A stretch of DNA of 64,000 nucleotides from Herbidospora yilanensis. GTDB taxonomy: Bacteria > Actinomycetota > Actinomycetes > Streptosporangiales > Streptosporangiaceae. The stretch's first letter is position 1, and every line of letters starts with the position of its first letter. A program made the position numbers and the translations under genes. Positions 1 to 64,000 of the stretch are shown piece after piece. The stretch lies in contig NZ_BBXE01000024.1 of the NCBI RefSeq assembly GCF_001570565.1, positions 68,653 through 132,652 of the forward strand, given 5' to 3'. Under the pieces are notes generated by a model. The model searched no databases. It saw only the letters and a list, made by a program, of their open reading frames with translations, and had not been told where the DNA came from.

Positions 1-482
1 CCTTCCAGGGTGCTGATGATCGTGGTAGCGAGGTCCCGTGCGTCTTCGGTGCGAAAGCCTGAGCGCAGCAGCTTGTCGTACATCAATCCCTCCCAGCTGC
101 GTAGCGCTGCCGCACACACCTGCTGGATCTCCGAGTCGGTGCCCAGCGTTTCCAGCGCGGCCGCGGTGACCGGGCAGCCGTCGATCCAGCCGGACTCGCG
201 CAATGAGTCGGCGAGTTGCCGTGCACAGGCTTCCACGGCGGCGCCAGGGTCCTGCTCGCTGTTAAGCGCCTCGCGGAGGATGGCCGCGAACTCCTGATCG
301 CTGTACTTGATGGCGGCGACCGCGACGGCCTCCTTTCCGTCGGGGAAGAAGTGATAGACCGAGCCCAACGTGGCCTGCGCCTCCTTGGCGATCTGCTTGA
401 TGCCCGTACCGACATACCCCTGGCGCTGCAGGAGACGCGAGGCGGCGATGACGATCCGATCTCGTGTGCTGGTCTGGCCCAT
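1..482 (-). CDS. TetR-family transcriptional regulator (C-terminus beyond the left edge)
   Basis: Reading from the ATG at 482 leftward, the frame stays open to the window edge, giving about 160 residues of a protein that normally has 190-200. The N-terminus is a TetR helix-turn-helix: RDRIVIAASRLL, then the recognition-helix segment ATLGSVYHFFPDGKEA. The C-terminal part keeps the YefF/LmrA-like sequence SGWIDGCPVTAAALE, which is typical of TetR_C domains of this subgroup. It faces the truncated reductase gene at 567 across a short intergenic region with two near-identical boxes, so autoregulation and control of that neighbour are the likely roles. The ligand cannot be told from sequence. The family assignment is firm; the exact regulon is inference. 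Confidence 0.88.
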   Translation of the reverse strand, partial: MGQTSTRDRIVIAASRLLQRQGYVGTGIKQIAKEAQATLGSVYHFFPDGKEAVAVAAIKYSDQEFAAILREALNSEQDPGAAVEACARQLADSLRESGWIDGCPVTAAALETLGTDSEIQQVCAAALRSWEGLMYDKLLRSGFRTEDARDLATTIISTLE

Positions 483-500
483 ACGCCCAGCTTAGTAGTT

Positions 501-563
501 AGAACGTTCGTTTTAGGAGTGTGTTACGGTCTATCGGCGCTTCAGATAGAGCGTTCGTTTTAG
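501..563. promoter_or_regulatory. Two TetR-type operator-like boxes
   Basis: AGAACGTTCGTTTTAG at 501-516 and AGAGCGTTCGTTTTAG at 548-563 differ at one position and lie 47 bp apart. The first contains the perfect palindrome GAACGTTC. They sit between the divergent TetR gene and the reductase remnant, where an autoregulatory operator is expected. The second copy directly abuts the truncated reductase frame. Confidence 0.55.
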
Positions 564-566
564 CCC

Positions 567-1286
567 TTGAGCACGTCCCCCACCGTGGAGGAGGCGCTGG
601 CGGCCAACGACCTGGTGATCCTGAGCCTGACCGACTACGAGGCCGTGCACGCCGTGCTGGAACCGGCATCGCACGCCCTTCCGGGCCGTGTGCTGGTCAA
701 CCTCAGCTCCGACACCCCCGACAAGACTCGCGCGGGTGCCCGGTGGATCACCGAGCATGGCGGGGTGCACCTCACCGGTGGTGTCACCGTGCCACCTTCA
801 GGCATCGGACGGCCTGAGTCATCCACCTTCTACAGCGGCCCCCGTGAGCCTTTCGAGGCGCACCGGTCCACTCTAGAAGTCCTGACCAGCACCGACTATC
901 GGGGCGAGGACCCTGGGCTGGCCGCGCTTTTCTACCAGATCGGCATGGTCATGTTCTGGACGTCCATGCTCAGTTACGGGCAAGCCGACGCCAACGGTCT
1001 TACCGCGGCCGACATCTTGCCGCACGCCACCGAGACCATGGCGACGATGCCGAACTTCTTGGCCTTCTACGCGGCCCGCATCGACGCCGACGAGCACGGC
1101 GGGGACGTGGACCGCCTGGCCATGGGCATGGCCAGCGTCGAGCACGTCCTGCACACCAACGCCGACGCGGGCGTCGACACCATGCTGCCGTCCGTCGTCG
1201 TCGACCTGTTCCGGCGCGGGATGGACGCGGGACATGCGGTCGACAGCTTCTCCAGCCTGGTGAGACTGATGAAGAAAGCGGGATAG
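567..1286 (+). pseudogene. 5'-truncated NAD(P)-dependent imine reductase/beta-hydroxyacid dehydrogenase-like gene
   Basis: The 239 codons from TTG 567 match the NAD-binding 6-phosphogluconate dehydrogenase / imine reductase family from the segment PTVEEALAANDLVILSL onward, including NLSSDTPDKTR and the all-helical C-terminal dimerisation domain (FYQIGMVMFWTSMLSYGQA, SFSSLVRLMKKAG). Family members are about 290 residues and begin with a Rossmann GxGxxG segment. Those roughly 45 residues are missing here, and an in-frame TAG at 561-563 stops any upstream extension. Without the dinucleotide-binding loop, catalysis is very unlikely. The break falls exactly at the second copy of the upstream operator-like box, which suggests a deletion or rearrangement involving that repeat. 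A functional short protein with another role cannot be excluded. Confidence 0.7.
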
Positions 1287-1320
1287 CGGCTCGGCGCGAT
1301 TGGCGTGATCGGATCGTCTG

Positions 1321-1956
1321 TCAGCCTGGCCGCTCAGACTTGATCAGAACGCGCAGGAGCCCTTGCAGATCGGCGACGGGCTGGACTCCGGAGACCGGCG
1401 GGCGGCCGTCGATCACGAGGCTGGGCACGCCGGTGACACCGTGCTCCGCCGCTCGGCGCCGGTCGGCGCGTACCTCGTCGGCGTAGTCGTCGCCGTCCAG
1501 GACAGTGCGCACCTCACCCGTGTCCAGCCCGGCCTCGCCGCCCAGGCGCAGCAGGACCTGTGCGTCGGCCACGTTGAGGCCGGCGGTGTGGTACGCGTGC
1601 AGCAGCAGCTCCATCATCTGATCGGCCCGGCGGCGATCGGCGGCGAGCTTGACCAGCCGGTGCGCGTCGAAGGTGTTCACCGGGCGGGCCAGATGCAGGT
1701 TCAGCTCCAGCCCTTCCGCCGCGCCCAGCGACCGAATCCGGGCGATGCGGGCGGGCGCCTGCTCGCCCCGCCAACCGGCCATGGCCTCCGCGGCGGTCGG
1801 CCCGGGCGTCCGGCCCTCGTCCGGCGCGAGCTCGTAGGCGCGCCAGACGATCTCGATGGTGTCGCGGCCGGCCTGCTTGGCCAATGCGGCCGTCAGGCGC
1901 CTCTTGCCGATGTAGGACCAGGGGCACAGCACATCGGCGTATATCTCGAGCTTCAT
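1321..1956 (-). CDS. DsbA-family (FrnE-like) thioredoxin-fold oxidoreductase
   Basis: This 211-aa protein starts MKLEIYADVLCPWSYIGKRR, the beta-strand plus active-site region of the FrnE / 2-hydroxychromene-2-carboxylate isomerase branch of the DsbA family. The usual CxxC is C-P-W-S, with only the first cysteine, as is common in this branch. The C-terminal GVTGVPSLVIDGRPPVSG carries the cis-Pro loop of the thioredoxin fold. Such proteins are cytosolic thiol oxidoreductases or glutathione-type isomerases; the substrate is unknown. It lies 48 bp downstream of the ABM monooxygenase on the same strand, so the two probably share the SoxR-type promoter at 2414-2444, which would fit a response to redox-active compounds. 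Confidence 0.85.
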   Translation of the reverse strand: MKLEIYADVLCPWSYIGKRRLTAALAKQAGRDTIEIVWRAYELAPDEGRTPGPTAAEAMAGWRGEQAPARIARIRSLGAAEGLELNLHLARPVNTFDAHRLVKLAADRRRADQMMELLLHAYHTAGLNVADAQVLLRLGGEAGLDTGEVRTVLDGDDYADEVRADRRRAAEHGVTGVPSLVIDGRPPVSGVQPVADLQGLLRVLIKSERPG

Positions 1957-2004
1957 GAATGTCCCGTAGGTCGGTTCACCCGGCGGCGTGCAGGGATCGG
2001 ACGA

Positions 2005-2367
2005 TCAGGCATCGAGGCGCTGCGGCCCGGGGCCGACCTCACGGACGACGGTGTAGGTGGGCACCCCGGTCATGCGGGGTTCGGCCGTACCGGACAACTC
2101 CTCCAGCGCCTTGCCGATGGCGGCCATCCGGCCATCGGTGTCGGAGGTCTCCACGAAATGGCGATAGTCCGCCTCGCTCGCCCAGTGCACGATGTTGTAC
2201 ACGCGACTGCCGTCCGTGCTCACATGGAGACGAGCCGAGCGATAGCCGGGGTAGAAACGCACCCATCGCTCCTGGATCTCCGCGAACGCCTCCACCAGCT
2301 CACGTTGGGTGTCAACGCCATCGACGGTGTAGTCGATGATCGAATAGAAACCGGCATCGGTGCTCAT
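2005..2367 (-). CDS. ABM-type (antibiotic biosynthesis monooxygenase domain) protein
   Basis: The ATG at 2367 is preferred over the upstream start at 2415 because GAGGAAGG lies just before it and the conserved domain begins there; the product is 120 aa. It has the small ferredoxin-like alpha/beta fold of the ABM family: FYSIIDYTVDGVD, then YPGYRSARLHVSTDGSRVYNIVHWASEADYRHF, with the characteristic 'W.s..d...' segment. Family members are cofactor-free monooxygenases or small quinone-modifying enzymes. A SoxR-type box with a 19-bp-spaced promoter lies about 50 bp upstream, which is strong context for induction by redox-cycling quinones. The following gene is a DsbA-like oxidoreductase. Confidence 0.8.
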   Translation of the reverse strand: MSTDAGFYSIIDYTVDGVDTQRELVEAFAEIQERWVRFYPGYRSARLHVSTDGSRVYNIVHWASEADYRHFVETSDTDGRMAAIGKALEELSGTAEPRMTGVPTYTVVREVGPGPQRLDA

Positions 2368-2413
2368 GAACACCTTCCTCAAGGTCGGATGAGGGGCGAC
2401 GGCCCCGGCCGCC

Positions 2414-2444
2414 ATCGTGCAACCTCAACCGCACTTGAGGTCAA
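2414..2444 (-). promoter_or_regulatory. SoxR/MerR-type promoter and operator
   Basis: On the minus strand TTGACC (2444-2439) and CACGAT (2419-2414) are separated by 19 bp, the over-long spacing typical of MerR-family promoters. The spacer holds an inverted repeat ACCTCAA-N6-TTGAGGT (2422-2441). Its core CCTCAA-N6-TTGAGG matches the SoxR box arrangement. It drives the ABM gene starting at 2367. Confidence 0.7.
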
Positions 2445-2902
2445 GCGCCCGGGCGAAGGCACGACCGGGACGGAACTCCAATGGTTGTTTTGAGCCGCCC
2501 ATCCCGCTCGCCGCGCCCGCCCGCACAGCGCCCGAAAAACGAAGGTCCAGCACGCCGATCTGATTCATTCGATGACTGGATGACTTCATTGAACGCCCAT
2601 CGGTGCGGGCATCCTCATTCGCGTTTCCCCACCGCAGAGGAAAAGTCGGCGCCATCACGGCATCCGCAGCGGCTTTGCTGCCTTTCCTCCACTTCGCAAG
2701 TCGGATGACACGTGAGTACCTGATCGACCAGCCGGCAGCGATTCTCGCCGTGTCGCCATGTCGTCAACGAACAACTCCACGGTCGGCTGTGCTGCGTGAT
2801 ACGAAGCCTCGGGGCCGAACCGGGGAAGCTTCCCAGCACCACCAATCAAGGTGTCGCGCTCGGGCCCTGTCGGCGTTCGAGCAGGCCACGTAGAAGTGAC
2901 GA
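2445..2902. other. Intergenic stretch without a recognisable gene
   Basis: Between the SoxR-type promoter and the glycosyltransferase stop I find no reading frame with family resemblance or a convincing ribosome-binding site on either strand. Composition is less G+C-biased than the flanking genes. No clear terminator or repeat was seen. Confidence 0.5.
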
Positions 2903-4078
2903 TCACCCGGGGAGCAGCCCCTCCACGATGTCGGCCGCCTTGGTGGTGCCGCCGCCGGCGCGCAGTTCCGTCTTGATCGCGGCCATCCGGGCGGCGACCG
3001 CGTCGTCAGAGGTGAGGTCGAGCAGCGCCTGCCGCAGCCGCTCCGGGGTGGCCTCCTCGGTCGGGATGTGCACCCCCACGCCGAGTTCCACGAGCCGGTC
3101 GGCGTTCTGGAACTGGTCGGCTGCCTGAGGCACCGCGATCATCGGGACGCCGTGGTAAAGCCCCTCCATCGTGCCGCCCATCCCGGCGTGGGTGACGAAC
3201 GCCGACGCCTGGGACAGGATCGCCAGCTGGGGCACCCACGGGTGCACCTCGACGTCGGCCGGGATGTCGCCGAGCACCGCAGGGTCGACCTTGGCCCCGA
3301 TCTGCAGCACGACATGCCAGCCGATCCCGGAGAAGGCCTCGACGCAGTTCCGGTAGAACGTGGGCCGGTCGGTGAAGGCCGAGCCGAGGGATACCAGGAC
3401 CACCGGCTTGTCGCCCGGAGAGGCCCAGGTCCCCTGGTGGGCACGGTCGGTGAAGGTCGGCCCGACGAAGGTGATCGTCGGGGACACCCGGTCGGCGTTG
3501 GGCTGGAGCACCTTCGGGATGAGCGCGATGCAACGTTCGGGGCGGCTGGTGAAGTCCTGGTACGGGATGTCGATGCCGTTCCCGGCTAGCCAGGCGGTGA
3601 AGTCGGCGTAGTAGTCGTCGCCCCCGGGCACCGAGCGCACCAGTTCCTCGACCCCGGCGGCGACCTCCTCGGCCCAGCCTTCCCAGCCGACATAGGTCGG
3701 CGAGAGCTGGATGACCGGGATGCCCCACATGCGGGCCAGCGCGTGGCCGGCGTAGCCGCCGATGTCGTACAGGACCAGATCGGGCCGGTCGTCGGCGTAG
3801 AGCTTCTCCATCTGCGGCAGGACGTGGACGGCCTCGTCGAAGAAGCTCTTGAAGGCCATCAGGAGGTCGTCGTCCGCGTAGGGCCAGGGTTTGCCCGGCG
3901 CCGGGAAGACCGAGTCGTGGAGCAGCGGTTCCGCCCCGGCGGTGGTGATCGCGTCCACGAAATGGGACGTCGTCGGGAACGTCACCCGGTGGCCACGCTT
4001 GACGAGTTCGGCGAGGAGGGCCAGCGACGGGTTGACATGGCCATGCGCGGGCACGGCGAACATGGCGATATGAGCCAT
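2903..4078 (-). CDS. MGT/UGT-type glycosyltransferase (GT1, macrolide-glycosyltransferase-like)
   Basis: The 391-aa GT-B protein opens MAHIAMFAVPAHGHVNPSLAL, where the HGHVNP histidine segment is the acceptor-activating site of GT1 enzymes such as OleD/OleI. The C-terminal donor-binding domain has VHPWVPQLAILSQASAFVTHAGMGGTMEGLYHGVPMIAVP and DQFQNADR, the UDP-sugar signature of the family. Length is normal (390-420). These enzymes transfer glucose from UDP-glucose to macrolides, flavonoids or other small hydrophobic acceptors, often as self-resistance or detoxification. No biosynthetic genes lie next to it, so a stand-alone detoxifying role is more likely than a pathway role. Acceptor unknown. 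Confidence 0.88.
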   Translation of the reverse strand: MAHIAMFAVPAHGHVNPSLALLAELVKRGHRVTFPTTSHFVDAITTAGAEPLLHDSVFPAPGKPWPYADDDLLMAFKSFFDEAVHVLPQMEKLYADDRPDLVLYDIGGYAGHALARMWGIPVIQLSPTYVGWEGWAEEVAAGVEELVRSVPGGDDYYADFTAWLAGNGIDIPYQDFTSRPERCIALIPKVLQPNADRVSPTITFVGPTFTDRAHQGTWASPGDKPVVLVSLGSAFTDRPTFYRNCVEAFSGIGWHVVLQIGAKVDPAVLGDIPADVEVHPWVPQLAILSQASAFVTHAGMGGTMEGLYHGVPMIAVPQAADQFQNADRLVELGVGVHIPTEEATPERLRQALLDLTSDDAVAARMAAIKTELRAGGGTTKAADIVEGLLPG

Positions 4079-4485
4079 TCGGGGTGATCTCCTGATGAAG
4101 TGCGAGGACTCGGACAGAGGGCCTGGGGCACTCGCCTGGAACTACCGGCCGACCGGACTGGTGATCATGCGCTCCACCCAACCACTCGCCGGTACTGAAC
4201 GCGATCGAATTCGAAGGCTCGGTTCCCCTGGTTCGGCCGAGCCCATCTGGATGCGTAGCACGGATCGGAGCCTTGCGGTCAGGTCGCCGACGGCAGGGTG
4301 ATCGGGACGTTGCGCACGTCGCCTCGCCCCCGTGGGCTTCGACGGTGCCGCGGACGATCGCCGGCCTCGAGTTCAGGCGCGTGATGCGACATCGGGCGTG
4401 GATGAAGCAGCCTCCGCTCTGGAGTGAGGCAAGGCGATCACCGAGTCTCGGAGGGCTATGGGTGATGTCTTTCACTGGTCTCTCG
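4079..4485. other. Intergenic stretch without a recognisable gene
   Basis: Upstream of the glycosyltransferase start, about 400 bp hold no convincing coding region on either strand. It contains the glycosyltransferase promoter region and leads into the integrase remnant at 4486. It may be eroded mobile-element DNA, but I cannot align it to anything else in the window. Confidence 0.45.
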
Positions 4486-4626
4486 GGAGGAGGCTGGCAG
4501 TCCGTCACCGAGGCCGAGTTTGATCACGAGCAGTTCGCCATCTATGTGGGGCGGGCCGAACGCGTCGGGGAAGACAGTAAGAACGGTCTCGCCATTCGGC
4601 GAGAATTGCGCAGGCCGTCTCGATCT
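4486..4626 (+). pseudogene. Remnant of a tyrosine-integrase gene outside the left end of the element
   Basis: Translation of 4486-4626 gives GGGWQSVTEAEFDHEQFAIY followed by VGRAERVGEDSKN. This aligns with residues 225-255 of the intact integrase at 17676 (GDGWQPVTKAGFDHQRFAIY, then VWRADRVGGDTKT). Nucleotides 4492-4581 and 18351-18440 are clearly homologous, at roughly 80% identity by eye, and diverge after that. It has the same orientation and sits on the same side of the tRNA-Val 3' end as the live integrase. This looks like the scar of an older related element that used the same attachment site. Confidence 0.75.
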
Positions 4627-4628
4627 TG

Positions 4629-4879
4629 AGCGAACGAGTGGCTAGAGGGCGGTCGGTTGGTTAGCCAGGCGAAGCCGTAACGGAAGAGAGGCTTTGACGA
4701 GCGAAGCGAGAGGCAGTCCGAGCGAAGCGAGGCCCTTCCAGGGAGCACGAGGGGCGGAGCCCTTCGCAAGGAGCGCAGCGACCCAGAGCGAAGCGATGCC
4801 GGGACGCGTTAGCGGACCAGGGGGAGCGTGAGGGGGCGAAGCCCCCTGACAGCGGGGGGTTCGGGGGGTCGTCCCCCCG
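4629..4879. repeat. Cluster of GAGCGAAGCGA repeats and G/C hairpins
   Basis: GAGCGAAGCGAG occurs at 4699-4710 and 4720-4731, with variants at 4771 (GAGCGCAGCGA) and 4786 (GAGCGAAGCGA). Two hairpins follow: AGGGGGC-GAA-GCCCCCT (4831-4847) and CGGGGGG-TCGT-CCCCCCG (4862-4879). Spacing is irregular and there are no uniform spacers, so this is intergenic repeat DNA rather than a CRISPR array. It is the original 3' flank of the tRNA-Val gene. Confidence 0.55.
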
Positions 4880-4881
4880 TA

Positions 4882-4938
4882 TAAAACGAAGAAGACCCGC
4901 GGAGCGGCCAAAGCCGCGACCGCAGGTCGCCCGTCTTC
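4882..4938 (-). terminator. Probable original tRNA-Val terminator, now separated from the gene
   Basis: Reading leftward from the tRNA fragment there is GAAGAC (4938-4933) pairing with GTCTTC (4896-4891), with nested stems GCGACC/GGTCGC (4916-4921 with 4925-4930) and GCGGC/GCCGC. A T-rich tract (CGTTTTAT) follows on the minus strand. Insertion of the element has moved this terminator 14 kb from the intact tRNA. Confidence 0.5.
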
Positions 4939-4942
4939 GAGA

Positions 4943-4989
4943 GTGGACGATACAGGGATTGAACCTGTGACCTCTTCCGTGTCAGGGAA
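4943..4989 (-). repeat. attL: 47-bp tRNA-Val 3' fragment
   Basis: These 47 bp are identical to 18947-18993, offset 14,004 bp. They cover the acceptor 3' strand, T-arm and most of the anticodon arm of tRNA-Val(GAC). Only this 3' part is present here, so it is the displaced original tRNA end left by site-specific integration. Confidence 0.92.
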
Positions 4990-5072
4990 TTTTCATGGGT
5001 AGATCCAGGTCGTGATGAGTCGATTTGTGAGCATCTCACCTGTGAAAACGGCCTGAGGAGGTCGTAGTGGGA

Positions 5073-5113
5073 CTGGGGGAGCCGGAACACATTGGCTCCC
5101 CCAGTTGGCTCCC
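5073..5113. promoter_or_regulatory. Putative integrase arm-type sites, left end
   Basis: TTGGCTCCC occurs at 5092-5100 and 5105-5113 (13 bp apart). The same 9-mer occurs twice at 18859-18867 and 18871-18879 (12 bp apart) at the other end. The left copies also form a perfect 11-bp inverted repeat CTGGGGGAGCC (5073-5083) / GGCTCCCCCAG (5094-5104). Paired direct repeats flanking both core sites are what tyrosine-integrase arm-binding sites look like. Confidence 0.55.
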
Positions 5114-5177
5114 ATGGCTGTGGAGAACTTGGCGCTCTGAACAGCTAGCTGACGTGCTCGTACTGACCCCGCCTAGC

Positions 5178-6128
5178 TCACTCTGCCGGCCCGTCCAAGA
5201 AGTACGTAGGCCACTGTGGCCAGGGCATCTCTTTGCCTTGAAGGCTCACCTGCAGTTGATCATTAGCATCCCGGCATCGCCCGAAGGCGTCGGCGAGTTG
5301 CTCGCAGTTCAGCGGCCGGAAGATACCTGGCAGGAATACGGACAGCTCGCCGAAGATGACCGCGACACAACGCAGCTCGTCAGGATGCTCGACTAGTAGT
5401 ATTCGGCGTTCAGCCGTTGCATCACTTGAGCTGCGCAACATGTATGTCGGGATAATCTTGGCATCGGGTTGCCTGAGTTGATCTCTAAACGGCTCCATCA
5501 CCTCGCGGAGGATGTAGCTCCATCCCAGCGCAGTGAATGCTGCGAGGTAGGCGGCTCGGATCCAGGACAGGCGGGCGCGAGCCTCATCGAAGCGCGTATG
5601 TACGGTGAAAGAGATAGGCGGGTTCGGATGGCCGCTGTCGACGTAGGCGTTAAGCGCCTGCAGATGGGCAGCTTGAACTCTCGGGTCATTCTGTCGCGGA
5701 ACGCCAAAAAGCTGGAGACCGTCTACTGTCCACTGGGCTGTGCCTCGTAGCGGAATGCCATCAACATGAAAGGTGGCAGGAAGTACGCGACCATTCGCCG
5801 TTCCGCGCATGAATTCCTCCGCGTCCAACCTATTGGCAGCATGAGCGTCAAAGCTGGATCCGGAAATGCTGTTGCATTGGGTGCAGGTCAGTAGCATGCT
5901 CCGCCCGCCGAGTGCTTTCGGTGGCACATGCTCTTCTGTCAGGACTCCAGCGATCACCGCAGCCCGGTTGTAGGCCATAAGACAGCTGGGACAGGCATAG
6001 AATTCCTCGTTCGCGGGGAGTACGTCACCCATGCCCAGGCGACCTGCGACGACGCGAAACATCGGTGCGCCCTCGTCGAACCACCGCAACCGCTTGACCA
6101 GCGCCCTTTGGTTCACAGGTCCCATCAT
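5178..6128 (-). CDS. HNH-endonuclease-like zinc protein, possible defence effector
   Basis: This 316-aa protein is not one I can name. Residues 47-100 carry CPSC, then TEEHVPPKALGG, LLTCTQCNS and FDAHAANR. That is the pattern of a Zn-stabilised HNH (beta-beta-alpha metal) nuclease: the histidine of EHVPP as general base, two CxxC knuckles, then Asn and His. The rest (about 200 residues) is of unknown fold. It lies 162 bp downstream of the helicase gene on the same strand and shares its low-G+C composition, so it belongs to the same cargo block. It may be a third component of the nuclease-helicase system or an independent effector. Start 6128 or the adjacent ATG at 6125. The HNH call is moderate; the defence role is inference. 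Confidence 0.6.
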   Translation of the reverse strand: MMGPVNQRALVKRLRWFDEGAPMFRVVAGRLGMGDVLPANEEFYACPSCLMAYNRAAVIAGVLTEEHVPPKALGGRSMLLTCTQCNSISGSSFDAHAANRLDAEEFMRGTANGRVLPATFHVDGIPLRGTAQWTVDGLQLFGVPRQNDPRVQAAHLQALNAYVDSGHPNPPISFTVHTRFDEARARLSWIRAAYLAAFTALGWSYILREVMEPFRDQLRQPDAKIIPTYMLRSSSDATAERRILLVEHPDELRCVAVIFGELSVFLPGIFRPLNCEQLADAFGRCRDANDQLQVSLQGKEMPWPQWPTYFLDGPAE

Positions 6129-6290
6129 CCCGAGGGCATTCTACGTCGTCAAACGGATTGAAGGCCGACATAGCTTGCCTGCGGGCTCAAATGATCTCAA
6201 TTCAACATGTCACGAGGGGCGCGCCGACTGTTTTCGAAACAACACCCCGAGATGGCCGTCCGCTGCATATCCCCAAATCCGGGGGTGTTG

Positions 6291-9200
6291 TCACTCATAA
6301 ACTTCACTAAAGGGAAGAGATATCCTCACGGTAGGAGGGTCGGACCAGGGAATCATCTCGATGGTAATCTCAAGCCCGGTCTCAATAATGGCTGACAGGT
6401 CAACTTGATCTGCAGCTGCGACGGTAACGATAAATTCGTCTCCTCCATAAAGTGCCAGAGGTGCAGGATACTCTTCGCCAAGCTTAGGCTTAAATTCAAG
6501 CTCCCCATCCCAGAACGGCAGATCCCTGTAGGCTGTGGGCATTGCTACATCGACATTGCCGGTCTCCAATAGAGTTCGGAGCAGACTCCGACGTCGAAGG
6601 CGAGTGAACTCAAGGAGATCGAGCACCTCGGATGCAGTTGCGCTATAACGCGTACGCCACTCGGTTATTCCGATACTCGCTAGCCAGTCTCGCAGCGACT
6701 CCCGGGCCGCCTCTACTTCAATGGGTAGGTCCGAGGCAATGTAATTGGCGAGTCGACGTGAGCGAATTCCCGAAGTCATAAGAATAAGTGCAGCCGGGCT
6801 TTGAACGCCATAACGGATATGCCCGCCGAGTTCGGGACAGAGGCGATGATCGACCTCCGCCTCCTCTAGTCGAATATTTACGAGTTCGACTAGGGCGCTT
6901 AATGTCCATGACAGGTAATGCTCGAAATGGTCCGTCACGGCATCGACCATTTGCTCGATCCGCCACTCTGGCTGCTTTGCGGATCGTAGATGCTTCTCTG
7001 CCAGGCTGGGAAGAGACGCTCCACTTACCCAGTCCCTGAGTACCTCAACTGCCTGCACTACGATGGGCTCGCCTCTCGATGTAACTCGAAAACGCCATTG
7101 CGGGGCCTCAGGAAGGTCCAGCAATGTGGCTATTGAATCTTCGAGAAGTTGCAGAGCTCCAAGAGGTGTCGATATATTCCAGAGGTCCCCTGACCAAATA
7201 TCGCGGAATATGCCTTGAGCAAGTTGGGTAGCTATGCGGTCTATGATCTGGGCAGAGGGAATCGATGTGCCTGTTCGTGGCCATCGACGGCGTCCTTCAA
7301 TTGGAGAACGCAAGTAAACACGCTGAACTGCATCGGCTACGCTAAGACAGAGGGAGCGTGATTGATTTGACTGTGCAGCTGCTAGAGTTAGATCAACTAT
7401 CTCATGCATGTTCAAAGATCCCGGATCTTCCCCTGAGCCTTCTTTTATCGAAAGCATTAACCAGACGTAGCTTATAAAGCTGCTGGTAATCGTGTCGGCC
7501 TGCTGAAGAAGAGAGTCGTCCGAGAGGCGGAGACTCTGTTCTAGTGAGGCGAACGCTTCAAGCGCGCTCTCGGTTGCTAAAGAAGACGTGACAGCCAGTT
7601 TATCGGGATCTGGTGCAAGATCTGAGAAATCCGCCTCGGAAGGTTCAGCGGCGCGTACAAGAACAATCCAGCCCTCAGTTTCCTTTCCTGCACGCCCCGC
7701 TCTTCCCATCGCATTGATCAGCCTCGCGCCACGTAACTGAGCGTCAGTATGTTGTCCCTCGTAACCTTGGTCATAGATCACGACTGTGCGGACCGGCAAA
7801 TTAATGCCTTCAGTGAGCGTGGATGTGCATGTCAAATAGGGCAATACATCTTCGCGAAGCGCATCTTCCAACGCCTCCTGTACCTCTACGGGGAGTCCAG
7901 CATGGTGGAATCCAACGCCACGCTTCAATGTCTCAATGAGAGGATGTGCGTCACCGATCTGAAGGCGAACAAAGTCCACAAGTGGACCCATCGCCGGATT
8001 CTCCTCAAATTCTCTTGCTAGGGCCCGAGCAAGTTGTTGTGCTTGATCACGAGTTCGTGTCACTAAAAGTGCGGAGCCGGCATGCCCTAGCCGAGCGATC
8101 ATTTGACTAGCAATCACATATTGTTTCGTAGAGCGCACGCTATCCTTTTCGGCTACTCCGCCCTCAGGCTGGTCAGCCTTACGGACAAGAGTCCAGCCCG
8201 TGGAGCCCCGCGTAGTCAGTCGCGCCGTCTTGCCATCGGCCAAACGAAGCCGAATCAATCCCGTAAGTGGTGTGGATCGCCGATAAGGCCATTTCTTTCC
8301 TCTGGGCACACGCTCCCAACGTGTTAATGGCCATTCTGCCGACGTGGTGAACGCCGCATGCAGACGTCGGGGCCCTCGCCACTCGGATTGATATAGAAGC
8401 GCAGATCCTTCAGGATTCAGCCATGTCGCAATAGAAGAGGCATTTCCCATCGCTGCTGAGATCAGGATGATTCTATGCTCTGAATCACGACTAAGATCGC
8501 TGAGGAGAGCAATTACCGCCTCTAAAGTAAAGCCTCGCTTCGATTCTTTGAGCAACTGGGACTCGTCAAATATGAAAAGGCCAAAGCGGTCCATCACCTC
8601 ATTAGGGTTATGCCGAAGAAGGTGGAAAAGCCGCTCTGGAGTCATCACTTCAACGTCGGCAGGCTCATCTTCTTGGAGAAGATCGAAAATGTCAGAAAAT
8701 AGGGGAAATTCCGTTTGATCGGAGCCGGCTTCCTTCTGAAGAAGATGAACGCGAACAGCCATAGATCGCCGAACCTCACGACACAAGCTTCGAGTCGGTG
8801 CGACGTAGCATACGCTCATATCGGTACGCGCAAGGTGTTCAATGGCGATCATCTGGGCAAGAAGTGTTTTTCCTCCACTCGTAGGTACGGATAGAACCAT
8901 TCGTTTCACTAATGGATCAAAAGGCGATGGGGTACTTCTCAAGAGTTCCCGCTGCGGCTCCCACAGCACCAACACTGGCGGGCTACCCATGGTAAAAGCT
9001 TGACGAACGAATTTAGGGATAGTGGGAGGCAGAATTTCTGGGCTCCATGGTGAGCCTGCCTCGGCTTCATCTGCAAGAGCCAGCAGGTGGGAAGCTACCC
9101 AACGCGTGTTCACTTCTTCTGGTCCGGCGTCGCCGACGGCTACCATTCTCAAGCGCGAACGCGCTCGCTCTAGACGGGCCCGGTTTCCATATGAAAGAAA

Positions 9201-9800
9201 CGCGAGGAGATCGTCAGCGCCCAGAATCAAGATATGAACGGCACCAAAAGCCGTAGATACCAGATCAGGAAGTTCCGACGCTTCGGCGAGTTGGGCGAGT
9301 TGCCGCCTCCAGGTGCGGAGCCATCTCAATGCCCGCCGGGGCTCGAACCCCAATACGGCAATGCCGGCCTCCAGTGGGAGGCTCTCGATATGCTCAACTA
9401 TCGGACCGTCTGCATCTATGTCCGACTGTAGCCTATTTAGAATCGCAGTCGCGTTTGGATCTCGTCCCCCTCGCCGGTACCCAATCGCAGCACCGAATCC
9501 GAAGGAAAGCCTGTCGATCAAGGTATTCTCTTGATTTAGCGCAAGGTCGAATATGTGTGCACTTACTGCGAAAGCTTCGCGCTGCCGTATAGGGGTATAT
9601 CTTTCCCGGGCCTCATTTACGGAAGCCACCCCGTGTAGATACCATGCAGCTTGGATTAATTCTTCGGGGACGGTGGCGCGACGCAAAAAGAGCTGGACTT
9701 CAACGTTCGCGATTAGCTCCTGAAGCTCTTGCGCACTCGGGATTCCCGTCCTGCCTGCCAGTGCGTCGAGGAGTAATTGAAGATCTAGAGACCGCTCCAC
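6291..9800 (-). CDS. SF2 DEAD/DEAH-like helicase, HamB/AbpB-like
   Basis: The 1169-aa protein starts at GTG 9800, preceded by GAGGGAGA. Residues 1-270 are a helical N-terminal region. The helicase core follows: motif I VPTSGGKT (305-312), motif Ia APTRSLC, motif II DESQ (412-415), motif III SAA (448-450), HHAGLP (632-637), motif V TLTEGINLP (661-669) and motif VI NAMGRAGRAG (696-705). This is a Ski2-like arrangement with a long helical C-terminus (705-1169). The upstream gene overlaps it by 16 bp and encodes a PD-(D/E)XK protein, so the two are translationally coupled. In Hachiman and AbpAB anti-phage systems a helicase senses DNA and activates or loads the nuclease. Assignment to that class rests on domain pairing and order, not on a search. 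Confidence 0.8.
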   Translation of the reverse strand: MERSLDLQLLLDALAGRTGIPSAQELQELIANVEVQLFLRRATVPEELIQAAWYLHGVASVNEARERYTPIRQREAFAVSAHIFDLALNQENTLIDRLSFGFGAAIGYRRGGRDPNATAILNRLQSDIDADGPIVEHIESLPLEAGIAVLGFEPRRALRWLRTWRRQLAQLAEASELPDLVSTAFGAVHILILGADDLLAFLSYGNRARLERARSRLRMVAVGDAGPEEVNTRWVASHLLALADEAEAGSPWSPEILPPTIPKFVRQAFTMGSPPVLVLWEPQRELLRSTPSPFDPLVKRMVLSVPTSGGKTLLAQMIAIEHLARTDMSVCYVAPTRSLCREVRRSMAVRVHLLQKEAGSDQTEFPLFSDIFDLLQEDEPADVEVMTPERLFHLLRHNPNEVMDRFGLFIFDESQLLKESKRGFTLEAVIALLSDLSRDSEHRIILISAAMGNASSIATWLNPEGSALLYQSEWRGPRRLHAAFTTSAEWPLTRWERVPRGKKWPYRRSTPLTGLIRLRLADGKTARLTTRGSTGWTLVRKADQPEGGVAEKDSVRSTKQYVIASQMIARLGHAGSALLVTRTRDQAQQLARALAREFEENPAMGPLVDFVRLQIGDAHPLIETLKRGVGFHHAGLPVEVQEALEDALREDVLPYLTCTSTLTEGINLPVRTVVIYDQGYEGQHTDAQLRGARLINAMGRAGRAGKETEGWIVLVRAAEPSEADFSDLAPDPDKLAVTSSLATESALEAFASLEQSLRLSDDSLLQQADTITSSFISYVWLMLSIKEGSGEDPGSLNMHEIVDLTLAAAQSNQSRSLCLSVADAVQRVYLRSPIEGRRRWPRTGTSIPSAQIIDRIATQLAQGIFRDIWSGDLWNISTPLGALQLLEDSIATLLDLPEAPQWRFRVTSRGEPIVVQAVEVLRDWVSGASLPSLAEKHLRSAKQPEWRIEQMVDAVTDHFEHYLSWTLSALVELVNIRLEEAEVDHRLCPELGGHIRYGVQSPAALILMTSGIRSRRLANYIASDLPIEVEAARESLRDWLASIGITEWRTRYSATASEVLDLLEFTRLRRRSLLRTLLETGNVDVAMPTAYRDLPFWDGELEFKPKLGEEYPAPLALYGGDEFIVTVAAADQVDLSAIIETGLEITIEMIPWSDPPTVRISLPFSEVYE

Positions 9801-10654
9801 ACAATCTCCCTCACCCGAGTAGCGAAGCCAGGAAAGTCTGGTATTGCGACCATTAGTCCCTCTAGCTGCCCCGCATTGGAGAAGTCGGGAAATGTAGTTG
9901 CGAGGGATCGAAAGGTGTTAGTGCTTGTTGTCGCTTTATCATGCGAGATGCCTATAGATATGCCTGCGCCTGCCCGCCTACTTCGATCGAGCCAGAGTTC
10001 GACCATGTTAGCATAAAGATCGCCAATTGGCCCATCTTGGTCAATCGTCTCAGGGCCGGCAAGTTTGGCGAGATATTCTTGTCCTCGGGTCAAGAGCTGC
10101 TTGCTAGCTTTTCCTATGGTCTCCGAGGGTAGCTTTGAGTCCGAATCGTGTTTCTTGATTTCCCAAAGCCTAAACACCAAAGTGTCTTGCTGCTGGTAGA
10201 TTACCAAGCCGTCCCCGCCGGGTTCTAGCGGATCGGGCTTCGCAGAATGTGCGCGAATAAGCCGCCGACCATCCGGACATTCTATGCGCTCGGCCAAGAG
10301 TAGATGCCAAAAAAGTTCCGCTACGTGACCTTGCAGATGATTTTCGTTCGCTGGTTTGTCGGGTCGACCGAACCCGATTCCGGCATAAGTCGCTACAGTC
10401 TCTTTCTGGCTTCCAGTAAGAGGGGCCCCGCCATCACGGCGAGCGCGCCATCGCGCGAATAAAGGCGATTTTCCGCACCGAATGCGCATGGCTTCCTCGG
10501 CGAGCATCTGGGCTACGGTCTCGCGGGCAGTGCCCGTTAGAGACTTACCGCCGATGAGGAATTCGACCGCTGACCCATCCGGGCCTGACGTCATCGCGAG
10601 CATCGACGCTAACGACTCGGCCGCCTCAGTTGCTGTGGCTTCGATCGACGACAT
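9785..10654 (-). CDS. HamA/AbpA-like (DUF1837-like) PD-(D/E)XK nuclease
   Basis: This 289-aa protein starts at ATG 10654 behind GAGGAGACAGGC. The nuclease signature is readable: E113 in GHVAELFWHL, D148 in PGGDGLVIY, and E165-x-K167 in RLWEIKKHD, followed by an IGKASKQLL helix. This is the E-GxDG-ExK pattern of DUF1837 proteins such as HamA and AbpA. Residues 1-90 are helical and less characteristic. It is the first gene of the cargo operon and overlaps the helicase start by 16 bp. Likely role: DNA nuclease effector released or directed by the helicase during phage infection. The nuclease fold is well supported; the name Hachiman/AbpAB-like is inference from motif and partner. Confidence 0.72.
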   Translation of the reverse strand: MSSIEATATEAAESLASMLAMTSGPDGSAVEFLIGGKSLTGTARETVAQMLAEEAMRIRCGKSPLFARWRARRDGGAPLTGSQKETVATYAGIGFGRPDKPANENHLQGHVAELFWHLLLAERIECPDGRRLIRAHSAKPDPLEPGGDGLVIYQQQDTLVFRLWEIKKHDSDSKLPSETIGKASKQLLTRGQEYLAKLAGPETIDQDGPIGDLYANMVELWLDRSRRAGAGISIGISHDKATTSTNTFRSLATTFPDFSNAGQLEGLMVAIPDFPGFATRVREIVWSGL

Positions 10655-10734
10655 GTTGCCTGTCTCCTCGGTGATGCCCCATAGAAGGGTTCTGTTATGA
10701 CAGCACCCTCAGCGGATACACCATCGACTGTTAG

Positions 10735-11016
10735 CTACTGTGAAGAATTCGGCAGGGTGTCTTCAGGACGTGCTACATATGTCCCCTTGGCTGGCAGGGT
10801 CACAACAAGCCCGCGATCACGAAGGTCTTCGATGGCGCGCCGTGTCGTCCCGAGAGCAACGCCGTACTCTGCGGCGAGATCACGCTCCCCAGGAAGTCGT
10901 GTTCCCGGCACCAGCTCGCCAGCCGCGATCCGGGCCGCGATATGGTCGGCCACCCTCACATAGACATACATGGCGGGTCCTGGTGCGTCGGGGTCATACG
11001 GTGGCACGGCGCTCAT
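10735..11016 (-). CDS. GntR-family repressor of the element (KorSA-like)
   Basis: The ATG at 11016 (MSAVPPYDP...) is preferred to 11058; the product is 93 aa. It is essentially one GntR winged helix: ADHIAARIAAGELVPGTRLP, GERDLAAEYGVALGTTRRAI, LRDRGLVVTLPAKGTYVA. No effector domain follows, so at 90-95 aa it is a minimal repressor like KorSA of pSAM2, which silences replication/transfer activation. Codon usage is high G+C, unlike the adjacent cargo. A 28-bp site in its promoter (11062-11089) recurs before the RHH-integrase genes, which suggests it represses both itself and the integration module. Confidence 0.82.
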   Translation of the reverse strand: MSAVPPYDPDAPGPAMYVYVRVADHIAARIAAGELVPGTRLPGERDLAAEYGVALGTTRRAIEDLRDRGLVVTLPAKGTYVARPEDTLPNSSQ

Positions 11017-11061
11017 ACTGATCACCCTAGAACGCCCCTGAGCTGCATAGATGTGCATGAC

Positions 11062-11089
11062 GCGGCATGCCGCTGTACACCGCTCTATA
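11062..11089 (-). promoter_or_regulatory. Candidate GntR operator at its own promoter
   Basis: Read on the minus strand this 28-bp site begins TATAGAGC and ends CATGCCGC. It matches 17368-17395 (plus strand) at 24 of 28 positions. It lies 46-73 bp upstream of the GntR start, where an autoregulatory operator would be. Confidence 0.55.
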
Positions 11090-11210
11090 TGCCGGTCTAT
11101 GCTCTGCGGCGGGCGGTGACGAGCCCTTGGAAGGTCCGCACTTCCACCTGATCAGGCCCGTCGGCTTCTGGCGTCACCCAAGGTCGGCGGGCCGCCCGGC
11201 ATGGTGACGC

Positions 11211-11399
11211 ATGACCCCTGACCAGCTCAGAGAGCACTACCCGGAGTGGACGATCTGGGAGCTGGGAGGCATCTGGTACGCGACGGGTGCTTGCCCGGCT
11301 CAGTTCTGCGAGTGCCGCCGCACTCTGCACAGCCCCACACTCGCCCGCCTCGCCCAAGTCCTTGCGGAAGCCCTACACCCAGCGATCGGGAGCAGGTGA
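11211..11399 (+). CDS. Small hypothetical protein of the element
   Basis: Sixty-two residues, MTPDQLREHYPEWTIWELGG onward, with one CxC (CEC). It precedes the next gene by only a few bases, is divergent from the GntR gene, and has element-like high G+C codon usage. I do not recognise a family. Its position directly after the repressor resembles the early regulatory genes of AICEs, but no function is visible. Confidence 0.55.
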   Translation: MTPDQLREHYPEWTIWELGGIWYATGACPAQFCECRRTLHSPTLARLAQVLAEALHPAIGSR

Positions 11400-11404
11400 T
11401 CTCG

Positions 11405-12040
11405 ATGAAGCTCCAACAACCCGGCGACGCTTCGACGATGCCCGTTCCCTACATCACCGCTTATTCAGGCGAGACCGACCCGTCTCCGCTCGTCTTCACC
11501 AAGACCCACCTTGGCGCGCTGCGGCTTGCCTACAAGCATGCGCGTGACGACGACAGGCGACTCGGAGTGCTCCGCGCTCGCGCCGGTCAATCGCGTGAAG
11601 GCCGACCCATCTGGGGGTCACCCAACACGCGCCGCCAATGGGAGTGCATGGAAGACCTGCTGTGCCAAGTCTGTGGCTGCCCTGCCACAGACGACAGATC
11701 GGGCAAGGTTCCGTGGCTCGTCACCGACGACGTTTTCCGCCGCACAGGGATCGACTGCGGTCAGACCGCCACGCCACCAACCTGTCTGGACTGCATGCCC
11801 TTGGCGTTGTCTCTCTGCCCTCACCTTCGTGACGCGCCGGCGGTCTACATGGTGGGGAAGGCCACCCCGGTGAGCGTCCTAGCTCACGTGTACACCCCCG
11901 CAGGAGACGGTTACGCGGCTTTCACCGGCGAACACAACGTTGAGCTTCCCCTGTCGGGGAGCGATCTTCTGTCGTACGCCGTCGCTCACCGACTCGTGGT
12001 GTCCATCAGCGAGATCACGCCTATCTGGCGGGTCGCATAG
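11405..12040 (+). CDS. Hypothetical protein with paired CxxC motifs
   Basis: The ATG at 11405 (MKLQQPGDAST...) is used; an upstream frame extension only shadows the preceding small gene. The 211-aa product has CQVCGCPATDD and a later CLDCMPLALSLCPH, a likely zinc-binding arrangement, embedded in RRQWECMEDLLCQVCG...VPWLVTDD. No transmembrane segment or signal peptide is seen. It ends at a strong hairpin shared with the convergent gene at 12101. Function unknown; a DNA- or RNA-binding accessory protein of the element is possible. Confidence 0.65.
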   Translation: MKLQQPGDASTMPVPYITAYSGETDPSPLVFTKTHLGALRLAYKHARDDDRRLGVLRARAGQSREGRPIWGSPNTRRQWECMEDLLCQVCGCPATDDRSGKVPWLVTDDVFRRTGIDCGQTATPPTCLDCMPLALSLCPHLRDAPAVYMVGKATPVSVLAHVYTPAGDGYAAFTGEHNVELPLSGSDLLSYAVAHRLVVSISEITPIWRVA

Positions 12041-12042
12041 TC

Positions 12043-12090
12043 CTCCGGCGGGGCTGCTTCGAGGTCACCGCTCAGGCAGCCCCGCCGGAG
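12043..12090. terminator. Bidirectional stem-loop between convergent genes
   Basis: CTCCGGCGGGGCTGC (12043-12057) pairs perfectly with GCAGCCCCGCCGGAG (12076-12090), with an 18-bp loop. It lies exactly between the convergent stops at 12040 and 12101. There is no U-tract, as is common in actinomycetes. Confidence 0.7.
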
Positions 12091-12100
12091 CACCACATCA

Positions 12101-12664
12101 TCAATGATCATTCGTGATCTTGAGCGCAGTGATGATCGTCTGCGCGGCAGTCTCGACATCCATCAGGTGCGTCTCAACGCAGAGATGGAACGTGTGCCCA
12201 TCGTCGTGGGTCTGGAGATCGGCCAGGGTCTCGTCCCACGCCCGTAAGCGTGCAGGGGTGTCAACGTCCCCCCGCTGACGGGAACGCTGTTCGCAGACCT
12301 CCCTGGGAACATTCAGCCGCACCCGGAACCACGTCTCCGGATCGCTCGCGCTGAGGGCCCGCACGTCCGGGATGTTCCCCATGTGGACAACGGGCGTCGC
12401 CCCACCCGTGAGCATGGCCGTGACGTCGGCCTGGTCGACGGCGTAGACGTTGCCGTATCGCCGAGTCTCGACGGCTAATCGCCCCTCCCGGCGCAACTCG
12501 TCGAGCTGCTCGCGGCTCACCGGCTGATACCCGACCGACCGGCCACCACCGACCTTGAGTTTCCTCAGGTACGTGAACCGCCTGTGGATCCGGGAGAGCG
12601 CCGCCGTGATCGTGTCCTTGCCGCTCGTCGGGGGCCCGTAAAGGATGATCGCCCGCAGCGTCAT
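12101..12664 (-). CDS. Guanylate-kinase-like P-loop protein
   Basis: The 187-aa protein opens MTLRAIILYGPPTSGKDTIT with a Walker A loop GPPTSGKD. Residues GGGRSVGYQPVSREQLDELR and a late RSRQRGD helix resemble the nucleoside-monophosphate kinase fold (GMP-kinase lid and NMP-binding elements). It is not a housekeeping guanylate kinase: the usual SR.PR.GE.G segment is not visible. Its ATG overlaps the stop of the upstream HTH/P-loop gene (ATGA), so they are co-expressed. Possible roles are nucleotide modification or phosphorylation of a small substrate. Confidence 0.65.
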   Translation of the reverse strand: MTLRAIILYGPPTSGKDTITAALSRIHRRFTYLRKLKVGGGRSVGYQPVSREQLDELRREGRLAVETRRYGNVYAVDQADVTAMLTGGATPVVHMGNIPDVRALSASDPETWFRVRLNVPREVCEQRSRQRGDVDTPARLRAWDETLADLQTHDDGHTFHLCVETHLMDVETAAQTIITALKITNDH

Positions 12665-13692
12665 GGGAGCAGCCGGCGCAACGTCTCGCGCGTACGGTCG
12701 GCCGTGGCTATCGCCATCCCATACCGGTTGTCCACCGTGACATGAACCCCGGGCGGGCTGTTCTCCGTGTCGATGGACTTGGCGTAGTCATCCCAGTTCT
12801 GAAGCTTCCAGGTGTCGCGCGGCGCGGACCGGAACTCCATGTACTCACGCATGGAATCCACATCGCACCGCACCCAGATCACGGCTACCTCGACGCCCTT
12901 GGCCGCGCACCGGTTCTCCAGCCTCTTCAACCAAGCCTCTTGCTTGAGTTCGGAGATGAACGGCGCGGAGAGAACCGTGGACACCCCACAGTCGAGATTG
13001 TCGTAAGCGGTCTCCATCAGACACCGATACTCCAACGGCCGAACCTCACTCAAATAGAGTTCCGAATGCCGGTCATTCGGATCGCCGCCGAGCGAAACCA
13101 GAAGCCGTTCAGCGATTCCCCGCGTCATGGAATCCTTGTCTAGGAATGCCCACCCGGTGATGTCGCTGAGAAACCGCGCGAACTCCGTCTTCCCCGATCC
13201 GGCGTACCCGCCGACCAGAGTGAGCGTCTTCTTCTGCGAAGCCCCGATGACGAACCGCGACCCCCAGGCGTCGAGAACCCGCGCTTCGAGCACGGCCCGC
13301 ATCGTCCCGTCACCCTCGCTCACCCCGCTCGCGATGCGCTCCAGAGCTTCCGTTATGGCCCGCGTGGCCTCCTTCTGAAACGCCGGCTCCGCCACGATCC
13401 CCGGCACGCCCAGCACTGGAACCGCCCCGCTCACGTCGGCGGGCTGGGCACGGAATCCCAACGTGAACTCGTCGCTCTGGTAGAGCAGCGAGTACGCGCG
13501 CCGGTAGTGGACGTGCGGGTAACTCTCCCCGCGCTCGTGCTTCCCGATGGTCTGGAAGTTGCCCGCAAGGTTCCAACTGTGCTGCTCACCGATGTTGCGC
13601 AACTGCTCGCCGGCCGCTTCGAGCGTCAGCCCGGCAGCCTCGCGATGTTCCCGCAGCTTGGACGGCTGCCACCCAGCATGCTTGACCTGCAT
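12661..13692 (-). CDS. XRE-type HTH fused to a P-loop kinase-like domain
   Basis: The ATG at 13692 is chosen because AGGAGG lies 9 bp upstream; the product is 343 aa. Residues 10-80 form a Cro/CI-type helix-turn-helix (LREHREAAGLTLEAAGEQLR then FQTIGKHERGESYPHVHYRRAY). The C-terminal two-thirds is an AAA_33/zeta-like kinase: Walker A GGYAGSGKTEFAR, a conserved LDKDSMTRGI and an R-rich lid (WVRCDVDSMREYMEFRSAPRD). A repressor-kinase fusion translationally coupled to a second P-loop kinase is reminiscent of toxin-antitoxin or nucleotide-signalling modules. I cannot assign a known system. Confidence 0.65.
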   Translation of the reverse strand: MQVKHAGWQPSKLREHREAAGLTLEAAGEQLRNIGEQHSWNLAGNFQTIGKHERGESYPHVHYRRAYSLLYQSDEFTLGFRAQPADVSGAVPVLGVPGIVAEPAFQKEATRAITEALERIASGVSEGDGTMRAVLEARVLDAWGSRFVIGASQKKTLTLVGGYAGSGKTEFARFLSDITGWAFLDKDSMTRGIAERLLVSLGGDPNDRHSELYLSEVRPLEYRCLMETAYDNLDCGVSTVLSAPFISELKQEAWLKRLENRCAAKGVEVAVIWVRCDVDSMREYMEFRSAPRDTWKLQNWDDYAKSIDTENSPPGVHVTVDNRYGMAIATADRTRETLRRLLP

Positions 13693-13935
13693 CCGCCGGT
13701 TCCTCCTGTAGGTCACCGCTACTCGGGATGATCGGAAGTGCAGCCGCGATACTACGGCCCGACATAGGCCCAAGCCAGAGGAACGCCCAACTCGTCTAGT
13801 TCGCGTATAAACCCGCTAGACGCCAAGGCTAAGAACCGGGCTAGGGATTAGTGATGGGGGTTTTCGCGGGATTTCGGTGAACTTGAGGCACGCCAGACAG
13901 AAGGGCTGGCGAACCTCAGGAGGTGATCCGAGAAA

Positions 13936-14292
13936 ATGACCTACTACGACCCCAATGAATTCCAGGCCCGCGAATTCGTCTCCGGATTGCGCCGGCTGGC
14001 GTATTTCCTCGAAAGGAATCGCGCCCTCCCCTCCCCGCTCAACGTCGACATGATCGTCTTCCCGCGAGGCGAGACCGACGAAGCACGCTGCGCCGAGGTC
14101 ACCCGGATCGGTGCCGCCCTCCGGAGCGAGGTCCACCACGACCACCACGGAAGCGGACACTGCCGGACCAGCAAGAGTTTCGGCGGAGTCAGCTACACGG
14201 CCGTGGCCATCTCGACCAGAGCCCGCGCCCGACACGAAGCCCTCATGTCCTACGACGGCTCGATCCACCCCACCGACGCGGACGCGTGGTGA
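13936..14292 (+). CDS. Hypothetical protein, first gene of the transfer operon
   Basis: Starts at ATG 13936 with AGGAGGTGAT just upstream. The 118-aa product contains LRRLAYFLERNRALP and a His-rich HHDHHGSGHCRTSKSFGG segment that could bind metal. Its TGA overlaps the GTG of the next small gene, so it is the promoter-proximal gene of a tightly packed operon leading to the FtsK-like translocase. Family unknown to me, but proteins of this size and position are common in Streptomyces AICEs. Confidence 0.65.
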   Translation: MTYYDPNEFQAREFVSGLRRLAYFLERNRALPSPLNVDMIVFPRGETDEARCAEVTRIGAALRSEVHHDHHGSGHCRTSKSFGGVSYTAVAISTRARARHEALMSYDGSIHPTDADAW

Positions 14293-14450
14293 CGAGCCCG
14301 ATGCGCATCCCCGGAACACGCGGCCACCGATGCCGCTGCGGAGGAGTCGCCGATCTCGGCTCCATCGTCTGCCGCAAGTGCCTCGCCCGCTACCGCTGGC
14401 GCCGTCGCAAGGCTCCCTACCCCGGAGAGGAGGACCTCCCGTGTTCCTGA
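14289..14450 (+). CDS. Tiny zinc-ribbon-like protein
   Basis: Fifty-three codons from GTG 14289, overlapping the previous stop (GTGA). The product has RCRCGG followed after about ten residues by VCRKCLARYRWRRRK, a CxC...CxxC knuckle with a basic tail, suggesting a small zinc-binding nucleic-acid protein. It ends inside the start of the next gene. The conserved cysteine spacing and tight overlaps support it being real; ATG 14301 is an alternative start. Confidence 0.5.
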   Translation: MTSPMRIPGTRGHRCRCGGVADLGSIVCRKCLARYRWRRRKAPYPGEEDLPCS

Positions 14451-14647
14451 TCATCGCCTTCGGTGGCGCGGTCGGCCTCGTGACCGCCGTCGTGGCCGTG
14501 CTGTGCATGTCCGCCGAGATCCGCCGCGACGACCGCACCCGCGTCAGCATCTACCACGCCCCGGACTCCGCTCCCTGCGCCATGACGCGCCGCGTCTCGG
14601 GTCTGGTCGTCCTCAACCCGTCGCCGGCCGCCCTGAGGAGGAGGTGA
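14441..14647 (+). CDS. Small single-span membrane protein (Spd-like position)
   Basis: GTG 14441 follows GGAGAGGAGGACC and overlaps the previous gene. The 68-aa product starts with a hydrophobic helix (VFLIIAFGGAVGLVTAVVAV) and continues with a charged cytoplasmic-type tail. Short membrane proteins immediately before the translocase correspond in position to the Spd (plasmid spread) proteins of Streptomyces elements. No sequence motif proves that. Confidence 0.5.
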   Translation: MFLIIAFGGAVGLVTAVVAVLCMSAEIRRDDRTRVSIYHAPDSAPCAMTRRVSGLVVLNPSPAALRRR

Positions 14648-14656
14648 ATCCCCTTG

Positions 14657-14848
14657 GTGGTCTCCGTCTCCCTGGTCCTGCTGCTCGGCGTCGCCCTGCT
14701 GATCGCTCTCCGCTACACCCGTCTGCGGCTCTGGCACGCGGCGGTGAGCGTGGCGTTCGGCTTCTGTCTCGGCAAGTCCGTCGAATCGCCCGAGTTCCAG
14801 AACGTCATGAGCACGCTCGCCCGAGTCTTCAGGCTCCTCATCGGCTGA
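14657..14848 (+). CDS. Small hydrophobic protein of the transfer operon
   Basis: Starts at GTG 14657 (TTG 14654 in frame is possible) after GAGGAGGTGAAT. The 63-aa product has a strong N-terminal membrane helix (VSLVLLLGVALLIALRY) and a second hydrophobic stretch (AAVSVAFGFCLG). It is likely a membrane partner of the spread/transfer apparatus by position only. Confidence 0.5.
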   Translation: MVSVSLVLLLGVALLIALRYTRLRLWHAAVSVAFGFCLGKSVESPEFQNVMSTLARVFRLLIG

Positions 14849-14899
14849 ACGTCCACATCGTCAACGCTCCCGGGGCCACGCGCCCCGGGAGGAAAGGGG

Positions 14900-15247
14900 G
14901 TGGTCATCACGTCGACCACACGGCCCATCCGACAGACCGACCTTCAGGAGGTCCGCGACCACTGCGCCTACCTCATCAGGTTCGCCGACCAACCGTCCGC
15001 TCGCCCCTTCGTCTCCGCTCTCCTCACCATCCCGCACGGGTCGGCGCTTGCCGGCGTCCTCGTCGCCGTTCCCGACCTGTGCGACGAGATCGAGGGACTG
15101 CGCGAGGCACTGACCGCGATCCGGCTCGACCACCACAACCTGACGGCTGCCGTCCGCGCCACCCTCGCCGCCCACCGCGAGGGCGAAGACGATCCGCTCT
15201 ACTACGTGCGGGACGAACTGTCGGCTCAGCGTGGCGAGATTCCATGA
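14900..15247 (+). CDS. Hypothetical protein preceding the translocase
   Basis: A 115-aa soluble protein from GTG 14900 behind GGAGGAAAGGGG. Residues include QEVRDHCAYLIRFADQPSAR and a helical LCDEIEGLREALTAIRLDHH segment. Its stop overlaps the ATG of the FtsK-like gene (ATGA), so the two are translationally coupled. Function unknown. Confidence 0.6.
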   Translation: MVITSTTRPIRQTDLQEVRDHCAYLIRFADQPSARPFVSALLTIPHGSALAGVLVAVPDLCDEIEGLREALTAIRLDHHNLTAAVRATLAAHREGEDDPLYYVRDELSAQRGEIP

Positions 15248-17028
15248 GGGCCCGTCACCTGTCCCGTTCCCAGGTACGCCGCATGCGCCGGTACGGCGTC
15301 GAGCCGATGTTGATGATCGACGCGAACATGCAGTTCGGGCCTCTCGCCGTCACGGTCATCGTCTCGTGGCTGTGGCGACGACGGTCTGAACTGGGCCCAC
15401 TGCTGATCTCCGGACTGACCGTGCTCACGGGTGCCATCGTGCACGTCACTCGCCCGGAATGGGCTCAACCGATCATCGTCAGTACCGGCGTTGCCGTCGC
15501 CCTGGTCGCCATGCTCGGAGGTACGGCGCTTCGTCTACGCGTCAGCGAACGCGTGTACGCGGCGCTCACCGTCGCATGCGCCGGGAGCTGGATCGCGTTC
15601 GCCGCCGCGCACGGCCCATTCAATCCGCCGATGCCCGCGCTCCTGGCGGCGGGAACGCTGGTTCTGGCGTTGCCATGGTGGGTCCATCGTCGCCGACGTA
15701 CCCGGGTGCGCGTTGAACGCACGTTGGCCGCGTGGCCGGAGATCTCCCACGCCTTCGGCCTCACTGGTTCCCGGGTGCAATCGGCGTTCGTCGACCTGTG
15801 GGGCTACCGCGCCCGCATCGGCCTCGCCCGTGGTCAGACCGTGGAACACGCCATGGGCCGCATCCCCGAGATCGAGTCAGCGCTGGGAACCCGCCGTGGT
15901 GCCGTGCGGGTCCAGCCGATTCCCGAGCGAGCCAACCGGATGGAAATCCGGGTGATCGAGACCGACCCGCACGCCGACGCCATCGGCTGGACCGGCCCGT
16001 CCGTCACCTCGATTCGCAACCCGATCGAACTGGGCGTCTTCGAAGACGGCACCCCGGTACGGGTGTCGTTCCTTCGTCGGCACGGGCTGTTCGGTGGCGT
16101 CTCCGGATCGGGCAAGAGCGGCGGACAGAACGTCCTACTCGGCAACCTCACCGCGTGTACCGACGCGATCGTGTGGGGCGTCGACCTGAAACGCGGCATG
16201 GAGCTGCTCCCGTGGGCATCCTGCCTCGACCGCATCGCCACCACTCCGCGGGAAGCCGAAGCACTGTTCCGCGATGCCGTCGCTATCCTCGACGGCCGCG
16301 CCGAGATGCTCGCCATGCAGGGGTTACGGGTCTGGGAGCCCACCCCCGACGCGCCGGCGCTCGTCATCGTCACCGACGAGTACGCCGAACTGTCCGACGA
16401 AGCACCCATAGCGCTGGCACACGCCGACTCCATCGCCCGACGTGGCCGCGCCCCCGCCGTTCAACTCGTCATCGCCACCCAACGTCCATCACAGAAGACC
16501 ATGGGCAACAGCGCCGTCCGGTCCCAGATGGACATCAGAGTCAGCTACCGCGTCCGCGAGCGCCGCGACGTCGACCTGATCCTGGGACAGGGCATGTACA
16601 AGGCCGGCTGGCACGCCGACAAGCTCGACGCCCCCGGCAAGTTCCTCATCAGCTCACCCGAGCACGACATCCCCCGACGCGCACGCGGCTACCTCCTCGA
16701 AGACGACACCGTCCAACGCGCCGCACTACGTCACGCCGACCGACGCCCCACCCTCGACGAGGTATCGCGCCAGGCGCTCGACAACGTCCACCCCGACGAG
16801 CCACGCGAACAGCCCAACCGCAAGAGCGCTCACGACGCCGACGCGGCTCTACTGGCCGCACTGAACGACGCGCCCGACGAGGGAATCGGATTGGCGGATC
16901 TGCTGTCAGCGACCGGCATGAGCCGCGCCACGCTCTACCGCCGTCTCGCCCAACTCGAAGACGAGGGACGCGCCCGACAGACCAGACGCGGACGCTGGCG
17001 CGCGACCGACAGTCATCACAACCCGTAA
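15244..17028 (+). CDS. FtsK/SpoIIIE-type conjugal DNA translocase (TraB/TraSA-like)
   Basis: The ATG at 15244 gives 594 aa; longer frames upstream only shadow the small genes. Residues 30-150 contain about four membrane helices. The RecA-like motor follows with Walker A GVSGSGKS (285-292), Walker B ALVIVTDEY (372-380) and the sensor segment IATQRPSQKTMG. The C-terminal 60 residues (LADLLSATGMSRATLYRRLAQLEDEG) form a winged helix like the gamma/TRS-binding domain of TraB. Streptomyces TraB hexamers pump double-stranded DNA between mycelial cells and recognise short tandem repeats at clt. Just such an array starts 3 bp after the stop codon here. Self-contained conjugative transfer is the likely job. 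Confidence 0.88.
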   Translation: MRARHLSRSQVRRMRRYGVEPMLMIDANMQFGPLAVTVIVSWLWRRRSELGPLLISGLTVLTGAIVHVTRPEWAQPIIVSTGVAVALVAMLGGTALRLRVSERVYAALTVACAGSWIAFAAAHGPFNPPMPALLAAGTLVLALPWWVHRRRRTRVRVERTLAAWPEISHAFGLTGSRVQSAFVDLWGYRARIGLARGQTVEHAMGRIPEIESALGTRRGAVRVQPIPERANRMEIRVIETDPHADAIGWTGPSVTSIRNPIELGVFEDGTPVRVSFLRRHGLFGGVSGSGKSGGQNVLLGNLTACTDAIVWGVDLKRGMELLPWASCLDRIATTPREAEALFRDAVAILDGRAEMLAMQGLRVWEPTPDAPALVIVTDEYAELSDEAPIALAHADSIARRGRAPAVQLVIATQRPSQKTMGNSAVRSQMDIRVSYRVRERRDVDLILGQGMYKAGWHADKLDAPGKFLISSPEHDIPRRARGYLLEDDTVQRAALRHADRRPTLDEVSRQALDNVHPDEPREQPNRKSAHDADAALLAALNDAPDEGIGLADLLSATGMSRATLYRRLAQLEDEGRARQTRRGRWRATDSHHNP

Positions 17029-17030
17029 TC

Positions 17031-17112
17031 GTCTCAACGTCTCAATGTCTCATCGTCTCGCGTGCGTCTGCACATAGGCGTGAGACGAACGCTGAGACGA
17101 ACCCGTGAGACA
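17031..17112. promoter_or_regulatory. Candidate clt: four tandem 8-bp repeats plus three inverted copies
   Basis: GTCTCA units start at 17031, 17039, 17047 and 17055, an exact 8-bp period (the fourth is GTCTCG). Three inverted copies TGAGAC follow at 17081, 17093 and 17106. In pSVH1/pIJ101-type plasmids the translocase binds 8-bp tandem repeats located at the end of traB. Position and period match; the repeat sequence itself is different. Confidence 0.6.
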
Positions 17113-17197
17113 AACACACACAGTAACCAAGAGAGGTGATCGCCAGACGACAACCAGACACCTCGGGGTGACGCCCGGGGGAGAGGAGGTGATCAAT

Positions 17198-17362
17198 ATG
17201 CAGGCGTACACGGTCGAACAGGTCGCCGAGATCCTCAACATCGGACGCGACAAGGTCTACGCGCTTCTCCGTACGAAGCAGCTCAACAGCATCAAGATCG
17301 GCAAGCTCCGCCGCATCACCGACCAGCACCTTTCCGACTTCATCTCCTCACTCGAGGAGTGA
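17198..17362 (+). CDS. xis: Excisionase (HTH_17/MerR-like Xis)
   Basis: The ATG at 17198 is 6 bp after GAGGAGGTGATC; an upstream frame extension lacks a ribosome-binding site. The 54-aa product MQAYTVEQVAEILNIGRDKV...RITDQHLSDFISSLEE is a single winged helix-turn-helix of the DNA-binding excisionase family. Xis proteins bend attL/attR and direct the integrase towards excision. It lies upstream of the RHH and integrase genes, as in pSAM2-type elements. Confidence 0.85.
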   Translation: MQAYTVEQVAEILNIGRDKVYALLRTKQLNSIKIGKLRRITDQHLSDFISSLEE

Positions 17363-17367
17363 AGCGG

Positions 17368-17395
17368 TATAGAGCAGTATGCAGCGACATGCCGC
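17368..17395 (+). promoter_or_regulatory. Candidate GntR operator before the RHH-integrase genes
   Basis: This 28-bp site starts TATAGAGC and ends CATGCCGC. It matches the site in the GntR promoter (11089-11062, minus strand) at 24 of 28 positions. It begins 5 bp after the xis stop, in the putative promoter of the genes at 17522 and 17676. Confidence 0.55.
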
Positions 17396-17521
17396 TGTGC
17401 TACGTTGCGCTACAGACCCCCTGACGCGCCGACCGGAGACCGGCCGGAAAGTCCCGAGGTCAGACGCCATAGGTAGCTCCGTCGGCACGGACCCCATCCA
17501 AGCCACGAGAGGAGGCATCCC

Positions 17522-17698
17522 ATGTCGAGCGACCGCACCACGTTGCCGGCCGTGCGGGTCGAGACCGCGTTCAAAGCACGCCTCGCCCGCTACGCCGAAT
17601 CGCAGGAACGCGACGTGTCATGGGTGATCCGGAAGGCCATCGAGGAGTACCTCACGAGCCACGAGGAGGCATCGCATGTCCAAGATCATGATCGGTAA
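17522..17698 (+). CDS. Ribbon-helix-helix (CopG-like) small protein
   Basis: ATG 17522 follows GAGAGGAGGC. The 58-aa product has the RHH pattern: a strand (TTLPAVRVE), then helices (FKARLARYAESQERDVSWVI, RKAIEEYL). Its last 23 bp overlap the integrase start, so it is translationally coupled to int and probably regulates integration/excision or its own promoter. Confidence 0.75.
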   Translation: MSSDRTTLPAVRVETAFKARLARYAESQERDVSWVIRKAIEEYLTSHEEASHVQDHDR

Positions 17699-18857
17699 GT
17701 ACGAAGGCACCATCTATCCCGAGGGGAACGGCTTCACTGGAGCTGTCTCCCTCGGGTTCGGCGCGGACGGCCGTCGCCAGCGACTCAAGCGCAAAGGCAA
17801 GACGAAGAGCGACGTCAAGGACAAGCTCATAGAGGCCGTCAAGGACCTTGAGCTTGGCATCAAGAGCCCCGAGCGCTACACGGTAGGCGAGGCCGTCACC
17901 GACTGGTTAGCCAGCGGCCTCAAGGACCAGAGCGAGAGAACCGTCGACACCCTCCGCAGACTCGCCGACAAGCACGTCATCCCGAAGATCGGCAAGGCCA
18001 AACTCAAGACGCTCCGCGCCGATGACGTCGACAAGTGGTTAGAAGGACTCAAGGCCGTCTTGTCGACGAGCACGATTCACCGCGTGCACTCGATCCTGAA
18101 GCGCGCCATCCGGCACGCTGAGGCCAGAGACATGGTCGGCAGGAACGTCGCCGAACTGGTCACGGCACCGAAGGGAAAGACGGGCCGCCCGAGCAAGGCA
18201 CTGACGTTCGCTCAGGCGACGGCCGTCCTCGAAGCGGCGGAATCGTCGGGCCTGCACGCCTACATCGTGCTCAGCCTCATGACCGGCGTCCGCACCGAAG
18301 AGGCCCGTGCACTGCAATGGGATCACGTCGTCGCATGGGTGACGGGCGACGGCTGGCAACCCGTCACCAAAGCGGGGTTCGACCATCAGCGGTTCGCCAT
18401 CTACGTGTGGCGGGCCGATCGCGTCGGGGGAGACACCAAGACCCCCACCTCGCGCCGCACCCTCGAAGTACCGGCTCAAGTCGGAGCCGCGTTGCGACGC
18501 CAGCACGCACGACAGGCGAAGCAGAAGCTCCGCGCGGGCGAGGCGTGGCAGGAACACGGCGTGGTGTTCTCCACTCGCACCGGAACCCCGAAGGACGCCG
18601 CCAACGTCCGCAAGTCGTTCCAGCGCATCACCGCGAGCGCGGGCCTCGACGGCACGTGGACCCCACGAGAACTACGGCACTCGTTCGTCTCGATCATGAG
18701 CGCTCACGGCGTCCGCATCGAGACGATCGCCGATCTCGTCGGCCACGCCGGCACCCGCGTCACAGAGTCGGTTTACCGACTCCAGCTCAGCCCCGAGATC
18801 TCCCAAGGCGCAGAAGCAATGAACGAGATCTTCGGAGCAGCGGGTAAGTCCGCCTGA
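17676..18857 (+). CDS. int: Tyrosine site-specific integrase
   Basis: This 393-aa protein has an Arm-binding N-terminal domain (residues 1-60), a SAM-like core-binding domain (70-150) and the catalytic domain. Catalytic residues are R206 (MTGVRTEEA), R334 with H335 (PRELRHSF), H357 (LVGHAG) and Y367 (TESVYR). The HxxR box reads RELR, a common variant. It inserts the element into tRNA-Val(GAC) by recombination between the 47-bp att sequences. It overlaps the RHH gene by 23 bp and ends 90 bp before the intact tRNA. A diverged fragment of a related integrase lies beyond the left end at 4486. Confidence 0.95.
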   Translation: MSKIMIGKYEGTIYPEGNGFTGAVSLGFGADGRRQRLKRKGKTKSDVKDKLIEAVKDLELGIKSPERYTVGEAVTDWLASGLKDQSERTVDTLRRLADKHVIPKIGKAKLKTLRADDVDKWLEGLKAVLSTSTIHRVHSILKRAIRHAEARDMVGRNVAELVTAPKGKTGRPSKALTFAQATAVLEAAESSGLHAYIVLSLMTGVRTEEARALQWDHVVAWVTGDGWQPVTKAGFDHQRFAIYVWRADRVGGDTKTPTSRRTLEVPAQVGAALRRQHARQAKQKLRAGEAWQEHGVVFSTRTGTPKDAANVRKSFQRITASAGLDGTWTPRELRHSFVSIMSAHGVRIETIADLVGHAGTRVTESVYRLQLSPEISQGAEAMNEIFGAAGKSA

Positions 18858-18858
18858 G

Positions 18859-18879
18859 TTGGCTCCCGGATTGGCTCCC
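18859..18879. promoter_or_regulatory. Putative integrase arm-type sites, right end
   Basis: TTGGCTCCC occurs at 18859-18867 and 18871-18879, in the same orientation as the pair at 5092-5113 at the other end. They lie about 70-90 bp from the attR core. Confidence 0.55.
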
Positions 18880-18895
18880 CGCGACCCCAAAGATC

Positions 18896-18925
18896 AAAAA
18901 AGGGCTCCGGAGGCTCTCCGAAACC
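18896..18925 (-). terminator. Terminator of the tRNA cluster, supplied by the element
   Basis: Read on the minus strand, a GGG...CCC stem with an inner CGGAG/CTCCG hairpin (18908-18920) is followed by a run of six T (18901-18896). It replaces the chromosomal terminator displaced to 4882-4938, so the rebuilt tRNA gene still ends properly. Confidence 0.7.
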
Positions 18926-18944
18926 CTTCCTGACCTGCAACAAC

Positions 18945-19019
18945 TGGTGGACGATACAGGGATTGAACCTGTGACCTCTTCCGTGTCAGGGAAGCGCTCT
19001 CCCGCTGAGCTAATCGTCC
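18945..19019 (-). tRNA. tRNA-Val (anticodon GAC), CCA encoded; attachment site
   Basis: The cloverleaf reads GGACGAT acceptor, D-arm AGCTCAGCGGGAGAGC, anticodon loop CTGACAC (anticodon GAC), T-arm with GGTTCAATCCC, and encoded CCA at 18947-18945. Its 3' 47 bp are attR, so the functional gene is a hybrid whose 3' half came with the element. Confidence 0.95.
18947..18993 (-). repeat. attR: 47-bp core inside tRNA-Val
   Basis: Identical to 4943-4989. It covers the tRNA from the first base of the encoded CCA (18947) through the T-arm to the anticodon arm. The crossover by the integrase lies within it. Confidence 0.92.
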
Positions 19020-19032
19020 AAGCGAACTTCCG

Positions 19033-19104
19033 AGCGGAAGACGGGATTCGAACCCGCGACCCTCACCTTGGCAAGGTGATGCTCTACCCCTGAGCCACTT
19101 CCGC
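19033..19104 (-). tRNA. tRNA-Gly (anticodon GCC), copy 1
   Basis: Acceptor GCGGAAG, anticodon stem CACC/GGTG around a loop with GCC, T-loop GGTTCGAATCC, discriminator T, CCA not encoded. Identical to the copy at 19251-19322. Confidence 0.95.
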
Positions 19105-19178
19105 GTAGTCGCCTCGGATTTACCTCCGCGACACCTGTCTTACTCTAGCGGACTTCACGAGACTCCGTGACGACCTCG

Positions 19179-19249
19179 AGGTGGAGACGGGATTTGAACC
19201 CGTGTACGCGGCTTTGCAGGCCGCTGCCTCGCCTCTCGGCCACTCCACC
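19179..19249 (-). tRNA. tRNA-Cys (anticodon GCA)
   Basis: Acceptor GGTGGAG, anticodon loop CTGCAAA (GCA) on a GCGGC/GCCGC stem, T-loop GGTTCAAATCC, discriminator T, CCA not encoded. It lies between the two identical tRNA-Gly genes. Confidence 0.95.
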
Positions 19250-19250
19250 G

Positions 19251-19322
19251 AGCGGAAGACGGGATTCGAACCCGCGACCCTCACCTTGGCAAGGTGATGC
19301 TCTACCCCTGAGCCACTTCCGC
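19251..19322 (-). tRNA. tRNA-Gly (anticodon GCC), copy 2
   Basis: Identical in sequence to 19033-19104, with flanking identity extending to 77 bp (19030-19106 and 19248-19324). It is probably the first gene of a Gly-Cys-Gly-Val transcript running leftward. Confidence 0.95.
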
Positions 19323-19351
19323 GTGATCCGCCGTTCCCTTCCGGGTCGGCC

Positions 19352-20740
19352 TCACGAAGAAGACTTTAGCGTGTTTCCCGGGTGCTCGTGCGCACCGAGC
19401 GCGTGCCGCGCGCCTGCGAGGATCGCTCCGTACTGGATGGCCACCAGGTGGGCGATGGGAATCGTCTGGTCGGACATCTCGTTTTCGGCGTCCGCGCACC
19501 ATTCTTCGTACGTCTCCGACAGGGTCCGGCAGCCGCGTCTGATGGCGGGGGTGCCGTTGCCGATGGCCAGTTCGCCTTCGAGGGCGCGCAGCAGCATGCC
19601 GCCGAAGCGGAGCCGGTAGCTGTGCACGAGGTCGCGGCAGGAGGACACCTCGGCGGCCGTGGCGGCGCGGACGGCAGAGGGGGCCGCCGAGCGGTTCTCG
19701 TCGGTGGCGGCGATGCTGGCGAGCATCGGGATGAAGAAGCGGGAGGCGCGGAGGAAGGGGGAGGAGCTGACCAGGTCGGGGGTGACGGCGGTGAGGGTCT
19801 CCTCCAGGATCGTGGCGGTCTCGCGCAGGTGGGCGGCCTGGGTGCGGATCAGTTCCCCGTACGCGATCTCGGTCTCCGAGGTGTCGCCGGCGGCGGGGTC
19901 GACCCAGTAGGGGAGTTCGGCGGTCAGGCAGAGGGTGCCCCAGCGGGCGGCGTAGGTGTCGGAGGCGGTGCCGGTGATGACCTCCGTCGGGTCCTGCCCG
20001 AGGGCTTCGACGTAGTCGTAGGTCTCCTCCATGCGGGGGGTGAGGAAGATCGCGGGGGCCAGTTGGCCGATCGCCGGGTGTTCGGGTTCGCCGACGTGGA
20101 GGGGGAGGCCGAACAGGCCGGGGAGTTCGGTCAGGACGGTCTGGAGTTCGGGTTCGGGGCGGGACAGGTAGTAGAAGACGCCGCCGAGTTCGCCGTTGTG
20201 GAGGGTGGTCAGGAAGGCGGGGCGGGTGCGGTCGATCAGGCGCATCAGGGCCAGGGTCTCGGGCAGGACCCGGTCGAAGTAGGAGCGTTTGTAGGTGAAC
20301 GGGAAAGTCCATTCGACCTGTTCGTCGCCGGCGGGGCGGTAGAAGTGCCGGCCGTAGTGGGCTTTGGTGTACGGCCCGGCGAACCAGCCCTCGTTGAGCC
20401 GGGTCCCGTCGGGGTCGAGGCAGCCGACGATGTGCCAGCGGGCGCCGTTGCGCAGCATCGCGTCGGCGCAGAGCCGGGAGGCCAGGTGCATCACCGTCAG
20501 GCCGCCGATGGGCTCGTTGGGGTGGGGGCCGGCGGCCACGACGACGTCGCGGTCGCCGTCGCCGATGGTGAGGCACAGCAGGGGGTCGCCCAGGCGTGAG
20601 GTGCCGATCCGGTCGATCGAGGCCAGGTCGCGGTGGGTGGCGGCCAGGCGGGTCAGGTACTCGTTGACCTCGTCGACGGTGGCGAACCGGTCGTACTCGG
20701 GGACGGTGCCGAGTTCACGCGTCAGGTCTGGAGCAAGCAT
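19352..20740 (-). CDS. M14-family zinc carboxypeptidase-like protein
   Basis: This 462-aa protein has the M14 zinc site HxxE in AGPHPNEPIGGL near residue 75, a following GCLDPDGTRLNEGWF segment and a later LHNGELGG. No signal peptide is present, so it would act in the cytosol on peptides or muropeptide-like substrates. The C-terminal third (RSAAPSAVRAATAAEVSSCR..., TYEEWCADAENEM) is helical and not part of the classical fold. It is divergent from the amidohydrolase at 20808. Substrate unknown. Confidence 0.78.
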   Translation of the reverse strand: MLAPDLTRELGTVPEYDRFATVDEVNEYLTRLAATHRDLASIDRIGTSRLGDPLLCLTIGDGDRDVVVAAGPHPNEPIGGLTVMHLASRLCADAMLRNGARWHIVGCLDPDGTRLNEGWFAGPYTKAHYGRHFYRPAGDEQVEWTFPFTYKRSYFDRVLPETLALMRLIDRTRPAFLTTLHNGELGGVFYYLSRPEPELQTVLTELPGLFGLPLHVGEPEHPAIGQLAPAIFLTPRMEETYDYVEALGQDPTEVITGTASDTYAARWGTLCLTAELPYWVDPAAGDTSETEIAYGELIRTQAAHLRETATILEETLTAVTPDLVSSSPFLRASRFFIPMLASIAATDENRSAAPSAVRAATAAEVSSCRDLVHSYRLRFGGMLLRALEGELAIGNGTPAIRRGCRTLSETYEEWCADAENEMSDQTIPIAHLVAIQYGAILAGARHALGAHEHPGNTLKSSS

Positions 20741-20807
20741 CCCTTAAGTTTGCACACGGACCATACCCCCTATAAAGACACAAAGACTGACAAATAAGGT
20801 TCAGGGC

Positions 20808-22196
20808 ATGTCTCTCCTGTTCAGGAACGCCCGAGCCGGGATCGGCGGGCCGCTCACCGCATTCGCGATCTCGGCCGGACAGGTCGTCGCCCCCGGCGAC
20901 GTCACCCCCGACGAGATCGTCGACCTCCAGGGCGCGACCGTGCTGCCCGGTCTCGTGGACGCCCATGTGCACTCCGTGCAGTGGGCGCAGAACCGCCGCC
21001 GGGCCGACCTGTCCGCGGCCACCTCCGCCGCGCACGCCGCCTCCCTCATCCTGGAGGCGGCACGACCGGGGGAGCCCACCATGGGCTTCGGCTTCCGCGA
21101 CGCCTTCTGGGCCGACGAGATGCACAAGGACCTGCTGCCGGTCGAGCATCCCTTCGTCCTGGTCAGCAATGATCTGCACACGGCCTGGTTCAGCCAGGCC
21201 GCGCTCTCGCTGATCGGCCGGGGCGACCATCCGACCGGGGTGCTCCTCGAAGGCGACTGCTTCCGCGGGCTGGCCGCGCTGCCGCCGCCCCCGGCCGAGC
21301 TGGTCGACGAGTGGGTGGCCGAGGCGATGACGGCCGCGGCGGCCCGGGGGGTCACGGGGGTGATCGACTTCGAGTACGCCGACAACGTGAGCGACTGGCA
21401 GCGCCGCCGGACCGACGTGCGGGTCGCCTGTTCGATCCCGCGTGACCGGCTCGCCGCCGCGGTGGCCGATGGGCTGCGTACCGGAATGGAGATCGGCGGT
21501 CTGCTGCGGGTCGGGCCGGTGAAGATGTTCGTGGACGGGTCCCTGAACACCCGGACCGCCTACTGCGCCGACCCCTACCCCGGCACCGCCTCGCGGGGGC
21601 TGCTGGAGTTGCCGCCGGAGGAGCTGCTCGGCACCATGCGGCTGGCGAGTGAGAACGGGATCCATCCGGCCGTGCACGCCATCGGCGACGACGCGGTGAC
21701 CATCGCCCTCGACGCCTTCCACGAGTTGGCCTGCCCGGGGCGGATCGAGCACGCGCAGCTCGTCTCCCGGGCCGACTTCCCCCGGTTCGCCCTGGAGGGC
21801 CTGGTCGCGGGGGTGCAGCCCGCCCACCAGCCCGACGACCGGGAGGTCGCCGACCTCCAGTGGCCGGGGCGGACCGACCGGGCCTACGCCTTCGCCGACC
21901 TGCTGGCCGCCGGGGCGACCATCGAGATCGGCTCCGACGCCCCGGTGTCGCCGCTGGACCCGTGGGACGGCATCGCCTCGGCCGTCACCCGGACCGACGA
22001 CGACCGGCCGGCCTGGCATCCCGAGCAGGCGATCCCGCTCGCCACCGCGCTGGCCGCCGCCGCCCAGGGCCGGACCGGAGTCCACGCCGGGGACCCGGCC
22101 GATCTCGTCGTCGTGGGCGACATGTCCGATCTGCGTGATCCGGAGATCCTCGGGACGATGCTCGCCGGGCAGTGGACGTACAAAAACGGGGTTTGA
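20808..22196 (+). CDS. Amidohydrolase family protein (YtcJ-like)
   Basis: The 462-aa protein starts with the small beta domain, then VLPGLVDAHVHSVQW, the metal-binding HxH of amidohydrolases. Later metal/catalytic positions include HAIGDDAV, RIEHAQLV, a conserved VGVQPAHQPDD and SDAPVSPLDPWDGI. It closes with DPADLVVVGD of the beta domain. This is the amidohydrolase 3 / YtcJ subgroup, acting on amide or urea-type bonds of an unknown substrate. It is the first of three plus-strand genes running to glmS, though a gap of about 60 bp argues against strict coupling. Confidence 0.85.
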   Translation: MSLLFRNARAGIGGPLTAFAISAGQVVAPGDVTPDEIVDLQGATVLPGLVDAHVHSVQWAQNRRRADLSAATSAAHAASLILEAARPGEPTMGFGFRDAFWADEMHKDLLPVEHPFVLVSNDLHTAWFSQAALSLIGRGDHPTGVLLEGDCFRGLAALPPPPAELVDEWVAEAMTAAAARGVTGVIDFEYADNVSDWQRRRTDVRVACSIPRDRLAAAVADGLRTGMEIGGLLRVGPVKMFVDGSLNTRTAYCADPYPGTASRGLLELPPEELLGTMRLASENGIHPAVHAIGDDAVTIALDAFHELACPGRIEHAQLVSRADFPRFALEGLVAGVQPAHQPDDREVADLQWPGRTDRAYAFADLLAAGATIEIGSDAPVSPLDPWDGIASAVTRTDDDRPAWHPEQAIPLATALAAAAQGRTGVHAGDPADLVVVGDMSDLRDPEILGTMLAGQWTYKNGV

Positions 22197-22256
22197 TGCC
22201 CGATTCCGGGCAGGATTCTTGGTATTCCCGGTTCCTCCTCCGTAAGGTCCATCTCT

Positions 22257-22520
22257 GTGCCGTACGACGACCTCATCGCCCACCTCATGCGGACGACCTC
22301 GCTCGGCCCGGGTGAGGCGGCGAGGGTGGTCGCCGACGTGCTCAGCTACTTCGGCGAGACGGCCGAGGCCTATGTCAGGCGCAGGCATGCCGAAATGCGG
22401 GCACGCGGGCTCGGCAACGACGAGATCTTCCGCCGGGTGGCCGCCGAGCTGCCCGTGCGCCGGGTCGCGGCACCGGAGCTGTCACAGCGCCAGCTCCGCC
22501 GGATCATCTACGGAGGGTGA
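22257..22520 (+). CDS. Small conserved protein preceding glmS
   Basis: GTG 22257 gives 87 aa: helical, charged, with ARVVADVLSYFGETAEAYVR and a C-terminal LSQRQLRRIIYGG. No domain is recognised. It ends 6 bp before glmS, so the two are probably co-transcribed; any role in amino-sugar supply is only positional inference. Confidence 0.68.
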   Translation: MPYDDLIAHLMRTTSLGPGEAARVVADVLSYFGETAEAYVRRRHAEMRARGLGNDEIFRRVAAELPVRRVAAPELSQRQLRRIIYGG

Positions 22521-22525
22521 ACTCT

Positions 22526-24343
<1,818 letters not shown>

Positions 24344-24355
24344 GCCCCGGAGAAC

Positions 24356-24381
24356 GCCGGCCCTCGGCGCCGAGGGCCGGC
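24356..24381. terminator. Perfect 26-bp palindrome after glmS
   Basis: GCCGGCCCTCGGC (24356-24368) and its exact complement (24369-24381) lie 12 bp after the glmS stop and 9 bp before the convergent MFS stop. It probably terminates both transcripts; no U-tract is present. Confidence 0.65.
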
Positions 24382-24390
24382 CACTCTTGA

Positions 24391-25758
24391 TCAGAGGTGC
24401 ACGGTCACGCCCTCCTTCGGTTCCGCCACCGCCTGCCGGGGCCGCAGGACCGTCACGACCAGCAGCGACAGCAGCGAGAACGCCGCCGCCGTCAGGAACG
24501 TCGCCGACAACCCCGCCGAGGCGTGCACGGTCACCAGCACCGCCAGCCCCATCGACCCGCCCGTCTGCTGCATCGCCTGGAGCAGCCCCGAGGCCGCGCC
24601 CGCGTCGTCGCCCTGGACGCCGTTGATGATCCGCATGCTCATCACGACCAAGGCCGCCGCCGCGCCCACAGCCATGATCACCAGCGGCCCGAGGACACCC
24701 GGGACGTACGCCGTCGTCGCGTCGATCCGTGACAACCACACCAGGCCGGCGGGGATCAGCAGCATGCCCGCGACGGCGGCGGTGTGCGGGGTGACCACAC
24801 GCAGGATCCGGCCCGCCAGTTGCGACAGCGTCAGGATGGTCAGGGCCAGCGGGAGGAAGGCGAGGCCGGCCTGCAGGGGGGAGTAGCCGAGTTCGAGCTG
24901 GACGAACTGGGTGAGGAAGAAGAATGTGCCCATCATCGCGGCCGGGAGCAGCAACATCGCCGCGTAACCGGCCACCCGGGACCGTTCGGCGAACAGGCGG
25001 AGCGGCATCACCGGCTGGGCGGCCCGCCGCTCGACCAGGACGAACAGCGTCAGCAGCAGCACGCCGCCGAGCAGGGACGCCAGCGCCCAGCCGTCGTCCC
25101 AGCCCCGTTCGGAGGCGCGGACCAGGCCGTACACGAGGCCGGATGAGCCCGTCGTGGCGGTCACGGCCCCGGCCAGGTCGAAGCGGCCGGGCACCCGCGC
25201 GGTCTCGCGGACGAAGACCGGGGTCAGCGCCAGGATCGCCAGGCCGATGGGGACGTTCACGAACATGACCCAGCGCCACGACACCAGGTCGGTCAGCAAC
25301 CCGCCCGCGAGCAGCCCGATCGCGGCCCCCGCCGCGCCGACCGAGGTGAACACGGCGATGGCCCGGTCGCGCGGCGGGCCCGGCGGGAAGTTGCCGGTGA
25401 TCAGGGCCAGCCCGGCCGGTCCGGCCAGGGCGCCGCCGACGCCCTGGAGCACCCGGGAGGCGATCATGGCCTCGGGGCCCGGGGCGAAGCCGCCCAGGAG
25501 CGAGGCGAGCGTGAAGACCGCCACTCCGGCCGTCAGGGCGCGGCGGCGGCCCAGGATGTCACCGGCCCGGCCGCCGAGCAGCAGCAGGCCGCCGAAGGCC
25601 AGCATGTAGGCGTTCATCACCCATGACAGGCCTCCGGGGCTGAAACCGAGTTCCTCCTGGATGCCGGGGAGGGCGACCGTCACGATCGTGCCGTCGAGGA
25701 TCAGCATGAGCTGGGCGAGGGCGATGACGAGCAGCGTGATGCGCTGGCGCGGGTTCAT
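24391..25758 (-). CDS. MFS multidrug exporter, DHA2 (14-TMS) family
   Basis: The 455-aa protein has 14 predicted membrane helices. Family motifs include LDGTIVTVALPGIQEELGFS in TM1 (motif D1), GGRAGDILGRRRAL (motif A) and GPAGLALITGNFPPG..RDRAIAVF (motif C region). It is a proton-driven exporter of the EmrB/QacA type. The TetR gene is divergent at 25845, and two inverted-repeat boxes lie between them just upstream of this start, indicating TetR repression. Confidence 0.92.
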   Translation of the reverse strand: MNPRQRITLLVIALAQLMLILDGTIVTVALPGIQEELGFSPGGLSWVMNAYMLAFGGLLLLGGRAGDILGRRRALTAGVAVFTLASLLGGFAPGPEAMIASRVLQGVGGALAGPAGLALITGNFPPGPPRDRAIAVFTSVGAAGAAIGLLAGGLLTDLVSWRWVMFVNVPIGLAILALTPVFVRETARVPGRFDLAGAVTATTGSSGLVYGLVRASERGWDDGWALASLLGGVLLLTLFVLVERRAAQPVMPLRLFAERSRVAGYAAMLLLPAAMMGTFFFLTQFVQLELGYSPLQAGLAFLPLALTILTLSQLAGRILRVVTPHTAAVAGMLLIPAGLVWLSRIDATTAYVPGVLGPLVIMAVGAAAALVVMSMRIINGVQGDDAGAASGLLQAMQQTGGSMGLAVLVTVHASAGLSATFLTAAAFSLLSLLVVTVLRPRQAVAEPKEGVTVHL

Positions 25759-25786
25759 GGGGAGGCCCTTCAGGCGATAAAATAAT

Positions 25787-25825
25787 CGGAGGCCGACTCC
25801 GGTAAATATACGGAGGCCGCCTCCG
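25787..25825. promoter_or_regulatory. Two TetR operator boxes between exporter and regulator
   Basis: CGGAGGCCGACTCCG (25787-25801) and CGGAGGCCGCCTCCG (25811-25825) are inverted repeats 24 bp apart in an A/T-rich intergenic region shared by the divergent MFS and TetR genes. Confidence 0.75.
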
Positions 25826-25844
25826 GTTATGCAAGGGAGTTGTC

Positions 25845-26378
25845 GTGAGGGCCGATGCGCGTCGCAACTACGAGCGCCTGCTGACCGAGGCCGGGGCGGC
25901 GTTCGCGGAGAGGGGCACCGAGGCCTCGCTCGAAGACATCGCCAAGGCCGCGGGGGTCGGCGTCGGCACCCTCTACCGCCACTTCCCGACCCGGCAGGAC
26001 CTGATCGTGGCCGTGCTCCACGACCGCTTCGAGGCGATGGCGGCCGTCGCCCGCGACCTGACGTGCGACGATCCGGGCCGCGCGCTCCGTGAATGGCTGC
26101 TGGCCCAGCTCCGGCACATCACCGCCACGCGGGGGCTCACCGCCGAACTCGTCGTGGCCGTCAACAACCCCGAATCCCCCCTGTACGGATCGTGCGAGGC
26201 CCTCGTCTCCACCTCCTCCGGCCTGCTCGCGGCGGCGAAGGACGCCGGCGTGGTGCGGCCCGACCTGACCCACGCAGACCTGGCGACGGTGGTCCACGGC
26301 ATCGCGTGGTCATGCGAGAGCGACCCGGTCCGCCAGGAGCGACTGATCGACCTGTTCCTCGAAGGCGTGCTGGTGTAA
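25845..26378 (+). CDS. TetR-family repressor of the MFS exporter
   Basis: GTG 25845 gives 177 aa. The N-terminal helix-turn-helix is clear: RLLTEAGAAFAERGTEASLE, then IAKAAGVGVGTLYRHFPTRQ. The ligand-binding domain contains LTAELVVAVNNPESPLYGSC. It is divergent from the exporter, with two near-identical operators between, the standard arrangement for a drug-sensing repressor. Inducer unknown. Confidence 0.92.
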   Translation: MRADARRNYERLLTEAGAAFAERGTEASLEDIAKAAGVGVGTLYRHFPTRQDLIVAVLHDRFEAMAAVARDLTCDDPGRALREWLLAQLRHITATRGLTAELVVAVNNPESPLYGSCEALVSTSSGLLAAAKDAGVVRPDLTHADLATVVHGIAWSCESDPVRQERLIDLFLEGVLV

Positions 26379-26460
26379 GTTTCAGGCTCCTCCGCAGGTC
26401 GCCGCGTTACGTTAAGGGCTTTCGTAGGCCGCTTCCCCGGCCCGTCCTAGCGTCCCAGGC

Positions 26461-27798
26461 ATGAGACGCATCGCCCTCGTGGCGGCGCTGCTCGGCGGGT
26501 TCGTGCTCTTCGGCGTCACCCCCGCGCAGGCCGCACCCGTGATCTGCGAGAAGTACGGTTCCACGACCGTCCAGTCGGGCCGCTACGTTGTGATCAACAA
26601 CGTGTGGGGCGCCAGCACCTCCCAGTGCATCGACGTCAACCAGGCCGGTGGCTTCACCATCCAGTCGGCCAACCACAACAACGCCACCAACGGCGCGCCG
26701 GCCTCCTACCCGGCGATCTACGCCGGGTGCCACTACGCCAACTGCTCGACCGGCAGCAACCTGCCGATGCAGGCCAGCTCGGGCAACTTCGGCAACGTCC
26801 GGAGCAGCGTCAGCATGAGCTACCCGTCGACCGGGACGTGGGACGCCGCCTACGACATCTGGTTCGACCCGACCCCGCGCACCGACGGCCAGAACACCGG
26901 CGCCGAGATCATGATCTGGCTCAACCACCGGGGCTCCGTCCAGCCGGTCGGCAACCAGGTCGGGACGGTGAACCTGGCCGGGGGGACCTGGCAGGTCTGG
27001 TTCGGCAACATCGGCTGGAACGTCATCTCGTACGTCCGGACCTCCGCCGCCTCCTCGATCGACTTCGCCGTGAACACCTTCTACAGCGACGCGGTCTCCC
27101 GTGGCTACGCGCAGCGCTCGTGGTATCTGACCAGCGTGCAGGCCGGGTTCGAGCCGTGGGTGGGCGGCGCCGGGCTGACGCTGAACAACTTCACGTACAC
27201 GACCGGCGGGAACCAGAACCCCACCGACACCACCGCGCCGAGCGCGCCCTCGAACCTGACGGCGAGCGGCACCAACCTCACCTGGAGCGCCTCGTCCGAC
27301 AACGTGGGCGTCGCGGGCTACCGGATCTTCCGCCGCCAGGGCACCAGCGGCTCGTTCAGCCAGGTCGCGACCTCGACGTCGACCTCCTACGCCGCGACGG
27401 GCCTGGCCGCCTCGACGACCTACCAGTTCTACGTGACCGCCTACGACGCGGCCGGGAACGTGTCGGGGCAGTCGAACACGGTCTCCGTGACCACCCAGGG
27501 CGGCCAGACCGGCGGCTGCTCGGTCCGGTTCGACCAGTGGGGCCCCGGCTACGTCGCCTACTTCACCCTGAACGGCCCGGCGACCAACTGGTCGATCCCG
27601 TTCACGCTGCCCTCGGGCCACCAGATCACGTCGAACTGGAGCTCGCAGCTCTCGGTCAGCGGATCGAACGTCACCCTGACCGGCATGAGCTGGAACGCCA
27701 GCGTCCCCGCCGGCCAGAGCACCACGTTCGGCTTCCAGGCCAGCCGTCCGGCCAGCGGCAGCCCGCTGCCGACGATCCCCGGGTGCACGCAGGTTTGA
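26461..27798 (+). CDS. Secreted GH12 endoglucanase with Fn3 and CBM2
   Basis: A 445-aa protein. A Sec signal peptide (MRRIALVAALLGGFVLFGVT) ends at PAQA-AP. Residues 27-248 are GH12: INNVWG near 45-50, nucleophile E149 in GAEIMIWLNH and acid/base E231 in GFEPW. An Fn3 domain follows (about 262-346, APSAPSNLTASGTN...TYQFYVTAYDAAGN), then a C-terminal CBM2 (354-442) between cysteines, with W residues for cellulose. It hydrolyses beta-1,4-glucans outside the cell. No CebR-type operator was recognised upstream. Confidence 0.93.
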   Translation: MRRIALVAALLGGFVLFGVTPAQAAPVICEKYGSTTVQSGRYVVINNVWGASTSQCIDVNQAGGFTIQSANHNNATNGAPASYPAIYAGCHYANCSTGSNLPMQASSGNFGNVRSSVSMSYPSTGTWDAAYDIWFDPTPRTDGQNTGAEIMIWLNHRGSVQPVGNQVGTVNLAGGTWQVWFGNIGWNVISYVRTSAASSIDFAVNTFYSDAVSRGYAQRSWYLTSVQAGFEPWVGGAGLTLNNFTYTTGGNQNPTDTTAPSAPSNLTASGTNLTWSASSDNVGVAGYRIFRRQGTSGSFSQVATSTSTSYAATGLAASTTYQFYVTAYDAAGNVSGQSNTVSVTTQGGQTGGCSVRFDQWGPGYVAYFTLNGPATNWSIPFTLPSGHQITSNWSSQLSVSGSNVTLTGMSWNASVPAGQSTTFGFQASRPASGSPLPTIPGCTQV

Positions 27799-27832
27799 CC
27801 TGGAGTGCACTCCAGGGTTCATGGTTCTGTTC

Positions 27833-28738
27833 ATGACCTCTCTCGTGCTCGGGGCCATGAACTTCGGCACCCTGACTGACGAAAGCACCTCGTTCGCGTT
27901 GCTCGACCGGTTCGTCGACGCCGGCAACACGGTGATCGACACCGCGAACTGCTACGCCTTCTGGAACGACCCCGGCAACAGGGGCGGCAAGAGCGAGCTG
28001 ATGCTGGGCCGCTGGCTGGCCGCCCGTCCGGGCCTGCGCGACCGGCTGACCCTGGCCACCAAGGCCGGGGCCGAGCCGGTCGGCCCGGGGGAGTGGCCCG
28101 CCAACCGCGAGGGACTCTCGGCGCCGGCCCTCAAGGAGGCGCTCACGCTGAGCCTCGGCCGCCTCGGGATCGACCACGTGGACCTCTTCTGGACCCACAT
28201 GGAAGACCGGTCGGTCCCCCTTGAGGAGACGGCCGGGGCGCTCGCGGGCCTGGTCGCCGACGGTCTCACCACCCGCGTCGGCGTCTCCAACCACCCCACG
28301 TGGCGGGTCGAGCGCGCCCGCGCCCTGGGCGCGCCCTACTCGGCGCTGCAGTTGCGCTACTCGTACCTGACCCCCCGGCCGTGGACCTCGGTCGAGGGCG
28401 TCAACCACCGCTTCGCGTGGGTGACCGACGAGACCCTCGACTACGTGGCCTCCGAAGGCCTCGACCTGTGGGCCTACACGCCGCTCATCTCGGGTTCCTA
28501 CGTACGTCCGGAGCGCCCCTTCCCCGAGGCCTACGACCACCCGGACACCACCCGGAGACTGGCCGCGCTCGCGCGGGTGGCCGACGGTCTCGGGGCGACC
28601 CGGAACCAGGTCGTGCTGGCCTGGCTGCTCGCGAACGGGGTCAGCCCGATCATCGGGCCCTCCACGGTCGCCCAGCTCGACGAACTGCTGGACCTGCCGG
28701 AGCTCGGCGCGGCGGAGCTGGCCGCGCTGGACGTCTAG
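27833..28738 (+). CDS. Aldo/keto reductase
   Basis: The ATG at 27833 (MTSLVLGAMNFGT) is favoured over 27821. The 301-aa TIM-barrel enzyme carries the AKR tetrad: D in VIDTANCY, Y in the same segment, K in LATKAGAE, H in FWTHMEDRS. C-terminal NADPH binding is at IIGPSTVAQLDE. It probably reduces a sugar or carbonyl compound; substrate unknown. Its last 4 bp overlap the convergent ABC permease stop. Confidence 0.88.
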   Translation: MTSLVLGAMNFGTLTDESTSFALLDRFVDAGNTVIDTANCYAFWNDPGNRGGKSELMLGRWLAARPGLRDRLTLATKAGAEPVGPGEWPANREGLSAPALKEALTLSLGRLGIDHVDLFWTHMEDRSVPLEETAGALAGLVADGLTTRVGVSNHPTWRVERARALGAPYSALQLRYSYLTPRPWTSVEGVNHRFAWVTDETLDYVASEGLDLWAYTPLISGSYVRPERPFPEAYDHPDTTRRLAALARVADGLGATRNQVVLAWLLANGVSPIIGPSTVAQLDELLDLPELGAAELAALDV

Positions 28739-29358
28739 CCCGGATCGCGGCGCGTGACGAACCACCACGCGCCCGCGATCAGGACGCCCGCGAGTCCGGC
28801 CGTGATCGCGGCCTCCACCGCGCCGAGCGTGGCGGGGGACCAGCCGAACTCGCGGGCGGCCCGGTTGCGCAGCCCCTCGGCCATCAACTGGCAGGCGGCG
28901 ACGCCGAAGAACGCCGACCCCATCGCGACGGTGGTCCTGCGGGTGACGGCGCTCCAGAAGGCGCCGAGGGCGAGCGCGAAGAGCGTCCAGGTGAACGGGA
29001 GCGCGCCGGTCAGCTCCGGGGGGAGGGCCCGGAGCGACCACCAGATCAGCGCGGTGACCAGCCCGGTCGTGACCAGGGCCAGGACGGCGGCGGTGCCGAG
29101 CTGGGGGGCCAGCCAGCGGCTCCGGCTGATCGACTGGGTCCAGGCGAACTGGTGGGTGCCGCGCTCGTACTCGCGCGAGAGCAGCGGCGCTCCCAGGAAC
29201 ACCCCCATGACCAGGGGAAGGTAGGGGAACAGGCCGGCCGAGATGCCCCGGATGCCCGGGTAGAGACGTTCGACGGTGACGAACCCGGCCCACAGCACGA
29301 CCAGGAGGGCCATGCTGACCACACGGACGCGGTGCTGCCTGATCGCGAGCCAGGTCAC
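28735..29358 (-). CDS. ABC-2 type transporter permease
   Basis: The GTG at 29358 overlaps the ATPase stop by 4 bp and gives 207 aa; a longer frame upstream is only a shadow of the ATPase. The protein has about six membrane helices, with YERGTHQFAWTQSISRSRWL, a loop typical of YtrC/ABC-2 permeases in GntR-linked operons. With the ATPase it forms an exporter regulated by the upstream GntR protein. Confidence 0.85.
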   Translation of the reverse strand: MTWLAIRQHRVRVVSMALLVVLWAGFVTVERLYPGIRGISAGLFPYLPLVMGVFLGAPLLSREYERGTHQFAWTQSISRSRWLAPQLGTAAVLALVTTGLVTALIWWSLRALPPELTGALPFTWTLFALALGAFWSAVTRRTTVAMGSAFFGVAACQLMAEGLRNRAAREFGWSPATLGAVEAAITAGLAGVLIAGAWWFVTRRDPG

Positions 29359-30245
29359 AGCGCCACCGGCCGGGGAGCCAGGACGGCCTCGGGGGCACGC
29401 AGGTAGCCGAGCACCATGTCCTCCAGGGAGAGTTCGCGGGTGGTCCAGCGGGGGTCGTGGACGGGCCCCCGGACCCGGGCCAGCAGGGTCGTCTGCCGTT
29501 CGGTGTCGCTCCTGCCGATGACGTCGTAGGAGCCGGCGGGGGTGGTGCCGGACGGTCCCACCAGCAGCCGGTGCGCGGACACCAGCTCCTCGATGTCGCC
29601 CGCGACCTGCACCCGTCCCCGGGAGACCAGGATCAGGTGGTCGCAGACCTCGGCGAGCTCTGCGACGACGTGCGAGGAGAGCAGCACGGTGAGCCCCCGC
29701 TCGGCGACGGCGGACATCAGCCCCTCCATGACCTCGTGGCGGGCGAGCGGATCGAGGTTGGCGAGCGGCTCGTCCAGGACGACGAGGTCGGCCCGTTTGG
29801 CGACGGCCAGCGTGATCGCGACCTGGGCCCGCTGCCCTCCGGACAACTGGCGGATCCTCTTGCGCTGCGGGACGCCGAGGTCGTCGAGCCGCTTCCGCGC
29901 GCCCTGGACGTCGAACCGGGGGTTCAGCCCGGCCCCGGCCCTGATCGTCTCGGCGACGGTGAGCTCGGGGTAGAGCGGCTTGTCCTGCGCGACGAAGGCC
30001 ACCCGGGGCAGGTTCGCGCCACGCGGCGGCTGCCCGAAGACCCTGACCTCGCCCTCGTCGGCCCGGCGCAGCCCGACCGCCAGCCGCATCAACGACGACT
30101 TGCCGGCCCCGTTGGGCCCGACGAGCGCCGCCACCCGTCCCTGCGGAACACTGGCGAAACACCCTCGCAGGACCCACGTCCGGCCGTACCGCAACCCGGC
30201 CCCGGCCGCCTCGAAAGCGGGCACCCCGCTCATGCCGTCGCTCAT
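29355..30245 (-). CDS. ABC transporter ATP-binding protein
   Basis: The ATG at 30245 overlaps the GntR stop (ATGA) and gives 296 aa. Walker A GPNGAGKSSL, Q-loop VAQDKP, signature LSGGQRAQV, Walker B DLVVLDEP and switch H in SSHVVAEL are all present. A C-terminal extension of about 70 residues resembles YtrB-type ATPases. Middle gene of the GntR-ATPase-permease operon. Confidence 0.93.
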   Translation of the reverse strand: MSDGMSGVPAFEAAGAGLRYGRTWVLRGCFASVPQGRVAALVGPNGAGKSSLMRLAVGLRRADEGEVRVFGQPPRGANLPRVAFVAQDKPLYPELTVAETIRAGAGLNPRFDVQGARKRLDDLGVPQRKRIRQLSGGQRAQVAITLAVAKRADLVVLDEPLANLDPLARHEVMEGLMSAVAERGLTVLLSSHVVAELAEVCDHLILVSRGRVQVAGDIEELVSAHRLLVGPSGTTPAGSYDVIGRSDTERQTTLLARVRGPVHDPRWTTRELSLEDMVLGYLRAPEAVLAPRPVAL

Positions 30246-30643
30246 GCCGTCGCCTCCCCGGCCAGGCCGCCGGACAGGGCCGACTCGACCAGGGCCCGGA
30301 TGTCGTCCGGTCCCAGGCCCGCCGACCGCGCCTCCCGCACCCACGCCGCCAGCCTCAGTTCCAGCGCGGGGTCGCGCGGCCGGGCCAGCGACCGCCGCAC
30401 GAACGTGCCCAGGCCCGGACGGGGTTCGACCAGGCCCCGGGACTCCAGTTCGCGGTAGGCGCGCAGCACCGTGTTGGGGTTGATCGCCAGCCGGCCCACC
30501 ACCTCGGCCGCCGTCGGCAGCCGGTCGCCGGAGGTCAGGCGGCCGAGCCGCATGGCCTGCTCGACCTGCTGGACGATCTGCATGTACGTCGCCACACCCG
30601 ACCTCTTGTCGAGAGAGAACTCGATCAACGTCGCTCCCATCAT
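30242..30643 (-). CDS. GntR-family regulator, YtrA subfamily
   Basis: This 133-aa protein (ATG 30643 or 30640) has an N-terminal winged helix (YMQIVQQVEQAMRLGRLTSG, RLAINPNTVLRAYRELESRG) and a short helical tail. That length is typical of YtrA regulators, which control adjacent ABC operons. A perfect 14-bp palindrome lies just before its start, most likely its operator. Confidence 0.9.
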   Translation of the reverse strand: MMGATLIEFSLDKRSGVATYMQIVQQVEQAMRLGRLTSGDRLPTAAEVVGRLAINPNTVLRAYRELESRGLVEPRPGLGTFVRRSLARPRDPALELRLAAWVREARSAGLGPDDIRALVESALSGGLAGEATA

Positions 30644-30646
30644 TCC

Positions 30647-30660
30647 ACTAATGCATTAGT
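30647..30660. promoter_or_regulatory. YtrA-type operator palindrome
   Basis: ACTAATGCATTAGT is a perfect 14-bp palindrome immediately upstream of the GntR start at 30643. An A/T-rich palindrome in G+C-rich DNA at this place is best explained as the regulator's binding site, overlapping its promoter. Confidence 0.7.
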
Positions 30661-30757
30661 TAATTGATGGAGAGCGCCGGCGTCAACCCGGACCCCGCTG
30701 ACATAACTCCAGGTAACCGGTCATATGCTCAACGTGTACGACCGAGAGGAGGGCGGA

Positions 30758-31684
30758 GTGCGGCGTCGAGAGTTCCTCCTGTGGGGAGCCGGTCTCGCCG
30801 CATTGGCCGCCGGCTGCGGGGCTGACCCACGTCCACTGGGCGTGCCGCTCTCCCTGGTCGTGCCGGCCGTCGTGGGTGGCCACGACGACCCCTTCGCCCG
30901 GGAACTGCGGAGGGTCGTCACGGAACGCGGCCTCGCCCGCGCCGCCGCCGTCACCGCCTGTGAGGGCGACAAGGCGTCGATCAAGGACTTCACCCGGGGC
31001 GCCGGCCGAGGGCGCTTGCTGGTCGCCGGGCCGGCGCTGGTCAACACGGCGGGCACCGCCCCGCTCGCCCGGATGGCCGGGGAGTGGTCGGTCGTCGTCG
31101 CCCCGATGGGCTCCCGCCTCCGCGACTTCGACGGGCTGGCCGCCGCCCTCCGGAAGAGCACCGGCTCGATCCTGATGGGCGGCCGGGCCTACGGCGGGGC
31201 CGACCACGTCCTGTGCGGCCTCGTCGCCAAGGGCCTCGGGGCCGACGCGCGCCTCGTCGACTTCGCCGCCTTCCCCGGGAAGGACGGCCTGCTCGGCGCG
31301 CTCCTCGACGGGCGCGTCGCCGCCGGCGTCGGCGGGGTCGCCCAGTTCGCGCCGCAGATCCGCGCGGGCCGCGTCCGGGCGCTGGCCGTCTCCTCGCCCG
31401 AGCGCCTGCCGGAGGTCGACGCGCCGACCCTCATGGAGTCGGGGGTACGCCTCGTCCACGCCGACTGGCGCGGCCTGCTGGCCTCCGACTCCCTCCGGGA
31501 GGACGACCGCGCCCACCTGCTCGACATCTGCCGGGGCGTCGGCGCCTCGGCCGAGTGGTCGGCCGCCTGCCGCCGCCACCTCTGGACCCAGCTCTACCTC
31601 GACGGCCCCGACTTCGCCGACTGGCTGCGGGTCGAGTCCACCCGCGCCCGCGACGTCCTCACCGACCTCGGCCTCAAGCAATAA
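30758..31684 (+). CDS. TctC/Bug-type solute-binding lipoprotein, orphan
   Basis: GTG 30758 (VRRREFLLWGAG) is preferred because GAGAGGAGGGCGG precedes it; 308 aa. It has a twin-arginine-like RRREF start and a lipobox LAAGC. The mature part follows the tricarboxylate-transporter receptor fold: VVPAVVGGHDDPFAREL, MGGRAYGGADH, RVAAGVGGVAQFAPQI, VRALAVSSPERLPEV. The TctA/TctB membrane subunits are absent from the neighbourhood, so it is an orphan receptor. Confidence 0.8.
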   Translation: MRRREFLLWGAGLAALAAGCGADPRPLGVPLSLVVPAVVGGHDDPFARELRRVVTERGLARAAAVTACEGDKASIKDFTRGAGRGRLLVAGPALVNTAGTAPLARMAGEWSVVVAPMGSRLRDFDGLAAALRKSTGSILMGGRAYGGADHVLCGLVAKGLGADARLVDFAAFPGKDGLLGALLDGRVAAGVGGVAQFAPQIRAGRVRALAVSSPERLPEVDAPTLMESGVRLVHADWRGLLASDSLREDDRAHLLDICRGVGASAEWSAACRRHLWTQLYLDGPDFADWLRVESTRARDVLTDLGLKQ

Positions 31685-31720
31685 TCTGACAAAGAGCCAT
31701 AAATGTGGTGATCTCAATCC

Positions 31721-32749
31721 GTGACGGACGCATGGAACTGGATCTCCCTCGCCATCGCCGTGCTCGCCGCCCTCTTCGCGGTCGAGCTGGTACGCCGCAT
31801 CCTGCGCTCACGTCTCGTCGGCGAACGCTGGGCCCTGGCCGGGCCCCTGGTCCGGCGCTGCACCTGGCCCGGGTTCGTGACCGCCGCGCTCGCCACCGCC
31901 ACCGCCGTCTACGACCGGGGGCTGATCCCGCCCGACGCCGAAGGCTGGGCCGGCCACCTGACCACCATCGCGTTGATCTTCTGCGCCACCTGGCTCGTCA
32001 TCCAGACGGCCTACGCGGTAACCGACGTCGTGCTGGAACGGCTGGTGCGCGTCGAGGGGGACGCGAACCGGCGGGCCCGGCGGATCAGGACCCAGATCGA
32101 ACTGGTGCGGCGGGTCTGCGCCGCCGTCGTGATCGTGCTCGCCCTGGGCGCCATGTTGTTCACCTTCCCCCAGGTCAGGGCGCTGGGAGCCGGGCTGCTC
32201 GCGTCGGCGGGCATCGCCGGGGTGCTGGTCGGGATCGCCGCCCAGTCGACCCTGGGGAACCTGCTGGCGGGGCTCCAGCTCGCCTTCTCCGACGCCATAA
32301 GGCTCGACGACGTCGTGGTGGTGCAGGGCGAGTGGGGGCGGGTCGAGGAGCTCACCCTCACCTACGTGTCACTGCGGTTGTGGGACGAGCGGCGGCTGAT
32401 CCTGCCCGTCTCCCACTTCGCCAACAACCCGTTCGAGAACTGGACCCGGCACGAGAGCCGGATCCTCGGCACCGTCTTCCTCCGCGTCGACTGGACGGTG
32501 CCCGTCCCCGAACTGCGCGCCGAGCTGCACCGCGCGATCAAGGACAACCCGCTCTGGGACCAGAAGGACTGGACCCTCCAGGTCACCGACGTCACTCCCG
32601 GCGGCCTGGTCGAGGTGCGCGCCCTCATGTCGGCCGCCGACTCGGCCAGCGCTTGGGACCTGCGGTGTGACGTGCGGGAACACCTGGTCACCTGGATCAG
32701 GGAGAACTACCCGGAGAGCCTGCCGCGGTTGCGGATCACAGAGGCCTGA
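31721..32749 (+). CDS. MscS-type mechanosensitive ion channel
   Basis: A 342-aa protein from GTG 31721 with three to four N-terminal helices. The pore helix plus beta domain is typical: ALGAGLLASAGIAGVLVGIA, QSTLGNLLAGLQLAFSDAIR, LDDVVVVQGEWGRVEELTLT and NPFENWTR. It releases solutes on hypo-osmotic shock. Its last 14 bp overlap the convergent lipoprotein gene. Confidence 0.92.
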   Translation: MTDAWNWISLAIAVLAALFAVELVRRILRSRLVGERWALAGPLVRRCTWPGFVTAALATATAVYDRGLIPPDAEGWAGHLTTIALIFCATWLVIQTAYAVTDVVLERLVRVEGDANRRARRIRTQIELVRRVCAAVVIVLALGAMLFTFPQVRALGAGLLASAGIAGVLVGIAAQSTLGNLLAGLQLAFSDAIRLDDVVVVQGEWGRVEELTLTYVSLRLWDERRLILPVSHFANNPFENWTRHESRILGTVFLRVDWTVPVPELRAELHRAIKDNPLWDQKDWTLQVTDVTPGGLVEVRALMSAADSASAWDLRCDVREHLVTWIRENYPESLPRLRITEA

Positions 32750-33368
32750 TCGTCGAGCCGATCTGCTCGAACAGGGGCTCCCGGCCCGCGAGGTCGGTCG
32801 TCAGGGTCACCACGCAGGTGGTGCCCTTGCCCGAGTGGGCGTAGAACTGGGTGCCCTGGACCGGCCCGGCCGGCATCTTCAGCGTGTAGCGGATGCGGAC
32901 CCCCTGGGCGGGGCCGATCTTGACGACGCCGGCGTCGGAGACCGTGGCGCCGACGTTCGCGAGCTGCTGCTCGGCCTGCTGCTGGAGGGCCTCGTTGGAG
33001 CCGCCCACGCTCGGCTGGCAGAAGCCGTTGAGGTTGGTGACGAAACCCTGCTTCGACTCCTTCTGGCTGGCGGGGTCGAGGGCGTACACCGCCTTGGAGC
33101 TCTGCAGGGCCTGGAGGCCCTGCCTGGCCTGGTCGAGTGCCGGGCCGGTGAGGCCGGTGGCCGCGAGTTGCTCCTCGAAGCCCGACTTCGACAGGTCGAC
33201 GACCTTCCAGGCGGTCGGCACGCCGATCGAGACGCCGGTGGCCACGCCGCCGACGCGGTGGAAACCGTCGGGCACCTCGGTGCCGGGGATGGGCTTGGGC
33301 TGCGGCTTGGCGCAGGCCGCGAGTAAGAGCAGGGCGGTGAGCGCGAAGAGGGCTGGACGCACGCCCAC
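32736..33368 (-). CDS. Putative lipoprotein
   Basis: This 210-aa protein begins MGVRPALFALTALLLLAACA, a signal peptide with lipobox LAAC. The mature part has two cysteines (NGFCQP, GTTCVV), probably disulfide-bonded, and regularly placed amphipathic strands. No family is recognised. It converges on the MscS gene with a 14-bp overlap. Confidence 0.75.
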   Translation of the reverse strand: MGVRPALFALTALLLLAACAKPQPKPIPGTEVPDGFHRVGGVATGVSIGVPTAWKVVDLSKSGFEEQLAATGLTGPALDQARQGLQALQSSKAVYALDPASQKESKQGFVTNLNGFCQPSVGGSNEALQQQAEQQLANVGATVSDAGVVKIGPAQGVRIRYTLKMPAGPVQGTQFYAHSGKGTTCVVTLTTDLAGREPLFEQIGSTIRPL

Positions 33369-33462
33369 GAGCGTAACGCGAAGCGGCGGAAACCCCAGGT
33401 CACATGTCCGGAAATAGGCATAAACCGGGTGTGAAGTGGTAGGGATCCCTAGAGGTGGGGAG

Positions 33463-34050
33463 ATGGCTGCAAATCATGTGGTCCGGTTCCGGCGCTGGCT
33501 GGGATTCGACCGGAACCCGTTGCGCCGCCCGTGTGACCGCGTCGAGGCGGCGGTCCGCCGGCTGGTCGTCCTCGTCACGCTCGCCGCCGTGGTGTGCGGG
33601 CTGATGCTGGGGATGAAGGCCTACGGCGAGGGGGTGCGCGCGGAGCAGGAACAGGCGCGTGCCCGGCACGCCACCGAGGCGACCCTGCTGGGTGACGCGC
33701 GCGTGCACGCGACCGTGAACGGCCCGGCCACCGCGACCGTCATGGCGTCGTGGAAGGGCCCCGACGGCAGAGACCACCAGGGGCTGGTCCAGGCCCCGGT
33801 GTTGTCGGCGAAGGGCCAGAAGATCACGGTCTATACCGACACGAAGGGCGAGCCGGTGCCGCGTCCGCGCGACCGGGAGACCACCGTCGTGGCCGCGCTG
33901 ACCGTGGGCACGGGGGTGCCGCTGGCCATGATCGTCGCGAGCTGCGGCCTGCTGGGCGTGACCCGGCTGCTGGTGTGGCGCCGGGTCCGCCGCGAGTGGG
34001 CCGACGCCTGGACGGTCGTCGAGCCCACGTGGCGCATCAACGGCCGCTAG
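33463..34050 (+). CDS. Rv1733c-like two-span membrane protein
   Basis: ATG 33463 follows GAGGTGGGGAG; 195 aa. Two transmembrane helices (VVLVTLAAVVCGLMLGM near 40; LTVGTGVPLAMIVASCGLLG near 155) enclose an extracytoplasmic domain with ATVMASWKGPDGRDHQGLV. The N-terminal FDRNPLRRPCDRVEA is characteristic of the Rv1733c family of actinobacterial membrane proteins. Function unknown. Confidence 0.8.
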   Translation: MAANHVVRFRRWLGFDRNPLRRPCDRVEAAVRRLVVLVTLAAVVCGLMLGMKAYGEGVRAEQEQARARHATEATLLGDARVHATVNGPATATVMASWKGPDGRDHQGLVQAPVLSAKGQKITVYTDTKGEPVPRPRDRETTVVAALTVGTGVPLAMIVASCGLLGVTRLLVWRRVRREWADAWTVVEPTWRINGR

Positions 34051-34162
34051 GAGACTGCTCCTCCGGTCGCGTGCTCGCTTTCCGGCTCGACGAGAGGCGA
34101 GCGGGAGGAGCTCTCATGGCCCATATAACGAAACGAATCACTTTTCCGGGCGGGCGCCGCCT

Positions 34163-34390
34163 GTGAACGGCGTTTCGAAAGAACATCACCGGAAGAGTTC
34201 GGCGTTCCGTTTCGGCAATTTGTTTCGCCGGGTGGTGGTCCGCGGCGGGAAACGCGTCGATGTCGCCGGAACGGACGACGCGAGCTTCGCCGAGCCTGAC
34301 AGCCGTCACATCGCCACCCGGATCGGCAAGGACGCGGTACACATTTCCCGTCCGACGCTGCCGGTCAGGGCGGGGCCGGGTGATTCATAG
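34163..34390 (+). CDS. Doubtful small open frame in a 470-bp intergenic region
   Basis: The stretch 34051-34520 has no certain gene. The only candidate is this 75-codon frame from GTG 34163 (VNGVSKEHHRKSSAF..., RVVVRGGKRVDVAGTDDASF). It lacks a good ribosome-binding site and family resemblance. The following A/T-rich DNA (34390-34520) probably contains the promoter of the secreted protein at 34521. Confidence 0.3.
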   Translation: MNGVSKEHHRKSSAFRFGNLFRRVVVRGGKRVDVAGTDDASFAEPDSRHIATRIGKDAVHISRPTLPVRAGPGDS

Positions 34391-34520
34391 ACGGGCTATG
34401 TCAGCAATAGACAGATTTTGTCGGTCATCGCAAATCGCAATTCGAAAATGTCAATATTTCGATTCGCCGGATGATTTGTTAACGTCCTTGCGTGATCATC
34501 TTCGCGTCTCAGGGAATTCG

Positions 34521-35876
34521 ATGATGTCGGTGCCGTCCCTCCTGGGGAGGAGGGGCCTGTCTCTGATGACCGCCGTCGTGACGGCGGCCGGGCTTGCCAC
34601 CGTTCCGTCCACCGCCTCGGCCGACGTGCCGACGCTCGTCGTCGTGCAGGATCTCCTGCAGCGGACCACCATCCCCGTCACCTCCGCGCACGACGAGGAT
34701 TCCCCCGCGTCGTGGCTCGACGAGACCCTCCTGTCGGGCACCAAGGACGGTGTGACGGCCCGGAGCTATCTGCGGTTCGACATGTCCTATCTGCCGGAAG
34801 GCGTCATCCGGTCGGCCACGCTTCGGCTCACCGGGCTGGGCGCGCCCGCCTGCGGGCCCGAGGTCGGGGAGGGCGTCCAGGTGCGCCGCGTCACCGAACC
34901 CTGGTCCGACGACTTCCTGCACTGGGGCAACCAGCCCGCCTCGACCGACGAAGACGCCCAGATCGCCACCAAGGGAGTCACCCAGCAGTGCGCGGTCTAC
35001 CCCGACCAGGTCGAGTGGCCGGTCACGGACATCGTCAACGCCTGGGCCGGTGGCGCGGAGAACCACGGCCTGGTGCTCCAGTCCCCGGACGAAAGCACCG
35101 ATGACGGTCTCTGGACCTTCTCCTCGTGGATAAGCCCGCTCGACCTCATGCCCGTTCTCACGGTGACCATGGACGTGCCCTCCGCTCCGTACACCCGAGC
35201 GTCGTCCATCGCGACTCATGAAGACGGCCCCGACACCTGGGTGGCCGGGCTGACGCCCCGCATCCAGTCGCAGGTGGTCGACCCCGCCGGTGGCAGCCTG
35301 ACCGCCGAGTTCGAGGTCGAGCACGATCCCGCCGCCCCCGGTCAGGGCAGCGGGCAGATCTGGACCGCCACCTCCGCCCCGGTGTCCAGCTTCGGCAGGC
35401 CGTCGGTGCACGTGCCCCCGGGGCTGCTGGAGGACGGCTGGCGGGTCCGCTGGCGGGTGCGCGCCCACAACGTGACGGCGGGCACGGTCTCCGCCTGGTC
35501 GGCGTGGAACCCCGGCACCGTGGCCGCCGACGTCCCGCAGATCACCGCCCGCCAGGTCGTCCCGTCGTACGAGAGCGATTACTCGACGGTCAGCATGAGC
35601 CTGACCCCCGAACTGCGGGCCACGGTGACGCATCCGCTCCTCGACTCGACGCGGGTGGTGTTCCAGATGGCCTACGACCCGGACGCGCCGTTGCAGGGAA
35701 CGGGCCTGATCTGGGAGAAGACCGTCCTGGACGTTCCCTCGGGCGGCCAGGCGGTGGTGACCGTTCCGGATGGCCTCGTCGAGGGCGGCCTGCAGGTCCG
35801 CTGGCGGGTGGGCGCCTATGGCGGGCCGTTCCAGTCGGGCTGGTCGGACTGGCAGAAGCTCACCCTCGACATGTAG
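34521..35876 (+). CDS. Secreted DNRLRE-domain protein
   Basis: ATG 34521 (or the next ATG) gives 451 aa. A signal peptide (LMTAVVTAAGLATVPSTASA) is followed by a DNRLRE domain (residues about 45-200: ARSYLRFDMSYLPEGVIRSA, LHWGNQPAS, VTDIVNAWAGGAENHGLVL). Two Ig/Fn-like repeats come next, each ending in GGLQVRWRV or DGWRVRWRV-type segments. Such proteins are cell-surface or secreted adhesin-like modules with YD/Rhs-type relatives; no catalytic site is visible. Confidence 0.82.
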   Translation: MMSVPSLLGRRGLSLMTAVVTAAGLATVPSTASADVPTLVVVQDLLQRTTIPVTSAHDEDSPASWLDETLLSGTKDGVTARSYLRFDMSYLPEGVIRSATLRLTGLGAPACGPEVGEGVQVRRVTEPWSDDFLHWGNQPASTDEDAQIATKGVTQQCAVYPDQVEWPVTDIVNAWAGGAENHGLVLQSPDESTDDGLWTFSSWISPLDLMPVLTVTMDVPSAPYTRASSIATHEDGPDTWVAGLTPRIQSQVVDPAGGSLTAEFEVEHDPAAPGQGSGQIWTATSAPVSSFGRPSVHVPPGLLEDGWRVRWRVRAHNVTAGTVSAWSAWNPGTVAADVPQITARQVVPSYESDYSTVSMSLTPELRATVTHPLLDSTRVVFQMAYDPDAPLQGTGLIWEKTVLDVPSGGQAVVTVPDGLVEGGLQVRWRVGAYGGPFQSGWSDWQKLTLDM

Positions 35877-35890
35877 ACGGCCCGGATCCC

Positions 35891-35916
35891 GGCGTCGCCC
35901 AAGTCCGGGCGACGCC
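35891..35916. terminator. Stem-loop between convergent genes
   Basis: GGCGTCGCCC (35891-35900) and GGGCGACGCC (35907-35916) form a perfect 10-bp stem with a 6-nt loop, between the stops at 35876 and 35922. Confidence 0.75.
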
Positions 35917-35921
35917 GTGGA

Positions 35922-37148
35922 TCAGCGGTCGATGATCTCGTTCTTGCCGATCACCACGACGCCGTCCTTGGTGACCGCGAACCGCTCGCGGTCCTCTTCG
36001 AGGTCGAAGCCGATGCGGGCGCCGTCGGGGATGACGACGTTCTTGTCGACGATGGCCCGGCGCACGATCGCACCCCGGCCCACCTTGACGTTGCCCATCA
36101 GCACCGAGTCCTCGACCTGGGCGTGGCTGTGCAGGATCACCCCGGGGGAGAGCACCGAGCGCAGCGCCAGGCCGCCCGAGACGATCACGCCGGCCGAGAC
36201 CAGCGAGTCGACCGCGCGGCCGATCCGGTCGCCGTCGTTGTGCACGAACTTGGCCGGGGGCAGCGGGTCGTGGCCGGTGTAGATCGGCCAGCGGTCGTTG
36301 TAGAGGTTGAAGACCGGGTGGGCCGAGATCAGGTCCATGTGGGCGTCGTAGTAGGCGTCGAGCGTCCCCACGTCGCGCCAGTAGCCCCGGTCGCGCTCGG
36401 TCGAGCCGGGCACGACGTTGTCCTTGAAGTCGTAGACCTCGGCGCTGCCGGCCTTGACCATCATCGGGATGATGTTGCCGCCCAGGTCGTGCTTGCTGCC
36501 CGGGTCGAGGGCGTCTTCGCGGAGGGCCTCGATCATGGCCTGGGTGCGGAAGACGTAGTTGCCCATCGAGGCGTAGATCTCGCCGGGGGAGTCGGGCAGG
36601 CCGACGGCGTCCTTCGGCTTCTCGCGGAACGCGGTGATGCGGCGGCCGGTCGGGTCGGTCTCGATCACGCCGAACTGGTCGGACAACGACAACGGCTGGC
36701 GGATCGCGGCCACCGTCACGTCGGCGCCCGAGTCGATGTGCTGCTCGACCATCTGGCGCGGGTCCATCCGGTAGATGTGGTCGGCGCCGAAGACGATCAC
36801 GTGGTCGGGCAGCTCGTCGTAGATCAGGTTCAGATTCTGGAAGAGCGCGTCGGCCGAGCCGGAGAACCAGCGCGGGCCCAGGCGCTGCTGGGCGGGGACC
36901 GGCGTCACGTAGTTGCCGAGCATCGCCGACAGGCGCCACGTCCGGGAGATGTGCCGGTCGAGGCTGTGGTTCTTGTACTGGGTCAAGACCACGATCTGCA
37001 GATAATGCCCGTTGGCCAGGTTCGACAGGACGAAGTCGATCAGCCGGTAGATGCCGCCGAACGGCACCGCCGGTTTGGCCCGGTCCGCGGTCAGCGGCAT
37101 CAGCCGCTTCCCCTCACCACCGGCGAGCACAATTGCCATGACCCTCAT
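35922..37148 (-). CDS. glgC: Glucose-1-phosphate adenylyltransferase
   Basis: A 408-aa enzyme: [20 protein letters not shown] (nucleotide loop), [36 protein letters not shown] and the C-terminal left-handed beta-helix with repeated hexapeptides ([20 protein letters not shown]). It makes ADP-glucose for glycogen or maltose-1-phosphate. The glycogen synthase gene starts 50 bp away, divergently, as in mycobacteria and relatives. Confidence 0.97.
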
Positions 37149-37197
37149 GACGCAGACCTTAACCCGTCAAAACGGTCGCAAACACTAGGCTGCGCAT

Positions 37198-38379
37198 ATG
37201 CGTGTCGATCTTTTGAGCCGTGAGTTCCCGCCCGACGTTTACGGAGGGGCGGGCGTGCACATCGAATACCTCTCGCGGGAGCTGCGACGGCTCCTCGACG
37301 CGCGGGTCCGCTGCTTCGGCGCGCCCCGCGAGGGCGCCGACGCCTACTCCACCCCACCCGGCCTGACCTCGGCGAACGCCGCGCTCCAGGTGCTCGGGAC
37401 CGACCTGGAGATGGCGGCGGGCTGCGCCGGGGCCGACCTGGTGCACTCCCACACCTGGTACGCCAACTTCGCGGGCCACGTCGCCAAGATGCTCTACGGC
37501 ATCCCGCACGTCGCCACCACCCACAGCCTCGAACCGCTCCGCCCCTGGAAGGCCGAGCAACTCGGCGGCGGCTACGTGTTGTCGTCGTGGGCCGAGCGCA
37601 CCGCCCTGGCCGCCGCCGACGCGATCATCGCGGTGTCGGGAGGCATGCGCCGCGACGTGCTGACCTGCTACCCGGAGATCGACCCGGGCAAGGTCACCGT
37701 GATCCACAACGGCATCGACACCGACGAGTACGCCCCCGCCCGGTCGGCTGAGGCCCTGACCAGGCACGGCATCGACCCGGACAAGCCCTACGTCGTCTTC
37801 GTCGGCCGGATCACCCGCCAGAAGGGCCTGACCCACCTGCTGCGGGCCGCCCGCGACTTCGACCCGGCCGCCCAGCTCGTGCTCTGCGCCGGGGCGCCCG
37901 ACACGCCCGAGATCGCCGCCGAGGTCACCGCCCTGGTCGAGGAGCTCCAGGCCACCCGCGAGGGGGTCGTCTGGATCACCGAGATGCGCCCGCGCCCGGA
38001 GATCATCGAGATCCTCACCCACGCGACCGTCTTCGTCTGCCCGTCGGTCTACGAGCCCATGGGCATCGTGAACCTGGAGGCGATGGCCTGCGAGACGGCC
38101 GTCGTGGCCACCGCGACCGGCGGCATCCCCGAGGTGGTCGCCCACGACGAGACCGGCCTGCTGGTGCCCATCGAGGCGGGCGAGCACGGCGAGCCCCGCG
38201 ACCCGGAGGTCTTCGCGCACGCCATCGCCGCCGACGTGAACCGGCTGCTCGCCGACCCCGGTCTCGCCGCCCGCATGGGCCGCGCGGGGCGGGCCCGCGC
38301 GGTGGCGGAGTTCTCCTGGCCGGCCATCGCCGAACGGACCAGAGACCTCTACGAGAGCCTCAGCCGCCGCAACAACTGA
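37198..38379 (+). CDS. glgA: GT4 glycogen synthase / alpha-maltose-1-phosphate synthase
   Basis: This 393-aa GT-B protein starts MRVDLLSREFPPDVYGGAGV and has HSHTWYANFAGHVA, VTVIHNGIDTDEY, FVGRITRQKGLTHLL and the donor site CPSVYEPMGIVNLEAMACET. This actinobacterial GT4 type is annotated GlgA, but the mycobacterial homologue (GlgM) makes alpha-maltose-1-phosphate from ADP-glucose. Either activity uses the product of the divergent glgC. Its last 31 bp overlap the convergent CopB-like ATPase gene. Confidence 0.92.
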   Translation: MRVDLLSREFPPDVYGGAGVHIEYLSRELRRLLDARVRCFGAPREGADAYSTPPGLTSANAALQVLGTDLEMAAGCAGADLVHSHTWYANFAGHVAKMLYGIPHVATTHSLEPLRPWKAEQLGGGYVLSSWAERTALAAADAIIAVSGGMRRDVLTCYPEIDPGKVTVIHNGIDTDEYAPARSAEALTRHGIDPDKPYVVFVGRITRQKGLTHLLRAARDFDPAAQLVLCAGAPDTPEIAAEVTALVEELQATREGVVWITEMRPRPEIIEILTHATVFVCPSVYEPMGIVNLEAMACETAVVATATGGIPEVVAHDETGLLVPIEAGEHGEPRDPEVFAHAIAADVNRLLADPGLAARMGRAGRARAVAEFSWPAIAERTRDLYESLSRRNN

Positions 38380-40250
38380 GCGTTGGCGGCGACCACGACC
38401 GTGGAGGCCGACATCAGGATCGCGCCGACCGACATCGGCAACACGAACCCCCACGGCGCCAGCACCCCGGCCGCCAGGGGGACCGAAACGAGGTTGTAAC
38501 CGGCCGCCCACCAGAGGTTCTGCCGCATCTTCCGGTAGGCGGCCCGCGACAGGTCCATGACCGACGACACGGACCGGGGGTCGTCTCCGGCGAGGATGAC
38601 CCCGGCCGACGCGACGGCGACGTCGGTGCCCGCCCCGATGGCGATCCCGACGTCCGCCCGCGCCAGCGCGGGCGCGTCGTTCACCCCGTCGCCGACCATG
38701 GCGACGCGCCGTCCCTCGTCTCTCAGCTCCTTTACGGCTTCCGCCTTGTCCTCGGGCCGGACCCCGGCGTACCAGCGCGTTATCCCGAGCTCGCGGGCGA
38801 CCGAGGCGGCCACCGTCTCGGCGTCCCCGGTGATCATCACCACCTCGACGCCCCGCGCCAAGAGGTCGCGGACGGCCTGCCGCGACTGCGGCCGGATCTC
38901 GTCGGCCAGCGTCAGCGCCCCGGCGACCGCGCCGTCGACCACGACGTGCAGGACGGTGGCGCCCTCGGCCTCCCGGACGGGCCGCAGGCCCTCCTGGGAC
39001 AGCAGTCCGGGCCCGCCGACCCGCACCAGCGCGCCTCCGACCTCGGCCGAGACCCCGAGGGCGGGGGAGGAGACGAATCCCGACGCCGCCGCGACGTCGA
39101 GCCCGCGTTCCTTGGCCGCCGCCACGATCGCCTTCGCGAGCGGGTGCTCCGAGTCGGCCTCGGCCGCCGCGGCCAGGGCCAGCACCTCGTCGGAGGTGAC
39201 CCAGGTGACCGCCGGTTCGCCCTTGGTCAGGGTGCCGGTCTTGTCGAACAGCACGGTGTCGACGGTCCGCATGCTCTCCAGCGCGAGCCGGTCCTTGACC
39301 AGCACCCCCGCGCGGGCGGCCCGCTCGGTCGCGATCGACACGACGAGGGGGATGGCCAGCCCGAGGGCGTGCGGGCAGGCGATCACCAGGACCGTGATGG
39401 TCCTGATCACCGCCTCGTCGGGCTGCCCGAGCAGCGTCCACGCCACCGCCGTGACCAGCCCCGCGCCGAGTGCGAACCAGAACAGCAGCGCCGCCGCCCG
39501 GTCGGCGATCCGCTGGGCCCGGGAGGTCGAGTTCTGGGCGGCCTCGACCAGCCGCCGGATGCCCGCCAGCGCGGTGTCCTCGCCGACGGCCCGCACCTCG
39601 ACCCGCAGGGCCGAGTCGGTCGCGACGGTCCCGGCGACCACCCGGTCGCCCTCCGAGCGGCGGACGGTGGCCGACTCGCCGGTGATCATGGATTCGTCCA
39701 TCCCGGCCGACCCGGAGACGATCAGGCCGTCGGCCGGGATCCGGCCGCCCGGCCGGACCAGGACCACGTCGCCCACCCGCAGCTCCGACGGCGGCACGCG
39801 TGTGCCGTCGGCGCGCTCGGCCTCGTCGGGCAGCAGGGCGGCCAGCGAGTCGAGGGCCGAGGTGGTGCGGGCCAGCGAGCGCATCTCGATCCAGTGGCCC
39901 AGCAGCATGATCACGATCAGCAGGGCCAGCTCCCACCAGAAGTCGAGCCCGTGGTCGAGCAGCCCCAGGCTCGCGCCCAGCGACGCCACGAAGGCGACCG
40001 TGATGGCCAGACCGATCAGCAGCATCATCCCGGGCGCGCGGGACCGCAGCTCGCCCACCGCGCCGGTGAGGAAGGGGCGCCCGCCCCAGACGTACATGAC
40101 GGTGCCGAGCACCGGCGAGACCCACGGCGGGCCCACCGGTTCGTAGCCGACGACCATGGCGAACATGCCGGAGGTGAGGACCGTCGGGACGGCCAGCACC
40201 AGCATCCACCAGAACAGGCGCCGGAACTGCGCCACGTGGTGTTCGTGCAT
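38349..40250 (-). CDS. CopB-like heavy-metal P1B-type ATPase
   Basis: A 633-aa P-type ATPase without an N-terminal HMA domain; a His is near the start (MHEHHVAQF). Motifs: TGESATV, CPHALGLAIPL (the CPH motif of CopB-type pumps), DKTGTLTKGEP, EADSEHPLAKAI, MITGDAETVAASVA and [23 protein letters not shown] pumps export copper or silver ions. It is divergent from csoR with two CsoR boxes between, so copper-responsive control is likely. Confidence 0.92.
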   Translation of the reverse strand: MHEHHVAQFRRLFWWMLVLAVPTVLTSGMFAMVVGYEPVGPPWVSPVLGTVMYVWGGRPFLTGAVGELRSRAPGMMLLIGLAITVAFVASLGASLGLLDHGLDFWWELALLIVIMLLGHWIEMRSLARTTSALDSLAALLPDEAERADGTRVPPSELRVGDVVLVRPGGRIPADGLIVSGSAGMDESMITGESATVRRSEGDRVVAGTVATDSALRVEVRAVGEDTALAGIRRLVEAAQNSTSRAQRIADRAAALLFWFALGAGLVTAVAWTLLGQPDEAVIRTITVLVIACPHALGLAIPLVVSIATERAARAGVLVKDRLALESMRTVDTVLFDKTGTLTKGEPAVTWVTSDEVLALAAAAEADSEHPLAKAIVAAAKERGLDVAAASGFVSSPALGVSAEVGGALVRVGGPGLLSQEGLRPVREAEGATVLHVVVDGAVAGALTLADEIRPQSRQAVRDLLARGVEVVMITGDAETVAASVARELGITRWYAGVRPEDKAEAVKELRDEGRRVAMVGDGVNDAPALARADVGIAIGAGTDVAVASAGVILAGDDPRSVSSVMDLSRAAYRKMRQNLWWAAGYNLVSVPLAAGVLAPWGFVLPMSVGAILMSASTVVVAANAQLLRRLRLS

Positions 40251-40270
40251 TTCGAGATCTCCTTTTCAAA

Positions 40271-40317
40271 ACCCCCGGGGGGTATGCTAGCTTATATACC
40301 ACTACCCCCTAGGGGTA
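40271..40317. promoter_or_regulatory. Two CsoR operator boxes
   Basis: ACCCCCGGGGGGTA (40271-40284) and TACCCC-CTA-GGGGTA (40303-40317) lie between the divergent ATPase and csoR genes. TACCCC...GGGGTA is the recognisable CsoR inverted repeat. Confidence 0.75.
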
Positions 40318-40352
40318 CTATTTAGCAAGGACGAAGGCCCGGGGAGGTCGCG

Positions 40353-40634
40353 ATGCACGGATACTCCGATCACAAGCAAGACCATCTGAAGCGGCTCCGC
40401 CGGATCGAGGGGCAGGTCAGGGGCCTGCAGCGCATGGTCGAAGAAGACAAGTACTGCATCGACGTGCTGACCCAGGTGTCGGCCGCCAACCGCGCGCTGC
40501 AGTCGTTCGCCCTCGCCCTCCTCGAAGAGCACCTGGCCCACTGCGTCGCCGAGGCCACCGCCAAGGGCGGGCCCGAGGCCGACGCGAAGATCAAGGAAGC
40601 CTCCGACGCGATCGCCCGGCTCGTCCGCTCATGA
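40353..40634 (+). CDS. csoR: Copper-sensing repressor CsoR
   Basis: A 93-aa all-helical DUF156 protein. The Cu(I) ligands C35 (DKYCIDVL), H60 and C64 (EEHLAHCVAEA) are in the positions of mycobacterial CsoR. The DNA-contacting N-terminal HLKRLRRIEGQVRGLQRMVE is conserved. Cu(I) binding releases it from the two upstream boxes. First gene of csoR-copZ-membrane protein-copA. Confidence 0.95.
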   Translation: MHGYSDHKQDHLKRLRRIEGQVRGLQRMVEEDKYCIDVLTQVSAANRALQSFALALLEEHLAHCVAEATAKGGPEADAKIKEASDAIARLVRS

Positions 40635-40654
40635 CTAGGGAAAGAGAGACCGTT

Positions 40655-40867
40655 ATGACCGTCACCGCTTACACCGTCACCGGCATGACCTGCGGACACT
40701 GCGCGAGCTCCGTCTCCGAGGAGGTCGGCGCCATCGCGGGGGTCAACGACGTCAAGGTCGACGTGCCGACCGGCACGGTCACCGTGACCAGCGAGAGCCC
40801 GGTCGACGAGAGCGCCGTCAAGGCCGCCGTCGAGGAGGCCGGCTACACCTTGGTGGGCCCGGCGTGA
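40655..40867 (+). CDS. copZ: CopZ-like copper chaperone (HMA domain)
   Basis: ATG 40655 (MTVTAYTVTGMTCGHCASSV) gives 70 aa, a single HMA fold with the Cu(I)-binding GMTCGHC motif. Its stop overlaps the next gene (GTGA). It delivers copper to the CopA ATPase downstream. Confidence 0.93.
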   Translation: MTVTAYTVTGMTCGHCASSVSEEVGAIAGVNDVKVDVPTGTVTVTSESPVDESAVKAAVEEAGYTLVGPA

Positions 40868-41748
40868 ACGCCATGACCAGGCTGGGCGTCTTCGCCGCCG
40901 GTCTCGCCGTCGTCTTCGGCGGGGCCTACACGGTCGGCGTCACCCAGGAGGAGGACCTCCCGCGCCGCTACGCCGACTACACGGCGACCGGCGACGAGGA
41001 GACGCCCGCCCACGACGATCACGCCCACGAGGAGACCGGCGAGACCGGCGCAACCGGCGAGACCGCCGCGAGCGTGCCGGGCGGCCTGCAGATCTCCCAG
41101 GACGGCTACCGCCTGCAGCCGGTGACCACCACGCTCGAACCGGGCGAGCGCCACGACTTCGCCTTCCGCGTGGTCGGGCCCGACGGCGAGCCGGTGACCG
41201 CCTACCAGGTCGCCCACGAGAAGAGGCTGCACCTCATCGTGGCCCCCCGCGACCTCGGGGGCTTCCAGCACCTGCATCCCGAGCTGGCCCCCGACGGCAC
41301 CTGGACCACCCCGCTCACCCTGCCGGAACCCGGCACCTACCGCATGTACGCCGACTTCGCCCCCGAAGGCGGCCCGGCGCTGACCCTCGGCGCCGACCTG
41401 ACCGCCCCGGGCGACTTCGACCCCGACCCGTTCCCCGCCACGAGCCGGACGTCCACGGTCGACGGCTACACCGTCACCCTCCAGGGCGAGATGAACCCGG
41501 GCCAGCCCTCGCCGCTCTCGCTCTCGGTCAGCAAGGACGGCCGGCCGGTCGATCCGGAGCCCTACCTGGGCGCCCAGGGCCATCTGGTGATGCTGCGCGC
41601 GGGCGACCTGGCCTACCTCCACGTCCACCCGATGACTGGGCTGGTCTTCACGGCCCAGGCGCCCCGCGAGGGCGGCGCCTACCGGTTGTTCTTCGACTTC
41701 AAACACGGCGGCGTCGTCCGCACGGCGTCGTTCACGCTGGAGGGATGA
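40864..41748 (+). CDS. Membrane-anchored copper-operon protein
   Basis: GTG 40864 overlaps copZ by 4 bp; 294 aa. A single N-terminal membrane anchor ([20 protein letters not shown]) precedes a His/Asp/Glu-rich linker ([15 protein letters not shown]). Extracytoplasmic beta domains follow, with [20 protein letters not shown] and YLHVHPMTG, metal-binding-looking histidine clusters. It resembles the secreted domain proteins found with copper ATPases in actinobacteria. Probable role: copper capture at the outer face; not tested by any motif of known activity. Confidence 0.75.
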
Positions 41749-41749
41749 C

Positions 41750-43855
41750 ATGTCGAACCTGATCCAGCTCTCCATCGGCGGCATGACCTGCGCGTCGTGC
41801 GCCAACCGGATCGAGCGCAAGCTCAACCGGCTCGACGGCGTGAGCGCCACGGTCAACTACGCCACCGAGAAGGCCAACGTCGTCTTCGCGCCCGGTGTCT
41901 CGGTGCGCGCGCTCGTCGAAGAGGTGGAGAAGGCCGGATACAGCGCGACGCTGCCCGAGGAGAAGGCGGCGGCGGCCGAGCGCGACCCGCTGAAGAACCG
42001 GCTGATCACCGCCGTCGTGCTCGCGGTCCCCGTGATCGCGATGGCCATGATCCCGGCCCTCCAGTTCACCTACTGGCAGTGGCTCTCGCTGACCCTGGCC
42101 GCCCCGGTGGTCGTCTACGCCGGGTGGCCCTTCCACAAGGCCGCCTGGACCAACTTCCGCCACGGCGCGGCGACCATGGACACGCTGGTGTCGCTGGGCA
42201 CGCTGGCCGCCTTCGGCTGGTCGCTCTGGGCGCTGTTCCTCGGCACGGCCGGGGAGCCCGGCATGATCCACCCATTCTCGTTCGCGATCGAGCGCAGCGA
42301 CGGCTCCGGCAACATCTACCTGGAGACCGCCGCGGGCGTGACGGCGTTCCTGCTGGCCGGGCGCTACTTCGAGGCCCGCGCCAAGCGCCGCGCCGGAGAC
42401 GCGCTGCGCAGCCTGATGGAGCTCGGCGCGAAGGACGTCGCGGTGCTGCGCGACGGCAGGGAGACCCGGCTGCCGGCCGAGCTGCTCAAGGCGGGCGACC
42501 TGTTCGTGGTCCGGCCCGGCGAGAAGATCGCCACCGACGGCGTCGTCCACGAGGGCGCCTCGGCGGTCGACGCGTCCATGCTGACCGGCGAGTCGATGCC
42601 GGTCGAGGTCCGGGCCGGCGACGCGGTCACGGGCTCCACCGTCAACGCCGGCGGGCGGCTGGTCGTGCGGGCCACCCGCGTCGGCGCCGACACCACGCTG
42701 GCCCAGATGGCCCGCATGGTGGAGGAGGCCCAGACCGGCAAGGCCCGCGTGCAGCGGCTCGCCGACCGGATCTCCGGCGTGTTCGTGCCGGTCGTGATCG
42801 TCCTCGCGGTGGCGACGCTCGGGTTCTGGTTGCCGGTCGCGGGCCCGGTGGCGGCCTTCACCGCCGCCGTGGCGGTGCTGATCATCGCCTGCCCGTGCGC
42901 CCTGGGCCTGGCCACCCCGACCGCGCTGCTGGTCGGCACCGGCCGGGGCGCGCAGCTCGGCATCCTCATCAAGGGCCCGGAGGCACTGGAGTCGACCCGG
43001 CGCGTCGACACCGTCGTGCTCGACAAGACGGGCACGGTCACCGAGGGCCGGATGACGCTGGTCGAGGTCCGCACCGAAGAGGGCTTCGACGAGCAGGAGG
43101 TGCGCCGCCTGGCCGCCGCCGTCGAGCACGCCTCCGAACACCCCATCGCCCGCGCCCTGGTCAAGGGCCACACCGACCTCCCGCCGGTCACCGACTTCGT
43201 CGCCACGGCCGGAGAGGGCGTGCGGGGCGTCGTCGACGGGCACGAGGTCGTCGTCGGCCGGGCCGAGCCGGGCATCGCGGTCACCGTCGACGGGAGGCGG
43301 GCGGCCGTCATGACCGTCAGCGACGTGCTCAAGCCGTCGTCGGCCGCGGCGATCACCGAGCTCCGCGCCCTCGGGCTGCGGCCGGTGCTGCTGACCGGCG
43401 ACGACGAGGCCGTCGCCCGCGACATCGCCGGCCAGGTCGGCATCGACGAGGTCATCGCCGGGGTGCTCCCGGCGGGCAAGGTCGAGGCCGTCAAACGGCT
43501 CCAGGCGGAGGGCCGCGTGGTCGCCATGGTGGGCGACGGCGTCAACGACGCCGCCGCGCTGGCCCAGGCCGACCTCGGGCTGGCCATGGGCACCGGCACC
43601 GACGCCGCCATCCAGGCCGCCGACCTGACGCTCGTCCGGGGCGACCTGCGGGTGGCCGCCGCGGCGATCCGGTTGTCGCACCGGACGCTGCGCACGATCA
43701 AGGGCAACCTGTTCTGGGCCTTCGCCTACAACGTGGCCGCCCTGCCGCTGGCCGCGCTCGGCCTGCTCAGTCCCATGATCGCCGGGGCCGCGATGGCGCT
43801 GTCGTCGGTGTTCGTGGTCACCAACAGCCTGCGGCTGCGCGGCTTCAAGGGCTGA
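41750..43855 (+). CDS. copA: Copper-exporting P1B-type ATPase CopA
   Basis: The 701-aa pump has one N-terminal HMA domain (GGMTCASC, residues 10-17), eight membrane helices, [25 protein letters not shown] (CPC Cu(I) site), [23 protein letters not shown] and [20 protein letters not shown]. It exports Cu(I) and is the last gene of the csoR operon. Its 3' end overlaps the convergent dehydrogenase by 11 bp. Confidence 0.96.
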
Positions 43856-44852
43856 TCAGGGTAACGCCGGGCCTGCCGCCCTGGACGAGCGCATCGGGGG
43901 CCTCGTCCAGGGAGACGGTCCGGGTGATCAGCAGTTCCGGCGCCAGCGAGCCGCTCTCGATGAGCGCGAGCATCTCCGGATAGGCGTGGGCGGGCATGCC
44001 GTGGCTGCCGAGGAGCTCCAGCTCCCACGCGATGACCCGGCCCATCGCGAGCTCGGTGTCGCCGGGCAGCAGCCCGATCTGCACGTGCCGCCCCCGCCTG
44101 CGCAGGCTCGCGATCGAGTTCCGGCAGGTCGCGGCGCTGCCGAAGGCGTCCATCGACAGGTGGACGCCACCGGTGAGGTCGACCAGCCGGTCGATGCGGC
44201 CCGGCGGCAGGGTCTCGGCGGCCCCCACCGCGGCGGCCAGCGCCAGCGCGTCGGGGTGGACGTCGACCGCCACCACCCGCGCCCCGGCCGCCGCCGCGAT
44301 CATCACCGCCGACAGCCCGACCCCGCCGCAACCGTGGACGGCCACCCACTCGCCGGGGCGTACCCGCCCCTGGTGGACGACGGCGCGGAAGGCGGTCGCG
44401 AACCGGCAGCCGAGCGCGGCGGCGGCCCCGAACGACAGGTCGCCGGGCAGCGCGATCAGGTTCACCGCCGCGTCGCGCACGACGACGTACTCGGCGTAGG
44501 ACCCCCAGTGGGAGAAGCCCGGCTGGGTCTGCGCCCGGCAGACCTGGTGGTCGCCCGACCGGCACTCGGCGCACTCGCCGCAGGCCAGGATGAACGGCGC
44601 GGTGACCCGGTCGCCCGCCGCCCAGCCGGTGACGCCCGGCCCGACCTCGGCGATCACGCCGGCGAACTCGTGCCCGGGGACGTGCGGGAAGGTCTGGATG
44701 TCGGCGTCGTGCCCCTGCCACCCGTGCCAGTCGCTGCGGCACAGGCCGGTGGCCTCGACCCGCACGACCACCTCGCCCGGTCCGGCGACGGGGTCGGGCA
44801 CCTCGCGGACCGACGGCGGCGCCCGGAAGGCGTCGTACACGACCGCCCTCAT
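43845..44852 (-). CDS. Zinc-dependent alcohol dehydrogenase (MDR superfamily)
   Basis: ATG 44852 overlaps the upstream acetyltransferase stop (ATGA); 335 aa. Catalytic zinc ligands are C ([12 protein letters not shown]), the HE pair ([10 protein letters not shown]) and a later C. The structural zinc site is [15 protein letters not shown]. The cofactor loop is [15 protein letters not shown]. It oxidises an unknown alcohol or polyol with NAD(P). Confidence 0.93.
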
Positions 44853-45328
44853 GACAACGCCCTCTGGTAGAGGGCCGTGTCGACCCAGCGGCCGAGCTTG
44901 AACCCCACGTTCCGCAGCCGCCCGGCCTCGGCGAACCCCTCGGCGACGTGCAGGCCCACCGACGCGGGTTGCGCGTCGGCGATCACCGCGATCATCTGTC
45001 TGGCCCCCGCTTCCCTCGACCGGACCATCAGCTCGCGCAGCAGGGCGCGCCCGAGCCCCCGTCCGGTGTGCTCTGGGGAAATATAGAGGGAATCCTCCAC
45101 CGTGTAGCGATAGGCCGGTTTCGGCCGGTACGGCCCCGCGTACCCGAACCCCGCCACGACCCCGCCGACCTCGGCCACCAGGAAGGGCGACCCGGCGCCG
45201 GCCTTGGCCGTCCACGCCGCGGCGTCGAGCCCGGCCTCGTCGAAGGTGATGACGGTGGTGAGCGCGTAGTGCTCGTAGATGGCGGCGACCGAGGGGAGGT
45301 CGGCGGGGCGGACCGGACGGATCGTCAT
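44849..45328 (-). CDS. GNAT acetyltransferase, PAT/Bar-like
   Basis: This 159-aa GNAT opens [20 protein letters not shown] and has the phosphinothricin/methionine-sulfoximine acetyltransferase pattern: [40 protein letters not shown] (acetyl-CoA loop), [20 protein letters not shown] and [17 protein letters not shown]. It acetylates a small amine, possibly an amino-acid analogue. Coupled to the dehydrogenase downstream. Confidence 0.9.
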
Positions 45329-45500
45329 GCGGTCAGCCTAGGGAAGTCGGGCGGCGGTCTCCCCGGTCAGGTCGGCCACCAACGGCGCCGGCGACTCGCC
45401 GGGCGTTCAGGGCCGTCATAACCGGATCGTAAGCGTCGTGCAAGGCGATTCGGAGATGGTAATACCACAAACCGCGAAAACCCCCCGAAGGGAACCAGCC

Positions 45501-45989
45501 GTGCGCCTCCTTGGCGGCCTCGTCGCAGCTCTCGCAATCGTCCTCGTCCCCTCCGCCCCCGCCTTCGCCGACAACCCCCCGGTCGCCTCCAAGACCGGCC
45601 TCGCCCAGCAGGCCCCCGCCAAGAAGTTCGAGCGCTACAGCTCGGGCAAGCGGGCCTACACCAAGGGCTCCCTCTCCGGGGTGATCACCAACCCCGGCGC
45701 CGTCATCGAGAACGCCGACATCAAGGTCAGCGGCAAGATCGGCGACCTGACCAAGGGCTCGGCCTGCGGTTACGCGGTCTTCCGCATCACCTACCAGAAG
45801 GGCGGCAACCAGCCCTTCACCCACAAGACGTTCCGCGACTGCACCTACCGGACGCCGGCGTCCTACAGCTTCACCTACAAGAACGCCACCCTGGTCGAGC
45901 TCAAGGTCTGCTCCGAGGCCAAGCACACGAAGGTGTCCGACCAGTGCCTCTACGGCGGTGTGTGGAAAGTCGTCTACGCCACGATATGA
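45501..45989 (+). CDS. Small secreted protein of unknown function
   Basis: GTG 45501 follows GAAGGGAACC and gives a clean signal peptide (VRLLGGLVAALAIVLVPSAP, cleavage after AFA); 162 aa. An upstream in-frame start at 45438 would add a charged extension and is less likely. Four cysteines in the mature part (SACGYA, DCTYRT, VCSEAK, QCLYGG) suggest two disulfides in a beta-sandwich. It overlaps the convergent operon end at 45974. Confidence 0.72.
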   Translation: MRLLGGLVAALAIVLVPSAPAFADNPPVASKTGLAQQAPAKKFERYSSGKRAYTKGSLSGVITNPGAVIENADIKVSGKIGDLTKGSACGYAVFRITYQKGGNQPFTHKTFRDCTYRTPASYSFTYKNATLVELKVCSEAKHTKVSDQCLYGGVWKVVYATI

Positions 45990-47818
45990 CCCGTTGACCC
46001 AGGGCCCGGTGGGGTGGGGAGGAGGTGGTCGAACCTCAGCCCGCTGGACGCCTCGCCCGAGCCGGCCGCCCGTGTCGCCGCGAGCCAGAGCAGCACCCGT
46101 CCCTCCTGCCACCGGGTGCGCTGGTAGGCCAGCGACACACGGGTGCCGGCTCTCGGCACCTCCTCCTCGAACAGGTGGTAGGGGGCGGCCGGCGCCTGGT
46201 CGAGGCCGACCCGCAGGAGCGTGGTGCGCGGGCGGATCCGGGCGCCGGGTGGTGCGCCCTCCATCGTGCGGATCATCGCGCCTCGTTGGAGCTGGGTCTC
46301 CCGTACGTCGCCGGGTACGTGCACGACGACGAACGGGATCCAGTTCTCCGGCACCGTGGTCATGGTCCGATAGGAGATCGGGGCCGCGGCGTCGCCGGTG
46401 ATCGGGCCGTCCGGGGGCAGGCCGGCGAGTCGTCTCCGGTGGGCGAGGCTCTCCTCGGCGGCTTCCGACCCCCGCTTGCCCGCCCCGGAGGCGAGCGGTA
46501 TCACGCGTTCCACCGCCCACACGAGGTTGGCGACCTCGTCGCGCATGAAGACGACCTCTTCCAGTTGCGGCCCGTCGATCGACTGCGCCAGCGCCGGGGG
46601 CAGGAACAACGACAGGTCGGCCGGTTCGGCGCCGGTCCCGGCCACGTCCAGCGTGAACATCGACCAGCGCCGCCAGTCGTCGTCGGCGCCCCGGCCGGCC
46701 GGCTCGATCCACAACCGCTCGCCGAAGACATTGGTCACGGCGAGGCCGGCCACCGTGGCCAGGGTTCCGGTCGTCATCTCGTACGGGATCGTGAACCAGT
46801 CGCCGCCGTAGGCGAGCGCGAACTCCAGGTAGAGGAGGCCGGCCACGTCGGTGGTCTTCACGCCGACATCGCCGAGGTTGGTCTGCCCGTCCTCGAAGGC
46901 CCACCAGCGTCTGTCCGGCATGCCGGTGAAGCGGGTCGCCGTCGGGAGGGTGGTCGACGCTTCGGCGAGGGGGCCTGCGGCGCGGCCGCCCGCGGGGTCG
47001 ACGGAGAAGGCGGTCCAGTCGAGCCGGCCGCCCGGGTATTCCTCGGCGACGAGGCGTTTGGCGCCGTCCGCGACGTTCATGGTCACCGCGAACCGGTGTT
47101 CCAGATGGGCCGGGTCCCAGGCGGGCTCGGATTCGGGACGCTCGATCATCGCCTCGAACCAGCCGACCAGTTCCAGGCCGGCCGCCACGATGGCCGGTTT
47201 GTCGGCGTCCGCCACCGGGATGCCGGGAAGCGGGGTGTTCGACGGGCTCGCGACCAGATGCCGGTAGAGCAGGTAGCCGTCCATCGCTCGGCCGGCCAGC
47301 GACTGGAGCAGCGCGTACACCTCCAGATGGGCGACGCGTTCGGTGTCGGCGTCGTCGTCGGCGCCGGGCACCGTGAAGGCGTAGCGGGAGATGAAGGCCT
47401 GCCGGTAGACCGGCGGGATCAGCTTGAGGAAACGGCGCCCGAGCATCATTCGCAGGTCGAGGGCGCCCAGCCCGCCGGCCGTGAGGTGGTCGATCGGGCG
47501 GCGCTCGGCCACCGTCTCCAGCGGCCGGCTCGCGTCGTAGGCGGCCGGGGCCGCGTCCCGGGCCTGGAACGTCGCCGGTGCGGCCTGCGCCACCTGCACC
47601 TTGGCCAGCACCGGAGACCCGGCGTCGTCGCCGTGGAACTCGCCCAGTTGCCACTGGCGGGTCAGCATCCACAACCCGTCGCGGATCTCGGCGCGGAGCG
47701 CACGATCGAAGTCGGGCGAGCGCGGGCGGCCCTCGACCCGGTTCCAGAGCGTCACCGACGGCCGCTGCCGCTCGGCGAGCACGGCGCGCAGGTTCTGGAT
47801 CAGCAGGGGATTAGGCAT
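45974..47818 (-). CDS. Unrecognised 614-aa protein, last gene of the seven-gene operon
   Basis: ATG 47818 overlaps the stop of the 1818-aa gene by 8 bp. I do not recognise a domain. Features: LRAEIRDGLWMLTRQWQLGE near residue 45, a helical central part, and a beta-rich C-terminus with NWIPFVVVHVPGDVRETQLQ, PYHLFEEEVPRAGTRVSLAY and TRWQEGRVLLWLA. No signal peptide or membrane helix is present. The opening (NRVEGRPRSPDFDRALRAEI) is the most distinctive stretch for a database search. It probably works with the two larger proteins encoded directly upstream. Confidence 0.65.
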   Translation of the reverse strand: MPNPLLIQNLRAVLAERQRPSVTLWNRVEGRPRSPDFDRALRAEIRDGLWMLTRQWQLGEFHGDDAGSPVLAKVQVAQAAPATFQARDAAPAAYDASRPLETVAERRPIDHLTAGGLGALDLRMMLGRRFLKLIPPVYRQAFISRYAFTVPGADDDADTERVAHLEVYALLQSLAGRAMDGYLLYRHLVASPSNTPLPGIPVADADKPAIVAAGLELVGWFEAMIERPESEPAWDPAHLEHRFAVTMNVADGAKRLVAEEYPGGRLDWTAFSVDPAGGRAAGPLAEASTTLPTATRFTGMPDRRWWAFEDGQTNLGDVGVKTTDVAGLLYLEFALAYGGDWFTIPYEMTTGTLATVAGLAVTNVFGERLWIEPAGRGADDDWRRWSMFTLDVAGTGAEPADLSLFLPPALAQSIDGPQLEEVVFMRDEVANLVWAVERVIPLASGAGKRGSEAAEESLAHRRRLAGLPPDGPITGDAAAPISYRTMTTVPENWIPFVVVHVPGDVRETQLQRGAMIRTMEGAPPGARIRPRTTLLRVGLDQAPAAPYHLFEEEVPRAGTRVSLAYQRTRWQEGRVLLWLAATRAAGSGEASSGLRFDHLLPTPPGPGSTGHIVA

Positions 47819-50800
47819 GGTCGGCTCGCATGATCCGGTAGAGGTCGTTGTTGACGGCGAGGTTGGCGGAGATGCCGAGGCCGCGCTCCGTCGCCTCGGA
47901 CAGGGTGGCCGGGAGGAAGGCGGCGTACGCGGTCTGCGCGATGGCGTCCGGTTCGAGGGCGCGCTGGCGTGCCAGGTCGAAGGTGTCCTCCAGGGCGGCG
48001 ACGAGGTCGTCCCAGCGCCAGCCCGCGCTCGCGTCGGGTGGCACGACGAGCAACATCGCCTGCGGGGGTTCGGAGTCGGGGCTGTCGTGGTGGAACACGA
48101 TGCCGGTGGTGGCCGTGTCGTCGGGCACGACCTCGACCCATTCGTCCAGCAGCAGCCCTGCCTGCGGCGCCGTCGGATCGAACGCGGCCGGATAGTGGGC
48201 GGTGTAGAGCAGGCGATCGCCGGTGACGGAGGTGCCGGGGGGCCATTCGAGCGCCAGCCAGGGCTCGGTGGCGTGCGGGAACTGGACCGGAGTCAGCTCC
48301 GGCTCGGGCCGGCCGAACGCGCCCGCCAGCAGGGTCGCCTCCTCCCACGCGCGCATCGGTCCGCGCACGCGGGCGACGCCGTGCAGCCAGTCGTCGACGG
48401 GGAACGACCGCGACGCCAGCCCCGCCAGCAGCCCGCCCGTACGGCTCCACTGCAACGCCGCGTCCCATTCGGCGGCCAGGGATTCGGGGAGGGCGAACTC
48501 CGGCACGAAGACCGCGTCGGCGCCGAGCAGCGCGGTCACGGCCGCCGTCAGCGCGTCGACCTTCGACCGGCCCGTCGTGGCGAGGTCGTGGGCGGCGAGG
48601 TGGCCCGCCGCGGCCTCGCCCCGCGCCGTCGCCTGCGTGATCATGAGGCTGAGCGCGGCCGACGCGTCCCGGCAGAGCGCGCGCGCCCGGTCGGCGAACC
48701 CGCCGACGGGAAAGGGCTCGGCGTCGAAGTCGTCCACCGGGAGCAGCGCGGAGATCATCTCCAGCGCGTCGGCCAGGCCGGTGGCCACGCCGGCGACCGC
48801 CTCGAACCCGGCCAGCCGGTCGGCGAAGGACGCCCGCTGCGTCTCGATCGCCGCGCGGAACGGCCCGGGGTCGGTGGGCACCGGTTTGGTCGGGCTGCCG
48901 CGGAGCTCACGGTCGGCCCGGAGCAGCACGGCGACGCGTTCGGCGTCGGTGGCCGGGGGCGGCAGCGCGTCGTCATGGGCGAGCGCGTCGTCGGCGCGCG
49001 CCAGCCGGGCCCGCCAGCGTCCGGTCAGGGCGGCCACGGCACCCAGGAGGTCGCCGAAGAGGCCGGCCCGGGCCGCGTCGAGCTGGGCCGCTCCTCCGCT
49101 CGGCAGGCCGAACCGGCCTGATTCGACCAGGGCGGCGCCCGCCTGAGCCACCAGATCGTCGACATCCGGGGGCGCCGGGTTCTCCACCGCCGCGTCGATC
49201 GCGGCGCGAAGGGCCGCCAGTTCGTCGAGATGGCCGTCGAGTTCGGCCGCGACGGCCGCGACGCGATCCCGGTCGGCCTGCACCAGTGTGTCCGCGGCCG
49301 CGCGGGCCTCGCCGGTGCGGAGCACGTCGGTGGCCCGCAGGGGCCTGCTCGTGGTCACCAGAGAGCGGAGGTGAGCGACGTGCGGGGCGATCTCGAAGAA
49401 GGTCGCCTTCCCCGGCACCCGTTCGGTCAGATGGACGATCGGGGTCACGTCGGGCCGCAGCCCCGCAGCGGCGGCCACGTGCCGGAGGATGCGCTCGTCG
49501 AGTTCGCCGAGCGCGGCCCGCGACTCCAGCCGGACGAGATACAGCAGGTCGATCGGCTGAAGTCCGAGGTCGGCCTGGCTGACGAGCAGATCCCGCGCGG
49601 TGCCGTCGTGGCCGGTCCAGCGGACCCGGGCCACCACCTCGGCGGGTGGCGGCAACATCGCCGCGGCCAGCTCGTTGACTCCCGGCTCCGCCATCGCCCG
49701 CGGCGTCATCGCGACCCCGCCGACCGGGGACGAGGTGTGGTCGAGCCCGGTCCGCAGGTGCACCGCCACCCGGTGCGTCAGCGTACCGCCCCGCCCGGGG
49801 GTCTCCAGGATCGCGGGGTCGGACGGGAAGCCGCCGCGTCCGATCGTGTCCAGCGACGACGCCGTACGGTCGGCGTTGCCGAGCACCGACTGGTGCACGC
49901 TCTCGGCCAGCACCAGGTCGCCGATCGCGTCGTGCACGTCCAGCAGGCGCTCCACCTCCAGATCGATGGCCTGCCGCTGCGCCGCCGAGGCCGCCGGGAG
50001 GTCGGTGCGCCCGAACGGGTAGGAGGACAGGCCCGATTCGCGCACGTGCCGGACCAGCTCCAGGCCGTCGACGCCCATCCGGCCGTCCCGATCGCCGGTC
50101 AGCGGGAACGCCTGCCGCAGCGGATGGATGACCACGTCCACCTCGGCCAGCGTGTGCCGGTCGTGCAGCCCGCGCTCGAACCGGTGGCCGAGCAGGCCCC
50201 CCAGCGGTTGTCCTTCGCGCAGGCCCCGGAGCACCGACATCGCCAGCCGCATGCGCCCCGAGCTGAGATTGAGCGCCAACGTGTCGGGATGGTCGGGGGT
50301 GGCGTTGGCCATGAAGCCGCTGCGCAGGATCGCCGCGGTCGCGGCGTGGTTCAGCGACGGGGCGTGCACGAACCCGCCGTTGGCGCTGTCCCGCACCAGA
50401 GGGGACCCGTGGTCGAACGCGGGTTTGAGCTCGTCCGGGAGCTCCACCGGTTTGAGCTCCCGTGGTTCCGGGCGTACGTCGTGCAGCCAGCCGTAGGCGC
50501 CGACGTGGATGCCGCGCCGCGGCTCCGGGCGTACGCCGTCGATTCCGTCGCCGGGGGTCAGGCCGCGCATGTCGAGCAGGCGGCGGGTGGCCAGGCCGAG
50601 CCGCCAGGCGTCGACCCGGTGACCGGCACAGTCGAGGTGTTCGGCCAGGAGCCGTTCGAGCCGGGCGGTCGGCAGACCGGACAACGCCTTGATCGCGTCC
50701 ATGACCTGCCGGAGCCGGCTGACGGCCGCTTTGTCGAACAGGTCGGGGATGGTCTCGTGCAGTGGGCGGAACGGGTCGCCGGTGATGCCGGGCGCTTCGT

Positions 50801-53267
50801 CGTAGAGGGCGCTCCACCGGCTCTCGGTGCCCTGGCCGGTGGCGACGTGCACGAACGGTGGTTCCCGCCGGGCCGCGAGCAGCTCCGCGGGGGTGATCTC
50901 GCCGGATTCGAGCCGGAGCCGGATGGCCGCGTCCCACCACGACAACAACACGGCGTGGCGGAGCAGGACGTAGAGCAGGGCGTTCGGTTCCTGGCCGCCG
51001 GAGAATCCGGTCTCCTGCCGCAGCTCCTCCAGCTTGGAGCGGCCGGCGTCGCCGAGCCACCGCAGGTAGTCGCGCCCGTCGTCGCAGTAGGCCCGGATCG
51101 GAGCCTCCTCCGACAGCGGCCGGTCATCGATGACCGGCCCTTTCAGTCTGTGTTGAGCGGTGTGGAAGAGTTTGCGAAGGATGTCGGGGGTGTCGTCGCC
51201 GCGGTACCCGAGCCCGGCCAGCAACTGGCGGCCGGTGGCGACGTGGCCGAGCGCGTTCCAGACGTCGAGGAAGTCCCGGCCGAGGTTGTCGAATCGGAAC
51301 CGGTTGAACAGGTCGCTGACCGATTCGGCGTAGCGTTGGTGGAACTCCACCGAGGCCGGGTGGAGCGCCACGACGTCCAGCAGCGTCTGGTGCGGGTCGC
51401 CGGTGGCGGCGTGCGCGTGCGGGACCGCGTCGATGATCTTGGCCAGGTCGGCGGTCAGGACGGCGAGCAGATCCCCGAGCGTGGTCAGCGTCGCCAGGTC
51501 GGCCGCGTCTCGCGGATCTCCCGGGCCGCCGGTGCCGAATCGCAACCGCGCGTACGCGGTGGCGGGCACGATCCCATAGGGCTGCCGGCCCAGGCGCAGC
51601 GCCGGGATCCGCCCTCTGCCGCTGACGTGGCCGAGGAAGAAGTTCCGCGTGTGCGTCACGGCGTCGTCGCCGAACAGCGGCCACATCATCGACTCGAGGA
51701 AGTAGCCCCAGGTGGCCGGCCACAGGGCGGTGTTCATCGCGAGCGACTCCGCCTGATCGCCGCCGGCGGCCCCGGCGACGGCGCCGAAGACCGCGGGATC
51801 GACGCCGAGACACTCCGCCAGCCACTGGCCGTCCTGCTTGGCCGCCCACCGCGGCTCGTCCACCAGCCGCGATCCGGTGCCCAGGTAGCGGTCGTAGCTG
51901 AGGTCGGGGTCGTCGAGCCGGCTGAACCCGGAGGGAACACCCTCGGTGTTGTTGGTCGGAGTGCCCTGGGCCGGGATCGACATCCCGGACCGGCTGCGAT
52001 GGTGATGGGTGAGCAGCTCCTCCAGGTCCTTCTGGTCGTCGCCGGGGCCGGCGCCCGCCCGGATCCCGACCGCGAAGAGCCGGTCGAACCCGTTCTCCAT
52101 GCGGGGTTCCAGCGGCACCCGCATGGCCATGCCCACGCCGACCGCCGCGTCGAAGTCGACCATCCAGCGCAGGTCGTCGGGCATCACCAGCTCGCCGTTC
52201 TCGATCCGGAACTGGTCACCGGGACCGGCCGACGGATCGGGGCCGACCGCCAGGGCCGGCGGGATGGGTTCGCCGGTGAACTCCAGCACGGTCTGTCCGG
52301 ACTCGCGGCCGATCAGCACGATCCGGTCCGGCAGCAGCCCGGCGCGTGAGGCCAGGGTCCAGGCGGAGAGCTTGGTGTCGGCGGGCGAAGGCAGCTCGCA
52401 GAAAACGACCGTGACCTGCGCCTGCTCCGGATCGACGCCCTCGGGCCGTTCCTCGAACGCGTGCGGCGGCAGGCCGAGCACGGTGTCGGCCCGCGCGTCA
52501 CCCACCGCGCCGCGCAGTTCGGCCGCGAAGGCGCCGCCGGGGTCGCCGTTCGCCCGCCACACCAGCTCCCAGTACCGCGCGGCGGCGTCGCGCTCCGCGG
52601 CGGTGAGCGTCAGGTCGCCGGCGACGACCAGGATCACCTCGTCGGGCGAGGTCCGTACCGGCTCGGCGGTGGGGGTCAGCGGGGCGAACCGGTCGACGAC
52701 CCAGCCGGCGCGGCCGCTGCCGCACGCGGCCACCAGGGCCCGCCACGCGGCCCGGCGCATGCCCTCGTCGCCCCCGGCCCGGAAGACCCCGGCCCAGAAC
52801 CGGGTCGCGTTGACCACCTCGGTGTCGCTGAGCCGCTCTTCGAAGCCGTCGACCGCCCACTGGTCCGGATAGATCCGCACCCACAGTTCCGTGGGGGTGA
52901 ACCGGGTCTCGATCCGCAGCGGCATCAGCAACAGCGGCGTCCCGCCGTCGAGGCCGGTGACGGCGTCGCGGGGGTCGGACACCTCGGCGAAACCCCGCAG
53001 CTCCTCGGCGAGGCCCGCCTCCACCCGGCGGAGCGCCTCCCGCAGCCTGGCCAGCCTCGTCTCGGCGGCGGCGATGTCGTCGCCGAGCCCGGCCAGTGGT
53101 CGCGGCGGCCCGGAGAGCCTGGGGTCGGTCCGGCGGGCCTCGGCGTCGCGGGCGCGCCGCAGGCGGGTCAGCCGGGCGTCGGCGTCGGCGATGCCGGTGC
53201 GCAGACCGGCGGCCTCCGCGGCGAGTGCGCGTACGCGGCGGTGGCGGGAGTGGATGTCAGACGTCAC
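47811..53267 (-). CDS. Very large (1818-aa) unrecognised protein
   Basis: GTG 53267 overlaps the upstream gene by 11 bp. Residues 1-95 are a charged coiled-coil (LRTGIADADARLTRLRRARD, ETRLARLREALRRVEAGLAE). Next come LLLMPLRIETRFTPTELWVR and IYPDQWAVDGFEERLSDTEV, which by memory recur in large hypothetical proteins of scattered bacteria and archaea. The rest alternates helical blocks and beta segments and ends with YPAAFDPTAPQAGLLLDEWV. There are no transmembrane helices, signal peptide, nucleotide-binding loop or protease motif that I can see. A structural or scaffold role is the natural reading for its size; this is inference. Confidence 0.65.
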   Translation of the reverse strand: MTSDIHSRHRRVRALAAEAAGLRTGIADADARLTRLRRARDAEARRTDPRLSGPPRPLAGLGDDIAAAETRLARLREALRRVEAGLAEELRGFAEVSDPRDAVTGLDGGTPLLLMPLRIETRFTPTELWVRIYPDQWAVDGFEERLSDTEVVNATRFWAGVFRAGGDEGMRRAAWRALVAACGSGRAGWVVDRFAPLTPTAEPVRTSPDEVILVVAGDLTLTAAERDAAARYWELVWRANGDPGGAFAAELRGAVGDARADTVLGLPPHAFEERPEGVDPEQAQVTVVFCELPSPADTKLSAWTLASRAGLLPDRIVLIGRESGQTVLEFTGEPIPPALAVGPDPSAGPGDQFRIENGELVMPDDLRWMVDFDAAVGVGMAMRVPLEPRMENGFDRLFAVGIRAGAGPGDDQKDLEELLTHHHRSRSGMSIPAQGTPTNNTEGVPSGFSRLDDPDLSYDRYLGTGSRLVDEPRWAAKQDGQWLAECLGVDPAVFGAVAGAAGGDQAESLAMNTALWPATWGYFLESMMWPLFGDDAVTHTRNFFLGHVSGRGRIPALRLGRQPYGIVPATAYARLRFGTGGPGDPRDAADLATLTTLGDLLAVLTADLAKIIDAVPHAHAATGDPHQTLLDVVALHPASVEFHQRYAESVSDLFNRFRFDNLGRDFLDVWNALGHVATGRQLLAGLGYRGDDTPDILRKLFHTAQHRLKGPVIDDRPLSEEAPIRAYCDDGRDYLRWLGDAGRSKLEELRQETGFSGGQEPNALLYVLLRHAVLLSWWDAAIRLRLESGEITPAELLAARREPPFVHVATGQGTESRWSALYDEAPGITGDPFRPLHETIPDLFDKAAVSRLRQVMDAIKALSGLPTARLERLLAEHLDCAGHRVDAWRLGLATRRLLDMRGLTPGDGIDGVRPEPRRGIHVGAYGWLHDVRPEPRELKPVELPDELKPAFDHGSPLVRDSANGGFVHAPSLNHAATAAILRSGFMANATPDHPDTLALNLSSGRMRLAMSVLRGLREGQPLGGLLGHRFERGLHDRHTLAEVDVVIHPLRQAFPLTGDRDGRMGVDGLELVRHVRESGLSSYPFGRTDLPAASAAQRQAIDLEVERLLDVHDAIGDLVLAESVHQSVLGNADRTASSLDTIGRGGFPSDPAILETPGRGGTLTHRVAVHLRTGLDHTSSPVGGVAMTPRAMAEPGVNELAAAMLPPPAEVVARVRWTGHDGTARDLLVSQADLGLQPIDLLYLVRLESRAALGELDERILRHVAAAAGLRPDVTPIVHLTERVPGKATFFEIAPHVAHLRSLVTTSRPLRATDVLRTGEARAAADTLVQADRDRVAAVAAELDGHLDELAALRAAIDAAVENPAPPDVDDLVAQAGAALVESGRFGLPSGGAAQLDAARAGLFGDLLGAVAALTGRWRARLARADDALAHDDALPPPATDAERVAVLLRADRELRGSPTKPVPTDPGPFRAAIETQRASFADRLAGFEAVAGVATGLADALEMISALLPVDDFDAEPFPVGGFADRARALCRDASAALSLMITQATARGEAAAGHLAAHDLATTGRSKVDALTAAVTALLGADAVFVPEFALPESLAAEWDAALQWSRTGGLLAGLASRSFPVDDWLHGVARVRGPMRAWEEATLLAGAFGRPEPELTPVQFPHATEPWLALEWPPGTSVTGDRLLYTAHYPAAFDPTAPQAGLLLDEWVEVVPDDTATTGIVFHHDSPDSEPPQAMLLVVPPDASAGWRWDDLVAALEDTFDLARQRALEPDAIAQTAYAAFLPATLSEATERGLGISANLAVNNDLYRIMRADHA

Positions 53268-56200
53268 CGAGCAGCTCCCCGGCGTGTACGGCCACCAGGA
53301 CCGGAGCCTGGTAGAGGATGTAGGCCACCTCGGAGGAGTTGAGGTCGGCCCCCCAGTGGAGGAACCGGTCGTCGGCCCACTGGTCGTGCTTCTCCGCGTC
53401 GGGGCCGACCGGCTCGGTCAGGTGGTGGACCGGCGCGGCCGGGCCGACCGGGATGAACGGCAGGCCGGGCGCGACGTCGTCCCAGGCCAGGTCGTTCCAC
53501 ACGTTGAGGTCGCCCGTACGCTCGACGTCGAGCCCGAAGCGGGGCTCCCCGGGCCGCTCGCGCAACACGAAGAACCAGCCGGGATCGGCGTCGGGTTCGG
53601 CGGGGTCCTGACCGAGGGCCTCGGCCGCGGTGAGGTCGAAGCCGAGGAAGGTGATGTCCGGTTCGATCTTGGCGCCGAACAGGGGCGCGCGCAGCTTGGC
53701 CGGTGGTGGGTTCTGCTGTTCGGCCAGGGTGAGGTCGTCGAGCTCTCGTTCGGCGGAGGGGTCGATGGTGCCGTCCTGGGCCCGGCGCCACTTCGCCCGC
53801 TGCGCGTAGATCACCGCCGTGGGGTAGCGCCGGAGCAACTCCCCTCTGATCACCAGGACCACCTCTTCCGCGGCGGGCCCGTCGTCCTGGTCGCGCGGGT
53901 CGTGGCCGCCCAGCGGCGAGGTGAGCGCCCAGGTGTGCAGCGGCGGGATGTCCCGCAGCCGCTCCCGGCGGTGCGCGGCGCTCTCGCCGGGAACCGGGAG
54001 CTGGTGCGTCGGGTCCCAGAACTGCCGGAAGCAGCTGCCCCGCTGGTCGGTCGGATACTCCCGCCACAGCAGCTCGCGCGCCATCTCATGGTTCAGACCC
54101 ACCATGTACGCCTCGATGAACCGCTGGTCGGTCTCCAGCAGGGTGATGCTGTCGGGCGGGATCAGGGTGAGGTTGGGCAGGAACAGCTCCGACGACTTCC
54201 CGGCGAGCGGCCGGTACATCGGCACGTCGATCTCCGGGTAGGCCAGCACCTCCCGTAACCCGGTCACGCCCATCCGGCCGGGGAGCGAGATCCCGGACAA
54301 CACCTGGCGCGGCACGGTCACCTCCGGGTCGAGCAGGTCCAGCACGGACTGGGCCAGTTCGCCGACGTCGATGCCGGGCCGGGCCGGTTCGGCGCCGGCC
54401 TCCGCCGAGGCGCGGATCACCTCGGCGTTGCCCTCGACAGCGTCCTTGATCCGGATGCCGTCCGGGCTGTCGCTCGACGTCGGTTCCAGATCGGGGACCT
54501 CCCGGCCGGGCTCCGTCACGGTGAAGCCGCCACACCGGGGCAGGTCGGCGACGAGTTCGGGCTTGCGGTCGTCCCGGGCGAGCTGGACGGAGGCCCGGTC
54601 ACGGTGATGGTCGAGGCCCGCCACGAGCTTCGCCGAGGTGGGCACGCCCGGTGGGGCGGCCTTCGGCCGGGCCGCGGTGGCCCGTTGCCCGGCGATGGCG
54701 GCCAGCAGCCGGCGGGGCGGGTCGCCGTAGCGGGCCAGCGCCCGCACCACGGCCGACCCCGGACGGCTGATCCGGCGCATCGCCGGGGTGAGCGGACCCT
54801 TCCCTGCCACGCTCGCGGCCAGGCCATGGGCGACGGTGACCCCGTCGTGGACGATGCGCGGATGCGCCGGACCGGTGATCGCCAGGACCCGCCCGGGGTC
54901 GGCGGCCGTCTGCGCGGCCAGATGGCGGTGGTACAGGCCGCCCGCCACCTCCCGGGTGAGCTGCCCGAGGCGGATCCGCCTGTTCGCCTCCAGCACCTCG
55001 CCGATCTGCTGCCAGGCGGCGGCCAGATAGGTCTCCTGGTTGTCCTGCACGATCGCGGTGCCGAAGCCGGCGGCCACCCGGAACCGAGGGTCGAGGTTGA
55101 GCTCGTGCACCCAGTTGCCGGTCAGCTCCGGTTCCGAGGCCTCCAGCAGACGGCTGGTCCGGGCGTGCCAGCGGCCGTACAGGGGCGGGGTGACCACCGG
55201 GTCGGGGTCGGCCGCGTCGCCGGTCGCGTAGTCGTCGCTCAGCTCGATGAAATCGGCCAGCGCCGTCTGGAACGGGTGCGGGAAGGGGACGTCCCAGTTC
55301 TCGTACCGTTCGGCCTCCTCGCGTGCCGTCGGGTCGAGGTTGATCTCCGGGATCCGCAGCGCCCCGCCCAGGCGGAGCAGGCCGCCGAGCCCGGGAACGT
55401 CGATGCCGGGCAGACCGGGCAGCGGCGCGCGGACGTCCATGTCGCGACGGCCGACACGCGGATCCATCCGGCGGGGCTTGAGCAGCCGGACCAGATACTC
55501 GAAGTCGCCGACCGTGCCGGTGCGGAAGGTCCAGCGGTGGTAGTAGCAGTGGGCGGCGGGCTCCGCCCTGCCGGGGTAGTCGCCCCAGGACGAGTGCGTG
55601 GCGGTCGGCGAGGCGTCAGGGTCGAGACCGAGCCCGGCCAGCCGGCCGCTCTCGAAGGAGGGCATCACGAAGGCGTGGTAGACGGTGTCCTGGCTGAGGC
55701 GGCGCGGGCAGAGCAGGCGGGCCAGCCCGTGGTCCGGGTCGGCCCCGACCACCGTGTCGAGCCGCGGCAGCACCGCTGACATGTCGTCGGACAGCACCGT
55801 CCCGGCCGCGCCCAGTCCGCCGTTGACGTGGACGTGCGCCCAGGCCCACGACTCGTCGGCCGAGGGGAACACGCCCGGGTCCGGGACGATGACGAAGGGC
55901 GCGGGCCGGTCTCCCGCGGCGCCCTCGGTGAACTCGTCCTCCGCCAGCACGACCAGGGCCAGCCACGGTCGCAGGCGCTTGGACCCGTCCGGCGGCGCCG
56001 GGGTGTAGCGCCACGGCAGGTCCTCGTCGTAGAACTCGACGAACGGCAGGTGATTGGGCTCGAAGTCGGTGATCCCGGGCCACGGCTCGGTGCGCACGAT
56101 CGACCGGGAGTCCAGGCCGGTCACGTCGCCGGGGCCGTACAACTCGACGTCCCGGTGAACGGGCGCCGAGATCGTGCCGCCGCCCGCGGTCCGGCCGGTG

Positions 56201-56316
56201 ACCGTCAGGTCGACGCCGACGCGGGCCCGGGTCGTCCCGCCGGGAGCGGCGGACATCAGGGTGGCCACCCCCCGCCGCAACCACGGCAGGAAGGAGTAGG
56301 TGCCGATGTCGGTCAT
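53257..56316 (-). CDS. Unrecognised 1019-aa protein of the operon
   Basis: The ATG at 56316 overlaps the upstream stop (ATGA). No known domain is recognised. Distinctive stretches are RPWLALVVLAEDEFTE, WAWAHVHVNGGLG, RLLCPRRLSQDTVYHAFVMP and SFESGRLAGLGLD in the N-terminal half. The C-terminal half has NHEMARELLWREYPTDQRGS, CFRQFWDP and a final AYILYQAPVLVAVHAGELL. No signal peptide or membrane segment is present. It is probably soluble and co-assembles with the neighbouring large proteins, judging from strict coupling only. Confidence 0.65.
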   Translation of the reverse strand: MTDIGTYSFLPWLRRGVATLMSAAPGGTTRARVGVDLTVTGRTAGGGTISAPVHRDVELYGPGDVTGLDSRSIVRTEPWPGITDFEPNHLPFVEFYDEDLPWRYTPAPPDGSKRLRPWLALVVLAEDEFTEGAAGDRPAPFVIVPDPGVFPSADESWAWAHVHVNGGLGAAGTVLSDDMSAVLPRLDTVVGADPDHGLARLLCPRRLSQDTVYHAFVMPSFESGRLAGLGLDPDASPTATHSSWGDYPGRAEPAAHCYYHRWTFRTGTVGDFEYLVRLLKPRRMDPRVGRRDMDVRAPLPGLPGIDVPGLGGLLRLGGALRIPEINLDPTAREEAERYENWDVPFPHPFQTALADFIELSDDYATGDAADPDPVVTPPLYGRWHARTSRLLEASEPELTGNWVHELNLDPRFRVAAGFGTAIVQDNQETYLAAAWQQIGEVLEANRRIRLGQLTREVAGGLYHRHLAAQTAADPGRVLAITGPAHPRIVHDGVTVAHGLAASVAGKGPLTPAMRRISRPGSAVVRALARYGDPPRRLLAAIAGQRATAARPKAAPPGVPTSAKLVAGLDHHRDRASVQLARDDRKPELVADLPRCGGFTVTEPGREVPDLEPTSSDSPDGIRIKDAVEGNAEVIRASAEAGAEPARPGIDVGELAQSVLDLLDPEVTVPRQVLSGISLPGRMGVTGLREVLAYPEIDVPMYRPLAGKSSELFLPNLTLIPPDSITLLETDQRFIEAYMVGLNHEMARELLWREYPTDQRGSCFRQFWDPTHQLPVPGESAAHRRERLRDIPPLHTWALTSPLGGHDPRDQDDGPAAEEVVLVIRGELLRRYPTAVIYAQRAKWRRAQDGTIDPSAERELDDLTLAEQQNPPPAKLRAPLFGAKIEPDITFLGFDLTAAEALGQDPAEPDADPGWFFVLRERPGEPRFGLDVERTGDLNVWNDLAWDDVAPGLPFIPVGPAAPVHHLTEPVGPDAEKHDQWADDRFLHWGADLNSSEVAYILYQAPVLVAVHAGELLGDV

Positions 56317-59300
56317 GCGCTCGCCGCCTCGTAGGTGGGGATGACGTGGATCAGGCCGGCCTGGTTCGGGTTGCCGGCGACCCGGTCGTTCAGCCAATCC
56401 CGCGCCGCCGACTCGCTTCCGAAGACCTGCGAGGTGGCGCGGTTGTCGACCGTGGAGGCGACCACGAATCCGGCCTCCGCGACCCGCACACCGTCCTGGT
56501 GGGGATCGAGCAGCCGGCCGGAGGCGGCCGAGACCGGCGAGCCGGCGATGCTCGCACCCGCGACGAAATGGCCGAACAAGCCGCCGGCGATCGGCTGGAA
56601 CCGGCGCCGCCGGCGACGGAACCGGTCGTCGACGACGACCTCCTCGAATCGCACGGCCCGCTGGACCATGCGGGCGGACTGGGCGCCCGCACCGGTCGGC
56701 ACCACCTCGATCCCCGCACGCTGCCGCTCGAAGGAGGCGCGGGAGAGTTTGGCCGCGTCGTCCATCTCCTGGAACTGCGCCATGGCGAACGGTTCGGTGA
56801 CGTCGGCGCGCTTGCGCAACGCGGCGCCCTGAACCGTGATCGCGAAGCGGGTCGCGTCGGCTGCCCGTCTGGCGCCGACCTTGGTGATGCCGATGTCGAG
56901 TGGCACGGCTCGCTGCCGAATCTCCAGGGAGCCGACCGGGTGCAGCACCAGCGACCCCGGTCCCGAGTCGGGCAGGTCGCGCAGCGACACGAACAGATGG
57001 GCGCCCGGCGAGAGCGCCCGCCACGACTCGGGTTTCTCCAGCTCGGCCCGGAGCATCGGCAACACGTTCACCGGATCCAGCTCGGTGTGCTTCGGCTCAC
57101 CCCAGGTCTCGTCGAACTCGGCCGACACCGTGAAGAAGAAGAACGAGATCGAGCCGTGGCCGCGGGCCCGCCACGGCGACGTGCCCTCCAGCGCGAACTG
57201 CAGGTGGATGCCGAAGACGCCGACGCCGAAGACCTTGAGCGACACCGACGCGGAGATGTCGACGACGAAGTGGAACGGCGAGAACCGGAACAGCGCGTCG
57301 AACCCGACGTGCCCCTGGATGCTGATCGCGCTGAACTTGAAGAACAACTCCGCCGCCGCGCCGAACTGCACCGTGTTGGCGGTGACGGCGAAGTAGTTGG
57401 TGATCCGGATCCGGCCCCAGTCCTCGTCGAGGATGCCGACCGTGATCCGCCTGGGCACCGGGAACGGCAGCGGAGGCGGGTCGAAGGCGGGGTGGAAGCC
57501 GCCGACGCTGACCACGAACTCGGGCTCCTCGCCCCAGGCGACCAGCAGGCCCATCTCTCCGGTGACGGACATGAACAGGATCCGGGAGTCGTACAGGGAG
57601 GCGAAGAAGTAGACCCGCTTGCGGTCGAACTCGACCGCGCCCGCGAAGTTGACCTGAAGCCGGATCAGCGGCTCGTCGGGGGTGGGCAGCACCACCTTCA
57701 GCACGCCGACGACGGCGATGTTGCCGGGGATCTCGACGATCACCCCGACCGAGGCCGTGATCAGCGCCGGGCTGCCCCAGCCGATCCTGACCATCGGACC
57801 GACCAGGAAGGTGTCCCGTTTGGCCGGGAAGAAGGCGCGCAGGTCGCTGAGGATGCGCGGCGCGTTGGCCACGACGTCGCGGGGGAACATCACCCGCTCC
57901 ACCGAGCCGGTGCGCACGCCCTCCATCAGCGCCCGCAGGTTCATCGTCCGGCCGATGCCGAGGAGCCCGCCGACGCCCAGCAGCACGAAGCCGAAACCGA
58001 GCTGGACCCCGCCGGGGAACTCGGCGGTGATGACGATCAGCATCGAGAACCCGGGGGAGCCGTCCGGGTTGCGGGTGGTGATCAGGCCGATCGCCGACAC
58101 CGTCAGGAAGTCGGCGATGACGAACTCCAGGGCGCCCGCGTAGTCGCCGCGCTCGGCGTCGACGTACAGGTAGCCGCCGCCCTTGACGACGCCGACGTCG
58201 AGCGAGAGGCCGACGCCGGTGGGCGGCTTGAACCCGAATTCGAGGTCGAACGGGCCCAGGTTGCCGTCGTGACCGGGCGGGAGCCCGAGGAGGGCGCGGG
58301 CGCCGAGGTTCTCGATGACCGCGCGGAGCGGCCCGAGGGAGGCCGTGATCGTGGCCGTCAGGTCGATCGGGAACCCGGCCGGTTCGATGCCCGCCCGGAC
58401 CGCGAGGGCGTCGATCTCGATCGGGCCGAGCTGGATGTGCGTCGGTATCCGTACGTCGAGCCCGCCGCTGCCGGTGAAGAACACCCCCGATCCGGCCCGC
58501 CAGCCGAACCCGAGGTCGAAGCCGGCCTCCAGGGCGAAGCCCGACATGACGCCGGCGACGAACCCGTCGGCCCCGGCGAGCGAGATGACCAGCCGGCCGC
58601 CCTCGACGGCGCCTTCGATTCCGACGTCGCCGGTGGCCCGTCCGGCGGCGACGTCCCACGCGAAGGAGGTGGTGAGGCGGATCCTGATCCGCTTCGCGCT
58701 GAGCTCCGTCCCACCGGCGACGCCCAGCAGGACTACCCTGTCCCGGCCCGGCGCGGGCACCCTGTCGAGCCCGGCCGAGAGTGTGCCCTGCACCGTGCCC
58801 TGGGGCGGGATCACCGAGACGTCGGCCGGTGGCTGGATCCGGATGCCGGTCGAGGCCTGGATCTCCCCGCCGGCGCCGAGGGCGAGGACGAAACCGCCGC
58901 CGACGGGCACCGTCAGATCGATCCCGTCGGCCAGCCCCGTCTTGGCGATGAGGTCGAGGCCGGGTGGGGTGACGGAGGGCTCGGTGGGGATCAGCGCCGC
59001 GAGGAAGAACTCGATGAACGGGCGCTCGGGCGGCCCGGGGTCGACGCCTGCGGCGACCGGCACACCGAGGAAGGTCAGCAGCTCGTAGAGCAGGTCGATG
59101 AGGGCGGCGCCGTCGAACTGCGGGGTGCCCCAGCCGAACAGCGAGCCGAACGCCGTCTCGGGTGAGGAGAAGAACACGCCGATCCTGGCGAAGTCGACGA
59201 CGCGTACCCTCGTCTCCGGCAGCGCCGGCTCGGTGGAACCGGCGTTCACGACCGTGGTGCCGAGGACACCGAGCCCGGTCAGCACGCCGGAGAGGATCGG

Positions 59301-59732
59301 CCGGCCGTCGATCAGGTAGCGGGCGACGACGCGATCGAGCAGGCGCTTGGGCAACTCGCGGGCGAACTGTTCCACGCTGCCGGCGAGTTCGCCGAGGTCG
59401 AGGTCACCGATCTCGTCGGCGATCGTGTCGAACGACCTGATCACGGCGGTCACCTCGACGACGAGCGGGGCGGCCTTCGCGGCCAGTTCGAGCGCGCCGG
59501 CGTCGGCCTCGACGGCCTCGGCCAGTTCGCCGACCAGGCCGGGCAGTTCCTGCGCCGAGGCCGCGCAGGCCGCGATGGCGCTGCGCAGCCGCGGCGACAC
59601 CAGATCGGGAGGGATCCACAGGCCGAGATCGGTGAGCACGCCCAGCGGGTCGTCGGCGAACTCGGCGCCGAGATCGGCGAGGGCCGAGCCGAGCATCAGC
59701 GCCAGGCGTTCCGCGGTGCCGGGATCAGCCAC
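56313..59732 (-). CDS. 1139-aa beta-repeat protein resembling DUF6603
   Basis: GTG 59732 overlaps the oxidase stop by 8 bp. Residues 1-150 are helical (LMLGSALADLGAEFADDPLG). From about 250 to 900 the protein is a long run of amphipathic strands with glycine turns (GGFVLALGAGGEIQASTGIR, GYLYVDAERGDYAGALEFVI, GGVQLGFGFVLLGVGGLLGI), resembling DUF6603 from memory. Such elongated beta proteins can be surface fibres or hydrophobic grooves. The Arg-rich DDRFRRRRRRFQPIAGGLFG lies near the C-terminus. No signal peptide. The family call needs a profile search (PF20248, number from memory). Confidence 0.6.
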   Translation of the reverse strand: MADPGTAERLALMLGSALADLGAEFADDPLGVLTDLGLWIPPDLVSPRLRSAIAACAASAQELPGLVGELAEAVEADAGALELAAKAAPLVVEVTAVIRSFDTIADEIGDLDLGELAGSVEQFARELPKRLLDRVVARYLIDGRPILSGVLTGLGVLGTTVVNAGSTEPALPETRVRVVDFARIGVFFSSPETAFGSLFGWGTPQFDGAALIDLLYELLTFLGVPVAAGVDPGPPERPFIEFFLAALIPTEPSVTPPGLDLIAKTGLADGIDLTVPVGGGFVLALGAGGEIQASTGIRIQPPADVSVIPPQGTVQGTLSAGLDRVPAPGRDRVVLLGVAGGTELSAKRIRIRLTTSFAWDVAAGRATGDVGIEGAVEGGRLVISLAGADGFVAGVMSGFALEAGFDLGFGWRAGSGVFFTGSGGLDVRIPTHIQLGPIEIDALAVRAGIEPAGFPIDLTATITASLGPLRAVIENLGARALLGLPPGHDGNLGPFDLEFGFKPPTGVGLSLDVGVVKGGGYLYVDAERGDYAGALEFVIADFLTVSAIGLITTRNPDGSPGFSMLIVITAEFPGGVQLGFGFVLLGVGGLLGIGRTMNLRALMEGVRTGSVERVMFPRDVVANAPRILSDLRAFFPAKRDTFLVGPMVRIGWGSPALITASVGVIVEIPGNIAVVGVLKVVLPTPDEPLIRLQVNFAGAVEFDRKRVYFFASLYDSRILFMSVTGEMGLLVAWGEEPEFVVSVGGFHPAFDPPPLPFPVPRRITVGILDEDWGRIRITNYFAVTANTVQFGAAAELFFKFSAISIQGHVGFDALFRFSPFHFVVDISASVSLKVFGVGVFGIHLQFALEGTSPWRARGHGSISFFFFTVSAEFDETWGEPKHTELDPVNVLPMLRAELEKPESWRALSPGAHLFVSLRDLPDSGPGSLVLHPVGSLEIRQRAVPLDIGITKVGARRAADATRFAITVQGAALRKRADVTEPFAMAQFQEMDDAAKLSRASFERQRAGIEVVPTGAGAQSARMVQRAVRFEEVVVDDRFRRRRRRFQPIAGGLFGHFVAGASIAGSPVSAASGRLLDPHQDGVRVAEAGFVVASTVDNRATSQVFGSESAARDWLNDRVAGNPNQAGLIHVIPTYEAASA

Positions 59733-62055
59733 GGTCGCTCCCTTCGCCGGCCTGGTTCGGGGCGAACGGCGGCAACGGCGGCGGCGCCTCGGTCGGCACC
59801 GAGGGTGAACGCAGCGGAGGCGCCCCGGTGATCATGATGAAGCGGGCCTCCACGCAGGGCAGCGCCCCGTCGAGAATCCACAACATGTAGTAGCCGGGTG
59901 GCACCAGCGAGCTGTCGGCGCCGGGCACCATCGTGACCTTCAGGGAGGTGGTGCCGCTGGTGGTGAACGGCAGCTCGATGAACCGCTGCTCGGTGTCGGT
60001 GTGGTGGGTGACCGCGGCCGGGCGCATGATCGCCACCCGGGTGATCCGGGCCGCGTCGGGGGTCCGGACCGTGAACGTCGAACCGTACCGGACCATGACT
60101 TCGCCCGGTTTCAGTGGCGGGAGCACCGGCCGGGTGCCGGGCTTGAAGAAGTAGGGCGGCTGGTAGATCTCGTAGTCCTTGCGGTTGAGCGGCGTCGAGA
60201 AGTCGAAGCGCTCGCTCCGCGGCGGGGTCACGCTTGACAACCACTCGTTGACTCGGGGGATCGGGGCGCCCGTGGACCCCGGCTCGAAGTCGACGCGGGT
60301 CCCGGCGGCGATGCCGCGGGGAAGCGGGGTGGCGATCCGGAGGTAGCGCAACACCGACGTGGCCGGCACCGGTTCGAGCATGACGAGGGTGGTCCTGATC
60401 TCGTTGGGGCCGCGATCGATGATCACTGTCGTCTGGGGCGGGAGGGACGCGAAGGGCAGGGGGTAGACCGGTGTGCGCATGTCCACCTCAAGAACAGTGG
60501 CATGGGCGGGTGCCGGGGCCAGCAGGCGTGATGTGCCGGGGTAGACCCGCCCGTTGAAGGAGGACGGAAAGCGGAGCGAGGGTTCGTGCTCGTTGGGATC
60601 GGCGCCACCGGCGACGATCACAGAGCCGTCGGGGAGCAGCATCGCGATCGAGTGGTACATCCGCGGGTGACGCATCGGCGCCCCGAGGTGGAACCCTCCG
60701 CCCGGCGTGAAGATCTCCACCTCCAGCGTCGGCGTGGTCTTGGGCACGCCCTTCGCGTCGGCCTCCGTACTGTTCGCCTTGGCATGCCACTTGTACGCGT
60801 CGTGGCCGCCCAGGATGAGCACGGTGGCGTCCGGGAGCAGCACGCAGTGACAGTTGATCCGCGGCGGGCGGTTCAACCCCGGCACCGCCGACCACCGGGG
60901 CGACCGGAAGATGGAGGTGTCGAGGATCTCGACCGGCTGCCGGGTGGTGATGCTCTGCCTGCGGAAGGCCAGTGGCCCGAGCCCGCGGGCCCGGGTGATC
61001 GTCCACGGCGGGACCGGGGTGGCGATGGGACGGCGCACCAGCGACGCGCCGGTGGCGTCGACGGCCTTTCCGCCGCCCACCACGAGGAACTTGCCGACCG
61101 ACGTGGGATCGCGCTGCTTGGTCGCCGGATTGAGCACCACCGGCAGCATCACGCTCATGCCCTCCTCCCGCTCGGGCTGGGTGGCCCTGGCGGTCGGCAG
61201 CACGTACTCGGTCCAGGCCCCGGTGAGGGTGCCGCCCGCCGGCCGGACGGTCAGCGACAGGGTCGGCGGCACGTGGGGCGGCGGCTCGTCGATCTCCTGG
61301 CCCCACGTGGTGTGGGTGGTGTAGAGCCGGTCGTCGGGGGCGAGGTGGATGCCCGGGTAGATGGGAATCATGCGGTCGGCGCCGGTCACCGCCTTCGGCT
61401 GGTAGTCCGGCGGCTTGAGGTGCTCGACGACCTGGGCGATGCCGCGGTTGGTGACCCATTCGGCCAGCTTGGGCACCGGCCACCCGGCCGGCGCGGGCCG
61501 GAAGTCCGCCTCCTCGCGTCGGCCCGAGATCACGAGCACGCTGCCGTCGCCGAGCACGACCGCCGTCGGATACCAGCGGCCCTGGAGCAGCTTGGGCCCC
61601 GAGGCGGGCTTCACCCACTCGCCGCCCTTCTTCCCCATGCGCGGATCGAAGATGTGGATCGTGGAGGATCCGGCGCTGCCCCGGTAGTCGGTCCGGGGGT
61701 TGAACGTTCCACCGGTGACGAAGTGGTCGAGCTGGGAACCGCCGACCACCAGGATCCTGCCGTCCTGCAGTTGCACGCAGAAGCAGCAGAACAGATCCGC
61801 GCCGTTGAGGAACGGCTTGCGGACCGCTGGCGCGCCCGGATTGCGGGGATCGAACACGTACGCCTCAAGCGGATAGTCGAGGTATTCCGCGTGCCCGCAG
61901 AACCAGAGCACCTTCCCGGTGTGCAGGAGCACCGCGTGGATGACGAACAGACCACGATCGTCGGGGACCGGATTCTGCCCGTTCTTGTCGCGCAGCACGC
62001 CCGGCAGGTGCGGCACGGGCCGGGGCGGCGACCAGGCGCCCTTGTCCGCCGACAT
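59725..62055 (-). CDS. Galactose-oxidase/glyoxal-oxidase-like copper radical oxidase
   Basis: ATG 62055 shares one base with the upstream stop (TGATG); 776 aa. Kelch beta-propeller repeats (DGRILVVGG, DGSVLVISG, DATVLILGG, DGSVIVAGG) are followed by a C-terminal DUF1929-type domain. The catalytic set is complete by alignment to galactose oxidase: C90 (DLFCCF, cross-link partner), Y162 (GRWYPT), Y467-H468 (PRMYHSI) and H685 (THHTDTEQRF). Such enzymes oxidise alcohols or aldehydes to give H2O2, using one copper and a Cys-Tyr radical. Unusually, no Sec or Tat signal peptide precedes the propeller. The two upstream genes encode putative copper-handling proteins. Confidence 0.85.
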   Translation of the reverse strand: MSADKGAWSPPRPVPHLPGVLRDKNGQNPVPDDRGLFVIHAVLLHTGKVLWFCGHAEYLDYPLEAYVFDPRNPGAPAVRKPFLNGADLFCCFCVQLQDGRILVVGGSQLDHFVTGGTFNPRTDYRGSAGSSTIHIFDPRMGKKGGEWVKPASGPKLLQGRWYPTAVVLGDGSVLVISGRREEADFRPAPAGWPVPKLAEWVTNRGIAQVVEHLKPPDYQPKAVTGADRMIPIYPGIHLAPDDRLYTTHTTWGQEIDEPPPHVPPTLSLTVRPAGGTLTGAWTEYVLPTARATQPEREEGMSVMLPVVLNPATKQRDPTSVGKFLVVGGGKAVDATGASLVRRPIATPVPPWTITRARGLGPLAFRRQSITTRQPVEILDTSIFRSPRWSAVPGLNRPPRINCHCVLLPDATVLILGGHDAYKWHAKANSTEADAKGVPKTTPTLEVEIFTPGGGFHLGAPMRHPRMYHSIAMLLPDGSVIVAGGADPNEHEPSLRFPSSFNGRVYPGTSRLLAPAPAHATVLEVDMRTPVYPLPFASLPPQTTVIIDRGPNEIRTTLVMLEPVPATSVLRYLRIATPLPRGIAAGTRVDFEPGSTGAPIPRVNEWLSSVTPPRSERFDFSTPLNRKDYEIYQPPYFFKPGTRPVLPPLKPGEVMVRYGSTFTVRTPDAARITRVAIMRPAAVTHHTDTEQRFIELPFTTSGTTSLKVTMVPGADSSLVPPGYYMLWILDGALPCVEARFIMITGAPPLRSPSVPTEAPPPLPPFAPNQAGEGSDRG

Positions 62056-62810
62056 CAGTGACCTCCATGTCCGGCGGCACCGGTGAGGTGCGCCACGCCG
62101 ATCGCGACCGCCGCGACGATCATCACGACACCCGTGACCCGTGCCAGCGAGGCGCCCCACGGCGCGTGCTTGTGCAGCGCCGCCACGCCGCCCAGCGCGA
62201 TCATCAACACCGGGTTCGCCATCCCGGCCGCGAACATCACCACCATCAGCCCCGCACAGCAGCCCAGGCAGTAGAGCCCGTGGTCGAGGCCGATCAGAGC
62301 CGCCTCCGTGTGCGGCCGACGTCCCGCCCAGCGCCGGGCGAGGATCCCGAACGGCGTGCGGCAGGCGGTCAGGCACCGGGCCGCCGTACCGGAGAGCTGG
62401 TAGGCCCCGGCGACCAGCAGGGAGAGGGACGGCACCGCCCACACGTAGGGGGTGCCGGCGACGACCGCGCGCACGAGGGCGTCGAGCGCGGCGAACGCGA
62501 GCCCGGCCACCGCCCAGGTGGCCAGGTAGCCGGCGACCACGGTGGCGATCAGCCGGTCGGCGTCGCGCCGGTGGGCGAGCATCCGGGCGAACGCCCGCAG
62601 CAGCGGCAACGAGGTGGGCAGCATGGTGGCGACCGTCATCAGCGACCAGCTCAGGGTGAACCAGCCGACCCCCGCCCAGCCCGCGGCGAGGTCGTGTTCG
62701 AGCAGCGACCGCGCCGGGGAGAGCTGCCACGCCAGCAGCCCGGCCGTCCCGGCCACCGCGACGGCCGCGATCGCGATCGTGGTGCGTGAGCTCGCCGCCG
62801 GGCCGGTCAC
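62055..62810 (-). CDS. DUF2182-like metal-binding integral membrane protein
   Basis: GTG 62810 overlaps the DUF1326-like stop by 4 bp; 251 aa with about six membrane helices. The DUF2182 signature is visible: GLYCLGCCAGLMVVMFAAGM, then LMIALGGVAALHKHAPWGAS, a CxGCC/LM helix plus a conserved Lys-His-x-Pro. Members are predicted metal-binding membrane proteins and often sit beside DUF1326. Here the pair directly precedes a copper enzyme, so copper uptake or loading is the likely role. Confidence 0.82.
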   Translation of the reverse strand: MTGPAASSRTTIAIAAVAVAGTAGLLAWQLSPARSLLEHDLAAGWAGVGWFTLSWSLMTVATMLPTSLPLLRAFARMLAHRRDADRLIATVVAGYLATWAVAGLAFAALDALVRAVVAGTPYVWAVPSLSLLVAGAYQLSGTAARCLTACRTPFGILARRWAGRRPHTEAALIGLDHGLYCLGCCAGLMVVMFAAGMANPVLMIALGGVAALHKHAPWGASLARVTGVVMIVAAVAIGVAHLTGAAGHGGH

Positions 62811-63430
62811 GGCTCACCCCGGCTCTCGTACCGGAACGGGCCGCGCATCGCCGCCCGGCCGGTCACCTGCACCGAGGCGGCCTGCCCGCCCAGGTCGACG
62901 CGGAAGGCCGAGGTGTTGCCCACTTCGGCGCGCGGGCCGAGCACCTCGCTGAGCCGCCCGCTGCGCAGTTCGGTGATCGCGCCGTCGCCGCCGCGCACGA
63001 CCGTTCCGGCACCGCTCACCATGCGCCCGACCGTGACCGAGAGGTGGTCGTCCTGGGTGGTGAGGCTGATCGGGGCGCGGCTCGCCTCACGCAGGGCTCC
63101 CATCAGGCGGCCGAGCTCGCCGAGCGGCCCGCCGTTGCCCCCGGTGAACGTCGTGGCGAGCGCGGCGAACTGGGCGTCGTCGGCGCCGTCGTCGACGAAG
63201 AGCGTGACCTCCTGCCCGCCGGTGTCACGATGCCCGGTGTGGAAGGAGACGCTCACCACCGATCGCCCGGAGACGTCGACGTCCCCGATCGTGCCGCTCT
63301 CGATCGACCAGCAGAACGCCCCCGTGCACCGGTTGTCGTCGGGGGAACGGCCGATCCAGCATGGGCAGATCGTGTAGCAGTCGCACAACTCGAAGAAGAA
63401 ACCGTCGAGCCGGTAGGCGGGCATGCTCAC
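62807..63430 (-). CDS. DUF1326-like cysteine-rich protein, first gene of the operon
   Basis: Starts at GTG 63430 or ATG 63424; 207 aa. The N-terminal FFFELCDCYTICPCWIGRSP carries the CxCxxxCPC cluster of DUF1326, followed by NRCTGAFCW, in all six cysteines suited to Cu(I) or Zn. The rest is a beta-rich domain (GDVDVSGRSVVSVSFHTGHR). DUF1326/DUF2182 pairs are known only as a conserved couple. With the copper radical oxidase following, a metallochaperone role is a reasonable inference. Confidence 0.8.
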   Translation of the reverse strand: MSMPAYRLDGFFFELCDCYTICPCWIGRSPDDNRCTGAFCWSIESGTIGDVDVSGRSVVSVSFHTGHRDTGGQEVTLFVDDGADDAQFAALATTFTGGNGGPLGELGRLMGALREASRAPISLTTQDDHLSVTVGRMVSGAGTVVRGGDGAITELRSGRLSEVLGPRAEVGNTSAFRVDLGGQAASVQVTGRAAMRGPFRYESRGEP

Positions 63431-63513
63431 GGGCGGTTCCGCGTCGCGCGATTCTTGGTGTGGTTGTGTCCGGCCACCGGGTGTTCTCGCGGGATTCCCG
63501 GCCGATCTTCCCC

Positions 63514-63617
63514 GTCACGTGTCACGTGACCCCCTGCTTTCCGGGCCGACCTCACTCGACCACTCAGAAAGGTTTCACGACTCCGCTGTCACGTAAAGCG
63601 AGAAATTCTGAGTGGTC
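63514..63617. promoter_or_regulatory. Repeats and inverted repeat upstream of the seven-gene operon
   Basis: GTCACGT occurs at 63514, 63521 and 63588; the second is part of the perfect palindrome GTCACGTGAC (63521-63530). A perfect 12-bp inverted repeat GACCACTCAGAA (63558-63569) / TTCTGAGTGGTC (63606-63617) encloses the third copy. They lie 84-190 bp before the operon start and are candidate regulator sites. The remainder of 63431-63955 holds no recognisable gene. Confidence 0.45.
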
Positions 63618-63955
63618 TTATGTGGCGACCGAAAACGAATGTCCGCAGCCCTCGCGAACGCCCGTCGTCTTTTTTCATGACCACGGCCCGGCGCGTTTCC
63701 ACTGGTCAGTCCACCCGGCGCTCGGCGAGAATCGACAGCGTGATCGCGCCTGACGATAAGGAAGGTGTAAAGGGCTTCTATCGCTACAAAAAGTGAGAAA
63801 ACGTCGACCTGTATCCTTTTTGTGACCAAATGTCAAATAAGGGGAAGCGTCCTCGCCGCTCTTTCGCGGGGAGCCACGTCTCGCCTTGCAAGCGTTCTGC
63901 AGGCGCCTCGGTGCATAAGGGAGGGCAACACCCACGCCCTTCTGGAGCACCACCG

Positions 63956-64000
63956 ATGATCCTGCGTACCCTCACGGCCGCTGCCCTCCTGCTCGGCGCC
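63956..64000 (+). CDS. Start of a probable secreted protein (runs off the right edge)
   Basis: ATG 63956 follows GGAGCACCACCG. The visible 15 residues MILRTLTAAALLLGA look like the start of a signal peptide. Nothing more can be said from this window. Confidence 0.45.
   Translation, partial: MILRTLTAAALLLGA

Follow-up and report, generated by a model that had tools for sequence, protein, structure and literature searches.

A constant four-gene core with an exchangeable enzyme slot in bacteria and haloarchaea, a candidate modular carrier of leaderless enzymes

Four genes of an operon in Herbidospora yilanensis, encoding a DUF6603 protein and three giant proteins named p1019, p1818, and p614 after their lengths in amino acids, are a constant unit, and the gene preceding DUF6603 is an exchangeable enzyme slot. 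Exchange moves the enzyme gene (the cargo) and the N-terminal ~490 residues of DUF6603 as one block, leaving the remainder of that protein in place, and the arrangement is very probably a cassette with a cargo-specific adaptor.

Results

The operon is a run of seven minus-strand genes at positions 45974 to 63430 of the window (the whole 64,000-nucleotide stretch of DNA analyzed here), with six junction overlaps of 4, 1, 8, 4, 11, and 8 nt, reproducing the coordinates and the 1- to 11-bp overlap at every junction given in the initial annotation. The gene set is not a product of chance, as it recurs across phyla. Pfam assigns families to four of the seven products. On the minus strand, the order begins with a DUF1326 protein (62807 to 63430; 207 aa; PF07040, E = 2.4e-36), a putative copper-loading partner for the cargo, and a PpoB2/DUF2182 membrane copper chaperone (62055 to 62810; 251 aa; PF09948, E = 2.1e-47, 161.9 bits, above the cut-off of 28.7). 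The cargo follows, a leaderless copper-radical oxidase of the galactose/glyoxal oxidase-like kind (59725 to 62055, minus strand; 776 aa), with GO-like_E_set and Kelch_4 matches above cut-off and an ATG that overlaps the preceding stop as TGATG. The DUF6603 gene (56313 to 59732, minus strand; 1,139 aa; PF20248, 416.9 bits, above the cut-off of 27) consists of a cargo-specific N-terminal part of ~490 residues (58263 to 59732), delimited by residue-range trees and an identity break at residues 462 to 517, and a C-terminal amphipathic beta-meander body (56313 to 58262), in which PF20248 matches residues 432 to 993 (E = 1.4e-124).

The remaining minus-strand genes belong to no known family: p1019 (53257 to 56316; 1,019 aa; 44 aligned sequences, 34 to 83% identical to the window's), p1818 (47811 to 53267; 1,818 aa; 34 aligned sequences, 27 to 81% identical), and p614 (45974 to 47818; 614 aa; 52 aligned sequences, 32 to 87% identical). 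None of the three matched a Pfam family at E ≤ 1, with p1019, like the oxidase, scanned within a longer ORF containing it. In a hydropathy scan, membrane helices are clear for the PpoB2-like protein, the one product credited with them beforehand; DUF6603 has scattered hydrophobic stretches and the 1,818-aa protein one such place. By a simple hydropathy test, Sec-like N-termini occur in 0 of 52 p614, 0 of 44 p1019, 0 of 34 p1818, and 1 of 39 DUF6603 sequences (borderline), in agreement with the absence of Sec signals first read from the window. Promoter- and terminator-like sites between 45300 and 64000 showed no excess over shuffles, and an Rfam scan of 40000 to 64000 gave no match.

The window oxidase aligns with PDB 4unm, presumably GlxA (database title, "secreted protein"), at DLFC, RWYPT, and TH.TD..QR, and a Tyr-His pair can be read off its sequence in the motif RMYHS; we take the Cys of DLFC, RWY, TH, and this Tyr-His pair to be copper/radical motifs. 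With an early-set domain and these conserved motifs, it is by sequence criteria a galactose oxidase-like copper-radical enzyme of putative activity. Its Kelch and C-terminal early-set domains and its motifs are common to Streptomyces GlxA-type oxidases, but it is unlike GlxA in scoring far under the cut-off of the NCBIfam GlxA equivalog NF052501 (145.2 bits against 800), in having no visible signal peptide, and in occupying the cargo slot. Among PHROGs, its match is phrog_16216, a family of unknown function.

Scanning 84,980 genomes with a profile gave 296 pattern matches, 284 of them encoding a relative, and the best-scoring 80 of the 284 loci were kept, a sample that leans toward p1019s resembling the window's; the DUF6603 profile was too loose for genome scanning. 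DUF6603, p1019, p1818, and p614 lie in the same order and on the same strand in 71 of these best 80 loci (L103 being left out of the 71), and the sampled core loci span ten bacterial phyla. The gene-neighborhood survey suggested by the initial annotation found the four large genes recurring together. Eight of the nine loci lacking the full ordered set are cut by contig ends; the ninth, L058, is not, and no DUF6603 was found within 10 kb before its p1019. Three haloarchaeal plasmids carry an identical core gene order. Among 396 genomes of the window's phylum, the window's included, p1019 occurs in 9, p614 in 10, and both in 8 (chance probability, 2.9e-14). One locus (L023) encodes p1818 and p614 fused in a single 2,101-aa ORF. 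The core is not always whole: L058 is without DUF6603 in that 10-kb stretch, and on a Streptomyces plasmid just p614 and a terminal piece of p1818 are retained, next to IS5 elements.

The operon had been read initially as a single co-assembling system. The large proteins do form one conserved unit, but the oxidase and the copper pair lie outside the fixed set: of the 80 loci, 3 have the pair and 2 have the oxidase, which led us to reject the oxidase as an obligate component. Homologues of the four large genes are thus regularly found without the oxidase/DUF pair, and the system divides into a constant four-gene core plus an exchangeable enzyme that brings maturation genes of its own.

For the 70 loci (from the best 80 of 284) in which 600 bp or more precede DUF6603, we observe the following cargos: trypsin-like (21), M64 peptidase (15), S8 subtilase (15), PLD (3), PhoD (3), galactose oxidase (2), tyrosinase (2), DUF2515 (2), and two unnamed families (3 and 2), with two loci unassigned (L050 and L069). 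Three of the S8 assignments (L054, L061, and L062) are Pfam-confirmed, and the trypsin-like class includes L080 on a weak serine protease Pfam match below cut-off. A LodA-like oxidase in L025 adjoins DUF6603 on the opposite strand and was not counted as a cargo; passages of a paper on LodA-like oxidases (PMC4417212) contain nothing bearing on the core gene set. Under the labels used before four of them were amended, a plain active-site motif is present in 20 of 20 trypsin-like, 3 of 3 PLD, 11 of 15 M64, and 5 of 13 S8 loci; the tyrosinase and PhoD patterns were too loose, matching other ORFs, and were excluded. The M64 and S8 counts may reflect either inactive cargos or too strict a motif pattern. 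The trypsin-like and some S8 cargos, at 26 loci, have a ~100-aa C-terminal docking-like domain in common, which is present in L080.

Copper cargos mostly bring the copper-loading pair. A DUF1326 or PpoB2-like gene accompanies four of five copper-cargo loci and none of 64 others (Fisher's exact test, P = 5.8e-6, computed before the four label amendments), bearing out the suggestion that the first two genes are tied to copper enzymes; the pair is absent from the tyrosinase locus L041. In Marinomonas mediterranea, PpoB2 is reported to pass copper to tyrosinase (PMC2855505), and the PpoB1-PpoB2 operon likewise joins a copper oxidase gene to a PpoB2-family chaperone. That operon is described there as enzyme plus chaperone, whereas the window operon adds four giant proteins.

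The exchange is recorded at the DNA level by L041 (tyrosinase) and L108 (trypsin-like), which are 86% identical across a 13-kb span that starts within DUF6603 and ends slightly beyond p614, and 85% identical over 377 bp ahead of the cargo genes, while the cargo genes themselves do not match. On trees of the constant parts (all DUF6603 trees omit L092, which has a split ORF), the least number of cargo-class changes is 29 for DUF6603 residues 432 to 900, 31 for p1019, 31 for p1818, and 32 for p614, these counts being lower bounds, against shuffled-label means of 40 to 42. The tree of DUF6603 residues 1 to 400 needs 10 changes for 10 classes (minimum, 9), which leaves almost no room for exchange of the cargo alone. 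Among pairs with p1019 identity of at least 0.7, N-part identity is 0.73 to 0.93 in 18 same-cargo pairs versus 0.17 to 0.29 in 9 different-cargo pairs, and in 20 pairs with differing cargo and similar core the identity jumps at DUF6603 residues 462 to 517, where a strongly conserved stretch starts. At p1019 identities of 0.6 to 0.7, six same-cargo pairs have dissimilar N-parts (0.01 to 0.31, one via a split ORF), and cargo class therefore does not fully determine N-part type. Distances in the docking-like domain (26 loci), calculated before the label amendments, track the DUF6603 N-part (partial correlation 0.62, P = 0.001) and not the C-part (0.08, P = 0.135); in trypsin-like loci alone, under the same earlier labels, the domain correlates with the C-part too (0.33, P = 0.001). 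Since the N-part travels with the cargo, we predict that the DUF6603 N-terminus probably binds its cognate leaderless enzyme.

Within the open-license literature searched, the core families p614, p1019, and p1818 are undescribed, and no paper on DUF6603, DUF1326, DUF2182, or the gene set was found, which agrees with the earlier statement that no system with such a set had been described. The HMM and structure searches proposed for the large proteins left three families without a Pfam match; these also have no match in PADLOC or PHROGs and none above NCBIfam cut-offs. AlphaFold2 gave a confident model of p1019 (pLDDT 83.8, pTM 0.69), for which Foldseek against PDB and BFVD found no match at E ≤ 0.001. 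For the DUF6603 model (pLDDT 79, pTM 0.47), Foldseek matched ushers, ApoB100, and outer-membrane barrels (E between about 1e-4 and 1e-2, TM about 0.1 to 0.14); homology was not accepted at so low a TM, and the beta-barrel likeness of the model is weak. In the amphipathic C-part, hydrophobic and polar residues alternate. Sequence searches for solved relatives returned none for DUF6603, p614, or p1019 and weak matches for p1818, the best being a designed helical bundle (E = 0.003). Common ancestry among p614, p1019, and p1818 was rejected (hhalign probabilities of 0.1, 8.7 [E = 0.0038], and 0.2%), as was the derivation of the core from phages or contractile systems: the viral contigs searched contained no relatives of DUF6603 or p614, PHROGs gave no match for any of the four core proteins, and p1019 has no fold match. 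Phage records yielded a sole match, MT835531.1, which is an unverified fecal scaffold carrying a DUF6603 piece, p1019, p1818, and p614 in order, and is most likely bacterial DNA.

Discussion

We propose a modular carrier dedicated to one leaderless enzyme, in which the DUF6603 N-terminus would bind the cognate enzyme, the C-terminal beta body would dock on a large assembly formed by p1019, p1818, and p614, and this assembly, once loaded, would take the enzyme to its site of action, in our view most likely outside the producer or in another cell. We favor outward delivery since enzymes of the kinds found as cargo (peptidases, PLD, PhoD-like enzymes, tyrosinase, and galactose oxidase) are often secreted, yet no signal peptides were seen. 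In the window, the oxidase would be expected to yield H2O2 and an aldehyde and to be copper-loaded by the first two gene products. Judged from sequence, this statement as a whole, with binding, docking, and delivery, is plausible, with belief and doubt in about equal measure; delivery out of the cell is a possibility that we hold somewhat less firmly. More tentative again is a new delivery machine of bacteria and haloarchaea, in which the four giants, having no ATPase or tail parts of their own, would export or inject one plug-in enzyme that has no signal peptide, with DUF6603 as an adaptor whose beta body inserts into the membrane and with enzyme and receptor half exchanged as a unit.

Type VI secretion systems, extracellular contractile injection systems (eCIS), and Tc toxins similarly combine a constant large apparatus with a variable effector that has its own adaptor region. 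The window core nevertheless has no family in common with them in Pfam or PHROGs, and p1019 has none by fold; no tube, sheath, spike, or ATPase was seen among the seven genes, and a general Pfam scan of the products gave no match for TcA, TcB, or TcC components. That the enzyme is the cargo, or the core the cargo loader, of an eCIS or type VI system encoded elsewhere in the genome is highly improbable, even though the tail-tube family PF06841 is present in 21 of 33 chosen core genomes (the 33, unmatched for taxon or genome size, being 6 from the 12 DUF6603 genomes of the phylum sample plus 27 from the 80 loci) versus 39 of 396 genomes in the window's phylum. Within that phylum it is present in 5 of 12 DUF6603 genomes versus 34 of 384 others (P = 0.003), and L118, a divergent DUF6603 locus, has a type VI Hcp gene 3.4 kb away. 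PF06841 is, however, absent from the window genome and 11 others of the 33, the five phylum genomes with both carry DUF6603 and PF06841 on separate contigs or megabases apart, and the core has no likeness to tail parts in PHROGs or, for p1019, by fold. We also hold it very doubtful that linkage alone explains the exchange, with recombination falling by chance in the conserved block at 462 to 517 and no physical pairing of cargo and DUF6603. Joint transfer could be linkage because cargo and DUF6603 N-terminus are DNA neighbors, and the break does fall where strong conservation starts; against this, each cargo class corresponds to N-part types across phyla at 10 changes for 10 classes, and the peptidase docking domain tracks the N-part and not the C-part, if less cleanly in trypsin-like cargos alone.

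A role inside the cell is the other direction to weigh. A conflict or defense system, whose core senses an invader and releases or activates the enzyme within the cell, is rather unlikely, although it would account for the patchy spread (p1019 in 9 of 396 phylum genomes), the exchangeable effector with its peptidase and PLD forms, a core without Sec-like N-termini, and the many hosts that we take to be multicellular in habit. The NTP-dependent conflict systems of PMC7159879 (eLife 2020), which that paper describes chiefly from multicellular prokaryotes, are similar in variable effectors and patchy spread but have an NTPase, whereas the window core has none and belongs to other families. Pfam finds no NTPase family among the seven products; PADLOC-DB gives no match at E ≤ 0.01 for p614, p1818, DUF6603, p1019, or the oxidase; galactose oxidase and tyrosinase would be odd abortive effectors; and PMC7159879 has 0 occurrences of the terms galactose oxidase, tyrosinase, kelch, giant, lacking NTPase, and phospholipase D. 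A maturation or storage scaffold, keeping the enzyme inactive or aiding its cytoplasmic maturation with no transport, is decidedly unlikely: it would fit the lack of Sec-like N-termini in the core, the maturation pair beside copper cargos, and the docking-like domain of peptidase cargos, but peptidases, PLD, PhoD-like enzymes, and copper oxidases appear to have no maturation chemistry in common, and four proteins of 614 to 1,818 aa, taking up 13.8 kb of DNA in the window, seem a lot for a chaperone.

If the modular carrier is real, bacteria of ten phyla and haloarchaea would possess a modular system of a new kind, with some thirty enzyme exchanges in its evolution that have marked the joint between cargo adaptor and apparatus. 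Should it export proteins, leaderless enzymes would have a new route. The hypothetical giants that many genomes encode next to peptidases, phospholipases, and copper oxidases would also gain a context.

The operon and its genomic setting

We confirmed all seven minus-strand genes of the operon at 45974-63430, with overlaps of 4, 1, 8, 4, 11, and 8 nt. Pfam names four of the seven products, namely DUF1326, PpoB2 (initially annotated as DUF2182-like), a galactose-oxidase-like protein, and DUF6603, while p1019, p1818, and p614 (named for their lengths in amino acids) have no match in Pfam, PADLOC, or PHROGs and nothing above cut-off in NCBIfam, which gave a single insignificant match, to p614. 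The host genome (7.85 Mb; window on contig C24) holds one p614 match, and an Rfam scan of positions 40000-64000 returned none. On the plus strand, 2.1 kb past the operon end, a heavy-metal P-type ATPase with an HMA domain (41750-43855) possibly exports copper or is perhaps a mere neighbor. Elsewhere in the window, an AT-richer minus-strand block at 5178-10654, likely a defense island, encodes an HNH protein, a DEAD helicase of 1169 aa that is similar to PDC-M23B and HamB, and an unknown protein of 289 aa, and four tRNA genes (Val, Gly, Cys, Gly) lie on the minus strand at 18945-19322.

A conserved core of four genes

A p1019 profile search of one genome per species (84,980 species) matched 296 stretches, 284 of them encoding a relative, and the best 80 of these 284 make up loci L032-L111. 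In 71 of the 80, all four genes (DUF6603, p1019, p1818, and p614) occur in this order on one strand; eight of the other nine are interrupted by contig ends, and L058 has no DUF6603 within 10 kb of gap-free sequence. Ten phyla are represented among the 80 loci: 42 are from Actinomycetota, 14 from Bacteroidota, 9 from Pseudomonadota, 5 from Chloroflexota, 4 from Cyanobacteriota, 2 from Bacillota, and one from each of four others. A further locus, L023, has p1818 and p614 fused as one ORF.

Across an even sample of 396 Actinomycetota genomes, the window's own included, p1019 occurs in 9, p614 in 10, and DUF6603 in 12, with all three in eight. Genome G344 has DUF6603 and p1019 without a p614 match, G269 and G308 have p614 alone, the contigs concerned being 3.2 and 4.9 kb long, and G204, G246, and G261 carry a divergent DUF6603 without p614 or p1019, apart from a weak p1019 profile match in one of them (L118). 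A second, divergent DUF6603 locus type is seen in this phylum (L116, L117, and L118), with DUF6603 reaching 3233 aa and partner proteins that by eye resemble two halves of p1019, a weak p1019 profile match being confined to L118. The product of an upstream gene in L116 weakly matches metallo-beta-lactamase, and in L118 a type VI secretion Hcp gene lies 3.4 kb away. DUF6603 exceeds 1450 aa in 33 loci, all from actinomycetes according to their titles (e.g., L039, L045-L049, and L051); in L048, the sole locus scanned with Pfam, kelch repeats occur in both the long DUF6603 and the following gene, and 34 loci have a separate gene of about 390 aa like this one downstream of DUF6603.

Among 14 plasmid records with p614, four were examined. 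Three haloarchaeal plasmids (L120, L121, and L122) hold all four core genes in the bacterial order, and their p614 has a C-terminal lamin tail domain, identified by Pfam for L120 and L121 and by annotation for L122. A BGTF surface domain is annotated in p1818 of two of the three, with no Pfam family in L120, the one scanned; these features hint at the cell surface. In L119, the Streptomyces anthocyanicus plasmid NZ_CP109276.1, p614 is preceded by just the last 67 residues of p1818 and lies a few kilobases from IS5 transposases; what is left there resembles a core remnant. A human fecal record in a phage collection, MT835531.1 (L123), has a DUF6603 piece followed in order by p1019, p1818, and p614 relatives and is probably a mis-sorted bacterial scaffold.

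The enzyme slot upstream of DUF6603

The initial annotation had taken the oxidase and a copper-loading pair (DUF1326 and PpoB2) as fixed members of one seven-gene system, which does not hold across the survey, with DUF1326/PpoB2 genes in 3 of 80 loci and the oxidase in 2. The cargo gene, whose end lies close to the DUF6603 start, mostly encodes something else: the 70 loci with a visible slot hold trypsin-like (21), M64 (15), and S8 subtilase (15) peptidases, PLD (3) and PhoD-like (3) proteins, two unnamed families (3 and 2), galactose oxidase (2), tyrosinase (2), DUF2515 (2), and unassigned products (2). Classes were assigned by tblastn to representatives, on which Pfam was run; Pfam confirms the weakest M64 assignment (L107, 96 bits). 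The GDSG motif is kept in 20/20 trypsin-like loci (labels from before L080 became trypsin-like), HxK in 3/3 PLD loci, HExGH in 11/15 M64 loci, and GTS in 5/13 loci under the earlier S8 label, the misses including the since relabeled L080. By eye, no signal peptide was seen among 67 upstream ORFs, of which seven have a hydrophobic stretch within the first 60 residues (longest ORF). A LodA-family quinoprotein oxidase gene adjoins DUF6603 in divergent orientation at L025:7164-11066.

The copper pair accompanies copper enzymes: four of five galactose-oxidase/tyrosinase cargos have DUF1326 or PpoB2 genes alongside (window, L032, L034 on the opposite strand, and L040, with L041 the exception), compared with none of the 64 other cargos (Fisher, P = 5.8e-6). 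The window oxidase, aligned with PDB 4unm, which we take to be GlxA, matches its cysteine, Trp-Tyr, and histidine motifs and falls far under the GlxA equivalog cut-off of NCBIfam. The PpoB2 protein of Marinomonas reportedly passes copper to the tyrosinase encoded in its own operon (PMC2855505).

The enzyme is exchanged together with the first part of DUF6603

The core is constant and the enzyme variable, the latter being exchanged along with the first part of DUF6603. For ten cargo classes, trees of the constant parts need at least 31 (p1019), 32 (p614), 31 (p1818), and 29 (DUF6603 432-900) cargo changes, with means of 40-42 under shuffled labels; the tree of DUF6603 1-400 from the same 68 proteins needs 10, the lowest possible being 9. 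Where p1019 identity is at least 70%, identity over DUF6603 1-400 ranges from 73 to 93% in the 18 pairs with the same cargo and from 17 to 29% in the 9 pairs with different cargos, and DUF6603 520-900 averages 94% versus 88%. Among 20 non-independent pairs that differ in cargo and have p1019 identity of 65% or more, the best break point has a median of 494.5 (range, 462-517). In the clearest case, L041 (Nitrosomonas ureae, tyrosinase) and L108 (Methylococcales MAG, trypsin-like) share 86% DNA identity across 13,044 bp, a stretch that begins within DUF6603 and runs slightly past p614, and 85% across 377 bp upstream of the cargo genes, which themselves have no match, indicating that the cargo was exchanged in place; L075 and L080 likewise have common flanks on both sides. 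Six same-cargo pairs with p1019 identity of 60-70% have dissimilar N-parts, so cargo classes are not uniform.

One docking-like domain of about 100 residues, 20-45 residues from the C terminus, is common to the upstream genes of 21/21 trypsin-like and 5/15 S8 loci (L080 counted as trypsin-like); in L067 and L074 the copy lies one gene further upstream. Across these 26 loci, its pairwise distances track those of the DUF6603 N-part, with a partial rank correlation of 0.62 (permutation P = 0.001), but do not track those of the C-part (0.08, P = 0.135). When the set is limited to 20 trypsin-like loci, the two correlations (0.73 and 0.33) are both significant.

Predicted structures and proposed working

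The p1019 model (pLDDT 83.8, pTM 0.69) has no Foldseek match at E of ≤0.001 among 350,542 PDB chains and BFVD. DUF6603 (pLDDT 79.3, pTM 0.47) is modeled with a helical N terminus followed by an extended series of strands; thirty strands from residue 343 onward are strongly amphipathic (mean alternation, 3.21, versus 1.49 in shuffles, maximum 2.20), as seen in membrane barrels and equally in many soluble sheets. Foldseek ranks outer-membrane barrels, ushers, and ApoB100 highest for it, at a TM of about 0.14, and in this model the sheet could possibly face membrane or lipid.

We found no published description of this gene set in the open-licence papers searched. A core with a swappable enzyme works somewhat like effector-delivery systems, although none of the defining features of those tested was found here. 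The core and enzyme may act in defense inside the cell, or the core may be a storage scaffold for the enzyme. They may also be cargo for a separate contractile system, as genes of the tail-tube family PF06841 are commoner in core genomes (21/33 picked versus 39/396 in the phylum) and occur in 5/12 DUF6603 genomes of the phylum versus 34/384 others (P = 0.003, uncorrected for genome size); against this reading, they are absent from the window's genome and 11 others of the 33, and PF06841 does not adjoin DUF6603 in any of the five genomes with both. In the working that we propose, the first part of DUF6603 is probably the receptor for the cargo enzyme, and the remainder would probably tether this receptor to an assembly made up of p1019, p1818, and p614; with less confidence, we suggest that this assembly would deliver the leaderless enzyme beyond the cell.
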